A stretch of 64,000 nucleotides of DNA from Owenia fusiformis (Eukaryota; Annelida; Polychaeta; Sabellida; Oweniidae). Positions within the stretch are counted from its first letter, which is position 1. Every line of letters starts with the position of its first letter. The stretch is taken from the NCBI GenBank assembly GCA_903813345.2, contig CAIIXF020000002.1:31366926-31430925 (forward strand). Direction: 5' to 3'. Of the stretch, positions 1 to 64,000 are shown in pieces. A program made the translations under genes and the position numbers. Under the pieces are notes generated by a model that was not told the origin of the DNA, ran no database searches, and saw only the letters and a list, made by a program, of their open reading frames with translations.

Positions 1-620
1 TAAACTATTTTCGATCATTACTACAGCAGTAGTTAATCCACTGGAGAAACATACTTGATATTTGCAATTTTGGATAAGATATGATCATATACTACTATAT
101 ACTATAGTCTTTAAGACCTGTTACGTTTTATTTCTTACTGTTTTACTAAGTTAATATAATTCATCTTAACAATTGAATGCGTGTATTTAATGGCTATTAT
201 TTGTGAAAGTAGTTTTTAACCTTTATTTATTACCCCACTCTGGTTAAAAGTGGTTTTGAAATATATGTGGAATCTTATTTTACAATATAATCAATGTCAA
301 TAGCTCTTCGCTGTTAAAATGCGATGCTTTAGAAAAGATGACCTCCAATTGATTGATTGGAGAGTTTTTTAAATACTATTTGCAAACGTTTCAATTAGTA
401 TTTTGCAGACCGAGTGTTCATTTTTTGGTCAATGCCCTATAACAGAGTGTCATAAAAGTGCAATTCTCGATTTGAAATTGAATATTCTCCTTAACAAAAC
501 AAGTCAATCCATCATGATTTACTGTGTTATTCTTAAAATAGGGTAGTTTGGATTCACAAGTTGCCTTTAAAGTTCCTGTTCATATTTTCGCAGCATGTTC
601 AAATCAGTTTTACTAAAAAA
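1..620. other. Intergenic, nothing recognised
   Basis: AT-rich sequence before the tRNA gene. I see no open frame, repeat or RNA motif that I can support. Confidence 0.5.
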
Positions 621-692
621 TGCGTCGGCCGGGAATCGAACCCGGATCTAATGCTTGGAAGGCATCAATGCTAACCTTTACACCACCGACGC
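621..692 (-). tRNA. tRNA-Gly (anticodon UCC)
   Basis: Read on the minus strand this is a complete 72-nt cloverleaf. The 7-bp acceptor stem pairs GCGTCGG with CCGACGC, followed by discriminator A. The D-arm contains GGTGGTGTAAAGGTTAGCA, the anticodon loop is CTTCCAA with anticodon TCC, and the T-arm carries the B-box GGTTCGATTCC. It decodes GGA glycine codons. A short T run lies further downstream on the minus strand (position 611 and below read as A on the plus strand), as expected for a Pol III terminator. It has no intron and the stems are intact, so it is probably functional. Confidence 0.95.
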
Positions 693-861
693 CACTGATA
701 GTTAAATGTAGCATAATTATTTTATCTAACATTCAAGCAGGGCTCCGTTAATTATTTTCAAACTTTACATTTTTAGTCCAGACACATGGGGAGAAATCAT
801 CGAATAATTAGTGCAAAACTGACAAAATGTAATTACTTGAGCAAAATAGAGCCACTAGATA

Positions 862-2432
862 GAGCCAGCCAGGCCCGTAAGACACTTTTCTCCAAGGGGG
901 TGCGGTTTTTATTAAAGAGAATATAAAAAATTTTGCCGCGTAAATCAAATCGCGTAAGTCAGAGGGGGGGGGGGTGTCGGTTACTCCTTATATTGGTGAT
1001 TTCTGGCACTTTTAAAGTGTTTAGAATTAACAAATGCAACTTCCAAACGTTCCTATTGATTTGTGGGGAATGTGAGGAGTGGTCCACTCCCCCTAGAAAA
1101 TTTTACAGTTTTGAGATGCTATTTGGTGCTTTCTGGTTGTCCCCCAGAAACATTGACCGTATCAGGGTGCTATTTGATGATGTCTGGGCACTTAAAAAAT
1201 GTCTGGGACAACACATGAAATTCAGAATATTTTCTTTTATTTAGCGGGGGATGTGAGGGGTGGCTAACTCTCCTAGAAAATTTTACAATTTAAAGATGAT
1301 ATTTGGTGCTTCTGGGCACTTTTAAAGGGTATTAGTCAATAGAAACATTGAAAAACAATCACAATTTTTTTCAAATTTTGGGGGTGTCAAAGGAGGCAGA
1401 GGGAGGGGTGCCAGAGGGGGAGGTGGGGTTCGGGTGCCAGAGGGGGAGCAAGTGTTTTTCCCCCATATCTGTCCCCCAGAAACATTTACAATATCAAGGT
1501 GCTATTTGATGAAGTCTGGGTACTTTAAAAGTGGCTGTTCCTAAAGGGGCTATTTTCCAAGAAAATTTTACAATTTTAAGATGGTATTTGGTGCTTTCTG
1601 GGCACTTTCAAAGTGTATGAGTCAATAAAAAATTTGAAAAATCTTAATTTCTTTTTCAATTTGTTTTTTTTTTGGGGGGGGGGTGTCAAGGGGGGGGGGG
1701 CTGCCAGAAGGGGAGGTGGAGTGGGGATGCCAGAGGGCGAGTAAGTGTTAGTCTCACAGAATCATTAACTATATCAAGGCTATCAAGGAGCTATTTGATG
1801 ATGTCTTGGCAATTCAAAAGTCACATAAAACAAATTCAGAACTTTTCCATTGTTTTGTTTGGGGTGTGAGGGGTGGCCCACTCCCCCTAGAAAATTTTAC
1901 AATTTTACGACGCTATTTGGTGCTTTCTGGCCATTTTAAAAGTGTATGAGTCAATTAAAGAATTTGAGAAAATCATAATTTTTATCCGATTCTTTTTTTT
2001 TGGGGGGGGGGGGGTCAAGGGGGGTGCCAGAGGGGGAGGTGGGGTAGCGATGCAAGTGCATGATGCAAGAGTGGGAGCAAGTGTTAGTCCCCCAAAAACA
2101 CTAACTATATTAAGGAGCTATTTGATGATGTCTGGGCACTTTAAAAGTGTCTGAGACAAAACTCTAAAATAAATATAGAACTTTTCCATTGTTTTGTGGG
2201 GGGTGTGAGGGGTGGCCAATACCCCTAGAAAATTTTACAATTTTAAAATGCTATTTGGTGCTTTCTGGGTACTTTCAAAGTGTATGAGTCAATGAAAAAA
2301 AATTACAAAAAAAATATTTAAAAAAAAATGTTTTAAAAAAAAAATTCTAATTTTTTTTTTTGGGGGGGGGGTGACAAAGGGGGGGGGGGTGCGGTCGCAC
2401 CCATCGCACCCCCCCCATCTGACGGCCCTGCC
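862..2432. repeat. G-rich tandem repeat block, diverged units of about 180-340 bp
   Basis: At least five diverged units share the landmarks GAAAATTTTACAATTTT (near 1095, 1275, 1560, 1890, 2228), TATTTGGTGCTTTCTGG, a TATTTGATGATGTCTGG motif, and runs of G inside GGTGCCAGAGGGGGAGGTGG. Spacing is irregular because of indels and poly-G length changes. The left margin (CCAGGCCCGT) and right margin (ACGGCCCTGCC) are weakly inverted, so the block may be one transposon. Open frames inside are low-complexity artefacts. Confidence 0.7.
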
Positions 2433-4139
2433 AGCTCAATTCATAGTGATTTTTAGATTACCTCTTCTACACTAAGGTTCCAATATACCGTTGGAAAGCT
2501 GTGCGTGTCAGCTTCGTGGCTATGTTAACATTTTTTCTTTGAAATCACCACATCCATGAAAACATTGCCAATTTTCTTTTTCCATTATAAATTTTTATTG
2601 ATTGTTCATATAAAACATGCTTCTGTCCTCAGTTTATATGAAGGTGGTAGGGTATGTTAGAATGTATGGTTTAAGAATGCCTCTATGGGCTTTTATGTCT
2701 AAGAAACTATTCATTAGAATCACACATTATGCATGCTTGAAATGGAATTCTACATTAGAGTGAAATAAAAAAATGCTGTATGAGTAAATAGGTGTGGCAA
2801 CAGAGGTCAAACGTCAAATATATGGATTGATGGATTAAACTTAACCTTAGAAGTGAATCACACATACCACTTGTTTAGATTGCGTGTAGTGCTCCTTTGG
2901 AATTAATTATACGTCCATTAATAAGTATGTTTATAAGGCCATATTTAAAAATATTTAAGTCAAAAGGGATACGATGATACTCATATTATTCTCATGTTAA
3001 GTCAACACACTTTTGCTGCAATCTAAATATTCTCAGGAGAAATTAATAGTAATTTGTATTCTATATTCCTAAATACCCCGATGTACGTATACACTATTTT
3101 CAAATATTAAATCTCATTTCTACCAAAAAGACAAATTCCGACGGATGTTGTAGCAAAATGGAGTTACTGCAATTAACCCTGTCTGCAAGGTTAATCGATT
3201 TTTTCAACAGTGTATTTTGGCAATTTTTTGGTGTCTCCGTTATTGTTTAGCTTGAGCCCGATATAAGACACTTTTTGGAGTAAACCAAAGGTGATTGTGG
3301 GTAGAGGGGCAAAGTTATGATATTTGGAACTTGATGCATGGACGTGTCGCAAAAAGGTCGCGCACGCATTGTTACACATTTTCGCTTTTTAACACCACAG
3401 AATGTGACGTTTTTTGATAAAGATGTTCACATATGGAAATCCTTTCGTCCTCCACATTTGCCTCTATATCTCAAAATGTTTAAGGCGAATAACTCTGATA
3501 TCGTATATGTATTAACAATGGGATAGGAGCATCATAAAACACGAATCAATTGATATTTTAGGTGAAATAAATATACGTGTTGCTGTGCTTGAAAATAGGC
3601 GAATGGCGTAAATAAGCCCTATTTTAATGAATTTTGAAAACCTTTCGTCCTCCACTTTTCCACATACAACAAAAAACACATACTTTTGCGAACAAAATCA
3701 ACTATTTATTAATAAACTACAGTTTAAGAGCAAAATAATCATGTATGATTTATTAAAAATTGATCTCGTATTTTTGGTTTAATGTACACCTGAAAAGTTG
3801 AAGGTAACAAAAAATGAGCAAAAAATGTCGCTGTCAACAGATTCTATTTTTCAAACTCTATGACGTCACAATATGGGACGCTTACTAAAATTCATCCTTT
3901 GAAATAAAACTTCCATCTTTCTCTATCAAGACGAAAAATAAGTGTAATAGTCGTATATTGTTTGAGTTATGAGCGTTTAAAGACGAAAAATAATTCAAAA
4001 TGTGACGTGTCAACAGGGGATATTTGCCAGATGTTTTGGTAAAAAACTCTTTTTTAAAAAAGAACGCGCAAGAATCGTGGACGGAGTGTAGTTGATCTAA
4101 AAACTTCATCGAAACAGCTTTAAAATTATATATAACTTT
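2433..4139. other. Intergenic, nothing recognised
   Basis: No coding region or RNA gene seen. The phrase CCTTTCGTCCTCCAC occurs twice (near 3440 and 3641), so this may be old repeat-derived sequence. GCGACACGT near 6320 echoes GACGTGTCGC near 3340 in inverted order, which may mean the minisatellite element inserted inside an older repeat. Confidence 0.4.
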
Positions 4140-6240
4140 AATTATGTCACCACCAAAAGTGGTGACATATTGTTATGGTCTCCGTTTTTTTGCGACGGCG
4201 GTTGGCGTCCGGCGGTTGGCGTCCGGCGTCTGTAACAATTTCTTACAACTTCCTATAACTTAACAAATACTGTTTAGACTGACTTCAATTTTTTTCTAAA
4301 TCATCTACATGTTCTCAGAAGTTCAAATCTGACTTTAGATTTGACATTTGACCTTCAATGACCTTCTCAAGGTCAAAAAGGTCTTTTTTCAACTTGCTTC
4401 ACATTGACTAAATTTTTTTTCAAAATCATCTACATGTTCTCAGAAATTCAAATCTGACTTTAGATTTGACTTTATATTTGACATTTGACCTTCAAATCTG
4501 ACTTAAGATTTGACATTTGACCTTCAATGACCTTCTCAAGGTCAAAAAAGGTCAAAAAGGTCTGTTTTCAACTTGCTTCAAATTGACTAATTTTTTTTTT
4601 CAAAATTATCTACGTGTTCTCAGAAATTCAAATCTGACTTAAGATTTGACTTAAGATTTGACATTTGACCTTCAATGACCTTCTCAAGGTCAAAAAAGGT
4701 CAAAAAGGTCTGTTTTCAAGTTGCTTCAAATTGACTAAAAAAAATTTCAAAATCATCTACGTGTTCTCAGAAATTCAAATCTGACTTAAGATTTGACTTA
4801 AGATTTGACATTTGACCTTCAATGACCTTCTCAAAGTCAAAAAAGGTCAAAAAGGTCTTTTTTCAACTTGCTTCAAATTGACTAAATTTTTTTTCAAAAT
4901 CATCTACATGTTCTCAGAAATTCAAATCTGACTTTAGATTTGACATTTGACCTTCAATGACCTTCTCAATGTCAAAAAAGGTCAAAAAGGTATTTTTTCA
5001 TCTTGCTTCAAATTGACTAAATTTTTTTTTCAAAATCATCTACATGTTCTCAGAAATTCAAATATGACTTTAGATTTGACTTTAGATTTGACATTTGACC
5101 TTCAATGACCTTCTCAAGGTCAAAAAGGTCTTTTTTCAACTTGCTTCAAATTGACTAAAAAAAATTTCAAAATTATCTACGTGTTCTCAGAAATTCAAAT
5201 CTGACTTTAGATTTAACTTAAGATTTGACATTTGACCTTCAATGACCTTCTCAAAGTAAAAAAAAAGGTCAATAAGGTCTTTTTTCAACTTGCTTCAAAT
5301 TGACTAAATTTTTTTTTTCAAAATCATCTACATGTTCTCAGAAATTCAAATATGACTTTAGATTTGACTTTAGATTCGACATTTTACCTTCAATGACCTT
5401 CTCAAGGTCAAAAAGGTCTTTTTTCAACTTGCTTCAAATTGACTAAATTTTTTTTTTCAAAATCATCTACATGTTCTCAGAAATTCAAATATGACTTTAG
5501 ATTTGACTTAAGATTTGACATTTGACCTTCAATGACCTTCTCAAAGTCAAAAAAGGTCAAAAGGTCTGTTTTCAACTTGCTTCAAATTCACCAAAAATTT
5601 TTTTCAAAATCATCTACATCTTTTCAGAAGTTCAAATTTGACTTTACAAGTTCTCAGAAGTTCAAATCTGACTTTAGATTTGACCTTTGACCTCCAATGA
5701 CCTTCTCAAGGTCAAAAAGGTCTTTTTATAACTTGCTTCAAATTGACTAATTTTTTTTCAAAATCATCTACATGTTCTCAGAAGTTCAAATCTGACTTTA
5801 GATTTGACATTTGACCTTCAATGACCTTTTCAAGGTCAAAAAGGTCTTTTTTCAACTTGCTTCAAATTTGCTTAATTTTTTTTTCAAAATCATCTACATG
5901 TTCTCAGAAGTTCAAATCTGACTTTACATTTGACATTTGACCTTCAATGACGTTATCAATGTCAAAAAAAGTCAAAGAGGTATTTTTTCAACTTGCTTCA
6001 AATTGACGATTTTTTTTCAAAATCATCTACATGTTCTAAGAAGTTCAAATCTGACTTAAGATTTGTGTTCAACTAGTTTTAACTTGCTTCAGATTGAACA
6101 ATTTCTTTTTTCAAAATCATCTACAAGATCCCAGAAGCTCAAATCTTCAAAAACCTTCTTAAGGTCAAAAGGTATTTTCCAACTTGCTTTAAATTGACCA
6201 AATTGTTTAAGTGGTGACATTTTGTCATGTCAATGCCTTG
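4140..6240. mobile_element. Transposon-like element with central minisatellite array
   Basis: The left end contains GTCACCACCAAAAGTGGTGA followed by TATTGTTATGGTCTCC and a GGCGTCCGGCG-rich stretch. The right end contains GTGGTGACATTTTGTCATG and CAATGCCTTGTTAG. Between them lie about 14 diverged units of 120-180 bp, each marked by ATCATCTACATGTTCTCAG, then TCAAATCTGACTT, TTTGACCTTCAATGACC and AACTTGCTTCAAATTGAC. A short copy with the same two ends but no array lies at 12,241-12,368 in reverse orientation. Non-autonomous DNA transposons and Helitron-like elements of marine invertebrates often carry such arrays; the superfamily is not assigned here. Confidence 0.75.
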
Positions 6241-7490
6241 TTAGAATATTATCTTATAATCCGGGGAATCAAAGTTACATTCACGCGATACCCTTAAAAA
6301 CAAATGCGCCACCTTTTTGCGACACGTCATGACAATACGATTGTAATACATAAAACAATGTTCATAAAAGAGTGTTTCATGGATGTAGCCTAAGATTGGT
6401 ATGCCTGCATAGCTTCAGGGAGTGGATGGAGGGGGGGGGGATTCACAAGAAATCGTGTATTTGAAAAAACTAAACTCAGTACCCAAGTAAGAAACTGGAT
6501 ATTATATCTCTGGAGAATGAAAAATGGGAAAATTTGGAGTTATAAGAATAAATTCAAGTAGCATGTCAAGTAGCATGTCTTATCATGTCTTTATATACAC
6601 GTTACTCCCCCACCCCCCCCCACCCATCCACCCCCCTTCCGTCCCCTTAATCATATTGATTTATTTCGATTTTTTGAATAACACATGGAAACTAACTTTA
6701 AAAAGTGAGCAATGTCATTAGTGTTGTGATAATAACGTCCCTTATACCTATTTATTACAGGTCGTGTAGACCATTGTTGCCTTATCTATAGCAAAAACAT
6801 TGATAGATCTCATATCTTAGAAGCGTATCAGATAAAAAATACTAGAAGACCTAACATATTTTGCCATGCACTGCGCCTATTCATTTGGCAATTCAGTTGT
6901 AAATTTCTCTTGAAAAAATAAATCTTCCAATTTTGTTGAGTTTTCTTGCAGAAATCGCCTAATCCCCCTCCATCCATTTTGTACGATCACCAGGCGTGTA
7001 TCCGAGGCTGCAAAGAGAGGGAACATGTCGATGAATATGATATTCTCGAGGGGAAAATTATTGTAACTCTTTGTTTTTATTTTATACCCCATACGAGTAA
7101 AGCAGAAACACAAAGGAAGTCTTTCAATTTCAGCATTTATGCTGACAGCTTCTTTTTCATTTGTTATTGGTTAACGGTATTTTGCCATTCAAACTCCTAT
7201 AATCCTGTGCTAACAAGGAACATAAAAAGTATTATTGGCCGGCCACTTGGCATAATTGATTACTACTTTTCATCTTTCCAATCTACAAGAAGGGATTTGT
7301 TAGTAATTTCGGTAGTACTGTAATTAACAAAATTAACATTGTAATGATCTGTTCACGTTATTGTACACCTTAAAGTTAGTGTAATGTTTGGTGCCTGTTT
7401 TAACCTTTCAACACCCGTTTTTTATCTCCAATATTTCTAAAACAGTAATAAACGAATTCCCCCCCACACTCATGGCTGCTGGATCCAATA
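6241..7490. other. Intergenic; dispersed repeat copy at about 6,755-7,010
   Basis: The part from about 6,755 to 7,010 (GTGTAGACCATTGTTGCC, CTGCGCCTATTCATTTGGCA, TAATCCCCCT, GGCGTGT) is matched by a diverged copy at about 16,750-17,095. The rest shows nothing recognisable. Open frames here give no domain signal. Confidence 0.5.
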
Positions 7491-8011
7491 CACTGGTGAT
7501 CCACTCGATTACGCTGGTTACCAAAACGATTCGTTTTGGTAACAAAATGTCGGAACATCGAAGGTACGATTTTTCTTTTTTCTTTATTTCACACGTTGTA
7601 GGCAGAATTCCCACGACATTTCTAATACAAACGTATATCAGTATCATATGCTTAAGAAAATGTACATATTTGCGAACAAATAGTTCAGAAGACAACAGAA
7701 TCGTCGATTTAATTCGTCACTTAAGTTACATAAACGGTTTTTTCGAAAAACGGTTAGATCTGCACTTTTAACCCAAACCGTTTATGTAACTTAAGTGACG
7801 AATTAAATCGACGATTCTGTTGTCTTCTGATCTATTTTTCGCAAACATGTACATTTTCTATGATATACTTTTGTGAGAAAAAACGTCGTGGGGATTCTGC
7901 CTACAACGCGTGATATAAGGAAAAAAGAAAAATCGTACCTTCGACGTTCCAACATTTTGTTACCAAAACGGTTCGTTTTGGTAACCAGCGTAATCGAGTG
8001 GATCACCAGTG
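7491..8011. mobile_element. Foldback element 1 (520-bp near-perfect inverted repeat)
   Basis: The left arm 7,491-7,740 begins CACTGGTGATCCACTCGATT. The right arm 7,775-8,011 is its reverse complement and ends GATCACCAGTG. A 34-bp spacer lies between them. Both arms contain the same internal palindrome around CAAAACGATTCGTTTTG. Divergence is small (point changes and a few short indels), so the insertion is fairly young or recently homogenised. Frames inside have no known domain. Such structures are typical of foldback or MITE-like elements, or of inverted duplication. Confidence 0.85.
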
Positions 8012-9328
8012 CAATAAAGACCAAAACACAAACATCACAAACAGGACCCATTCAGCCAATTAAGGGGGAGGGGGTTCATTCGGTTGCCAAACGTAAGGAG
8101 GCGTTGTATAAGGTATATAACATGTACAATCACTTGTAAAACAATTCATGAAATAAAATCTTAATTTAACAATTGCAATATTATTTTTCACTATCTTAAG
8201 TATGCGATTATCAAAAAACATTTCACATAATTGTTTACATAAAAAGCACAATTAGATAAGAGGAAGCTACTAAGGACTTTTCTCTTATGAAATGTTCAAA
8301 GGCGGAGAATATAGATTACTATTTATTCACCCTGATTCATTCAACTATTTTGATATTTCAATCCAATCCTTAAAGGCCCCGTGTAAATGATATGATTTTG
8401 AAACAAAATTGTAGATTTTTAGATCATCAAATACAACACTTAAACTGTAAAACACATTATTTTCTTTACTCAATTGAATAAATCAGGCAAAAGTTATTTT
8501 ATTTCAGCCAATATTATGTAAATGTAAACTTTTAAAACATTTTTGAAAATTTGTGAAGTCACGGGGATATGCTATGGCATAACACTTTCTTCGAAAATTG
8601 TCACTTTTCTTACTTCTTAAATATTTGCGAACAATTCGATTAATTGAGAACTAGAATTTTGCTTATTCTGAACCACTTTTCTTGCTTATTTTTCTACCAA
8701 TTTTCTTAGTTTTTTAAAACAAAATAGGATGTGTGTTATGCGTTTGTGTAAATTATTGCTTAACGATGTATATGGAGGACAACTACAATTTTATTTGAAA
8801 TAAATTGACGACAAAAAGTCCTTCAAGTTCAAAATCAACTTTTTGAAATCAAATTGAAAAATTTCACACACCACATTTTGATAACATGGGGTAAAACCAT
8901 AATATAAGTCAATTTGTGGATTAAATTTGAATGGGGCATTTAAGTTGAGAATTAGAATTGCAATCTCCCAAATGCAGTGCTCGAGGCATCATCCACTCTG
9001 AGGAAGGGAACTAGCCAGACTGCAAGGTTCTAATTTCAGTTGGCTGCGTTGTTTTGCATTAAAATGTGTTGTCCCTCCGCAAAGAAAAATGTAGTTCCTT
9101 ATCCAGCCTTATTCACACTTTAAGTTTAAAGGTATAAGAAATTGTCGTCTGAGAATTGATAAATATCAAACGCTTTAACCCCAGGCTACTTCACAACAAT
9201 TTTGTATAAACTGTTTTGATAACAAACACTATTCAAATGTGTCGTTAGTGATAACATATTGTTCAGTGAAACTTCGACACGCGTGCATGTAGTTCTGAGC
9301 AGCAATTTCATTTTCTTTGAAATTCACG
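8012..9328. other. Upstream flank of the K+ channel gene
   Basis: AT-rich, no coding signal. A motif AAAGGCCCCGTGTAAA near 8,372 recurs as AAAGGCCCCATGTAAA near 15,150, suggesting a dispersed repeat. Promoter elements cannot be assigned by eye. Confidence 0.4.
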
Positions 9329-10945
9329 ATGGACTCTACTGACTTTGCTAAACAATCCGAAGTTCCAGATTGCCTCGATAATTCTAAGACTGGAAACCAG
9401 TCTATAACAGAACTCTTAGGAACTGCATGGAGACGGGTATCTATGAGCGATGACGAAGCATTTAGTGTAAAACGCCGTTTGGTTGCTAAAAACGGCGAAC
9501 GTAATATCATACAGACTGATATCCACCACCGACGGCATAGTTACCTGACGGACATTTTCGTCACCCTGGTAGACGCACGATGGAGGTTTATACTCCTTAT
9601 GTTCTTAAGTGGCTTCATATTATCATGGCTGACGTTTGCACTATTGTGGTGGCTTGTTCTTCTCGCTCATAATGACTTTCGTCATCTCGAAGATGAGGAC
9701 TGGACTCCATGTGTGGACGAGGTGGTTGATTTCCCTACAGCTCTCCTATTTAGTATCGAGACACAGCATACTATTGGCTACGGCACTAGGGCAACTACAT
9801 CTAAGTGCCCTGAAGCAATAATCCTAATGATGCTCCAATCAGCCGGAGGGACACTCATGACAGCTATTCTCACCGGGATCGTCTTCTCAAAGATTCAGCG
9901 TCCAAAGCGCCGTTCTCACACATTGATCTTCAGCAAGAACGCCGTTGTTTGTATGCGTGAAGGTAATTTGTGTTTACTCTTTCGGGTTGGTGATATGAGA
10001 CGCGAGCATATGATTGGGACACAAATTAGAGCAATAAAAGTGAGGAAAGGTATCACGAAAGAGGGCGAGGTCCTCCCTTTATTCGAACAGGAAGTTGCCT
10101 TCCACGTGCCGCCAAATGGCGTCCTTTTCCTTGTGTGGCCCGCCACGGCCTGTCATGTAATTGATAAGAACAGTCCATTCTATAACATGTCCAAGGATGA
10201 TCTCAAACATGAAAAATTTGAGCTCATTGTCATCATGGAAGGTACCATTGAAGCCACAGGAATGACTGCTCAGGTCCGAACATCGTACCTCCCTTCAGAG
10301 ATACTTTGGGGACACCGTTTCAGACGCCTTAATATGTATCAAAAAGACACAGGCGAGTGTCAAATAAGATACAACAATTTCCATTCAGCAGTTCCAGTTG
10401 AAACGCCCTGTTGTAGTGCAAAGGTGCTTGCTGAACATTCAAATACTGATCCAAATTCGACGATCTATCACTTCGATAACGATGACACAATCCCAACACA
10501 GTATGTGTCCGCCCATCTACCCATTCCAAGTTTTAACAGAAGCGTAACTTTCGATGAGCGGGGAAATACAGTTCATGTGGATTGCGGTCCACTTTTTAAA
10601 GCAATTGATTCCAATGGCCTTAATAAAGAGAGAAGTGAGGTAATTCTACACATCGATTCAATTGAAACGACCCTTCTACCGAACCCAAGCAATACGACAC
10701 AAAGTAGCATACAAACTGATCATCGAATCGTCAGTGAGCCTACCCTGCAAGTGAGAGCGGAAGCGAATGAGGATTTTGATGAACCGCGTATCCTAAAAAG
10801 GTCAAAGGGCAACAGAGTTTTCACGATCACGAAATGTAAAGATAACATTAATTTACAACAGCCATCAAAGCCGAGGAATGTGAGATCCAACCCAAGTAGA
10901 AGGGACGATTGTGAAATTGGCGCCCTTCCAAACACACAACTCTGA
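9329..10945 (+). CDS. Inward-rectifier potassium channel (Kir family), single exon
   Basis: A 538-residue Kir subunit; four of these form a plasma-membrane K+ channel. TM1 is about residues 87-111, the pore helix and selectivity filter HTIGYGTR are at 147-154, and TM2 is about 161-187. These are followed by the PKRR cluster (192-195), used for PIP2 contact in this family, and the cytoplasmic core motif FSKNAVVCMREGNLCLLFRV (201-220). The pair of extracellular cysteines flanking the pore (C128, C160) is present. The TM2 position that is Asp172 in Kir2.1 is Thr178 here, which predicts weak or altered rectification. The C-terminus TQL fits a class I PDZ ligand. The start is the ATG at 9,329 in context CACGATGG; the frame extends only four codons further upstream without an ATG. 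No introns, as in many Kir genes. The subfamily is not clear from reading. Confidence 0.93.
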   Translation: MDSTDFAKQSEVPDCLDNSKTGNQSITELLGTAWRRVSMSDDEAFSVKRRLVAKNGERNIIQTDIHHRRHSYLTDIFVTLVDARWRFILLMFLSGFILSWLTFALLWWLVLLAHNDFRHLEDEDWTPCVDEVVDFPTALLFSIETQHTIGYGTRATTSKCPEAIILMMLQSAGGTLMTAILTGIVFSKIQRPKRRSHTLIFSKNAVVCMREGNLCLLFRVGDMRREHMIGTQIRAIKVRKGITKEGEVLPLFEQEVAFHVPPNGVLFLVWPATACHVIDKNSPFYNMSKDDLKHEKFELIVIMEGTIEATGMTAQVRTSYLPSEILWGHRFRRLNMYQKDTGECQIRYNNFHSAVPVETPCCSAKVLAEHSNTDPNSTIYHFDNDDTIPTQYVSAHLPIPSFNRSVTFDERGNTVHVDCGPLFKAIDSNGLNKERSEVILHIDSIETTLLPNPSNTTQSSIQTDHRIVSEPTLQVRAEANEDFDEPRILKRSKGNRVFTITKCKDNINLQQPSKPRNVRSNPSRRDDCEIGALPNTQL

Positions 10946-12240
10946 CGTAAGAAGTACAATAATGCGAAGCTGCTTTGGACGAGTCAATTGACATCGAGAA
11001 ATATCCGAAAAGCACTGGTTGCACAACTTAATCAAAAGTGGAAAGTACAGATATTTCTGGAAAACCAATAGGTTTGTTGGTTTGCTTGGAAATATCTTAT
11101 AACTACAAATATTCTAACATACATGGAAAAGTACAATGACTCCAATGGGAAGTGAGGCCAAAAGATATCAGGGGGTCTGAAATGTGAACATTAAATCAAT
11201 ACCCTCTTATCTCACAAGAGCTGAAAAACGTTTCGATATCTGAGCAAACCTGACCTGTCATTATTGACTTCCAATCACGTGACTGCAATCACACGAAGTC
11301 CATGCTTTCACCACATGCATGTATTTTATAGAAACTTCCTTCATCAGGGCATCGTTTGTCACGTAGAACACTTTGAGTTTGGCGTCATCGTAACACTAAA
11401 GATATTAAAAAATGCTTTTTAAAATAAATTTGAATTTACTCAGCTTTTTAACTTTCTCAGTTCTATTCAAACAATTTCCAGAACTAGCTGAGAGGTATAT
11501 TTAATCTTTACATAACAACTATGTGAACATTAGGTTAAGGTTCGAGTCCCGCTTGATCCAAATTGCCTTTTCTAGATTGATAAAAGAAAAAGAAAGAATA
11601 ATACAGAGAAGTAATATTCAATCAAGAATATGGAATGATCCGAACCAATTTTCGTAAAACATCGCCAAAAGAATCAGCAATGGGGGTCAAATAAATCGGC
11701 ATGTTCCGAATGGGGAAATCGCCGGCATGACATTTACCAAAAATTAATCAATTAGTTGGCATTATAAAGTGGGCTAAATAGTCCAGACTAATCCGAACAA
11801 AGTTTCGCAAAACTCTTACATCGTCGAAGTTTAACACTACTTTCCGATATAATCAGTGTTTATACCTCGTCAATCTGTAAATTGATGTAGGTAATAATTC
11901 TGGGATTCTGGAATACTTGGTAAATTAAAAACAAGTCCATGGAACCTTCCCTTATGTATTCCCGTTATTTCAATTAAAACTATGCAAACATTTTAGTTTA
12001 AATCATCAGGGCATTTGTCATCGGTTTAGTCAATGATACGTCTCTCAGAGAAAGGTTTGGCACAAAACATATCATGTAAGGATTTGCTTTTGAGATTCAG
12101 CACTTTCGTTTAAAAATGGGATGTCATCGATCTCAACATAGTTTTAAAATAATTTTATAATAACGTGTAAATAACCACACAAACCTTTTACCTATTTCAT
12201 CAAATACTAATAATAGTAATAATACAAGTAGTAATTGTAA
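10946..12240. other. 3' flank of the Kir gene, nothing else recognised
   Basis: AT-rich sequence with no second coding region seen. A box resembling a Pol III B-box (GGTTCGAGTCCC, near 11,540) lacks matching stems. Confidence 0.4.
11423..11428 (+). terminator. Possible polyadenylation signal of the Kir gene
   Basis: AATAAA about 480 bp after the stop codon of the channel gene. It is the first canonical hexamer I noticed downstream, but in AT-rich DNA such hexamers occur by chance. Confidence 0.3.
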
Positions 12241-12368
12241 TAATTAAAACAAGGCATTAACATGCAAAATGTCACCACCAGCCATTTGTTACTGACGCCC
12301 ATTACCGTACGCAGAAAGTTGGAGACTATAACAATATGCGAGCACAAGTGTTGGTGGCATAATTATTG
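12241..12368 (-). mobile_element. Short copy of the minisatellite-bearing element, array absent
   Basis: Read on the minus strand, it has the right- and left-end sequences of the 4,140-6,240 element with the tandem array missing: CTCCAAC preceded by TATTGTTATAGT, and GGTGGTGACATTTTGCATG followed by AATGCCTTGTTTT. It is about 128 bp and lies about 400 bp upstream of the start of the large modular gene. Confidence 0.6.
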
Positions 12369-12770
12369 TACATGAATTTAAGAAATATAGACCGAAGAGC
12401 AGGGGTAATATTGTCTAATACAACCCACAGGGCTGGGCACAAACGACCGACGAGAGTGAGGGGTTCGCAAGCTTTTGTGCATAGCGTTTAGTACAACGAG
12501 AATTTTACAGACTAAAATCGAACACCAGACGACAAACATTTAATAATTCATATCACCAAAGCAGTTTGCTATGCTAATGATAACATTATCTTGAAAACTA
12601 GAGTCATGATTTATATTGATTTTAGTAAATGTATTTAGGCAAGGAAAGACTCTACGTCCATGCGATTGGTATACCTGTTGTCAAGTGTCAATTGAACGAG
12701 ACACGTTATTTTTTTTAGAAGAGACAATCATGAAAACCGAGATAATTTGAAAATTGACAAAGGAGCGAAA
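12369..12770 (+). promoter_or_regulatory. Upstream flank and probable 5' UTR of the large gene, with a short uORF
   Basis: No promoter motif can be assigned. A 6-codon upstream ORF, ATG at 12,730 to TGA at 12,750 (MKTEII), ends 20 nt before the main ATG. If the transcript starts upstream of it, it could damp translation of the main frame. Confidence 0.3.
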
Positions 12771-12852
12771 ATGAGGTGTTTAGCTTTAATCACTTTGGTT
12801 GGAATATATTTCACTTACGCAGAAGAGAACAATTGGATGTACATTCAGGAAG
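12771..12852 (+). CDS. Exon 1: signal peptide
   Basis: Starts MRCLALITLVGIYFTYA, a basic residue followed by a hydrophobic core with a good signal-peptidase site after the final Ala, then EENNWMYIQE. The donor is GAAG|GTTTGT and the phase at the end is 1, matching exon 2. It is the only ATG upstream of the first module that gives a secretion signal. Confidence 0.75.
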
Positions 12853-15800
12853 GTTTGTTTGTAATATCTATTTGAACCACATATTAACTTTTATCTAACT
12901 TTGATTTATTAAAATTACTTTAACATTCATATCGACCGTAAATGACGAAACGTTTGATTTGTCGATATTATGGTCACTATGGTAACTCGATTAGCAGGTT
13001 TTATCATGGTATCAAACATTCTATTTTTCAAGATCCAAATGAGGATTGGCTTCCGGACGCAGCTCGATATTCGACCTTGACCTTGATTGATATTGAAAAT
13101 GTCCTCAAGTGGTTGTTTTCTGACATTACAACTGACTATGAATTCATTGTCAGCGATCAAAAGATTTGTACTAATATTTTGATCACTTCATGTGTGTTTT
13201 GAAATTTATTTTGGAAATAAGATCAAAACTCGCGTTTCAAATTCTGAAGTGAAAAAATGGCGATTGAATTTTGTATCACGAAATCCTTCAAGATCGGATC
13301 CATTGTTGGAAAATATCGTAATTGCATACTGGGAGCCAATTCCCAATGTCAAAATCCTGAACATTTTAATGTTGCACAGTCACTCTACATATTCCACGGG
13401 GGTAAAGCAGACCCGATGATGCAATGAGCTTGCTCGGCGGTATCATGACTGTGTAACGGGGCTTAATGTATAAGTGAGCTCGGCGGTAGGTTCAAACAAC
13501 GCGGATCCTCAAGGCATGTGCTCGTGGTATCATCGTGCCTTAACACCCGTGTATTTGCTGCAATAAGGAGTGAATTATTCATTTATCATAAGGAAACATG
13601 AACGAGTATTTAAATGTTAAACTGTAATAATTATAAAATAAGCAAGATCGAGAGCATATATCGGTAATTGAAATCACATGTTTGCAATGATTACAATCAA
13701 TATATTGTCATATGAGGTAAGCCTCGATCAAAGGAGTGGTATCGATATGGAGAACTTTTTGAACACACGTTTCTCTTAAACCAGTCATTAAAAAAATCTA
13801 AAAATTTAACACATCGTCAATTTAATGGTCATCTTTTGAATGGTAACAATATGATTTGAAAAATATACATATACTTTCATCTATATTGTTTTAGAAAACA
13901 CATCAAACACTTGTTTCGTTCTTGGTATCATGTTTCCAGAGTGAAATGAAACATCTTTCCGAACCTCATTGGAACAAAACGACATAAACACAACATGTTT
14001 AGGTCTCTCAATATTGTAATTGTACGTACAAAGGAAATTTTGCTTGATTTTAAAAAAGTATCTTGTTAATGAAATAAAAGATTTATCTTGATTTTTATTT
14101 TAGGGGGATTTTGTTTTAATTTTCTGAATACTTTTTTAAAATCAACCCAAAATTCCTTTGTATAACTATAATATTGATTTGAGAAGTCTAAAAATGTTCC
14201 AACGAGGTTCGGAAAGACATTTTATTTCATTCTCAAGAATTGGTAGAAAGGAGCAAAAACAATTGCACTAAAAAACAAAAAATGTTAACAAAACAGTTAT
14301 ATAATATATTTCTAAATAATTTTCGCATTAAATTGTTGTCAATCAGTCAACCTTACATAAAATACCGTATTTTTTACAGAATGTTTTCACTGATTGGTTT
14401 AAGAGAAAAACATTGTTGAATTCACTTCTCAATATCGATACCTCTCCTTTGCTCTACGGCGGCCGTAGTTTCACAAAATCGATATGGAAAATCTACATCG
14501 TACTGGTAAGCTACATGTACGACCGCCGCACGGTTGCCGAAGATCAAATGTGACTGAGGCATTATACATACGTTTGTGATTGCTAATCTATTACTTTACA
14601 GTTTGTCCACGCTCTCTTGGCTATGTAAAGCCACTACCAACAGGACAGGGTGATTGGTTCAATGTGTTACTCAACTTTAAAGCCCCATGCTCTGGTACCG
14701 TTGTAGCCTGGGAGTACTACGCCGTGTACAACGATAACCTTTTTGGGTTCTTTAATCTTGCTGTTTTAACACCGATTTCTGGACCAACACTTTCATATAC
14801 AGTGAAGTCAATCACGAGATTTCCAGAGAGTCCACTAGGCTTCAACGTGTATGTTAGAAACATAACGGTAAGAACATTCGTATTAGGATTAATTATCCCA
14901 CCGAACTATGTCCGGTAGCGATATAGAGAAGCCACCTGTCCGTCCTTCAGTTCTCGTCGTTCGTGTCCGGTTGGTATCCGTCAAATGTTTTGGTTCAAAT
15001 TTTATACGCTAATGCCTCAAGGGCATATGACCTCTGCTTATATGATTTGATCAGAATTTTATAGGATAATGGCATATGGGCACGAGAACCCTGTTCAAGA
15101 AAGAATTTCCAATGAGGCCACTCGATTAAAATTGGCCGCTCCTTTTTCTTTAAAGGCCCCATGTAAATTTTGAAAATATGTTTTCATCATTTAATAGTTT
15201 TCATGTTTTAAAAAGTTGGTTTAGAAATTTTTGAAATTCAAATTTCAAATTTCCCGCCATTTTTCAAATAAAGCTTGACATTTAATCATCAAATATTCCA
15301 CTATACGATTTTTAACATCAATGCAAAGATTGAACAAGGGGCACACTCTTTCAATAGTAATGTCACATCTTATGTGCCACTTTTAATGGTTTAGAATATT
15401 AAAAATCTTTTTGAAGAAATTTCTATGTCAATATTTTCTAAATTTGCTAAACTTGAAAATAACCCAATGTTGATTGTCTAATATCAAAATATTGAAATAT
15501 TATTGTACCATTGGTTTCCATGAAACTAAAATTTTGAAATGTATTTTTCTCTGAACTATTATCACGCATGGATGAATTCGTTTTTCGCTAATTTATGTTT
15601 TCGGCAAAAACATGTGAGGATGAATGCTTAATATGCATTAGTGTGAATTATCGCCGAATTAAAAGATACGAGTAACCTCTAAAAGTTGAATTTCATATGA
15701 GGGCTTTAAAATGTAATGTTTGATTTTCTTGTGCTAATGCTTAAATGGACATTGGAAAGTAGGAATTTCAAAAGTGTGTGCTGAATTCAAAACCCAAATA

Positions 15801-18800
15801 CCACTTCTCAGATTTGGTCAGAATTTATGCACCGATGCCTTTTTGACATGAGGGCAGTGTCTGGCCAAGAAATATTGCTGAATTCTAAATGGCCCGCACT
15901 TCTCAAGAAAACATGATTTTTTCTTAAAACAAATACACCAGTTATCAGACCTCGTGGCGAAAGACTTTTTTTCAAGAATAGAATCACGTCACTTCATGTG
16001 TGTAGATTTTTCCAAAAGGAGACAATACTGCTAATACTTCCTGGTAATTTATGTAATGTAATGTCCAAAATTACTATGGATTTGCTAATCCGAGCTGTTT
16101 TTCCAGTTGGCATGGAAATACGGGAACGTAATAATAGCAAAATAGTTGCAATATTACACGTTCACGTTAGACTTAATTAAGTAAGAACGTTTCGCTATAT
16201 AGCTTCAAGATCTTTTTGTATAATCTCAAAATTGTAAATATATTATCTTATATTGGAAAAAGGACATTTTTAATTGATCCAGATGATGAAAGGGGATGTA
16301 ATTGGCTTTATGGCCGATTCAGAAACAGTTGGATCTGTTCAAATAGGAATTGGAATAGAAGTGTTAGGGGAACGGCCTACGTACGCTACCGACTTGTACT
16401 ATGACGTTCAAGCGAAAAATGACACATTTGCTGACACTACATCTGTTGGTGATAATATCACACTGGGAGGGAATCATGGAGGTCTTAGGGCCTTCTCTAT
16501 AAAAGCGTTGTACACATATGGTAAGTAGCATAACATTTACGTAATTGAAATTATTAACAATGATTTGTAAATGAAATAGTTCAACTAAACTTATTCTTTT
16601 TATTTATGGAGATGTGAATCTTTCGAGTGGTTTATTGTTGTCATAAACTTACCTCTTTCAAAGTAGCGTACGCCAAAACTCCACAAAATCCCATAAACCT
16701 TCTTTGGGTAGATTACTATGGTTACCGTTGTTATTGTTATTTTCCAATTACAATGGCCATGTAGACCGATTGTTGCTTTATCTAAAAAGCGGATCGGTTA
16801 AAAAATCCTATAAACCCTATACATATTTTACCATACACTGTGCCTATTCATTTAGCAATTCAATAGTAAACTTTCTCTTGAAAAATAAGTCCTTTAGATT
16901 TGTTGAAAAGACCACGTGCAATATGGCAAGTGATTAAATGTTATTAAGTTACTGTTATGCAAGTGATTATAAGTACTCATCTTGAAAGATATGACTGTCT
17001 AAAATCACCTGCCATACTGCACATGGACCTTTCTTTCAGAATTGCTTCATCCCCCTACTTCGTCCCGTTGTTCCGTTCACAGGGCGTGAAATTACACAAA
17101 GTGCCTCTTTAAAAGGCTAAACCCATTTTTCTACACTACAATTCGAGTACACGGAACGGAATGCTTCCCTGGCGATATATAACCTTTTGTTGCTAACGTT
17201 TAACCGAGAAGATAGGTAGAGAATTAAGGATAGCATGTACGAACTAATTTTATATACCACTCTCCGTAAAGCATTGGATCCCATTTTCTCACACAATTAT
17301 TACAACTGTGATATTGACAAGGCAATCGACTTAGCTTCAAATTCAAGTCCAAAATAATCATCTATGTTTTTGTATAATTATACAGAATGTACAATGACTA
17401 TACTGTGTTAGCTAATTCCCCATACACGCGTCCAGTATTTTCGTCTGGTACAACACTGGACGCAGACCTCCATTTTTGATCCAGAGAGAGGTAGGTGTAA
17501 TTTTACTCGGTAGCCTGTGGTCGTTTTACAGTGTGTCCTTACCTAAAAACAGGCTCATCAGATTCCCAGTACATTGGGGATGCAATTCTTATGATGACAG
17601 CTGCTATCCATTTAGTTTTTCTTTAATGTGGGGTTAAGCACAGATATATTTTGATTCTTTTTCAGGAAATACACGAATCGAGTACGTTATATTTCATTTT
17701 ATTTACCATTTCATTGACAAGTTATGCAATTTTCTGGTGTATCAACTAACAATACAGCCTCCAATCTGCAAATTTAAGCTTAAAAGTGATCGATAAAAGA
17801 AAATTTTTAGAAATACTGGACGAAATAAAAAATGTACTGGACGCAAGCCTGTTAATACCGGATGGCTTGCGTCCAGTACATTTTCATTTCGTCCGGTATT
17901 TCTTTAAATTTCGACATTTTTCTATTTTCGATCATTTCCAAGCTAAAATTTGCCGACTGGAAACGGTATTCTTATTTTATACACAAGAAAATTGTATATC
18001 TTGTCAATAAAATGGTAAATAAAAAGAAATCTGACTCGATTCGTGTATTTCCTGGGAAAAAATCAAAGTGTTTCCATGCTTAACCCCACATTACAAAAAA
18101 TCTAGATAAATGACTGTCATTTTATAAGAATTGCGTGTTCCTCAATATACTGGGAATCTGATGAGCCTGTTTCTACATAAAGAAACAGTGTAAAACGATC
18201 ACAGGCTACCGAGTAAAATCACACCTACCTCTTTCTGGATCAAAAATGGAGGTCTGCGTCCAGTATCTCGGTTTGTACCAGACGAAGATATTGGACGCGT
18301 TTCTTCCTCCCTGAAACTGCACGATAAGAGTCGATGGTATCTCTTCCTCTATGAACTGTGTTATACAGGAGCTTACTGGAAATCAGAACTGCATTTTTAA
18401 GTGATCAATTTTCACCACATCAAAACAGTTTCCCACGTTTTTCTTATATTGATGGTATAATAATGGGTTATCAAGAGAGAAATGTGCTTGCATGGAATAC
18501 TGTATCCCTTTAAAGTTTACACGACCACGTGTTATATTACAGAGTATGTTAATATGGGATGCTGGGTGGATAAAGCGACTAGGGCCATGACATCTCTTGA
18601 AGGTGCAGCTGTACTTGATGGCACTTATGGAGAACGACAGGACGCTATCAATAAATGCTTTATTGCCGCCAGAAACCAGGGCCTAGAATACTTTGCTCTT
18701 CAGAGAGGCTTTTGCTCTGGATCAGCATTTGGTGATCACACTTCTTATGCCAAGTATGGAAAAAGTGAATCTTGTGAGATAAATGGAAAGGGTGGAATAT

Positions 18801-21800
18801 GGATTAATAATGTGTACAGAATCACATTAGGTAAGTACATATTATGTTCTATCCGTATGGTTCATAAATAACTCATTGCTGAACATACAAAAATACCAAG
18901 TTGATAAAATAATTGCATTGAGAATGTTTAAACTTATGGGCGTCAAAAGGGGAGGGGTGATGAAATTCCTGTGAAACTGTAAGAAGTTCTGTTTCTTTGA
19001 GAACTATTTAATAAAATCTTTAAAAGTGTTCACTTAGGATCTTGGCTCATATCAAAAATATTTAATTGTAGGATTTCGAAGTATTGGCAAGTGTTACGCG
19101 ACACCACATAATGGATTGAATTCGCTAGAGGGGACAAATTTCATCCTTGATGATTATCACAAAATGAGAGTTGATGCTATTGGGTAATGTACATTTTTGT
19201 ATTCTTCCGATTTCTATTTCCCATTTGAAATAGTATTGGACTTAAACCGGATATTTTTGATAACGATGAATCTGTTAGGGGAATATTCCGATTGCAGAGT
19301 TTCAAGGAGTGTGTATATTATGAACATATGCTTCAAGTTTTTTTACAATTAGGAAATGCTACACATTGGTACGGAACGTGTACAATGACTACATATTTCA
19401 GCTTTTGAGATTTGACAGAGTAGAGACAGAGACAGAGTAGTCAAGCCCCCCGCTCATCAAATATAATCTTTTTTTTCAATTAGGAAATGCTACACCGTTG
19501 CACTGAACAATGGCTACAAATATTTCGGACTACAGGATGGTGGGTTATGCTTGGCTGGGTCTACGTACGATTATTCTGCAACTCCTTTGCCAATTACTGA
19601 ATGCGGGGCAGAGGGAGACGGTGGACCAATATCATTTATGGTCTATAAGATTTTAAATGGTAGCATACTAATTATTTTCCATAGATTGCATGTTCTTTTG
19701 TTGTTTATTATAAATATGTTAAAAGGTATAAAATTCTTAAACACCAACCCTACTATCACACCAAACTAGTTCTCACAATGTTCTCGAAAACGGGCTTAAA
19801 CTGTGCACGAACGGATTTGACGTACTAAGAACCCACTAAGAACCGTTTGGGATCTGTTTACAAACTTCATGAAACTACTCGAACGAGTAGGTCCGCCAGA
19901 ACTTACAGCATGCTCAAAATGTTTTACTTAAGACGACCTGGACGCACTGGGGACAAACTACTAACGGAAGTGTCGTACTTCAATCCTACTAGGGACGTAT
20001 TACGACGTTGTGTAGTCAGGCGTAAATTGCAGCCGTGAGTACCCCAATCTAGTCCGTTTGTAGCTCGTTCATTGTTTGTAGACAGACCCAACTCGACCGA
20101 ATAACGTCCTTCCCGTTTATAAAGGTTCACAGCAACATATTAGGACGTATAGAACGAGGTACAACTAATTGTCAACTGGTTTAAACTGATTAAGGACGTA
20201 ATTGAACTGCTTGGATACGTTGTGTAGACGAGACGAACGCACAGTTTAACCCGATCTAAACTCTAAAGAATAAAGACGAGATGAACTTATTAAAAACTGC
20301 TTATGAACGAATTAACAAAAATAGCTATCACACCAGAACCAGTTGTCACTACGTTCTTCAAACACGTTGCCGAATCGGTTTTAAACTGTTTGCGAACTGA
20401 ATGAACGTAGCTACAACATTCTACGGTCTGTTTACGAACTTCGTGGACTTTCCCGGACGGGGAATCTGATTTAGAATTTTGAATCGATTCAAAATTCAAT
20501 GGCGACCATACCGTTCTATAATCAGGTCATGATGACCTTCTAGACTAAGGGACGCGTTATACGACGTTGCACACCGACGTTGGGCGACCTAAACGAACTG
20601 CGAATGAGATGGACGTATTGAAGACTGTTTATGAACGAAGTAGCTAATTATTTTAGACATATTTCCCGTACTGTATTGTATTGTAAAATGTACGTTTTCC
20701 ATTTAACTGTATTGTAATTGTATTTTGCAATTGCTTTATCATGGGTTTTTCCTCTCTGAAATGAAAAATTAGATAAAATAAAAAATAAAAATATGTTAAA
20801 ATCAGTTTACATGTACGCATTAACTCTCTATTGTTAAGAAACTTATCATCAAAAATATCGCCAATGCAAACTAATACTTATAAATATACTATACTATGAA
20901 CTTATTTTATCAGAAATGTCATAGAATGTATAAGAACAGTTGAAAAAATTAGAATTAAAAAATGCAGTTAGAAACTAAAACGGAACGCTACGTTGCACTG
21001 TCAAAATAAAGTTCACTAGAAAGTACATTGGGTTGAATTATTTAGTGAAATAAGTCTGTGAATCGTCAATTTCAGTTTGATTCATTCATCAATATATATG
21101 CATAGAGATATATAGCACCAGTGACGGGGGCTATTGTACATTTTTTGATGTTGTACATATTAAATGTTGATCTCTGTATTGTCATATCTGGGAATAATTA
21201 ATTATTCAAGGATCAGTTGTACGTGTTGCACTTGTTGTCATTATAACATTTTTTAGTGAAAACCAAGGTTTCTAAGGCTAGTTGGCATAAACATTTACAA
21301 TTCAGCCTTGGAAGAAAGCACCAGAATCACCTGGCTTTTTTAAAAGTCACTTTCAAATTTTGATGCTAAGACATTATGAAAAATGTTTTGAAAATTGGCA
21401 TTCCCTTAATTGTCTTATACATTTTCAAATGGGATTCTCTGCCCTATTTGTAATGAAAATGTCAATCCCCGCTCTTCACACGCATCTGTGCCATCGTTCT
21501 TTTTATATATTTAATCCCATCTCTATCTCTAACATAAACCGATAAATTAAATGTATATCAGAGAGCATAATCGCACAAATTATAAAAAAATTAGAATGCT
21601 TTTGGGGAATGGGGCCTCATTAGGTAGGAAATCTGCGACATAAGTAAATCGATCAAAACAGAATACTTTGGGAGAAGTTGGGGACCGGACATGATGATTT
21701 TAAGATACACGTATATTATACACGAGTAAACAAAAAAGAGCACTTTTTGGAGAGTTGGGCTTTCTCAAGCAATGCATGTGATTAGGATCCCACTATTTTA

Positions 21801-24800
21801 GATAATGTCGCATTCGGTAAGACAACTACCCAGTCGTCGATCCTATCATACCATGGTGACACAGCTGCATCAGAGCGAGCTATTCTCACTACTTTAGATG
21901 GAACGTGTATCGCTAGCCTGACAAACTTCGAGCAAACACCGTATTGGAGAATTGATCTTGGCCTTGATGTATATATTTCGAAGCTTGTGATACATCCCGT
22001 ACAGGGTAAGCAGAAAAAAGTGCGAATTCATACCTATCTATGATTAGACGAATTTCATTTATTGGTATCTGAAATTTGTGTCTTGTACTCTGTTTTCTGT
22101 GTCATGAATATTCCCGAATCTTCTTTTTGATCCCTTTTCATTGCATAGCCGGGGCGGACCTGAAAATTAATAGGGGACCATAAAATGTACAATGGGAGTA
22201 GCAGATTTGAGCCCTAAATTTTTTTCAGGAGTCAAATTTGGAGCCTAAAAATGTAGGGCCCAAATCTAGTTCTCCCATGGACAATTTAGGGCCCTGCCCC
22301 CCCCCCTCATATCCGCCACTGCTCCACAATAACCAAATATCATCGTTTTATTCCGCATGTTGTTTTCATAGGCATCCTTTATAGTGCAAAACTGCAAACT
22401 GCGTACGTCTTCACCGTATTTTTTTATATAGACGCCCAATGGATGAGTGACCCAGAAGCAAATAGTTGCATCATAGGTCATGATGTTTATACGGAAGACC
22501 TCCCAGCAACATTAGACTTTGAGCAATGCAAAGTGATATGTATCAACTATCTGAATTGCCTATCATTTGACTATAACACTGCAGACAGGAAATGCTATAT
22601 TAGTGACAAACACTCACTATCGGTGCAGATAAGAGAGGCATGTACGGGTCATAAGTACTTCGAATACTTTAGACCAGGTAAATACATGTACCTTTATTCC
22701 ATGATGATGAAATTCCCTGCAATCTGATTGGTCCATGTGACTTAAATATATCCTTTATTTACACGCACCAGAGGGGGAGAAACACCAGGGTTCAATCGGA
22801 TGACATACGCTTATAATGTATATCTATATTGAGATGACATCGTCGCTGATTGGTCAAAAGTCGACAAACAAATGACGTCATCAATGGCGGTTTTAAAATT
22901 TTCGAAATACGCTTCGAATAATATTATGTTCATTTCTGGCGTGTTAATCAATATCATAGCTTCTCATTTCACATCAAGATAAAGAAAGGTGTACGGAATA
23001 CGCCTATATCAATTAAAACATCCCATCGAAGTGTAGTATTTGATAACTAGCCGATGGAAATTCGAACGAACGAAGGTGGTAAGCAAGACAAGTAATAATG
23101 TCTGTCATCTTTAAACTCTGGGACGACTTTCCCTCCTCTTTACACGCACCTTCCATTCAGCGTTAGATAGAGAGTGAAAATGACGTCAGCGTTACGGTCC
23201 AGAGCCCTCATTATCCGGTCAGCGCTAAATTAGCGTTGCGATTTGCGTTGCGCTTGCGAATCAACATTATTCGCAAGCGCAAATCATGGTTTGCGTCGTA
23301 TTACGCGCTTCACGCAAACGCAGACACAACGCAGACGCAACAGTATGCTAATCGCAAATAAATTGGAAACGCGGGAAATTTAAACTTAGAGCTCAAAATA
23401 GATTTATCGATTTTTTAATGTCTATGTATATGTTTACGCCAGTGCGGAGGTGTCAATCAATGTTATCTATGTTATATTATCTATATTATCAATGTTATAG
23501 AATAAATCAGTTATTAAATGCTCGATTTTTGATACAGGGTATATCTGAGGGAAATACAATATATCAACCCGAGGGACCGTAGGGACCGAGGGTTGATATA
23601 TTGTATTTCCCTCAGATATACCCTGTATCAAAAACCTCCCATTAAATAACCTCTATATATTTTCATCAGCGGTCAGATATAGCTATACGCCCCGCTCTGA
23701 GCGGGTAGATATAGTATATCTGCCCGCTGACGTCATAATCGCCGTTCGCATATTGGTTCATTTTTGTAACATGCGCATAATTACTGTAAACGTTAATGGA
23801 GAAAAAGCAGACAATCGCGATCTGTTTGAAGGAAGGAAATGACCGTATCCCTGTTAAACAAGGATTTCAGAAATAAATGTGGATGAATATCTGAAAATCA
23901 GGCTATTCTAAATGAATTCTTACGGTTGGTTGGACATTTTCTGAACTCCGGCCAATTGAACAGCGTGAACAAAATGACCAAGATTGGTATGGGATAAACA
24001 GATCATCCTATAGTTCAATCTCCTGAACCTCATATAGGATAATCTCTATTTATCCCATGATACTACTAATTCCCGATGAATAACCGGGAATATTTTTGAT
24101 ATTGAGAAAAAATCGTATTGAAAATTTTTGCCAAACAAAGCTTCCTCTTTCAATCAGTTGGGTCGATATAGCATGCTAAAATGATGTTCTTATGTGAAAA
24201 ACGAATTCCAGTTTTATCATCATCGCTCTGACACAGACAAAAATGCTTATGTATTGCTGAATGTTTTGATGTTGATGTGTTTATGTTACACATGTACAAT
24301 AATTTTTTTATATTTAAAAATATCATAAAGCTAAGTCATATTTTCTTGATTAAATATACCATTTTTTCATAGAAAAATCTAACTAATGATTTTATGAAGA
24401 CAGTTATGAATATCATGGAATAAAAAGCTAATTTACTGGTCGGGATTAAATATGGGTTTATTCCTCATGACAATTTGATATTTCACATATTGTGAAGGAC
24501 AATTTGGTATTTCCCTCTGACCCTCCGGGCTCTCGGTAAATATCATATTGTCCATCATAATAAAACCCATATTGAATCCCTCCCACTACATAACCTATAT
24601 ATATCTTGCGAAAATCTAGATCTCATATCCAGCAATCGTAATGTTAAATCGGACATCACCTTATCTCCTAACTGGTACTATTACTGAGATTTCGTATCAA
24701 CACTTTAGTCTACTAAATTATTGTTTAAAACTCATATATGTGAGCGGTAATGCAGGGGCATTTCATACAGCCTATAAACACCACCCTTTCATTAAATGTG

Positions 24801-27800
24801 TTTTCTGGTTTCCTTAATTTCACCAATTTCTTAAGAAATTGATGGATAATTTGAAGATTATATGATCAGACACATAAATATGGCATATACCACATAAGTT
24901 TCTCATATTTAGTTGTTGTTTTTTAGTTGCTGTTTTTTGTTGAACCATATATTACGTACATGGATAACGTATTTTATTTACAAGTAGGCTGCATCTTGTA
25001 TTAGACCAACATAGCATCAAGTTTCACTAGAGCTGCTAAGAACACTTCTTATCAGATGTGTTGACAGCTCTCCTGATAAAGAAAGTGACCGGAGATTTCT
25101 GGATTTGGTCACTGGAAGGCAGCCCATCTTGAAAACAAGACACGGTGTCTTTGTAATTAGTCCGACTGATATAGCCTACCTAGAGAAAACCGCCGATACC
25201 TCAGCAACAATGTTCGAAACAGTAGGTTGGGATACCCCGAATATATCTCCATTTATCATTTGCATACAACCTGTAGCATAAAATCGTAATGAAATGAATA
25301 CTTTTAGCTGACATGGAATTGCCTGAGGATTCCTTGTTCTTGACGCTAGATCCCCATCTAATATATTAATCAACTCAAGAATGAGTGGCCTCGGCATGCG
25401 ATATCTGTTTAATATCTCATCGTCAGTCATCTCTAACGGCCGACTCCTGTCTCTGAACAAGCGTAAACCTCTTCTATTGTGAACATCCTGGAATAATATG
25501 CGCCACATTTTCCAGCTTGATCGAACCCTAATAGTTTTAATTTTAGCAGACGATATTTGCAAAATGGAATTTCGATATTTATTATAGATTTCACAAAACC
25601 AAGGTAGCATAAATTTGCTGAGAGTGAACCAATGCAGTCATAAAAGTTTTGCTCCTGCAAATATTAGAAATATCAGTGGACTTTAAGAGTTACATAAAAT
25701 TAAAGGACACAGACAGGTGTATGAATATATCAGGATCACTGTGGTATAATCAGTTTATCTTTAGGATATTTCTCGAAAGTGCAGTTTGAAGGAACTTTTT
25801 TTGCAAAAGTTATAACATTTCATCTTTGAAACAAAGAAAGGTTAGAAACTAGGTATTGAACCTAATAACATTTTAAGGTAAAAATAATTGGCTGGCCTTA
25901 GACTCTTGAACTGTAAATGACTTATTGGCTGTTAGCCACTTAAACATTTAACCATGGCTACTAATGAGGCTTTTTACACTGTCAGCCAACTAATATCACC
26001 AGACTCTCAGGATAGTGAGATTGAGGATAATACCCTATCAGCTGATCAACTTGGGGACCTGTCAACCTCAACCCACAACCTAACCAGTGAAGATGGTATT
26101 AGTCTGCAATGTCAACAAGGGGCTACCCCTCCCTCATCAGCATTACGCCGATCTACCCGTGCTAAAGCGCCCGCCGCAAGACGACTAAAGACACCCAAAA
26201 CCCCCCATACAACACAATCGAAACCCAAAAGAGGACGCCCTCGCATTGCCCAATCTCAACCCCTCCCATCCAAATCTAGTGCAGCTACTTCTAAACAGAG
26301 AAAATCAACTGATACATTTGAAACTGAAGTACTCTCACTTCTCAGGACACTCCGCACATCCCTTGATGTAACCAATGCCTCTCTAGCTGCAGTGCAGAAG
26401 ACTAACTGTGATTTGGTCAGTCAGCTTGCAGCCAAAACTGCTGAATGCCAAAGTCTCAATGCTGAATGTAGCTCCCTTAGAAAGCAACTCAACAATAAAT
26501 CCAGTGAAACCAGAGTGACCCCCAATCCAGCCTCTCCCTCCAAAACTCTCCTTATTGGATCATCGATCATCCGTGATGTTGACTCTTCTAAACTTGATAC
26601 CGAGAATGTCCATACAGAATGTATACGTGGGGGTAAAATTTCAGATGTTTGTGATAAAATAGCCAAAGCAGACTCGACTTATGATAACATTATTTTCCAA
26701 ATTGGAAGTAACGATTGTGCCGCAAGTGACAATGCAGAAACTATCGTGGACAGCTATAAACTATTGCTAGCAGGTGGGCATGCAATCGCCAAATCAATCT
26801 CTGTTAGTAGCATTTGTCCTCGTACAGACAATGCCAATGCACACACAACTGCACAAGCCGTGAATGCTGAGCTCCAAGTTCTGTGTGAGAACATGGAAAA
26901 TACTAACTTTGTCAACAATGACTCTTCATTTATTCTCCAAGATGGTACAGTGAATGAAGGGTTTCTGAACCGTGATGGACTGCATTTAGCACCTTCAGGG
27001 ACCAACCGCCTGGTTTATAATATGGGTCTTACTAAAAAAGTGAAAAGTGTTACTAAGCCATGGAATAACCATTTCCACAGAAACAGTCAACAGAATTCCC
27101 ATGCCCATAAGGACCCCGGAACACGTCCCCAACCCTCAATTTCCCCTCCACCCAGAGTACATATTGCAGGAAATAACCTTTCACTGAGACAGGGTAACAG
27201 AAAAACACCCAATAACTCTAGACCAGCCTGCTTCAAATGTGGCGAGGCATCACATTTAGCTAGTACCTGCTGGCATCCAGGCCCCGTGCGTTGTTACTCC
27301 TGCTCCATGTTAGGCCATAAAACTCATAAGTGCCCTAATAATGCCAATTTTCCCTGTAGTAACAGATTCTAGGTTCTTGGTGAAGTGCACGCCTTACCCC
27401 CAAATGAAATGAATACTGATGACACTCCCCAAAAATCCACTCCAAATGTGAAAAATCACAGACAACGTAGGAGCAGAAAACATAAAGCTAAATCCAAATT
27501 CAAAGTTTTGTTCAATAATGTTCAACGACTTGGTATTGCCAAATCTGGGGAGATAACGTGGCAAAGAAATGATCTCCATTCCACAATTGACTATGTTCTG
27601 GTTAATGCTATGTGTTTGAACTCAGTACATACTATGCTTATTGATGAATGTCATAAAATGTCAATTGGAAGCGATCATTCGATGATATATATTGAACTGC
27701 ACCTTAATCATACCAAGGTTATGAAACCAGTTAATGTTGCACTTGCATTAAAACATTCAAAGTGGAAAATATCTGAGAATACAGATTGGGTACCTTTTAA

Positions 27801-30800
27801 GTTAAGTGCACATGAATATTTGAAAGATTGGGAACCTGAAAGCTTTGAAAATGCTGATGCAGCGTGGAATGACTGGAAAGGTAAAATCACTAGTATTGGT
27901 AAAAACACGATTGGGGAGTCAATTACTGATTCAAAATGTAGGTCATTTTGGGATGACACATTGAAGGATCTGATAAAAAGTCGAAAGGAGGCATGTAAAT
28001 TTCATAGATATCTTTCCAAAATCCCTGATGTGAATTCTGATATGTTAAAGGAAGTATGGCAAATATATCTTGAAAGGAAAGGAAAGGTATCTGAGTACAT
28101 AAAGGAGCGTCATACACAAAATCATATAAATATCATGGTGAAAAATTGTTTTGCCAAATCATCTAGCTCTAGATCATTTTGGAATACCTTAACTATGTTT
28201 AATGCTAGAAGTAAATACCCTTTAGAATTGATTGACCCAGAGAACCCTGATCTGATCATAACCGACCCTAAGCAAATATCAATTACCCTGAAAAACTATT
28301 GGAAGAATGTAGGTCAAAGTAATCAAAACCCAGAAAATAAAAAAAACAATTTGGAACAAGATATGCTAAATTTTGAAAATGAAACATCTTTCCCACCAGA
28401 ATCCTTCTCATATATAACCTTTACAGCTGAAGAAATCCAACAGAAGATTAAATTACTTAAAAATAACAAATCGTGTGGCATAGACCGAATTCCAAATGAA
28501 TTCCTCAAATATGGAGGACCAGCAGTCTCAAAATCTATCTTTAGAATGTTTCAATTTTTTATGATCAGAGAAGACTTTCCTTCTGATTGGAAAGATGGCC
28601 TCCTCAAACCTATCCACCCACAAGAAAAACTCAATGAAAATCTTAGACAACTACAGGGGCATAACTGTAACCTCAAATATGTATAAACTTTATGCTGCTC
28701 TCATGGAAGACTCACTAATGGACTTTTGTGTGAAACAAGGAATTTTTGATGACTTCCAGGGAGCATTCATGAAAGGTAAACGCCTTGAAGATAGTATATT
28801 TACTTTGAAGGGACTTTGCGCATTAAGGAAAGACATTAAATTGAAAACTTTTCTAGCATTTCTTGATATTTCAAAAGCCTTTGATGTAGTAAGTAGGGAC
28901 CTCCCACAAGAAATTGTGGGAAAAAGGTATTAAGGGTAAGCCATGGCGCATTTTGAGAAAACTTTATGAGGGAATAAGGAATAAAGTTATTTTTGGTAAC
29001 TTCGAAAGTGACATGTTTGATTCAGAGTTTGGAATAAGACAAGGCTGTGCTCTATCCCCAACACTATTTCTCTTAATTATAAATGATTTGACAGAAAGAC
29101 TTAAAGAACATAATCTAGGAATACCATTTAAAAACTACAAAGTCCCTGCACTCTTATATGCTGATGATGTAGTTCTGATATCTGAATCTGAAGACCAACT
29201 CACTGAAATGCTGAAAGTTTCTAACTCATTTGCCAAATATTGGGGATTCAAATTTGACCCTAAGAAATCTCAAATTATGCCAATTGGTAGAAAAATTAAT
29301 ACAAATAATCAATGGAAACTTGGACAACTATCATTAAAAGAAACCAAAACATATAAGTATCTAGGTGTTATTTTAAATAATACTCTAAAAGACTCAGACC
29401 ACTTTAATACACTTATTAAAGAGAAAGCTCGAAAGACCAGATTCTATATCTGTAGCACCCTTAATAAACACTCAAATCTAGAAAGATTCAAATTTGGGGA
29501 TGTTTTACATAATAATGTTTTCATACCAGCAGTTCTCCATGCATGTGGAGTTATTTCATTTGACAATAATACAAGAATGAATGCTATGAACTCATATCAG
29601 TATAATGTAGGAAGAGCAATATTTAATATAAAAAGTACACCAGCTAGGGACGCTCTACTTGGTGACCTAGGTTGGAGACCAATTATGAATGTTATAGATA
29701 AACGTAAAATAGATTATTTTATTCATTTGAAAAATAGAGCTAAAAGTTGTAAGATCTTAGGTGATATTTACAGTGATATGTTCTCTAACTTTAAAGCAAA
29801 GAAAAGCTCAGTATGGCCATCTATTGATTCCGTGTCAAAGATATTAACTGCCCATGGTCTAGACGGATGCATTTCATCCGACAATGCAGACTGGTACGAC
29901 TCATTTCTCAAAATCTCAAATGATCAAAGAAAATCTGAATTTATTGAAGCAATCAATGATAAAAAGTCTTTGAACCTCTATAAAAATTTGAAATTTAATA
30001 CAAATAAAGAGAAGTACCTCATGAACCATACAGACTTTTACACCTCTCGACTTAAGTTTCTGGCCAGAACAGGCTGCTTTAACCTTGAGGAAGACAGAAA
30101 AAGATGGAAAATAAGTAACGGTTTTTGTAAATTATGTAACTTAAATGTAATAGATGATCCCATCCATCGTTTCCTCTTCTGTCCTCATTTCCAGAAACAA
30201 AGAATTGAATTTATACATGATTTAAGTAGTAAATGTGATGCTCCTGTTGTGTCTCAGTACCTAAATTTCCCCCCACAAATGAAATTAAAGTGGATTCTTG
30301 GGGATGATGTGTTTAACATTTGGGGGCACGACAATTGCTGGAATTTTGATGTTTGTACAAAAAGATTTCTGCAAAAGGTGTATGTGAAACATAACACAGC
30401 GTGATTTTAGCCTATTTTAATGATTTTACTAAAAGCTTATGTTTCATATTCCTCCTCGGATTTTAGTAAAAAATGTATTGTTTGTATACTACATATATGT
30501 AATATTGACGCACCTTTGAGTGCCACTGTTATAAAAGTGACTGTCAAATAAATAATAAATAAATAAATAAATAATCGTGCACTTTCAGACTTGGTTTTGA
30601 TAAGTTTTGGTTATTTGTGTCTCTAATGTTTTTCAACCTATTTTTAGTTGGATGTCTCAAAGGGCACTTCCTAGATTTCTACAACGATAATGTTAATTTA
30701 AATAGGAAAACTATCAAGATTCTTGATGATATGTTTGCGATTTATATTGCGGCAGGGTCAGGGATACCGCAAATAAAGTGGAGTTAGCGACATAAAAATC

Positions 30801-33800
30801 AACTGATTTACGTGGACGCAACTGTGCAATGACTGCATAATACCAATTTGCGTGCGGTTAGCAGTGTATTTGCGATGCGAAATGAAAATAGCGATGCGTC
30901 TACCGTGTAATAAGAAAACTGCGATTTGCGCTCAAGACGCAAAACGGCAATGAATTTGCGCTAGAGTGCCTTTGAGATGACCTCATAATATCGTTTTGCG
31001 TACGATTCGCTAAATATTTACGTTGCGATTGCGATTTGCGGTGCGTCGACCGGATAATGAGGCCTCAGTATCCCAACGCCAAAGATTTCCATACAGGATA
31101 TGACGATGATGAAAAAAATCAATGGCGATAAGTTTACACCAACGCGTGCTAATCTTTACATTTTGCTAGAAATATCTGAACGTCTGTATTTCACTCTGCT
31201 AGCGCAACGTGAAATACAGACCTTCTAGGGAAGAATATTTTCTGTATTTCACTCGAACCATTGAATAGCTTATAGTATCATATTTAATGATTTTAAAAAT
31301 ATTTCATTTCATCGTATCTTAGAAATCGGAAAAGAGAAACTATTTAATAAAGAAACTTCTTAATATTTCATTAGTTAAAACCCCTCTTTATACTATAAGT
31401 ACACATCAGGGTCTGGTTGTTTTGAAAGGATGCCTTTGTGGTTTTCTATTGTAGATCTAAACAACTTCGGCATCTATATTGGACAGGACAATATAAACAT
31501 TGACGACCAAAATCAATACGATATATGTTACCAGCAGAGCTATAATATGTCAAGTCCACACGAAATCAGGTGCTATACTGAGTTAAGGGGGAGATATGTT
31601 ATGATTCAGAAAAATATACCTGAGTTCTCCCAACTGGGACTTTGTCAAGTGGAAGTTTATGTAGAGCGTAAGTTAATCACACACTCTATATCTTAAAACA
31701 ATACTTGGAATCTATGATTACTGATATGATACTTACTTTTAGACCGGGTTTTTGAACTACTCGCGGGCGAGTGCACCGTATAATATCAGAGACATATAAT
31801 AGACAAGTATATAATAAGTATTGGCCCTAGGTATCACGAAAAAGAACAATGAGAACAATGTTTTCTTACTTTAAAATATTCTAAAATCCACATGTTTTTC
31901 ACTTCCTGTTTGGTGTAAATTGCAACCCCGAGACCTTAAATATATTAGCCATATTGGGTGTTACATATAATCATTTGGTGTCGTTAACATAGTAACATTT
32001 AAAATCTCTGATTCATAGCATACAAATAACAAGTCACACTCACCACAACATTAAAAAGATTGTTATTCCAATCAGCTCCAGACTGTTCAGGAGTACCGCT
32101 GAATCCTCACACGAGACTTCTGCGATACGACGGGCGACAAGAAGGAGATGTAGCAATATTTGAATGCCTTCCCGGGAACAACATGGTCAATGGTAACTAT
32201 CTCATCACATGCCTTGCAAATGGGGAATGGAGCGATGCATCACTTGTTTGTTCAGGTAATAGTTCATTCTCACTATTGGGATCAGCATTAATATTCTCAG
32301 TATCTCACTTTAAAATACTCAATTCTGAGTAGCTATAGAACAGCCTGAACATTTGAAATCTATCCATACGGCATTTATAGGGACTTATTAATTTAATTGC
32401 ATTGTGTTCTTAGGGTCTGTTTGAACATAAGGTTTCATGAAAAGTATCCATAATTTACATAAATTGGGAAGCTTCGAAAGTTCTATAGCAAAAGTTTCAA
32501 AATATCTTCAAATGCTTGGAGTAAAGTTTAAATATACTACTACAATATAAGAACAATATAACGGATTTTAAAAACGTTTAAAAGCAAAATTATCAGGTTT
32601 TAAGTTGCACTGGGGAAAAAATTACCAACTTTGCTTTATTTACAAGGTAAATTGGTAAGGGTGGAGGGATAAAAAAGTTACACCCTTTTTAAAAAGGCGT
32701 TTTTAGGGAAACCCTTGGTATTTCTGTCTATTCTAATATATTGGAACAAAGTGGTGAATGTGGTATTTTACAATCCGTTGGTGCTCTCTTTTAGGTTGTT
32801 GTGATCTCATAAAGAAAAGTGGAACGATACTTTTACATAACTACAATGCACTCCCTCTCGGCCAATTACCTAGAATGATGGATGCGTCGATCCTTAATGA
32901 GAACATGCAATTTGGAGAATTGGCATATGCAGAATTCCAATCCACAAGCATCGTTGTTGACCAAGCCACATTCAGAGGCGTTATGCTCTCTCCGGGAGAT
33001 TCAATCTTCACTAAGGGTATTATTTCCCTTTCTGATGACGTGCGCTACCAGAATATTTCATTAGAGCTTTGGATGGATCTAGACCTAATGTTAGGGCACA
33101 CAGTTATTACGTCGGGTGCATTTAACTTGATATTTCAGAATGGGACCGTCGCTGCCTCCTTTATAGGAATTAACACGACCATAACAATGTATTACACAAT
33201 TGATGACATAATACTTCAACACTCAAATATCGTTTATGTTGTTGTAACGAAAAGTGAGACTGCATTTGATCTCTATATGAATGCTATACTGGTTGCACAT
33301 CTGACAACATGGGTTTTCGAAACCTATACTATAGGAACTTATTACTATTACATGGACTCCGATGTGGCTGGAGTCATCTATTCATTTCACTTGGGTACAC
33401 CATGGCCCGACATATATAACACAATAAAATCAGGTAAGTCAGTCAATGAATATTGATCGATCATATCGAGATTTTGACGTCATTGTACCAGATGCTTTTT
33501 GATCTATATGGCTGTCACGTGATTCTGCAAATCCAATCACGTCAGGATAAACCCGATCTTCGAGAAGTTCGGGTGTCAAAGATTTGACGACAATGAGTTG
33601 CTATATTCATTTTACAATTCCAAGAATTTTTAATTGTGAGAGAAAAAATGATTGTTGTTACATTAGTACACAGTAGTACGATTTTGTAAAATACGAAATT
33701 AATGATTTTTAATGCATTTTTTTGTACAAAATAAATGAAATTTTTGCATAATAATGCATATTTGTATTCACGAGGCTAAAAAACTGGAAAATAAAGAATT

Positions 33801-36800
33801 GTTGACAGAAAACAATGCCGTAACATTGAAAAAATGACTTAATATTCACACAAGCAGTTGTTTTTTGAAATGTGAAGATGAATTCCTCATTTGGAGACCT
33901 GAGGAATCAACCTATTTGAAAAAGTAAATAAGACATGTACGATGAAAGTGCTCATTTTATGAATCAATGGTTATTTGTCACAGCTCAGTATGATCGAAGA
34001 GCAGTGGGTTGTGAGACGGAAGACAGACACTTCGTTACTTCGTGCCCAAGTGGTAGTGTGTGGGTTCATCAGATGGATGTAGGTCAATCAAGCGAAGTGA
34101 ACGGAATGCAATACCCGTGTGACTTCGCATACAATGCTGGCTGTTCATTGGCGCCACATCTTGGGGACGTAGGTCAGGAACTGTTGGCAGATAACGGTTG
34201 TACAGATAAAAGTTTTTGCAATATTAGTTACAACGAGTACAGCAACATGAGACGAGATAATTGTCCACATGAGGAAAAGGTTACGATATTTGCAAAGTAC
34301 CACTGTATAACACCAGGTAAAATCTTTTAACACCTGTAAATATGTTGAATAGTATACGTAGTTCCAAAACTGCTTTTTATATTGTAATAATTCTTTCAAA
34401 AATGAAATTAAACTTTTAAAGGACCGAAATTGCTATGGCCAGAATTTTATTTTTTTTAAATTTATTTCAATAGAATACAAAAAATGTAAATACAGACATG
34501 TAAATTCTTAAATCGCCACAATTGCATTATATAAGAATAGGGGGCAGGTGGAAGTAGAAGTGGCAGAGCAGGCAGGGTCTTGGACTAGGGCAGGTGTGAC
34601 GGGACTTGAGGATACTAGAGATGGATAAGAAGGAGGGAATTAGCTATTGTCTTTGATAAAATTAACAATGAGAAGTAGTATTTGGGAATTTGCATCTATG
34701 TTTAATTTGGGAATTCCTGTTTTCAAAATAGCTATGAAATCAGTTTGAGAGAGATTATGACTGAAGATGTTTGGTTCGAGATCAGTGAGTTTGTCCATGA
34801 ATTGCTGTCTTTGTATAGTAAGTAAGTCACATTGAAAGTTTCAGAGTTTGTGGTTTTCCACAAGTGCAATTAGGGCTGTCAATAGACTGAAAGTTGTGAG
34901 CGTAGAACTGGGCTTTGAAGTATAGGTCAGCTCTCACTTTATTGAGAACTATTTCTTGAACCCTTGTTAGATTAAGCTGGCTTGTTGACAAAATCGAGGG
35001 CGTTTTTTGGAAATGTACTCTTTGGTGTTTTTTAAAATTCGAAAGAGTATTCTTAGATTGAATAGCAGGTGGAAGATTGATCCAATTTGAAATTGCAGCT
35101 GGTATTGCTGAGGTGGAGAATCTATTTGAGCATCTAATGGGCATTTTAAATGCTTCATTATATCTCAATACTCTGTTTGCATGGTTTCTAAATTTGTCAA
35201 AAATATCAGTTACATAGGGAGGGCTTGTACCATTTACAATTTTGAACATAAAGTTGTTAATCTGGATACTGCGTCTTGATTCAAGAGTTGGCCAATTGAG
35301 TAGGTTTAAAACCTTTTTTGAACTGCTCCCTTGGATACACCCAGAACAATAAAGTGCAGCTTTATAATAAAGACTGTCGAGTCGTTGTAATAGGAACTTT
35401 GAGGCTGTGCTGTACATGATAGCACCATAGTCAAAATGGGGTAAAATAAAGGACTTAAATATGGTTTCTAGATGCTTACTACCTAACTTATATTTAAGTT
35501 TCTTTAAAGGGTTCAACATTTTTCGTATTTTTGATATGATTTCTCCAATATGCTTGTCATATGATAAGCTTGGGTCAAAAGTAAATCCCAGATGTTTGTG
35601 CTCGTGATCTCTGGTAATTTCAACATTGTTTAACTTTGAAACAGAAACATTATCGACTTTAGATCTGGATGAGTGGAATATCATTTCAGAACTCTTTTCA
35701 GGTTTAAACTCCAATTTCCAGGTGTCAGACCATTTTTCAATTTTAATTAGGTTAGATCTGGCTATTGCATCTACTTCTTGTGGATGCTTAGGGTCAAAAG
35801 GATGATGTAGAGAAGTGTCATCCGCATAAATATAGCAATGCCCCTCCAGATTGTCTGGAAGGTCATTAATGTATAGGAGAAATAATATTGGCCCAAGTAT
35901 TGAGCCCTGGGGGACACCACAATTGATAAAGTCATTTTCAGAATAATTTGAAAGTTCCCCAGATATCTGTACAGCAATTTTTCTGTTAGTAAGGTAAGAT
36001 TTGATAATTTTTTGAATTTGCCCTTGGAAGCCATATGCTGAAAGTTTATGAAGTATTAGCTTATGTGGTACTCTGTCAAATGCAGCCGCTATATCTAGAA
36101 AAATTGTTTTGGAAGCTTTTCCTTGTTCAAATGTGCTCTGAAGAAAATGTTCAATAGATAAAAGTTGATGAATAGTACTATGACCTGGTAAGAATCCGGA
36201 CTGATGTTTGAAAAGAAGATTATTGTCAATTAAATGCTTCCTGATTCGATCAGCTAAAACTTTTTCAAATACTTTAGAGATACAGCTTAAAAGAGTGATA
36301 GGTCTATAATTGTTGATGTTTGATTTGTCATTCTTCTTAAAAATTGGGCAAACATTTCCAATTTTCCAGATATCCGGGTAGGTACACTTTGATAAAAGTT
36401 TGTTGAATAAGTTGGCTAAAGGTTTTGAAATAGTATGGGCTGTCAAATTCAACATTTTGTTTGTGATGTTATCTGGGCCACATGCCTTTGAGGTGTCTAA
36501 GGACAAAATTATTTTCATTACCTCAAATTGATCGGTCGAGGCGGAAATGAGTAGAGAATTAGTCCTAATTGGGAAATGGGGCAATTGATCAAAAGTTGCA
36601 TCAGTATGATTTTTTGAGGCAAAGAATCTCATAAATCGGTTAGCTATATCAAGGTTGTTAGATAAGTCGTGTCCAGAGACCTCATCATAGATACTAGAAA
36701 TATCATTTTTATGTAAATTGTTACCAAGGAATGATTTAATTAACCTCCAATAGTTTTTATCAGATTTATTGAGTTGGTCAATTGATGAGATAGTTTTGAG

Positions 36801-39800
36801 TTCATGTGCCTCTTTGGCTTGTTCAATTAGTTGGGAAACTTTAGAAGCTTGTTGATTATAATTGAATTTGTTAACTTGATTAGGAGCTTTTGAAAATTTC
36901 TTATATAAAACTTTCTTTTTTGATATTTCACGTTTAAGATTATCATTGAACCATGGCTGGTCATTTGACCTTACAGTGATGATTTTATTTGGAATTTTGG
37001 ATTTGTATATGTCCGAGAGTTTTTCAATAAAGTTAGAGGTAGCTAAGTCCAAGTCTATGTTTCTATCGATAATATCTGTCCATTCGGTATTTCTAATTGC
37101 ATCATTCAAAGTTTCAAGATTAGCTTCATGGTATTTCCAAATGGTTTTTTTAATAGGCTTGGACTTAGTCACACCAACTTTAATTTGAGCTACAATTGTG
37201 CTGTGGTCGGTTTTTTCAATGGGATCAGTGACATCCCAGTTGTCAAAAATATCTGGAGAATCGGTCAAAATATGATCAATGCAGGATTTGGAGTGATCAG
37301 TTATTCTAGTTGGTTCACTAACAAGTTGTACAAAGTCTTGGTTATCTATGGTTTCTAAGAGTTTAGTTCCTGCTAAGTTTATGTCATCATTATCATACCA
37401 GATTGAATGTTTTGCATTCAGGTCACCCATCAGTATGACATGGTCAAAGGCCGGCTGAGATGTTACTATTTGATCAAGCTGAGTTTCCAATAACGAAAAA
37501 TAATTTCTTGTTTCTGTTGCATTCTGACTGGGTGACCTGTAGCAAGTGCCAAATAAAATTCCAGGCCAGATGGCCAGAATAAATCAAATACCGATAATCA
37601 TATAGAATCCATATCTTAGAATCTAGATCGTTGTCGCAATTTTCATATCATTAACAAGATACGTGAGAAAAACATCTATTTCATCTGATGATCTCAGCAC
37701 AGTCAATTATAAATGTAAAGTAAATTAGAAAAACAAGAAAATAGTGGAAATAGAACCATGTGCACCTGGTCCACGTTTACAAATTCAGGGAAATCGACAC
37801 ATTTCTTCAATATATTTTGATAAAGAAAATGATACAAACATTGATGTGGCGTTGAAGTAAAGTGGATCTGGTTTTGTTAAGAAGAAAATTTAAAGTGAAA
37901 ATATATGATTTGCAAACTATATACTGGCAATATTTCTACATTATTTTTTTACCTATTGGAATGGAAACTACAGAGATAAAAGCTTTAACAAAATTAAGAG
38001 TTGTCCATTGTTCCTTTTTTATTGATTAATTTTGTCACTCTTCACTGATCACGTTTTTAAGATATATTTTGTGATGGAATTATTGAACACTTTTATACAT
38101 TAGTGATACGATCATACGATCTAAATTGAAATATCATCGGATTTGACGCAATGCTGGATTTCAATTAGGATGATCAATTGAAGAAATGTTTGAAAATGAT
38201 TGGGATGCGTACATCATTTCATGTTTTAGAATCCGCAAAGTTAGAGGTCGAGGAAGAAAATGAGTTCACAGATGCTGACACATTCACTTCTTGTATAACA
38301 CTGGCCCCATCGCATACAAAACAAAGCCTAAAGGTTGAGCTTAAACAACCAGCAGACATCGGAAACATCATTGTCAACTTTGGAAAACACGGTGATTATG
38401 AGAATAACACTAGCTATGTTTTTTTAATATTTAAAAACTTGTCAAAAAGCGGTTTCACTCATTTGGGACAACCGATATAAAAGTTCAGAATGAGTTAATA
38501 TTTTAATTGATTTGAACGCGTATTAGTGGATTCAATATTAATGAAATTGGGAAAATAATCGAATAGTACCCTTTGCAGATATTTTTAAGGACTAATCAAA
38601 TTAACACAAGAAGTTGTGACATAAGTTATCGTATTTTACAAATGTCATTTAATTGGATTTTTCTATCCCTTTGTAAGTTTGTTTCTATAACGACATCTTA
38701 ATGTTCTCACCTTGTTAAAGGTAAAGCGAGCAATTTAATCCATGCTGTTGATGACCGTCAGTTAACTGCATCGTCCTCGTGGAGTCATCGAGTCGATGCA
38801 AACTTTTCAAGATTAGATACAATAAGGTAGGCGAGCTATATTACTGTTATTACGTTTAAATGAGGAACATAAAAGCTGAATGCAGATAATGGAACGGAAT
38901 TGGATAGTACCTTTGGTAGTACGTAAAAAGACTAGCACCCCCCCCCCCTCCTCCCCCAATTAAAGTTTGCTTGCTGCCAACCGGTCTTCCTCCGGCACAT
39001 TACGTCCAAAGTTTGTTTCCTAAAATTGCATATTATGTATGGTTGTTATAGTAATTCTCAAAACAAGATTGGGTGGAGTTCGATACGCGAATATATTGTT
39101 GTTATGGTAACGGGAGTCGGGGCTATATGGATACCCAATAAAATGAATGTAATAATTATTATTACGCACCTCATTAAAATACTTAAATCTGATTGGTTAA
39201 GAGCTGCAGAGTCTATTGCCATACGTGGCAGCACGATCTCGTTCTATCCAGTATTGAAGCAACGAGATCTCCAACCATCCCGTATGCCAGAATACCTATC
39301 CTCGAAAAAATACTAGTAATGGTAATCATATGATTCGGATAGGTATTCTGGCATATCCACCTCATGGTCATCCAGTATTTGTTTAATACCGTTTATTGAC
39401 ATTATATTTTTATACCATTTATTAATGGGCATTTTACAATGTTTATTGTCCAAACAGAACCATCGAACATGATGGATGCTGGGCTGCTGCTGTCAACGAT
39501 CAAAACCAATGGATTCAAGTTGATTTCGAGACTGTTGTTCATGTCAGTGGCGTTGTAACGCAGGGACGTTCAGATTATTCACAATGGGTCACTAGCTATA
39601 CTGTTTCGCACAGCTTAGATGCTATCAAATTCATTAACCATACATTAATGGACGGTACAACTAGGGTAAGTGAAAAGACATGTCATATTTTTTTTATAAA
39701 AGAGTAATAGTATATTAAAATTACAATAAAGAACCCTTCATCATTCTTTATTGGGTTTAAAAGCATTCGTGCATGTTCTAACCCATTCCAATAATGTGCT

Positions 39801-42800
39801 CAGCCTCCGCTCTCGCGCTTTATGTGTACAAGTTCATTACATGTACTCATGCTTATGCCTGGGTAACTAATATGCTCCGATCCATCTGCCGGCGCCCGGA
39901 CGATTGAGTATTTTGTTCAAAATTGAATACAACATTGAGCAAAACACTCAATCGGCTGGGCGCCGTAGTGAAAATCGGAGAAAATGTGACCAAGGCATAA
40001 GTCATGCTTTAGATATTCACCAATTGTTTTTATATAAATAAATATGCTTCATGAATTTTCCCTGGTCTTTCATGATCTGGATCAGCTTTCATACCACACC
40101 TTTAATTCGCTTTGAAAACTTTAATTAACATTATTTTTTAGAATATTAGTATTTTTTACATTGTACATTGTACATGTATAAACACTAATGTATTTTATGG
40201 CTCTTGTGGACACCAAGCTTTTTAGACGACCCGATCTGACCAATTTTCGAAATATAATTTTTTTTGCACTTTGAGTTCAAGCGTAAACTGAAACGCTCAT
40301 GAAATAGTAAAACATTAGCTTATTCCCAAAATTTTAATTATTGCTACCGAATATCGGAAGAGTTGCCGTCCCATCTGATACTAAGACTTCAGCATTATTC
40401 TATAGTAAATATAAATACAATCATATTCATTTTATTGTGTTCTTATAAACTCAATAGGTTTTTACTGGAAATACTGACCGTAATACAAAAGTGGCCCATC
40501 AGTTTCTACCGGAATTCAATGCGAGAATTGTAAGAATCCATCCAAGGGAATATAACAAACATATGTCGATGAGATTTGATATTTTTGGTGAGTAAACCAA
40601 TCTTGTTATTTATTTTTTTATTTTATTTTTATTTTCACCAATTGTTTTTATATAAATAAATATGCTTCATGAATTTTCCCTGGTCTTTCATGATCTGGAT
40701 CAGCTTTCATACCACACCTTTAATTCGCTTTGAAAACTTTAATTAACATTATTTTTTAGAATATTAGTATTTTTTAAATAATGTCAGTGAAATTTCTTGT
40801 ATGATAATAGAAGCTCTTATATTATAAAATACTTTTTGAATGGTGTGGTGACAGTTAGTCATATAAATCCGACCGTTGTATGCTGTTCTTCAATATTCCT
40901 TGTTCTTATTTGGATATTTATTTTTTATCATTTTCTTTGCATACACGGTCGTAGATATTATATGGAACAAATTGCGGTAAACGCTTTCCTGGCCTGTCTG
41001 GGTAACCATAGTTACCATACTAACCAAAGTTACACAAATTATCGAGTAATTATTTAGCTCCAACATCAAAGTGTTAAATCTTACCTTAGACATGTAAAAC
41101 GCTTGATAATTATAATCAATTGAATTATATTTTCATTATCGCCCGCCATGTTGCTAAATGTTGTTTCCGGGAGTCTAAATGTAAAACATGTATCGAAACG
41201 GAATCATAATTATTTATTACTCAGAGATCGATTCCAAAGCCGTTCTCTCATACTTATCACTTTTCTCATTTGAAACATTTCTAAATAACTTCCCTTCTAA
41301 ACGACACTGCTTCCCTTTCAACCGAATCTTCGTGTAACAAATACTTATGATTTCGTTTGATATAGTTTTACATCTAGACTCAGATAAACCCGGAAGTGAC
41401 CTTGGTATGGCAAAATGAAAAAATTTTAAAATTCAAGCGGCATGTTTATATTTCTTCAATTACCAAGCGTTTTACGTGCCTAAGGTAAGATTAAATACTT
41501 TATAGTTGAAACAAAGAAATTTATTTATCATTTGTGTGAATTTGGTTGGGTAGACAGGCCAGGAAAGCATTTCCCGCAATATAGATGAGGCAAGTGTGTA
41601 TGACGCTCGTATGCAAGAAAATAAGAAAAAATAAATATCCAAATCAGAAAAAATAACAACAAATAACATCATACGAGGGTCAGATTTATATGACTAGGTG
41701 ACAGTCGAAAATCTAATGATCACTACTATGTCATCTCGACGAATGCCTAGCTCACATAAGCTCCGATTCATCGACCGGCGCCCATACGATATTTTTGGGA
41801 GTGGTGACTTAGACAATGTCTTGAGACATCACCTGTATTAAGCACGCACATGTCATGCAATCTGTGTTTATGGTGAGAGGTCTCGGTCGGGGGGCCTGGC
41901 AGACAAGGTCTAGTAGCTAAGCTTCCCCTAACCAACGTCAGTACTCATGTGACGGGTAGTGTATATTCGGTAGATCCTAGGGTAATGACATTGGTGTGTT
42001 ATTCCCTATCTTCATTCACGTAGAGAGAGGGTATTTTGTTCAGAATTGCATTCATTTTTGAACAACATACTCAATCATACGGGCGCCGGCCGCTGAATCG
42101 GTGCTTACGTGAACTAGGCATTACTCATATTTCAGGCCACAAATTCAAACTAGACATGGAACTCATTGAAGCTATGAATGTGCCAGATGACCAAATCAGT
42201 GCATCATCTACTCACAGTCCTAGTGCAACTCTTGGAACCAGAGCTAGACTTTACTATACTGGCTCTGTTGGGTACGTGCGTGTCATATTTATCCGAGTCT
42301 TTGAAGCAAATCGCTGACTCTATACAAAATGCTTATTTCTCAAAAATTGGCAAGATAAAAAATCTGAGACAATAATCATTTGAAACTGAGGAATATTTTT
42401 ATGATATGTAGAAATGAAAAATTGTTGACAGTGCATAAATGGTTTATATGAATGATTTGTTGGGAATGATATAGCGGATGTAGGTCATGGTGCGCAGGCG
42501 CAAGGGATGAAGACCAATACATTGAGGTAGATCTTGGCAGAGCTGTATTTGTTAGTGGTGTTGGGACTCAAGGACGAAATGCTTATCCCCAATGGGTCAC
42601 ATCGTATAAGTTGATGTATAAATCAACTGACGAGGAACCTTTTGCAGTATACACTGAGAATAACATCGACAAGGTACACGTGTGTTTATACGCCTGAACG
42701 TAAAATTAAAGAAAGTTTCCAAAAAATAATCAACAGACTTCAAAACATATTATGTTTTATTGCGACTTTGAATAGTTTCTTATAATATTGCAAACGTTAT

Positions 42801-45800
42801 GAATTGCAACAATGTTATACCAAAATCCATAGAATGTCGAACTTCATTCCTTGATTATGCATATGGCTTATATGGTCAAAATGCATATTGCACAGATAAA
42901 TGCATAAAGCTTAAGTCACATTTGATCTACAGCGACAGAACGGCGGTCGTCGATTCCCAAAATCGAGAGAAAATAAAAGAAAAAACCCTTTTGTAAAATC
43001 TACTGAGGTTTAAATGATGCATAAATAAACTCAGGGGCGGATCTAGGAACCAACAAGGGGGGGGGGGGCAAATTTCAGGTCAGAGAAAAAAACGTCCGCG
43101 CTTGCGTGGAAAAAAATTTTGGGCCCCTAAAATCCAAAAGTGGGCCCAAATTTTGAAATTTTGAGGCCCATTTTCTTCAAAATTTGGCCTGAAATTAAAA
43201 AATAAGGCCTTAAAAGGCCTAGTAATGACCAAAAAGGCCAACTTAAATGTCCATCTTAATAGCAGCGTCACACATACACGCTGACCTACAATATGTCTAT
43301 TTAAATCTCAAATACAATATCTCCTAAAAGATTCGCGATATGTTATAAATTGGTGAAGTTATAATGGATTCAAAGTGCAAAATGGGTGAGAATGTTCATA
43401 AAGTTATAAAGAAATAATACATTATTGTAAAAAATTTTAGTTTTCCTGAAATAAAGTGTGCACTTAGGAGGTTTTGGATAGACATAAAAAGGAATGACAT
43501 AAGCCAGAAATGTTCTAAAATTGAAACAATTTTTGTTAGTCTGCTCACTGGATCTGATTCATCTATCTTTGAGATATCAATTTCTAATTTTTTCTTCAAC
43601 ATGTATTGTAATGACTTTAGTATGAATGAAATGTCCCTTGGTCTTCTGGCCTTGGATTCAAGATATTGGTTTTTGAATGATGGGGGAAAGGGGGTATTAG
43701 ACATTGTTTCTTTTCACGTTAGATCATGGTTTTGGGCTATATGGGGTTTGTTTTTCTTGACGGGTATGCACTAAGAGTTTGCTTTTTCTTGCTAAGTTCC
43801 ATTACAACGTTTGGTTCTTTCTCTTTGGCACAAGTGCTTATATATTTAAGCAGCAACTAACAGTGACTAGCGCTCTGTTCGCTATTTCAACGAGCGAGCC
43901 GCTTTATTTTAATCGATCATGTATAAAACGTCATATACACTGCAATCACTGGTTATTACTGTAATAGTGACCACAGTTAGTGAACTAGCGGTTTTAACGT
44001 TATTTAAACTTTAAAATGACGAGTCTCAATCGTGCAGATCACCAATGATTATGAGACCGATAATCGATCGGATTTTAGTAAAGGTGGCACTAGCATTAGC
44101 AAATCCAAATGACCGCTGACGAATTAACCTACAAGTATAATTCATTTTAATAAAAAAAAGTACCTGCTGTTACTTGCATTTGTCCATCCATATTTAAATA
44201 AGTTGACATTCTGAAATGCAATGCATTTTGTATTCTTTTAATTTCAGATATTCAATGGAAATACCGATACAGACACTCTAGTATACCACACTCTGTTACC
44301 AGATGGTGTTATTGCTAGATATGTCCGCTTTAATCCTGTTACATGGCTGAGTCACATCAGTATGAGAATTGGCATTTATGGATTCCCATATGGTATAGCA
44401 TTATTATATAGTCATATTATGATATCCTATGATTTATGACTGATATCATTTTTATCCACGAATGGATATGATATCTGCACGAGCAAGCGTAGCGAAAGAG
44501 AGCTGATATCAATATCCATGATATTCAAAATAGCATACGTGTTCAGTATAGGGATTGACCAATTATGTAAAATATTAATGTAATTTTCATCTTGCACTTT
44601 GTTTATATCATTGTTTATTTTTTGAATTTGATTGACGAACAGAAAACGTGATTCGGATTATATGCATTTGATTCAAGAATTTCATTTAAAAAAATAAATA
44701 TGTCAGTCACATCCTATGGAGATTAAAATAATTCCTAAAATTATCTTATCAGAATGAGAGTGGGCGTTTATATATTTCTATATGGTATAGCCTTATTATA
44801 GTATTAGTAATCAATATTATATGTAACATGGTACAGCCACATCAGTATGAGAGTGGGCATTTATGGATAACCATATAATATGGTATAGCCTTATTTTATA
44901 GTATTAGTAATCGATAATTTATGTTACATGGTACGGTCACATCAGTATGAGAGTGGGCATTAATGAATAACCATATGGTAGATCCTTATTACAGTATTAG
45001 TGATCAATATTATATGCAACTTGGTATGGTCACATCAGTATGAGAGTGGGCATTCATGAAACATTTTTGTATGAATCCATGTTATGTTAATTAACGATTT
45101 CAATATTTTAGCATATGATACACCAGCCTGTCTAAAATACAATATTTACACAAGAGAGTCGATATCTGCGACAGAAAAAACAGAATGCATCAGTGTCCTC
45201 GATTCACCGATAGATGGTAATATGTTCTATATATTCAAATGTGGGTCAAACTCGACGCAGCACAAGGCTGTAGAATTGGAACTCATGCCGGCCATATTAG
45301 GAGAATCTGTCGATGTCTGCAATATTGCCATATATAGAAAGGACTTAGGTTAGGTTTAAAGTATGTTTATTTATTTATGAGAGATATATAACGGATCATT
45401 TTAGAGTTCTTTATTGTTGCATGACCGCATGACCCCATCAGTTGGAATATAGTTAGTAAGTCATTAGAAGAGATCATACCATTTTATACTGATTATACTT
45501 ATCAACTATCAAAGTTATTAATTGAAGATGCAGAAATGTCTTAAATCATAAAATCGAAAAAAGACTTACTCTTATCGTGACCAGATACTAGTAGGCCTAC
45601 AAATTGAAAGGTTTTAAAATAAAGTCATTGCTAAATTAAGTGTATACCCTACCTGGTATATAATATTGTTCGTTAATTCAGGTTGTCCTCCAGAGGCTGG
45701 AAGTATTGAGCATGGGCGTGCAATGACGACATTTGTAAACAGGCAACCAATGGGAACAATCATTGAATATGAGTGTGATACTGGTTTTGAGACCAACAGT

Positions 45801-48800
45801 TCAGTCATCATCTGTCAGAAAAATGGAACATGGAGTGAAGCTAACTGTACACGTGTATCTTGTGATATGGCCCAGCAAGAATTACAAGGAGGGACCCTTG
45901 AGGAGAAATGCATTGGAACCAATGGTTACTACCGGGACAACTGCACGTATTCTTGCAACATAGGATACAGCATGAATGGCTCAAATGTGATACAATGTAT
46001 GAAAGACAGGAATTGGACTGCCATCCCTGAATGTCTCATAAAAAATTGTGGCGATCCTGGATCAATTGACAAAGGAATTGTTGCATTCAATTTAACTGTT
46101 TTCAATTCCAATGCCACGGTTTCTTGTGACGTTGGATATGAGTTATCGTCTGAGAGTAATGCAGAAGGGATGATCAGATGTAATGAATCTGGGCTGTGGG
46201 ATGGGTATCCTATTGGATGTACCATAAAGGATTGCGGAACACCTGAACAAGTTGAAAAGGGAGATTTTTTATACGATTTTACTGTTTTCAATTTCACTGC
46301 CACAGTTAATTGTGACACTGGATATGAGTTATCGTCTGAGAGTAACGCGGAAGGAATGATCAGATGTAATGAATCCGGGTTGTGGGATGGGCATCCTATT
46401 GGATGTACCATAAAGGATTGCGGAACACCTGAACCAGTCGAAAAGGGAGTTTTTTCATACAACTTAACTGTTTTCAATTTTACTGCCACAGTTAATTGTG
46501 ACACTGGATATGAGTTATCGTCTGAGAGTAACGCGGAAGGAATGATCAGATGTAACGAATCCGGGTTGTGGGATGGGCATCCTATTGGATGTACCATAAA
46601 GGATTGCGGAACACCTGAACCAGTCGAAAAGGGAGTTTTTTCATACAACTTAACTGTTTTCAATTTTACTGCCACAGTTAATTGTGACACTGGATATGAG
46701 TTATCGTCTGAGAGTAACGCGGAAGGAATGATCAGATGTAACGAATCCGGGTTGTGGGATGGGCATCCTATTGGATGTACCATAAAGGATTGCGGAACAC
46801 CTGAACCAGTCGAAAAGGGAGTTTTTTCATACAACTTAACTGTTTTCAATTTTACTGCCACAGTTAATTGTGACACTGGATATGAGTTATCGTCTGAGAG
46901 TAACGCAGAAGGAATGATCAGATGTAACGAATCCGGGTTGTGGGATGGGCATCCTATTGGATGTACCATAAAGGATTGTGGAACACCTGAACCAGTCGAA
47001 AAAGGATTTTTTTCATACAACTTAACTGTTTTCAATTTTACTGCCACAGTTAATTGTGACACTGGATACGAATTATCATCAGACAGTAATGCAGAAGGGA
47101 TGATCAGATGTAATGAATCTGGGCTGTGGGATGGGTATCCTATTGGATGTACCAAAAAGGATTGCGGAGATCCACCATTAATTACAAATGGCACTGGTGA
47201 TGGTTCGGGTACTACATATGAAGAAACGTGGCATTACGATTGTCACGCTGGATATGATCTTATTGGAGCAAAAAACATCACGTGTCTTGAAAATGCTACA
47301 TGGACAGATGCACCAAGGTGTGAAATAAAAAATTGTAGCTTCATTCCCATTTGGCAAAATGGACATGTAGTTGCATCTAACGGTCTGACATACGGTAGCA
47401 CAATTGATTTTCAATGTGACCATGGGTACATACATGAAGGTGAAACTCGCATAGTATGTTTGGACACCGGTCTTTGGTCAGAACTAGGTGAATGCCAACG
47501 TGTGTATTGTGTACAACATCCAACAATCAACCATGCTTTTGTTTTGAACATAAATAATTATAATGGCTCTGAAATACTAGATGAATATATAAATCTTGAG
47601 AATTTCAATGCAACTGTTGATACCGCAATAGAATACAGATGTGATATTGGATACAATATGTCTGGTAATTCAACGATGACATGCCTTCAGTCAGGCAACT
47701 GGACATCTCCAGCAGAGTGTAATATTGTCCAATGTGGACCACCTGGTGACATCATCAATGGCACCGTCCAATATAACCAAACCTTTTACAACAGCACTAC
47801 GGTATATGATTGTGATGTGGGTAATATCCTGATAGGTAATTTTACTTCGAGATGTCTTGAAGATTCTACTTGGACAACCCCACCCTTCTGTTTGTTTATA
47901 GACTGTCATGACCCTCCATATGTCTCTAACAGTACAGCAGGGTTAACTGACAACAGAACAACAGTTTATGCCAAAGTAGACTATGAATGTGATATAGGAT
48001 ACGACATGGTAGGAAACAGTACAGCTTCCTGTAGTGTTAGTGGAAATTGGAGTGACATACCTGTTTGTGTTATTGCAGACTGTGGGGAACCTCCAAATGT
48101 CCTTTTCTCAACATGGGACCCAAACACCACAACCACCTACGATAGTGTGGTAACACACACATGCTTAAAAGGGTATGAAATGGGAATAATCGAACCAAAC
48201 ACTTCGAGAAATGCCTGTTCTGAAAATGGCTGTAATGATGATGATTTTACATGTTCTAAAAACATAATTTGTGATAAGGAGCTATCTGATAATAGTTCAT
48301 TTGAATGTCCAACAAACAGAAGCTGTGATGAGTTCCTTGATAGAGTTGATACCATTCGCTGCCTACCGACTGGAAATTGGAGCACTACCCCAGTGTGTAA
48401 CCCTAAGGACTGTGGCTTGCTTAATATAAGTAATGGTATCATGACATACTTTGATAACTCAACTACATATGGCTCAAATGTTAGTATATTGTGTGACGAG
48501 GCATATCATCTTAGTGGAGACTCGACATTGCAATGCAGCGCTGATGGGCAATGGTCAAATATAAGTGAATGTGTAGCAATAGATTGTTTCGACGTCCCAT
48601 TTGTCAACTATGGTGAATTTGTCAACCCATCAAATGACACCCTTTATGGAAGTGTGGTGAATTATACATGTGATATTGGGTATTTTATGACTGGCAATAG
48701 CTCCATAACCTGTATGAACAATGGGTCCTGGTCATCCCCTCCAGAATGTACCATCCATAATTGCGGAGGAATGCCTAATATAAGTAATGGTATAGGAAGA

Positions 48801-51209
48801 TTAACACATGAAACGCTCTTCAATATGTCCACAGTCAACAATACACATCTTGACCCATTAAATGGAGCGACTGTATATGTGCGTAATACAACTTCAACTG
48901 ACACGATGGATATCAAAATTGTTACAGAAAATACCACACACGTACCTAACATGACTGTCACTGAATTATGGAATATCACGTCTACTGTTAATATTCTGAA
49001 TAATGATGATGGAAATACTTCAACAACAACTTTTGATAAAATAAATAATTCCATGATAAGCAATGAAACAAATATACAGAATCGGTCAAATGTACATTTA
49101 ATAACATCTGATAGTGTAATCCATAACCAGGAAGACACAGCTTTTAGTACGACATATCTTTCCATGGGGGAATACACCTGTAATGATGGCTTCACTATGT
49201 ACGGAGATCCCACGATCACCTGTATGGCTGACGGAACCTGGTCACCAGCCCCAGTTTGCAGTCTTTATGAATGTGGTGAAATGCCAGTAGTCCACAACGC
49301 TGATGTAGCTGTTAATATTGATAACACGAATGATAAGATTATAGCCACCTTTACATGTGTAACTGGTTACTTAATCGTCGGGAATGAGTCAATCGAATGT
49401 GAAGCTGGTTTCTCGTGGACTACTGATACCCCTAAATGTGAGATTGTGAATTGTGGAATGCCACGAAAGGTTGCCAGAGCAACACGAGAGGTCACAGATA
49501 TTACATATGGAAGCATAGTGAAGTATACTTGTGAGAAAGGAAATATTTTACATGGTTGTCCTACAGCTGAATGCAAGGAAGATGGTTCTTGGGGTCCTTA
49601 CCCAGAATGTTCCTTGGTGGATTGCGGGCCTTTGCCTAGAGTTCAAAATGCAATGAGTCATCTAAGAGGTACCAAGACAACCTATGGGAGAAGCGCATAC
49701 TACACATGTGCATGGGGTCACAGGGCCTATGGCGATACAGATATTCGATGCCAAGCAAATGGTATGTGGTCCTATCCTTGTGTTTGTAGTCCTCTAGATT
49801 GTGGGGATATCCCTTTAGTCTTGAATTCAGGTCATACAGTGAAGCTATCACAAACTATTGTTTTGAAAATCAACTACCGGTGCGATCCGGGATATAAACT
49901 AATTGGTCACCCACAAGTTACATGTATGGAAACTGAAGAATGGTCCCAAGTTCCCAATTGTAATTTGATTACAACCACACCATTGGCAACCTCACCATCT
50001 ACAACCACGACTTCACCAAGGCCATCGACAACTGCATTACAATCAACATTGTTAGACAGTACAACAAAACAATTCACTACTACTGCCGGCACAACACAAG
50101 TGTCTACAACGGAACTGTTAACAACGCTGTATAGTGTTGCCACTGAGCCTCCTAAGGTTGTATACAAGCGGGTTAAAAAGATAGAAATTCCTCCAGAGGA
50201 AGCGAAACATGCTCAGGTATAATAATAAGCTTATTCAGTCAGTCATTCAAATGAAAAAAAACAATGGAAGGTTCTTCACTATAAATGTATACACATAAAG
50301 ATAACTCATGATCTGACAAGAGGTGGGCAGATTCATAAAATCATTATAATCACATCACAAAGAACATTGATCGAGGAAAATAACGCAGATGCGAGTAGGT
50401 AGTTACCAGTTTCACCACCAGGTGGCTCGTTCGGGTTAGATAGCATGGCGGGTATAGTAGACAGTTCCCTTTAACTTAAATTACATCTGTTCATTGGTTC
50501 AATTTTCAAATAATCCTTATGTATTTAATAGTTATGCAAATCAAAATATGTCCAGTAAATGAAAATTTTATCTGACCAATACAAGAAAAGATATTTCACT
50601 TTTTGTGATTTTGTAACATGGGCTCTATGGATAATCAACCCGAACTAGAAGTCACACTTTCAAAAATAATCAAATTTTCAAACTTGATAAACAATTTTCG
50701 AAACCATATTTCTAGATGTACTTTTATATGTAGATTTCAAATATAACATCGCTTTGACTGAATTTTGAATATTTAATGGCGTAAATCAAGATTTTTTTCT
50801 ACTCGCATCTAGTCTATTGATAACGACAGAGTTTTTCAATTTTTGTATTGAAACCATATGACGTCGTGTTTCATTTCTTCCTTATTTTACTCGCACACAG
50901 ATATGTGGCGTCATGAAATAAAGGCATGTAATACAACAATTATGTCCGTATCATTGAATATATGATATATGTAATAGCTAAGCATTGTGGTATATATTTT
51001 CTTTAAGTACGGAATATTATAAATTGTATCTATATGTGGTGTTTCAGGTTGTTAGTATGCCTGTAGCTGTATTTCCTGCTATATTCCTTGGAGTTTTATT
51101 ACTCACAGATCTACCAAAGATCATCCTGGATTGCAGGCAGGGATTTAGAAACATAAGGCATGGACTTCGGCAGTACATTAAATCGAGGAACAGAATTGCA
51201 ACCGCATGA
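12771..51209 (+). CDS. Large modular transmembrane lectin/CCP protein, whole gene span (21 exons, about 2,961 aa)
   Basis: Gene model built from splice sites and phase. The exons listed separately below total 8,886 nt with the stop codon, and every junction keeps frame. Most are phase 1, the usual phase of shuffled extracellular modules. Order: signal peptide; unknown beta-rich module (exons 2-3); two WSC-like cysteine modules (4; 5-6); FTP first half (7); PAN (8); FTP second half (9); CCP (10); LamG-like (11); SUEL-like lectin (12); F5/8C (13-15); F5/8C (16-18); unassigned Cys-containing module (19); 21 CCPs plus Thr/Ser stalk (20); TM and tail (21). Two further candidate exons (37,754-37,845 and 38,169-38,391) would together also keep frame. 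The mix of carbohydrate-binding and complement-control modules suggests a cell-surface recognition, adhesion or immune protein; this is inference. I do not recognise a named orthologue. Confidence 0.75.
12853..14601 (+). other. Intron 1, carries foldback element 2
   Basis: 1.75-kb intron. Apart from the inverted repeat at about 13,735-14,454, I see no exon or RNA gene in it. Short frames at 12,942-13,419 show no domain. Confidence 0.6.
13735..14454. mobile_element. Foldback element 2 (about 720 bp, imperfect inverted repeat)
   Basis: The left arm begins near GATCAAAGGAGTGGTATCGAT; the right arm ends with the inverse of GAGCAAAGGAGAGGTATCGA. Matching landmarks in both arms are TTCTCTTAAACCA, TTTCCGAACCTC, TTGGAACA and GATTTTAAAAAAGTAT. 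The centre is near 14,085-14,100 (AAAGATTTATCTTGATTTTT). The arms are more diverged than those of foldback elements 1 and 3, so the element is older. Confidence 0.7.
14602..14867 (+). CDS. Exon 2: first half of an unrecognised beta-rich module
   Basis: Acceptor TTTACAG, donor ATAACG|GTAAGA; enters in phase 1 and leaves in phase 0. Translation starts VCPRSLGYVKPLPTGQGDWF and includes APCSGTVVAWEYYAVYN and GFNVYVRNIT. The pattern of alternating hydrophobic strands with aromatic residues suggests a beta-sandwich, possibly carbohydrate-binding. I do not recognise a family. Confidence 0.8.
14868..16282 (+). other. Intron 2, filled with dispersed repeat (about 14,900-15,950)
   Basis: It begins with a repeat CCACCGAACTATGTCCGGTA then GCGATATAGAGAAGCC, related to a copy near 62,090. 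The phrase TTTGRTCAGAATTTWTR...GCATATGGGCA-like is repeated near 15,045 and 15,820, so internal duplication is likely. No exon seen. Confidence 0.5.
16283..16520 (+). CDS. Exon 3: second half of the unrecognised module
   Basis: Acceptor GATCCAG, donor CATATG|GTAAGT; phase 0 in, phase 1 out. Translation starts MMKGDVIGFMADSETVGSVQ and ends SIKALYTYG. It continues the beta-strand-rich pattern of exon 2, and the phase 0 junction between the two is the only module-internal one here, so the two exons probably make one domain of about 170 residues. Confidence 0.78.
16521..18542 (+). other. Intron 3 with a dispersed repeat and foldback element 3
   Basis: The part from about 16,750 to 17,095 is a diverged copy of the sequence at about 6,755-7,010 (CATGTAGACCGATTGTTGC, CTGTGCCTATTCATTTAGCA). 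The remainder is dominated by the inverted repeat at 17,426-18,300. No exon seen. Confidence 0.6.
17426..18300. mobile_element. Foldback element 3 (875 bp, near-perfect inverted repeat)
   Basis: Left arm 17,426-17,849 starts ACGCGTCCAGTATTTTCGTC. Right arm 17,864-18,300 is its inverse and ends ATTGGACGCGT. A 14-bp spacer lies at the centre, between GTACTGGACGCAAGCC and GGCTTGCGTCCAGTAC. The motif CTGGACGCA or its inverse occurs at both outer ends and at the centre, so each arm itself carries terminal repeats. Transcribed as part of the intron, it would form a hairpin of more than 400 bp. Confidence 0.88.
18543..18830 (+). CDS. Exon 4: WSC-like cysteine module, copy 1
   Basis: Acceptor ATTACAG, donor CATTAG|GTAAGT; phase 1 in and out. 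Contains GCWVDKATRAMTSLEG, LDGTYGERQDAINKCF, YFALQRGFCSGSA, YAKYGKSESC and GKGGIWINNVYRI. This GC..D..R / LEG / AI.KC / Q.G.C / YG.S..C / N.VY.I signature is a recurring extracellular module of invertebrate proteins that resembles WSC domains. A carbohydrate-binding role is inference. Confidence 0.85.
19072..19183 (+). CDS. Exon 5: WSC-like module copy 2, first part
   Basis: Acceptor TTGTAG, donor ATTGG|GTAATG; phase 1 in, phase 2 out. Translation GFRSIGKCYATPHNGLNSLE continues to VDAIG, matching the first half of exon 4 (GC..D..R...LEG). The intron that splits this copy is absent from copy 1. Confidence 0.78.
19353..19410 (+). pseudogene. Decayed duplicate of the start of exon 6
   Basis: AATTAGGAAATGCTACACAT repeats the acceptor and first bases of exon 6 (AATTAGGAAATGCTACACCG), and similarity runs on through ACGGAACRTG and CTACA-ATATTTC before fading. 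It is about 130 bp upstream of the real exon. An in-frame stop follows quickly, so it is a non-coding relic with a still usable splice acceptor. Confidence 0.6.
19484..19659 (+). CDS. Exon 6: WSC-like module copy 2, second part
   Basis: Acceptor CAATTAG, donor AAATG|GTAGCA; phase 2 in, phase 1 out. Contains KCYTVALNNGYKYFGLQDGG, LCLAGS and ECGAEGDGGP, then FMVYKILN, matching the second half of exon 4. Confidence 0.8.
19660..21801 (+). other. Intron 6 with an odd degenerate-repeat patch (19,780-20,650)
   Basis: From 19,780 to about 20,650 the sequence is less AT-rich and dense in GACGTA, GAACGA and CTGTTTAYGAAC motifs. A phrase related to ATTACGACGTTGTGTAG recurs near 19,997, 20,212 and 20,555. 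The open frames on both strands there show no protein family. The remainder, to 21,801, is ordinary AT-rich intron. Confidence 0.45.
21802..22005 (+). CDS. Exon 7: fucolectin/tachylectin (FTP) module, first half
   Basis: Acceptor ATTTTAG, donor ACAGG|GTAAGC; phase 1 in and out. Translation DNVAFGKTTTQSS, then YWRIDLGLDVYISKLVIHPV, is the N-terminal half of an FTP/F5/8C-like jelly roll (N.A.GK..TQSS ... WWRVDLG ... V..I). Known FTP modules bind fucosylated glycans. The expected continuation (LxNFxIxIG) is not in the next exon but in exon 9, 9.4 kb downstream. Confidence 0.85.
22006..22431 (+). other. Intron 7, contains a dispersed-repeat fragment
   Basis: Has a GGGGCGGACCTGAAAATTAA ... CATATCCGCCACTGC repeat with poly-C, similar in type to one near 43,032. 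I looked for an FTP C-terminal half here and found none. Confidence 0.5.
22432..22677 (+). CDS. Exon 8: PAN/apple domain
   Basis: Acceptor TATATAG, donor CCAG|GTAAAT; 246 nt, phase 1 in and out, hence a symmetrical cassette. Motifs: FEQCKVICINYLNCLSFDYN and DRKCYISD, with flanking cysteines in NSCIIG and EACTG. These match the PAN pattern (C...C....C.SF.Y....K.C). PAN domains mediate protein or glycan binding. It lies between the two halves of the FTP module. Confidence 0.8.
22678..25175 (+). repeat. Intron 8 part 1: hairpin-repeat cluster
   Basis: No exon seen. Contains a TTTGCG-rich patch with the end CCTCATTATCCGGTC at 23,206-23,220. It also holds a near-perfect hairpin with arms 23,526-23,570 and 23,590-23,644 (GATACAGGGTATATCTGAGG and its inverse), a second at 23,668-23,735 (CAGCGGTCAGATATA / TATATCTGCCCGCTG), a third at about 23,985-24,060 (ATGGGATAAA ... 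TTTATCCCAT), and a fourth at about 24,450-24,575. Two of these are followed by the same phrase, CCTCCCAYTAMATAACCT, so they are members of one family. Confidence 0.6.
25180..25500 (-). pseudogene. PIF/Harbinger (HARBI1-like) transposase, first-exon fragment
   Basis: Minus-strand translation contains LEMTDDEILNRYRMPRPLIL, ASRTRNPQAIPCQLKVFISL, RFYATGCMQMINGDIFGVSQ and PTVSNIVAEVSAVFSR. This is the conserved N-terminal part of Harbinger nucleases (ARYR..R..I..L, T.R..A.....Q....L.FYATG.....GD..GVSQ.TVS). The frame ends at a plausible donor, CTCTAG|GTAGGC (25,180). The DDE catalytic part was not found nearby on the minus strand, so the copy is probably broken, or the rest lies in later exons. 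Confidence 0.75.
25954..27372 (+). CDS. LINE A ORF1: esterase-domain and zinc-knuckle protein
   Basis: 472 residues. The N-terminal third is Ser/Thr/Pro- and basic-rich, followed by a probable coiled coil (about 125-180). An SGNH/GDSL hydrolase-like domain follows (about 197-355) with LLIGSSIIRDVD (block I, usually GDS; here GSS), FQIGSNDC (block III) and NRDGLHLAPSGTNRLV (block V D..H). Two CCHC knuckles follow, CFKCGEASHLASTC and CYSCSMLGHKTHKC. ORF1p esterases of LINEs are described in CR1/L2-type elements and bind RNA. The start ATG is at 25,954 (AACCATGG context). Confidence 0.85.
   Translation: MATNEAFYTVSQLISPDSQDSEIEDNTLSADQLGDLSTSTHNLTSEDGISLQCQQGATPPSSALRRSTRAKAPAARRLKTPKTPHTTQSKPKRGRPRIAQSQPLPSKSSAATSKQRKSTDTFETEVLSLLRTLRTSLDVTNASLAAVQKTNCDLVSQLAAKTAECQSLNAECSSLRKQLNNKSSETRVTPNPASPSKTLLIGSSIIRDVDSSKLDTENVHTECIRGGKISDVCDKIAKADSTYDNIIFQIGSNDCAASDNAETIVDSYKLLLAGGHAIAKSISVSSICPRTDNANAHTTAQAVNAELQVLCENMENTNFVNNDSSFILQDGTVNEGFLNRDGLHLAPSGTNRLVYNMGLTKKVKSVTKPWNNHFHRNSQQNSHAHKDPGTRPQPSISPPPRVHIAGNNLSLRQGNRKTPNNSRPACFKCGEASHLASTCWHPGPVRCYSCSMLGHKTHKCPNNANFPCSNRF
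27406..30404 (+). pseudogene. LINE A ORF2: endonuclease-deleted, frameshifted reverse transcriptase
   Basis: Only the edges of the APE endonuclease remain: FKVLFNNVQRLG is followed directly by HSTIDYVLVN and GSDHSMIYIEL, with the roughly 200-residue core missing but the frame kept. RT begins with NKSCGIDRIPNEFLKYGG. A frameshift near 28,600-28,640 moves to the frame with NYRGITVTSNMYKLYAALME and FLDISKAFDVV. A second near 28,895-28,920 moves to the frame with GIRQGCALSPTLFLLIINDL and LLYADDVVLISE. The C-terminus has the knuckle CKLCNLNVIDDPIHRFLFC. The catalytic YADD survives but the copy cannot make a full ORF2 protein. Confidence 0.88.
30648..30732 (+). pseudogene. Possible remnant of a cysteine-module exon
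   Basis: Acceptor ATTTTTAG is followed by a phase-1 frame, VGCLKGHFLDFYNDNVNLNR then KTIKILDDM, resembling the start of a WSC/apple-type module. It then runs into the TTTGCG-rich element without a usable donor in the right phase. It may be a host exon broken by insertion, or chance. Omitting it keeps the gene in frame. Confidence 0.3.
30733..31071. repeat. TTTGCG-rich transposon end
   Basis: About 340 bp dense in TTTGCG/GCGATT motifs, ending GACCGGATAATGAGGCCTC. It is the inverse of the end at 23,201-23,220 (GAGCCCTCATTATCCGGTC), which is also followed by TTTGCG-type motifs. Subterminal arrays of a short motif next to an inverted terminal sequence are typical of DNA transposons. Confidence 0.55.
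31455..31667 (+). CDS. Exon 9: FTP module, second half
   Basis: Acceptor TTGTAG, donor GAGC|GTAAGT; phase 1 in and out. Translation DLNNFGIYIGQDNINIDD, then RCYTELRGRYVMIQKNIPEF, then LGLCQVEVYVE, is the C-terminal half of an FTP jelly roll (L.NF.I.IG ... C....GRYV.I ... L.LCEVEVY). Joined straight to exon 7 it gives an uninterrupted FTP domain. Confidence 0.85.
31668..32075 (+). other. Intron 9, nothing recognised
   Basis: 408 bp of AT-rich sequence without repeat or coding signal that I can support. Confidence 0.5.
32076..32255 (+). CDS. Exon 10: single CCP/sushi domain
   Basis: Acceptor AATCAG, donor TTCAG|GTAATA; 180 nt, phase 1 in and out. Contains DCSGVPLNPHTRLL, GDVAIFECLPGNNMVNG and ITCLANGEWSDASLVCSG: four CCP cysteines and the invariant Trp. 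This one-exon-per-CCP layout is the usual one and contrasts with the 21 CCPs of exon 20. Confidence 0.88.
32256..32794 (+). other. Intron 10, nothing recognised
   Basis: 539 bp AT-rich intron; no repeat family or exon seen. Confidence 0.5.
32795..33433 (+). CDS. Exon 11: LamG/concanavalin-like domain
   Basis: Acceptor TTTTAG, donor ATCAG|GTAAGT; 639 nt, phase 1 in and out. Starts GCCDLIKKSGTILLHNYNAL. Strand-like segments ISLELWMDLDLMLGHTVITS, FNLIFQNGTVAASFIG, NIVYVVVTKSETAFDLYMNA and VAGVIYSFHLG match the LamG jelly-roll pattern (LELWV... W.HVVVT.....LYVNG ... G.I..F.LG). Probable glycan or protein ligand binding. Confidence 0.7.
33434..33932 (+). other. Intron 11, nothing recognised
   Basis: About 500 bp, AT-rich; no exon or repeat family identified. 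Confidence 0.5.
33933..34316 (+). CDS. Exon 12: SUEL/rhamnose-binding-lectin-like domain
   Basis: Acceptor AATAAG, donor CCAG|GTAAAA; 384 nt, phase 1 in and out. WLFVTAQYDRRAVGCE and VTSCPSGSVWVHQMDVGQ come first, and the ending CTDKSFCNISYNEYSNMRRD, then CPHEEKVTIFAKYHC, fits the SUEL/Gal_Lectin C-terminal pattern (C..K.SC.V....Y...DPC....K.L...Y.C). Family members bind rhamnose or galactose. It has a longer middle than typical SUEL domains. Confidence 0.65.
34446..37569 (-). mobile_element. LINE B, 5'-truncated, flanked by an 11-bp target-site duplication
   Basis: Antisense to the host gene in intron 12. The sequence ATGGCCAGAAT occurs directly at both edges (34,435-34,445 and 37,570-37,580), marking target-primed insertion. 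The minus-strand 3' end is A-rich (ATAAATTTAAAAAAAATAAA). The 5' end starts within the endonuclease (PGILFGTCYRSPS), so the element is truncated. Confidence 0.9.
34640..37569 (-). pseudogene. LINE B ORF2: partial endonuclease plus reverse transcriptase
   Basis: The open frame runs from the truncated 5' edge to about 34,827. It shows endonuclease remnants (ILMGDLNAKHSIWY, CIDHILTDS, KTDHSTIVAQI) and RT (KACGPDNITNKML, NYRPITLLSCISKVFEKVLA, FLDIAAAFDRVPH, GVPQGSILGPILFLLYINDL, YIYADDTSLHHP). Near the C-terminus the knuckle region CTCGKPQTLKL is broken: the expected continuation (FQCDLLTIQRQQFMDKL) is in another frame, as from a 2-bp deletion, and then runs to a stop at 34,640. The RT motifs fit the CR1/Jockey group. 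Inactive by truncation. Confidence 0.88.
37754..37845 (+). CDS. Candidate exon 12a (uncertain)
   Basis: After ATAG, a phase-1 frame reads EPCAPGPRLQIQGNRHISSI then YFDKENDTNID, resembling the start of a galactose-binding-like domain. With a weak donor at GAT|GTGGCG (37,845) it leaves in phase 0 and fits the next candidate exon; the better-looking donor at 37,856 gives the wrong phase. Confidence 0.35.
38169..38391 (+). CDS. Candidate exon 12b: galactose-binding-like segment (uncertain)
   Basis: Acceptor AATTAG opens a phase-0 frame, DDQLKKCLKMIGMRTSFHVL, then TDADTFTSCITLAP, SLKVELKQPADIGNIIVNFG. With donor CACG|GTGATT it leaves in phase 1 and joins exon 13. The DADTFTSC...LKVEL...I..I...G pattern resembles galactose-binding-like modules. 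It needs a phase 1-to-0 partner upstream (12a). Together they add 315 nt in frame. Confidence 0.4.
38721..38826 (+). CDS. Exon 13: F5/8 type C domain 1, part 1
   Basis: Acceptor TTAAAG, donor ATAAG|GTAGGC; phase 1 in, phase 2 out. HAVDDRQLTASSSWSHRVDA corresponds to the F5/8C start (I.D.QITASSSW....A..ARL). Confidence 0.8.
38827..39457 (+). other. Intron 13, short hairpin
   Basis: Contains a poly-C tract near 38,938 and a hairpin ATGCCAGAATACCTATCC / GGATAGGTATTCTGGCAT at about 39,285-39,353. No exon seen. Confidence 0.5.
39458..39665 (+). CDS. Exon 14: F5/8 type C domain 1, part 2
   Basis: Acceptor AAACAG, donor CTAGG|GTAAGT; phase 2 in, phase 0 out. GCWAAAVNDQNQWIQVDFET and VVTQGRSDYSQWVTSYTVSH are the F5/8C hallmark WCA...D..QW.QVDL....V.GV.TQGR....QWVT.Y.V. 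Confidence 0.92.
39849..40001. mobile_element. MITE family M, short palindromic copy
   Basis: Ends are inverted: CTTATGCCTGGGTAAC at the left and the inverse of CTTATGCCTTGGTCAC at the right. They are followed by GCTCCGATCCATCTGCCGGC and its imperfect inverse, then GATTGAGTATTTTGTTCAAA and its inverse around the centre. It shares ends with the copy at 41,742-42,125. Confidence 0.7.
40016..40158 (+). repeat. 143-bp direct repeat, copy 1
   Basis: Identical as read to 40,634-40,776, starting TTCACCAATTGTTTTTATAT and ending TATTAGTATTTTTTA. The two copies lie 618 bp apart on either side of exon 15. Confidence 0.9.
40458..40587 (+). CDS. Exon 15: F5/8 type C domain 1, part 3
   Basis: Acceptor CAATAG, donor TTTTTG|GTGAGT; phase 0 in, phase 1 out. 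VFTGNTDRNTKVAHQFLPEF and ARIVRIHPREYN, then MSMRFDIFG, match the F5/8C end (F.GN.D......N.....A.Y.R..P..W.....MR.E..G). Confidence 0.9.
40634..40776 (+). repeat. 143-bp direct repeat, copy 2
   Basis: Second copy of the 40,016-40,158 sequence, with no difference that I can see. Because it includes a TTTTTTTAG-like tract (ATTATTTTTTAG), both copies could act as cryptic acceptors. Confidence 0.9.
40848..41708. mobile_element. Foldback element 4 (about 860 bp, imperfect inverted repeat)
   Basis: Left-arm landmarks AGTCATATAAATC, TTTGGATATTTATTTTTT, TTTCCTGGCCTGTCT and TAATCTTACCTTAG-like/AAACGCTTG recur inverted in the right arm (GATTTATATGACT, AAAAATAAATATCCAAA, AGACAGGCCAGGAAA, CAAGCGTTTTACG, CTAAGGTAAGA). 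Similarity continues inwards through TTCCGGG and ATGTAAAAC to a centre near 41,280. The arms are clearly diverged. Confidence 0.75.
41742..42125. mobile_element. MITE family M, longer copy
   Basis: Left terminal inverted repeat AATGCCTAGCTCACATAAGC then TCCGATTCATCGACCGGCGC. The right end reads as the inverse, AATGCCTAGTTCACGTAAGC then ACCGATTCAGCGGCCGGCGC. The interior is unrelated to coding sequence. It ends about 10 bp before exon 16. Confidence 0.75.
42136..42271 (+). CDS. Exon 16: F5/8 type C domain 2, part 1
   Basis: Acceptor TTTCAG, donor GTTGG|GTACGT; phase 1 in, phase 2 out. MELIEAMNVPDDQISASSTH, then ATLGTRARLYYTGSVG, fits the F5/8C start. Phases are identical to exon 13. Confidence 0.85.
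42475..42673 (+). CDS. Exon 17: F5/8 type C domain 2, part 2
   Basis: Acceptor ATATAG, donor GACAAG|GTACAC; phase 2 in, phase 0 out. CRSWCARRDEDQYIEVDLGR and VSGVGTQGRNAYPQWVTSYK are F5/8C hallmarks, parallel to exon 14. Confidence 0.92.
42674..44247 (+). other. Intron 17, fragments of dispersed repeats
   Basis: Includes a GGGGCGGATCTAGGAA plus poly-G repeat at about 43,032-43,140, similar in type to 22,150-22,320. A minus-strand frame at 43,396-43,704 (FKNQYLESKARRPRDISFIL) may be a decayed protein fragment but matches no family I know. Confidence 0.45.
44248..44392 (+). CDS. Exon 18: F5/8 type C domain 2, part 3
   Basis: Acceptor TTTCAG, donor CATATG|GTATAG; phase 0 in, phase 1 out. IFNGNTDTDTLVYHTLLPDG, then ARYVRFNPVTWLSHISMRIG, then IYGFPYG, completes the domain in parallel with exon 15. 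Confidence 0.9.
44748..45060 (+). repeat. Tandem pseudo-copies of the exon 18 end and donor region
   Basis: Four decayed units of about 80-100 bp (near 44,748, 44,826, 44,930, 45,020) repeat CACATCAGTATGAGAGTGGG, then CATTTATGGATAACCATAT, GGTATAGCCTTATT and ATAGTATTAGTAATC. Exon 18 itself reads CACATCAGTATGAGAATTGG, CATTTATGGATTCCCATAT, then GGTATAGCATTATTATATAG. So the 3' part of the exon, its splice donor and the first intron bases were amplified in tandem downstream. Confidence 0.85.
45112..45348 (+). CDS. Exon 19: unassigned Cys-containing module
   Basis: Acceptor ATTTTAG, donor CTTAG|GTTAGG; 237 nt, phase 1 in and out. Starts AYDTPACLKYNIYTRESISA and includes KTECISVLDSPI, FKCGSNSTQHKAVELELMP and VDVCNIAIYRKDLG. 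The strand pattern might be a galactose-binding-like fold, but I cannot assign it. Confidence 0.7.
45349..45681 (+). other. Intron 19, nothing recognised
   Basis: 333 bp AT-rich, ending in the acceptor TTAATTCAG of exon 20. Confidence 0.5.
45682..50216 (+). CDS. Exon 20: 21 CCP domains and Thr/Ser stalk in one 4.5-kb exon
   Basis: Phase 1 in, phase 0 out (CTCAG|GTATAA). Successive CCPs begin at CPPEAGSIEHG, CDMAQQELQG, then six near-identical repeats (46,044-47,160, starting CGDPGSID, CGTPEQVE, then four CGTPEPVE). They continue with CGDPPLITNG, CSFIPIWQNG, CVQHPTINHA, CGPPGDIING, CHDPPYVSNS, CGEPPNVLFS, CGLLNISNG, CFDVPFVNYG, CGGMPNISNG, CGEMPVVHNA, CGMPRKVARA, CGPLPRVQNA and CGDIPLVLNS. 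CCP 14 has an insertion with six extra cysteines; CCP 17 has an insertion of about 120 residues rich in Asn, Thr and Ser. After the last CCP comes a Thr/Ser-rich stalk and the juxtamembrane VYKRVKKIEIPPEEAKHAQ. N-glycosylation sequons are very dense. CCPs bind complement components or other ligands. Confidence 0.93.
46044..47160 (+). repeat. Six tandem 186-bp CCP repeats
   Basis: Unit boundaries at the CGTPE/CGDPG codons fall at about 46,044, 46,230, 46,416, 46,602, 46,788, 46,974 and 47,160. Units 3 and 4 appear identical at nucleotide level and unit 5 differs from them by very few bases; units 1, 2 and 6 are more diverged. Each unit encodes three sequons (NLT, NFT, NES in the core units). 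Unequal crossing-over or gene conversion is implied. Confidence 0.92.
50217..51047 (+). other. Intron 20, nothing recognised
   Basis: 831-bp AT-rich intron between the CCP exon and the TM exon. Its duplicate at 59,632-60,452 differs by a lost T and a 9-bp deletion, which makes it easy to tell the copies apart. Confidence 0.7.
51048..51209 (+). CDS. Exon 21: transmembrane segment and cytoplasmic tail
   Basis: Acceptor GTTTCAG, phase 0. Translation VVSMPVAVFPAIFLGVLLLT is a single hydrophobic segment, followed by DLPKIILDCRQGFRNIRHGL and RQYIKSRNRIATA, a basic tail of about 30 residues, then TGA. This makes the product a type I membrane protein. I see no classical signalling motif in the tail. 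Confidence 0.88.
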   Translation, partial: VVSMPVAVFPAIFLGVLLLTDLPKIILDCRQGFRNIRHGLRQYIKSRNRIATA

Positions 51210-51269
51210 TATATACAGATTTTATCAAAGCAATTCATTTTGTTGGCCTTAATTAACAACAGTTGATAC

Positions 51270-51275
51270 AATAAA
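51270..51275 (+). terminator. Polyadenylation signal of the large gene
   Basis: AATAAA (in GATACAATAAAAAAATC) 61 bp after the stop codon of exon 21; present also in the duplicate at 60,675-60,680. Confidence 0.7.
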
Positions 51276-51702
51276 AAAATCATATATAAATTAACATGAT
51301 TAAATCAAGCTATGCTGAGACATAGTGTATTTGAATTGAGTGTATCCGTGGCTTAAGTAACAACATGCTGTATGTAAAGTGGCACGAGGTATTAGTCTAG
51401 TCAATATTTTTGAAAGGGGGCCATATGATCCACAATATGATTGTCACCCGGTAAGTACCCGGATGTAAAATGGCCGTGTGCAACATATTTCGAGCTCCGC
51501 CAATATTTCCGATTCTAGGACTATAACGAAGGTAATTCTATCTCTAATATTATATGGGAAACTCATAAACATATATACAAGATACTGGCACAATAATTAC
51601 GATTAATTGATGCACGCAAACAGACATATTTGTGATTGAAGTTCAGCGTTCAGCACTTGGCCAACGCCCAACATGTAAATCGAACACCATCTTGGACTGC
51701 CT

Positions 51703-53535
51703 ATGCCCGGCAATACAATGGAAAACGCACTGCTGGAACCACAGGGCTTCGGCGAGGTAATCTCTAATGCCATACTGCTTACAAACGATCAATCATGCAC
51801 CCCATTGACTCAAACTTCAATTCAACCTTTAGTCCAGTCAAGCAACGTTGAATCAAATGAAAACGAGGAATATTTTGATAGTCAAGTCCAAACTGAAGAC
51901 GATGAACTAAGTCAAATTCCCTGTGGACAAGGGGTGTTCCAAAATCTAGACGAAATTCTTGAGAATTTGCCTAAGGATATTTACATTGAACGTTTGCTGG
52001 CACATTGCAGATGTGCTAACTTATCAATAGACGCATACAGAACATTTCTTGTCGATAGGGCTTATTTGATCCCGAACTGTCCCCAGACACCACTCATAAA
52101 TAGGAAAGGGGGACCCAAGGTTGACCGTGACAGCAAGCTAGCCCAAGACTGCTATGCATTATACACTCTGGTTAAGGATGGAATACATCCAGAAGTGGCG
52201 TCCATATTCACAAAGAATGGTGAATCACAACTGTCACAGCGCCCCTCGCTGTCAAGGCCGCTCACACGCTCAAACGGTGAATTCTCTGGATCTGCTACAC
52301 CTGTATCAACTCCCCTTACCAACATTGAACACTCGCATCGTATTGCTGCAAACGCAGCAAAGGTAACCGAGCTATGTCAAAGAATGATAACCATTGAAGA
52401 ACTCTTTGACAAACTGAATTCTGATCATTCATCGATCATCACTAGATTGGATAAAATCGAAGCAATCCAAAATTCGCAAAATGACACACTTGTCTCTCTT
52501 TCAAACGATATTAAAGTGTCACGAACACTAACGCATGACCTAAACGAAAGGACAACCAGTCTAAAGCAGGAACTGAACCACCATAGCCTACACATGAATA
52601 ACAGCAAACAGGATATTAAGCGCGTAAAGCAAGACGTCCTGGGCATTCGTGAAAGCTTGAATCTAAGTGGTTTATTCCTAGACATTCCCATTATCAGTTC
52701 GACCACGGTCCCCACCCCAAGCCCCTCGGTTGGGCTTTCGTCGACAGTGTCAGTCTCGAATCCCTCAAAGGAACCTGACATTCGCATGTCAAATTCCAGA
52801 GTCTCCAGTACCGTCCATCAAGCAAGAATAGAGACGTCCGCTATTTCCACGTCAACATTTGCTAAGCCCAGGGCGACGTCAGCAAGCACGACGTCAGCAA
52901 ACACAACGTCAGCAAACATGACGCCAGCATGTTCGACGGCAGCAAGCACATCAAATTACCAAGGTCGTAAACTCAGTGATACTCACAAAGCTTCCCTCAC
53001 TGACGGCACCGCCAAGGGTCCCTTATCGATGTCAACGTCCAGTAATCTAACATGTCAAGATTCCTCAATCTCAGACAGGCCGAAGGACATCGGCGCCCGA
53101 CTGCAATCCATCGCCAACTCAAGCAGCCAAGGTAACCTGTCAGAAAGACATCTTGGAGATCGCCATCGATTTCCAAGCCACGTCAATCGTTCAGAAAACC
53201 ATGAGGAACAAGTGGTAGGATTCATTGGTATAGTGCGTCAAAAAACAAAACGCTACCATATCAGTGGCATAGATCCTAGAGTTTCAGAATCTGCCATAAG
53301 GCAGCATGTAACGTCAAAAGGTGCCAGAATAACTCATTTTAGGTTTATAAGTTCAAAAAACCCTAGGGGTGTAACCGCCAAAATAAACGTCCATTTCGAA
53401 GACGCTAGTCTTCTTGAAAACTGCAAATTCTGGCCTTCTGGAGTTACATGCCGCCCCTGGCTTTCTAATATTCAGTATGACAACCGGCCTGCTTTTCATA
53501 GGTCAAGTCAGCGTGTAAACGATTATGTGGACTAG
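51703..53535 (+). CDS. LINE C ORF1 protein
   Basis: 610 residues without zinc knuckles or an esterase. An acidic N-terminus is followed by a conserved-looking block (GVFQNLDEILENLPKDIYIE, AHCRCANLSIDAYRTFL), a coiled coil at about 225-320, a long Ser/Thr-rich linker with a degenerate TSANTTSANMTPA-type repeat, and a C-terminal RRM-like segment (RYHISGIDPRVSESAIRQHV, RFISSKNPRG, AKINVHFED). Likely an RNA-binding nucleoprotein for retrotransposition. The start at 51,703 is ATGCCC; no earlier in-frame ATG was taken. Confidence 0.85.
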   Translation: MPGNTMENALLEPQGFGEVISNAILLTNDQSCTPLTQTSIQPLVQSSNVESNENEEYFDSQVQTEDDELSQIPCGQGVFQNLDEILENLPKDIYIERLLAHCRCANLSIDAYRTFLVDRAYLIPNCPQTPLINRKGGPKVDRDSKLAQDCYALYTLVKDGIHPEVASIFTKNGESQLSQRPSLSRPLTRSNGEFSGSATPVSTPLTNIEHSHRIAANAAKVTELCQRMITIEELFDKLNSDHSSIITRLDKIEAIQNSQNDTLVSLSNDIKVSRTLTHDLNERTTSLKQELNHHSLHMNNSKQDIKRVKQDVLGIRESLNLSGLFLDIPIISSTTVPTPSPSVGLSSTVSVSNPSKEPDIRMSNSRVSSTVHQARIETSAISTSTFAKPRATSASTTSANTTSANMTPACSTAASTSNYQGRKLSDTHKASLTDGTAKGPLSMSTSSNLTCQDSSISDRPKDIGARLQSIANSSSQGNLSERHLGDRHRFPSHVNRSENHEEQVVGFIGIVRQKTKRYHISGIDPRVSESAIRQHVTSKGARITHFRFISSKNPRGVTAKINVHFEDASLLENCKFWPSGVTCRPWLSNIQYDNRPAFHRSSQRVNDYVD

Positions 53536-56500
53536 TTTTCCGAGCTCAGTTTATGTCACATTTTGCATGTTTCTTATGAATTTGAACCTACTAGCTTGGA
53601 ATGTAGACGGAATTATGCAGAGTGCACTTGCATTGGACGATTTATTGAATTTCAATGATATTGATATTTGTTGCATATCCGAACATAAACTGTTTAATGA
53701 CAATCTGTTTTTCATTAACAGCGTAAACAGACATTATGACTCATTTTCTCGTGCAGATGCATCGCTCGATCCATTTGATCCACACAGACGTGGAAAGGGG
53801 GGTGTATCTTTACTGTGGAAACGTTCGCTTGGGAAGTCTGTGACAAGGCTTAACAACATTTCTAGTGACAGAATCGTAGGTATTGAAGTATTGGTTGAGA
53901 GCAATGTAAGACTTTATATATTTTCTGTATATCTACCTGCCAGCAATTACTCACTGCCAATATTTATTGACTATATAGACAATCTTAGAGACATTATTAC
54001 TTACTATTCATCTATGGGTATTGTAATTGTTTTAGGTGATTTCAACGCCCATCTTAATGGGCCAAGACTTATAAAACCTAAATTAAATGACAGAAGTTCG
54101 TTGTTTCAAAACATTCTTGATGATTTTGATATGTTGTCATTAATGGTGAATGAATCATGCTCAGGACCACCCTATACTTGTTTACCTAAAAACAAATCAC
54201 CACCTTGTACTATCGACCATATTGTCATTCCTTCGTCAAAGCTGGACCTGGTTGAGCATTGCAGCGTATTATCACATGACGTAACACATTTCTCGGATCA
54301 TTTCCCTGTGAAAGCTACATTTAAATTTAAAGCTTCGTCACAAGCTGCCAATGCTTCCTCGACCAGGCCAACTCTTGCATGGGAAAAAATTCCACTTGAC
54401 ACCATTAAAGATACATATACGTCTTACCTTTCAGATAGGCTAGCCCCCATCAAGGACGACGTTGAGCATGATCGCATACAGAGCACAAGTGATCTTAACA
54501 ATAGAATAGTAGACGCAATGAGTTTATCTGGTGAAAAGACCATACCCTCTAAGAAATTCCGTCCTTACTTAAAACCTTACTGGAAGTTGGGAAACGTAAA
54601 AGAGTTGTATAAAAAACAGAAGGTTAGCAGAATATCTTGGATCATTTCAGGCAGACCTCGTGGTATGTCTCACCAGTCTTACCGTGAATATAAAGACGCC
54701 AAGAAAAAGTTTAGACACGCCCAGCGTCTCGCGATTGATGAATGGACTTCTTCCATTTACGATGAGATCGACACAGCCGCGGAGACTGATCAGAAGCTCA
54801 TGTGGGCTATTATGAAACGTCAGAGAGGCAAAACGATCGCGACATGCGAAGAGCTTAAACTCGGAGATCAAGTGATTCGCGACCCCCTGCTTATTACTAA
54901 CGCTTTCGCCAAACACTCTCATAGAATATTTTCCAAATTATCGTCTCCCACGTTCGATGACGCGTTCAAGACCCGGGTCGAAAACGAGGTCGATTCCATT
55001 TTAGGCGACAACCACGCAATAGCCAATGATCCAATTCTAAACCTCCCTTTCACGGATCATGAGGTTAGTGATGGTATAAGGAAGCTTAAAAAACGAAAAG
55101 CTTCTAGCCACGACGGCATTTCAAATGAACATCTCATTCACGGAGGTGAGTCCATTGTAAGCATTCTAGCTATGCTTTTCAACCTGATAACATTCACAAT
55201 GACTCTACCACTTGCTTTTTCACAGGGTTTAATAGCGAAATTACACAAAGGTGGTCCGAAATCTAGGCTTGATCTTAATAACTATAGGGACATTACCCTT
55301 CTCCCTGTGATAGAAAAGCTATGGGAGTCATTAGTGAAGGTTCGGATTGACAAGACTGAGTGCACTTCTGGTACCAGATTTCACAAGAGCCCCCAACAGA
55401 ATGCTTATGAAAAGGGTCTCAGCTGCACGACTTGCAACTTTAATATTACTGAGACAATCAATTCCAACAGTGAGCTTGGTCAGAAAACATTTATGGCAAG
55501 TCTTGACAGCGCTAAAGCATTCGATTCCATATGGCACGCAGGGTTGTTTCTTAAGCTTCACAAGCTTGGGCTCCAAGGCCGATTCTGGATAATAATGTAC
55601 CGGCTGTACAGCAATTTAAGCGGCGCGATAATCTTTAAGGGGCATCAGTCTGATTGGTTCTCTATCAGTCAATCAGTCCGCCAAGGCGGGGTGCTTTCGG
55701 GCTGGCTCTACACCCTATACATCGACGAATTACTTTGTCTACTTGAAAGATCAAACTTCGGATCAATGATAAGCTGCATTTCTTGCAGCGCCCCCACGTA
55801 CGCAGACGATGTCTCCCTTCTTGCCAATAACAGGGACAGTCTTAATAACTTGATTTCAATTGCCATTAATTACTCCCAAAAGTGGAGGTTCAAGATAAAT
55901 GTTTCAAAATCAAGCGTGATAACATTTGGCGAGTCGAAACCTGTAAATGAGAAACTACGGAAAACACGCGAGTGGTCTATTCAAAACGATTTGTTAGTTG
56001 AGGTTGATCGATGTAAACATCTCGGAAACATATACCAAGCTTCGATGAAAAACACTGATGCAGTCTCCAGCGCGTGTCATAAGTTAAAAGGCAGTTTTGC
56101 ATCGCTGGCAGGAATTGGTGTACATCCGAAGGGTCTCACCCCTTTAACTGGCATACATCTAATTAAGACCATTTGTATTCCCACTGCACTTTACGGATGC
56201 GAGCTGTGGTTTAATATCACAAAATCGGAAATTCTTAAGTTAGAAATTGCTCAACGTTTCATCCTCAAAAGTCTATTTGAATTGTTCAAATCTACCAGAA
56301 CTGATATTGTATATGCTTTAACTGATCTGTTACCAGTCCAGTTCACACTTGACCTACGAAAGCTGTCGTTTCTCGGTCTGCTTTGCAACATGCAACAGCT
56401 GACGTTGACAAAGGACATCTTTCTGTTTAGAGCAAATTTACTTTACGGCGGAAATCACCGGCAGGCAGGATTTGTCGCCGACATTTCAAACATTCTGAAA

Positions 56501-57031
56501 ACCTACGAATTAGAACAATACCTGATTCAATATCTAGACAACGGGTATTTTCCAAATAGCATCTTGTGGAAACGCATTTGTAAATATGTAGTCAGACAAC
56601 GCTTCCTAGTTCAAAGTGAATCTCAACGCAATGACATCAGAATTTCCGTTTCTGTTTTGAGAGCTCATAATCTTTGGAACTTAGCCAGAAAACGGAATTA
56701 TCTACTTCCGTATATTCTCACAGCAGTCAAAGTTTTAGCCATGCCCGTGAATGACTCCAACCTTCTTTGCGATAGATGTGGCAATTTCTATAAGGATGCT
56801 ATAAATCACATGTTAATAGACTGTAATGAGTACAATCACATGAGGAATAAACTCATTATTGACATTGCGTTACCCAACAACCACCCAGCGTTCGATCCAA
56901 GAGAAATCTGTGCTTCTGTATGCGGCCCTGCCTCGGAGTCATTTGAGATACATAATTTAGAGCTCATCCTGAGATACATTCATATAGTCATATCAGACTC
57001 AGGGATTAGTCTCGTACCCTTATTTGCATAA
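53525..57031 (+). CDS. LINE C ORF2: endonuclease and reverse transcriptase
   Basis: 1,168 residues. APE endonuclease: NLLAWNVDGIM, ICCISEHKL, VLGDFNAHLNGP, TIDHIVIP and HFSDHFPVKA. RT: KASSHDGISNEHLIHGG, NNYRDITLLPVIEKLWES, ASLDSAKAFDSIWH, VRQGGVLSGWLYTLYIDELL and YADDVSLLANN. C-terminal knuckle: CDRCGNFYKDAINHMLIDC. All catalytic motifs are present. The ATG at 53,525 overlaps the end of ORF1 (11 nt), so translation may depend on termination-reinitiation; a second ATG at 53,569 could also serve. Confidence 0.93.
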   Translation: MWTSFPSSVYVTFCMFLMNLNLLAWNVDGIMQSALALDDLLNFNDIDICCISEHKLFNDNLFFINSVNRHYDSFSRADASLDPFDPHRRGKGGVSLLWKRSLGKSVTRLNNISSDRIVGIEVLVESNVRLYIFSVYLPASNYSLPIFIDYIDNLRDIITYYSSMGIVIVLGDFNAHLNGPRLIKPKLNDRSSLFQNILDDFDMLSLMVNESCSGPPYTCLPKNKSPPCTIDHIVIPSSKLDLVEHCSVLSHDVTHFSDHFPVKATFKFKASSQAANASSTRPTLAWEKIPLDTIKDTYTSYLSDRLAPIKDDVEHDRIQSTSDLNNRIVDAMSLSGEKTIPSKKFRPYLKPYWKLGNVKELYKKQKVSRISWIISGRPRGMSHQSYREYKDAKKKFRHAQRLAIDEWTSSIYDEIDTAAETDQKLMWAIMKRQRGKTIATCEELKLGDQVIRDPLLITNAFAKHSHRIFSKLSSPTFDDAFKTRVENEVDSILGDNHAIANDPILNLPFTDHEVSDGIRKLKKRKASSHDGISNEHLIHGGESIVSILAMLFNLITFTMTLPLAFSQGLIAKLHKGGPKSRLDLNNYRDITLLPVIEKLWESLVKVRIDKTECTSGTRFHKSPQQNAYEKGLSCTTCNFNITETINSNSELGQKTFMASLDSAKAFDSIWHAGLFLKLHKLGLQGRFWIIMYRLYSNLSGAIIFKGHQSDWFSISQSVRQGGVLSGWLYTLYIDELLCLLERSNFGSMISCISCSAPTYADDVSLLANNRDSLNNLISIAINYSQKWRFKINVSKSSVITFGESKPVNEKLRKTREWSIQNDLLVEVDRCKHLGNIYQASMKNTDAVSSACHKLKGSFASLAGIGVHPKGLTPLTGIHLIKTICIPTALYGCELWFNITKSEILKLEIAQRFILKSLFELFKSTRTDIVYALTDLLPVQFTLDLRKLSFLGLLCNMQQLTLTKDIFLFRANLLYGGNHRQAGFVADISNILKTYELEQYLIQYLDNGYFPNSILWKRICKYVVRQRFLVQSESQRNDIRISVSVLRAHNLWNLARKRNYLLPYILTAVKVLAMPVNDSNLLCDRCGNFYKDAINHMLIDCNEYNHMRNKLIIDIALPNNHPAFDPREICASVCGPASESFEIHNLELILRYIHIVISDSGISLVPLFA

Positions 57032-57178
57032 ACTTGCAGAAGATCTTGTAATCTGAAATTTTTATACTACTTTTAAAGATTGTAAATATGTTGTCACCTT
57101 GTTTATGTTTATGTTTTATGTTTATTGTATTAATCAAACATTGTAATTAGTTTATATGAAATCCGATTTAAAATCGGG

Positions 57179-57184
57179 AATAAA
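57179..57184 (+). terminator. Polyadenylation signal of LINE C
   Basis: AATAAA in GGGAATAAAAGATAC, just before the ATAC-type tail and the junction with the second host copy. Confidence 0.6.
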
Positions 57185-57200
57185 AGATACATACATACAT

Positions 57201-60200
57201 TTACAACAGCACTACGGTATATGATTGTGATGTGGGTAATATCCTGATAGGTAATTTTACTTCGAGATGTCTTGAAGATTCTACTTGGACAACCCCACCC
57301 TTCTGTTTGTTTATAGACTGTCATGACCCTCCATATGTCTCTAACAGTACAGCAGGGTTAACTGACAACAGAACAACAGTTTATGCCAAAGTAGACTATG
57401 AATGTGATATAGGATACGACATGGTAGGAAACAGTACAGCTTCCTGTAGTGTTAGTGGAAATTGGAGTGACATACCTGTTTGTGTTATTGCAGACTGTGG
57501 GGAACCTCCAAATGTCCTTTTCTCAACATGGGACCCAAACACCACAACCACCTACGATAGTGTGGTAACACACACATGCTTAAAAGGGTATGAAATGGGA
57601 ATAATCGAACCAAACACTTCGAGAAATGCCTGTTCTGAAAATGGCTGTAATGATGATGATTTTACATGTTCTAAAAACATAATTTGTGATAAGGAGCTAT
57701 CTGATAATAGTTCATTTGAATGTCCAACAAACAGAAGCTGTGATGAGTTCCTTGATAGAGTTGATACCATTCGCTGCCTACCGACTGGAAATTGGAGCAC
57801 TACCCCAGTGTGTAACCCTAAGGACTGTGGCTTGCTTAATATAAGTAATGGTATCATGACATACTTTGATAACTCAACTACATATGGCTCAAATGTTAGT
57901 ATATTGTGTGACGAGGCATATCATCTTAGTGGAGACTCGACATTGCAATGCAGCGCTGATGGGCAATGGTCAAATATAAGTGAATGTGTAGCAATAGATT
58001 GTTTCGACGTCCCATTTGTCAACTATGGTGAATTTGTCAACCCATCAAATGACACCCTTTATGGAAGTGTGGTGAATTATACATGTGATATTGGGTATTT
58101 TATGACTGGCAATAGCTCCATAACCTGTATGAACAATGGGTCCTGGTCATCCCCTCCAGAATGTACCATCCATAATTGCGGAGGAATGCCTAATATAAGT
58201 AATGGTATAGGAAGATTAACACATGAAACGCTCTTCAATATGTCCACAGTCAACAATACACATCTTGACCCATTAAATGGAGCGACTGTATATGTGCGTA
58301 ATACAACTTCAACTGACACGATGGATATCAAAATTGTTACAGAAAATACCACACACGTACCTAACATGACTGTCACTGAATTATGGAATATCACGTCTAC
58401 TGTTAATATTCTGAATAATGATGATGGAAATACTTCAACAACAGCTTTTGATAAAATAAATAATTCCATGATAAGCAATGAAACAAATATACAGAATCGG
58501 TCAAATGTACATTTAATAACATCTGATAGTGTAATCCATAACCAGGAAGACACAGCTTTTAGTACGACATATCTTTCCATGGGGGAATACACCTGTAATG
58601 ATGGCTTCACTATGTACGGAGATCCCACGATCACCTGTATGGCTGACGGAACCTGGTCACCAGCCCCAGTTTGCAGTCTTTATGAATGTGGTGAAATGCC
58701 AGTAGTCCACAACGCTGATGTAGCTGTTAATATTGATAACACGAATGATAAGATTATAGCCACCTTTACATGTGTAACTGGTTACTTAATCGTCGGGAAT
58801 GAGTCAATCGAATGTGAAGCTGGTTTCTCGTGGACTACTGATACCCCTAAATGTGAGATTGTGAATTGTGGAATGCCACGAAAGGTTGCCAGAGCAACAC
58901 GAGAGGTCACAGATATTACATATGGAAGCATAGTGAAGTATACTTGTGAGAAAGGAAATATTTTACATGGTTGTCCTACAGCTGAATGCAAGGAAGATGG
59001 TTCTTGGGGTCCTTACCCAGAATGTTCCTTGGTGGATTGCGGGCCTTTGCCTAGAGTTCAAAATGCAATGAGTCATCTAAGAGGTACCAAGACAACCTAT
59101 GGGAGAAGCGCATACTACACATGTGCATGGGGTCACAGGGCCTATGGCGATACAGATATTCGATGCCAAGCAAATGGTATGTGGTCCTATCCTTGTGTTT
59201 GTAGTCCTCTAGATTGTGGGGATATCCCTTTAGTCTTGAATTCAGGTCATACAGTGAAGCTATCACAAACTATTGTTTTGAAAATCAACTACCGGTGCGA
59301 TCCGGGATATAAACTAATTGGTCACCCACAAGTTACATGTATGGAAACTGAAGAATGGTCCCAAGTTCCCAATTGTAATTTGATTACAACCACACCATTG
59401 GCAACCTCACCATCTACAACCACGACTTCACCAAGGCCATCGACAACTGCATTACAATCAACATTGTTAGACAGTACAACAAAACAATTCACTACTACTG
59501 CCGGCACAACACAAGTGTCTACAACGGAACTGTTAACAACGCTGTATAGTGTTGCCACTGAGCCTCCTAAGGTTGTATACAAGCGGGTTAAAAAGATAGA
59601 AATTCCTCCAGAGGAAGCGAAACATGCTCAGGTATAATAATAAGCTTATTCAGTCAGTCATTCAAATGAAAAAAAACAATGGAAGGTTCTTCACTATAAA
59701 TGTATACACATAAAGATAACTCATGATCTGACAAGAGGTGGGCAGATTCATAAAATCATTATAATCACATCACAAAGAACATTGATCGAGGAAAATAACG
59801 CAGATGCGAGTAGGTAGTTACCAGTTTCACCACCAGGTGGCTCGTTCGGGTTAGATAGCATGGCGGGTATAGTAGACAGTTCCCTTTAACTTAAATTACA
59901 TCTGTTCATTGGTTCAATTTTCAAATAATCCTTATGTATTTAATAGTTATGCAAATCAAAATATGTCCAGTAAATGAAAATTTTATCTGACCAATACAAG
60001 AAAAGATATTTCACTTTTTGTGATTTTGTAACATGGGCTCTATGGATAATCAACCCGAACTAGAAGTCACACTTTCAAAAATAATCAAATTTTCAAACTT
60101 GATAAACAATTTTCGAAACCATATTTCTAGATGTACTTTTATATGTAGATTTCAAATATAACATCGCTTTGACTGAATTTTGAATATTTAATGGCGTAAA

Positions 60201-60569
60201 TCAAGATTTTTTCTACTCGCATCTAGTCTATTGATAACGACAGAGTTTTGTATTGAAACCATATGACGTCGTGTTTCATTTCTTCCTTATTTTACTCGCA
60301 CACAGATATGTGGCGTCATGAAATAAAGGCATGTAATACAACAATTATGTCCGTATCATTGAATATATGATATATGTAATAGCTAAGCATTGTGGTATAT
60401 ATTTTCTTTAAGTACGGAATATTATAAATTGTATCTATATGTGGTGTTTTAGGTTGTTAGTATGCCTGTAGCTGTATTTCCTGCTATATTCCTTGGAGTT
60501 TTATTACTCACAGATCTACCAAAGATCATCCTGGATTGCAGGCAGGGATTTAGAAACATAAGGCATTGA
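57201..60569 (+). pseudogene. Orphan duplicate of the 3' exons (10 CCPs, stalk, TM)
   Basis: Begins inside CCP 12 and keeps an open frame to the donor at 59,631, then the TM exon from 60,453. In the TM exon GGA has become TGA (60,567-60,569), so the tail would end ...GFRNIRH and lose the last 15 residues. The frame upstream meets a TAA in the LINE tail at 57,181, and there is no start codon, promoter or signal peptide. The native gene has its own poly-A signal before the LINE, so this copy is probably not part of the normal transcript. Confidence 0.88.
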
Positions 60570-60674
60570 CTTCGGCAGTACATTAAATCGAGGAACAGAA
60601 TTGCAACCGCATGATATATACAGATTTTATCAAAGCAATTCATTTTGTTGGCCTTAATTAACAACAGTTGATAC

Positions 60675-60680
60675 AATAAA
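60675..60680 (+). terminator. Duplicated polyadenylation signal
   Basis: AATAAA in the second copy, equivalent to 51,270-51,275. Confidence 0.6.
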
Positions 60681-60853
60681 AAAATCATATATAAATTAAC
60701 ATGATTAAATCAAGCTATGCTGAGACATAGTGTATTTGAATTGAGTGTATCCGTGGCTTAAGTAACAACATGCTGTATGTAAAGTGGCACGAGGTATTAG
60801 TCTAGTCAATATTTTTGAAAGGGGGCCATATGATCCACAATATGATTGTCACC

Positions 60854-61290
60854 AGTCAGTCAATTCTGTTACGCGGAATATGGAATATATTCATGGTTGT
60901 GCGGTATTGTTATATTCCGCAGTGAATCTGCGATATATTGAATTGATTCCAGTTAATATCCAATACTCACCTGCGGAATATGTCGTACTCACCTTCGGAT
61001 TGTGCCGTATACCGAGGGTGAAAATGTAATGCAGAAAGTCACGATTTGATTGGTCGAAAGAATCGATTCTAAATGTAAAACTGCGCTTGATTACCAATAT
61101 TGTTAGCGTTACAAGTACTATAATATATGAATCTTGGATTGATTAAGTATATATTTGTGATTGCCAATACAACAATGCATAAATACCCTCGATTTTGTAG
61201 GTTTTTATCTGGTCTTCGTCAAATGTTGATTTGGTTAAAAAACTCCAAACGTACTAAGTAATTCGTTTATTTCTGTGTAATATTGTTTCT
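60854..61290. other. Intergenic, weakly palindromic repeat
   Basis: At 60,875-61,020 the phrases GCGGAATATG and TATTCCGCAG recur in both orientations, suggesting another hairpin-type repeat. Nothing coding was seen. Confidence 0.4.
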
Positions 61291-61329
61291 CTAGAATGTG
61301 TATTGGTGTGTAACATAAAACAACATGAA

Positions 61330-61755
61330 ACAATACAGGTACCACTGGTGCACGGTTACGTAAAAGCATGTCATTTTTCTCGCCTGTAGGTAAGGTTCAC
61401 AGATTAGATTTCCTTTAAAACTAGTTCCATTCGGTGACGAATTGTTAGTCCATTCTCTTGTTTTCTCAGAGCCACTCAAAATATTAACTGTAAGTGAACT
61501 GTGTATAAACAGGCCATATGACATGACAAATCGAGAACAGGAACGTGGTGTATTTTGTAAATAATTAGGATTCAGAGGCAATGTCGTTAGACGACTACGT
61601 ACTATACATTTCATGGACATTATTATGGCTTGGGTAGAACATATTAGGTGGTTTCCAATGCTCAATTGGTTTTGTGTGATCGTATGTAGGATACATCTAT
61701 ATACCCCAAGGTTCTTAGGCAATGTAGACCATGCCCTAACTTCAAAATTAAACAA
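61330..61755 (-). CDS. Possible MAM-like exon on the minus strand
   Basis: A 154-residue open frame (stop at 61,291) whose pattern recalls MAM domains: MFNFEVRAWS, GNHLICSTQAIIM, RSRLTTLPLNPNYL, RSCSRFVMSYGLFIHSSLTV, NILSGSEKTREW and SSPNGTSFKG. In MAM domains one expects FE...W, GN..., RL.SP.L....C..F.Y...G.....L.V and W...G..G. Splice sites were not established and the match is weak, so it may be an exon of a neighbouring minus-strand gene, a decayed copy, or chance. Confidence 0.35.
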
Positions 61756-62084
61756 ATTACTTGTGTAGTTTTGAATTTCAAACTCGACAGTTTTTGCCTA
61801 TTTCGAATTCATATTATCCCCGGGCATCAATTTGAAAAGACTACGTTCAAAATATACATTACTGAATGCATCACCGAATGCGACGCATACACAAATCGTT
61901 CATCCTTTCATTGAAGTACACAGAAGTAGAAAAGAATGCCCCAACCTTACCCTTCTGTTCCATCGTGGCCATTTTATTGGATAAACCGTCCAACCTCGTT
62001 TTCAGATTTGGCGTAACCGTAGTTTTATAACAGCGTACTGGTGTATGTTATTCAATTGCAGTTATTCCTCCCTACATGTATATA
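61756..62084. other. Intergenic, nothing recognised
   Basis: AT-rich sequence with no feature I can support. Confidence 0.4.
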
Positions 62085-62755
62085 TAATTATCCCAACGAA
62101 CGAAGTTCGGTAGGGATATAGTGAAGCACTCCGTCCGTCCGTCTGTCCGTCCGTCCGTCCGGAAGATAACTCAAATATTAGTTTGAAAGATGTATATTGA
62201 TTTTTTTTCAAGATGGCCGCCGCTTTAAAAATGACGGGACTTTTTCGCAAAAATCATTCTAAACCAAGGTAATTAATATTATTGTTTGAAATTGTGGTAG
62301 TATATTTGCAACATCTACCTATTTCACATATATTCCGTGTTTGTCAGGGAAACAGACATTTTCGCTAATTTTTAGATCTTTCTGAAGTATAGCTTTATTA
62401 TACTCAAATGAAAGGCAATTAAGAGTAGATTGCAAATATTGTATCTTTTTCTGATTCGAGCCTCGTAAAATTCAAAATGGCCGTCTAATGTACGATTTCG
62501 CAATAATTTTTCGATCCCTTCAAAGTATGTAATACTCAAATTGAAGGAATTTTGAAGTAGATCACAATTATGGTATTATTTTTCAGATTTGTACGGTACC
62601 TCAGAAAATTCAAAATGGCTGCTTTGCAGAAATTCGCAATTCTAAAATCTAAACTTTTCAATTTTAACCAAAGTAATGAGTAAAATTGATTGGAATTCGG
62701 TAATTGATATTTTGTTCGTTGGGATTTGCTACTCCGCGGAGTTGCCGTTATCTAG
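62085..62755. mobile_element. Dispersed element with CCAACGAA ends
   Basis: Starts ATCCCAACGAACGAAGTTCG then GTAGGGATATAG and a GTCCGTCCGTC tract, and ends TTGTTCGTTGGGATTTGC then TACTCCGCGGAGTTGCCG. The head is related to the repeat at 14,904 in intron 2. The ends are inverted over CCAACGAAC / GTTCGTTGG. The superfamily is unknown. Confidence 0.55.
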
Positions 62756-64000
62756 TATTATATCATTATAATTTGTGGAGATATTAGCTTTCATTCGATA
62801 AACAGCATGAATTAAAAATCATACTGCTGTACATTTTGTGCTTTTAATGTCTACAGTTATGTATTTTTCTATGAATGTAGTTTTTAGTGTGCTATGTTAA
62901 AGTGAATTGTAATAAGACACCCCTGGATATCATTTTAGGCCAGCATTTTTGGAATTCAAGTTGAGAATTACACACTGTATTTGAACATTTTGTGTACAAT
63001 ATACAAATATTGATATTGAACGTTGTTATATTTATAGAGAGGTTATATCTTGGGAGGGATTGTATATTTGGTTTATGCAGAGGGATAATTTGATATATTC
63101 TCGATGGATAGAGAAAAGATAACATAAAGTCCAAAAGGATAAGCCCGATATATAATACCGACCTTGGGACCAGGAATGTAACAAAAATAAACTGACCATA
63201 ATTCTTATCGAAGTGCTCGGGACATGCACGTCGTGCAGTGGTCATGCACTGGTCACATGTCACAGTTTGCTAAATATATCTGTTTGGTGAATATATCTGC
63301 GTTGAAGGTAAACCTGGAATATAAAAGAACAGTTATATGTCTTTCACGCCCCTTGGTCCATTTCTATTTCCATTTCAGCAGGAATGGCTCGTGATTTTAA
63401 ATTCATCGTGTGGTTTTGAATTATACCCGTGGACGTTGGAACTGTGAGTTCATTAGACCGTATATATTATTTATAATTTACTATAATATTATAAACCATT
63501 TGAGAGGAAATTCATTTTCCGATACAATATTGGGTGTAATTCAATACAAATGGATTCATATTGACAACATCCAAAGGTACAACAGTGATATTTGGTAAAT
63601 TCAAAAATAGTGTCACAACTTCAAAATGGCTGGTTATCTGTGGTCCGGTAATGGAGAGTAATTTTGCAAGCTGGTCATCATAGAGTTTAATCACTCATAA
63701 AATGCTCATTAAACAGGTGATCATAGCATTTTGTATTATTTTTTAACAAAATATGATGAAATATGTATGACAATTATTTACATATTATAGCGTATTTATT
63801 TGTATTTTATTCAAATCATCTTTAAAAGGGTGGCATTTTTCAATTTTTACGTTTTTTCGTGAGACAATCACACGACACAGTGATTCATCTTTTGTGTCTA
63901 ATTGTATATATCTTTTTCATATTCTGTCAACGTTTCTTAAAAATATATTGAAAATTGAAAACTATTATTTTTGCATGGGTTTATTGAACGAGCTGGTGCG
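62756..64000. other. Intergenic, nothing recognised
   Basis: AT-rich to the window end. Short frames (for example 62,892-63,263 on the minus strand) have no domain signal. A short GC-richer palindrome, CATGCACGTCGTGCAG, occurs near 63,224. Confidence 0.4.

Follow-up and report, generated by a model that had tools for sequence, protein, structure and literature searches.

A full-length LINE between two copies of a 3.65-kb direct repeat in Owenia fusiformis: a probable kilobase-scale target-site duplication

The stretch of DNA considered here (the window: 64,000 nucleotides, G000:C2:31366926-31430925, in a genome of 498.26 Mb and 525 contigs) contains a LINE, referred to below as LINE C, that lies exactly between two copies of one 3.65-kb segment of host DNA. 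This arrangement was probably created in one event, in which LINE C was inserted by target-primed reverse transcription and left a 3.65-kb duplication of its target; it may represent one end of a broad range of target alterations made by this family, rather than an isolated freak.

Self-alignment of the window gives positions 47785-51448 and 57200-60853 as one direct-repeat match of 3,664 columns at 99.645% identity, and chance could not remotely account for 99.6% identity over 3.6 kb. The two copies, which an earlier preliminary description of this DNA had put at about five differences apart, differ at exactly five sites: two indels, one of 1 bp near 50792 and one of 9 bp at 50832-50840, and three substitutions (copy 1/copy 2: 49029/58444, 51045/60450 and 51162/60567), so that divergence by substitution is 0.08%. 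The insert between them (51449-57199, 5,751 bp) is taken up by one LINE, and the alignment confirms that this is bounded exactly by the end of copy 1 (51448) and the start of copy 2 (57200). The junctions proposed earlier are thus exact to the base, but the start of the LINE is not at 51449, since the element proper begins only at 51457, after eight extra nucleotides; the 3' boundary at 57199/57200 stands, with the qualification that a T common to tail and host leaves the breakpoint uncertain by about 1 bp. The features of the locus are as follows.

47785..51448, plus strand: segment copy 1, from the rest of sushi exon A through the intron and the last exon, with stop and AATAAA, into downstream DNA
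51449..51456, plus strand: extra 5'-junction DNA, 8 nt
51457..57199, plus strand: LINE C (no other copy found has the 5' end as well as the 3' tail)
51679..53535, plus strand: ORF1, open for 618 aa (without a Pfam match at E<=0.001)
53519..57031, plus strand: ORF2, a 1170-aa open frame (Exo_endo_phos, i.e. EN, and RVT_1)
57184..57199, plus strand: 3' tail of ATAC repeats
57200..60853, plus strand: segment copy 2, a gene fragment without its 5' part, which the right flank adjoins

LINE C is a non-LTR retrotransposon (LINE) with an AP-like endonuclease. Both PF03372 (endonuclease) and PF00078 (reverse transcriptase, RT) score above cut-off in ORF2, and among PDB structures its RT matches LINE-1 ORF2p at E 2.7e-23, and also the R2 RT; no internal or terminal repeats were found within the element. 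The copy in the window is apparently intact, and was inserted recently. Eight nucleotides at its 5' junction (51449-51456) are regarded as extra because both of the other 5' ends available (L009 and L010) start at the base equal to 51457. At 51449-51461 these extra nucleotides (CGGTAAGT) resemble a 5' splice donor. Together with the final ACC of the host they repeat the first bases of the LINE (ACCCGG), and the end of the element itself may have been their template.

As to the state of the locus before insertion, a paralogue at 85% identity (C2:10161406-10164354) is unbroken across 47785, aligning as a single stretch with 45676-48863, and no LINE C matches were found in the 9.9 kb around it. 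Since this LINE-free paralogue is continuous across the left junction, the left flank plus copy 1 represents the ancestral order; the paralogue ceases to be similar at 51202, short of the right junction at 60853. When the genome was searched with the segment, the matches listed were this paralogue and many copies of an internal repeat of about 440 bp, and the best 40 of 3860 first-look candidates included no near-identical copy besides the two in the window; likewise, no second near-identical copy of the DNA to the right of 60853 was found among the best 40 of 3966 candidates. The internal repeat (50379-50819 and 59794-60233), which lies in the intron of the sushi gene described next and was duplicated with the segment, is abundant and fairly young, most scored copies (among the best 40 of 3860 first-look candidates) being 94-96% identical.

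The proposed nick site at 47785 falls inside an open frame of 1534 aa that contains 18 sushi stretches. The relevant parts of this gene, the exon limits having been read by eye from AG/GT and from the paralogue, are as follows.

45618..50216, plus strand: exon A, a large sushi-repeat exon with 18 sushi stretches (open frame to 50222; donor after 50216 by eye)
51048..51209, plus strand: last exon, with hydrophobic segment and stop (frame kept in the paralogue, L021; limits by eye)
51270..51275, plus strand: AATAAA, inside the duplicated segment
60567, plus strand: substitution in copy 2 that turns the last-exon codon GGA into TGA, a nonsense change (G in copy 1 and in the paralogue)

On this predicted structure copy 1 keeps the whole gene end, because donor, last exon, stop and AATAAA all lie within the duplicated segment, while copy 2 would be a fragment without the start of the gene. 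Two of the three substitutions could be polarised, those at 60450 and 60567; at both the paralogue agrees with copy 1, so that both are derived in copy 2. This would fit constraint on copy 1, the numbers being very small. The sushi exon also contains, at 46084-47168, 5.8 tandem units of 186 bp at 95% identity, a recent internal domain expansion. Elsewhere in the window there is an array of about 11 tandem units of roughly 147 bp with 82% matches (4499-6065), and a 548-aa open frame on the plus strand (9299-10945) which, judging by a motif, may be an inward-rectifier potassium channel.

To turn to the proposed mechanism, the endonuclease would have nicked the bottom strand in the sushi exon at 47785, where the tail of the LINE C RNA would have primed synthesis, as the intact tail and the 3' junction suggest. 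A full-length cDNA would have been completed, and its far end, with the eight extra nucleotides, would have been joined, rather than to a cut a few bases off, to the top strand at 51448, an end 3.65 kb downstream of the nick. The second copy of the segment would then have come from fill-in, or from the sister chromatid as has been drawn for L1 (PMC7058536), so that the LINE has the segment on both sides. What favours a single event is that both breakpoints lie exactly on the ends of the LINE, which has a full 5' end and an intact tail. With the stop and the AATAAA both inside the duplicated segment, the left-hand gene was left intact, and this may be why the event survived. At the eight 3' breakpoints where the nick site is readable, seven share 1-4 nt with the tail and the preceding sequence is pyrimidine-rich at most, both features having been judged by eye with no background test.

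Ordinary LINEs leave short duplications, of 13-15 bp for L1, 3-5 bp for L2 (CR1 being similar) and 10-12 bp for RTE (PMC4245944), and it was therefore of interest to compare the rest of the LINE C family. A search with the last 600 bp of LINE C gave at least 43 rows at at least 40 places, that in the window included (best 40 of 82 candidates), and one with its first 800 bp gave five listed rows. Eight of the 40 places were left out; 31 3'-side copies were fetched and 30 used, those dropped being L036, whose match stops before the 3' end, and L009 and L010, which have no 3' end. (In L009, at G000:C11:24377000-24382000 together with L025, the 5' end is present with about 980 bp of other DNA inside; its 3' half was not found in the next 7 kb.) Like ordinary LINEs (PMC4245944), LINE C combines EN and RT with a common 3' end, 5' truncations at points that vary between copies, and a short simple-repeat tail, here of ATAC repeats in all 30 copies, some with variant bases. 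Unlike them, it has no duplication of 8 bp or more adjoining the junctions in any of the 30 copies, the longest shared run being 6, so that the short target-site duplication that is usual in the class, if not required, is absent at this length. When junctions from different copies were paired as a control for chance, 8 bp was reached in 0.9% of mismatched pairs, and the letters shared within copies were no longer than those shared between different copies; duplications of 3-6 bp would be indistinguishable from chance.

Longer matches do occur, of 8-10 bp in L012 and L013 at places farther from the junctions, and longer still in the tandem arrays that surround L013, L015 and L019. The last of these (G000:C1:61518200-61520000) is best read as a 78-bp target duplication, though a doubtful one; the 78-bp match is 96% identical, as against 82-88% for other units of the array. 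A 418-bp match present in both flanks of L005 was rejected as a duplication, the sequence that adjoins the LINE not being part of the match, and L007, with a 90.7% match at 2.96 kb that at first suggested a 3-kb duplication, proved to be a truncation, since its 5' flank ends in a match to the same repeat copy, displaced by 103 bp to the left. The 3'-flank search for L004 gave a single 92% match of 102 bp. No kilobase duplication was found in the available flanks of the other LINE C copies (5' flank 0.68-8.4 kb, under 1.1 kb in 18 of the 30), nor, for the 26 of 30 3' flanks that were searched genome-wide, a near-identical second copy close upstream among the best 40 candidates for each. The duplicating outcome accordingly rests on one locus.

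A more direct view of what happens to the target is available where a LINE C copy lies within a repeat, as it can then be compared with LINE-free members of the same repeat. The 26 3'-flank searches and the flank of L007 itself yielded seven such candidates, of which six were resolved, and all six lack target DNA, from 80 bp to about 2.5 kb: in each, the sequences that abut the LINE on its two sides lie apart in the LINE-free repeat.

L005: 80 bp missing (679 against a second repeat copy)
L028: 83-92 bp missing (one of three LINE-free copies, L063, not measurable)
L007: 103-105 bp missing
L006: 218-229 bp missing (3/3 LINE-free copies agree)
L026: 370-376 bp missing (about 1116 if a second hit, in L045, is used)
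L017: 1576 or 2478 bp missing (LINE-free copies disagree)

Neither a duplication nor a blunt join was seen in these six copies, though the comparison could have revealed either. By eye, there are extra nucleotides at the 5' junctions of L006 (11) and L026 (4), and short microhomology at those of L028 and L007. Four copies in tandem arrays (L003, L013, L015 and L019) stand outside the six; in L003, 123-176 bp of the 5' flank is unmatched, while several lengths are possible for L013 and L015. The preliminary description had suggested measuring the duplications of other LINE C copies: in the six that were resolved the target alterations are long, and all of them are deletions. This counts against a duplication made in a single event, there being no other of kilobase size. 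What the deletions do argue is that the LINE C family does not keep its second break near the first nick: in the six resolved copies the partner end lay upstream, giving deletions, and in the window it would have lain downstream, giving a duplication.

The same deletions bear on the rival that survives best, namely that a tandem duplication with a unit of more than 3.66 kb came first, and that LINE C was then inserted near its junction with a deletion that removed the junction, giving the same end sequence. Deletion, being the only outcome resolved in other copies, could well swallow a duplication junction in this way, but two recent events would be needed, and if the 498 Mb is assumed to contain 200-5000 recent tandem duplications the chance would be about 0.1-2.5% for each insertion, as compared with one direct long duplication among 25 inserts of ZfL2-2 (PMC2666801). 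We regard this sequence of events as unlikely, though it remains a live rival to the kilobase-scale target-site duplication of the preliminary description, which is still the best-supported reading. That the assembly laid down a single-copy segment twice around the LINE seems to us improbable. The low substitution divergence of the copies would fit such an artefact, but both joins fall exactly on the ends of the LINE in a window with no N bases at all, no other contig with the segment appeared among the best 40 of 3860 candidates, and both polarisable substitutions are derived in copy 2, one of them nonsense. Simple merging of haplotypes, also raised earlier, is unlikely for a further reason (of logic, rather than from a test on reads), in that one heterozygous insertion cannot yield a 5' join at 51448 together with a 3' join at 47785. 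Finally, unequal crossing-over between two LINE C insertions on two homologues, at 51448 and at 47785, would yield the same structure, and ectopic exchange between LINEs is known from L1-flanked variants (PMC12350158), but it is very improbable here, needing two same-orientation members of the family less than 4 kb apart, for which the chance is about 0.03-0.08% with 40-100 copies, and there is no abrupt change of similarity along LINE C against five relatives, a weak test given that close relatives of the 5' half are lacking.

If a single insertion did duplicate 3.65 kb, one may ask whether host or element is responsible, and other LINEs in the window provide some control. LINE A (34445-37561, minus strand), sampled as the window copy plus six of 39 other rows listed, has duplications of 10-13 bp in 5/7 copies, the window copy included, while no mismatched pair of its junctions reaches 8 bp; in L074 and the window copy, 8-9 extra nucleotides lie between duplication and element. 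Against 0/30 for LINE C this gives a Fisher p of about 5e-5, or 5e-4 (4/7 against 0/30) if L074, which sits in a local repeat, is left out. Because LINE A shows such duplications, the host can make ordinary ones and the method can see them. LINE B (about 25936-30574, plus strand) has an interrupted ORF2, an AAAT tail and truncated other copies; its ORF1 gives weak matches, below cut-off, to OSK/GDSL-esterase and zinc-knuckle models. No clear duplication was found in 13 LINE B copies (there is one 9-bp match and one 8-bp AT-only match), the boundaries being made unsure by the AT-rich tail; L049, the sole copy with many repeat relatives among the matches listed, gave no readable target change. 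Two of the three families tested are thus without clear duplications, and LINE C may not be alone in lacking them. Loss of host Ku was considered as a cause and set aside: the genome contains one stretch that matches a Ku domain (43/190 model positions, 29.3 bits against a cut-off of 25), which does not prove a working pathway, and the duplications of LINE A make a host-wide cause less likely.

Target duplications of kilobase size made by LINEs, and tandem duplications bridged by a LINE, have been published before. The closest parallel is ZfL2-2, a zebrafish L2-clade LINE, to which LINE C is likened by its target alterations and not by clade. In wild-type chicken DT40 cells ZfL2-2 gave one 1228-bp target duplication among 25 inserts, in Ku70-null cells it gave long truncations of 343-50187 bp in 5/25, and about 40% of genomic copies have extra 5' nucleotides (PMC2666801). 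Both elements have long target alterations, with extra nucleotides or microhomology at their 5' junctions, and the LINE C pattern resembles that of ZfL2-2 in Ku70-null cells, with its frequent truncations, combined with the single wild-type duplication (PMC2666801). The difference is one of frequency: long alterations by ZfL2-2 are rare in wild-type cells (1/25), whereas they are the sole kind resolved for LINE C in its natural genome (6/6, or 7/7 with the window copy). The corresponding Fisher p is about 1e-5 for 6/6, a rough figure as hosts and methods differ, and 2e-6 for 7/7, where in addition the window copy was chosen for its length. In human cancer, a 22.6-Mb tandem duplication bridged by a small L1 has been explained by a sister-chromatid model, with an endonuclease motif at the 3' end in such L1-mediated duplications (PMC7058536). 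These share with LINE C a single element that bridges both ends of a direct tandem duplication, but they are somatic and megabase-sized (PMC7058536), as against 3.65 kb, a full-length element and presumably the germline. In the part of the literature consulted, no report was found of a natural LINE family in which long truncations are the rule, and LINE C, in which every target alteration that was resolved is long, seems new in this respect.

How LINE insertion is completed, by second-strand cutting and 5' joining, has been described as very poorly understood (PMC6895275). It is conceivable, and we offer this tentatively, that LINE C is a LINE without a programmed second-strand cut, whose cDNA, after priming at the nick, is joined to any end that lies within kilobases; its normal products would then be deletions of some size and, at times, duplications, in a genome where at least one other LINE makes duplications of 10-13 bp. 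The contrast within one genome, long for LINE C and normal for LINE A, points beyond the host to the element itself as a cause, and provides material for testing how LINEs finish insertion. Parts of genes could be duplicated or deleted in the germline by a LINE in this way; here, the gene that was hit was left whole.
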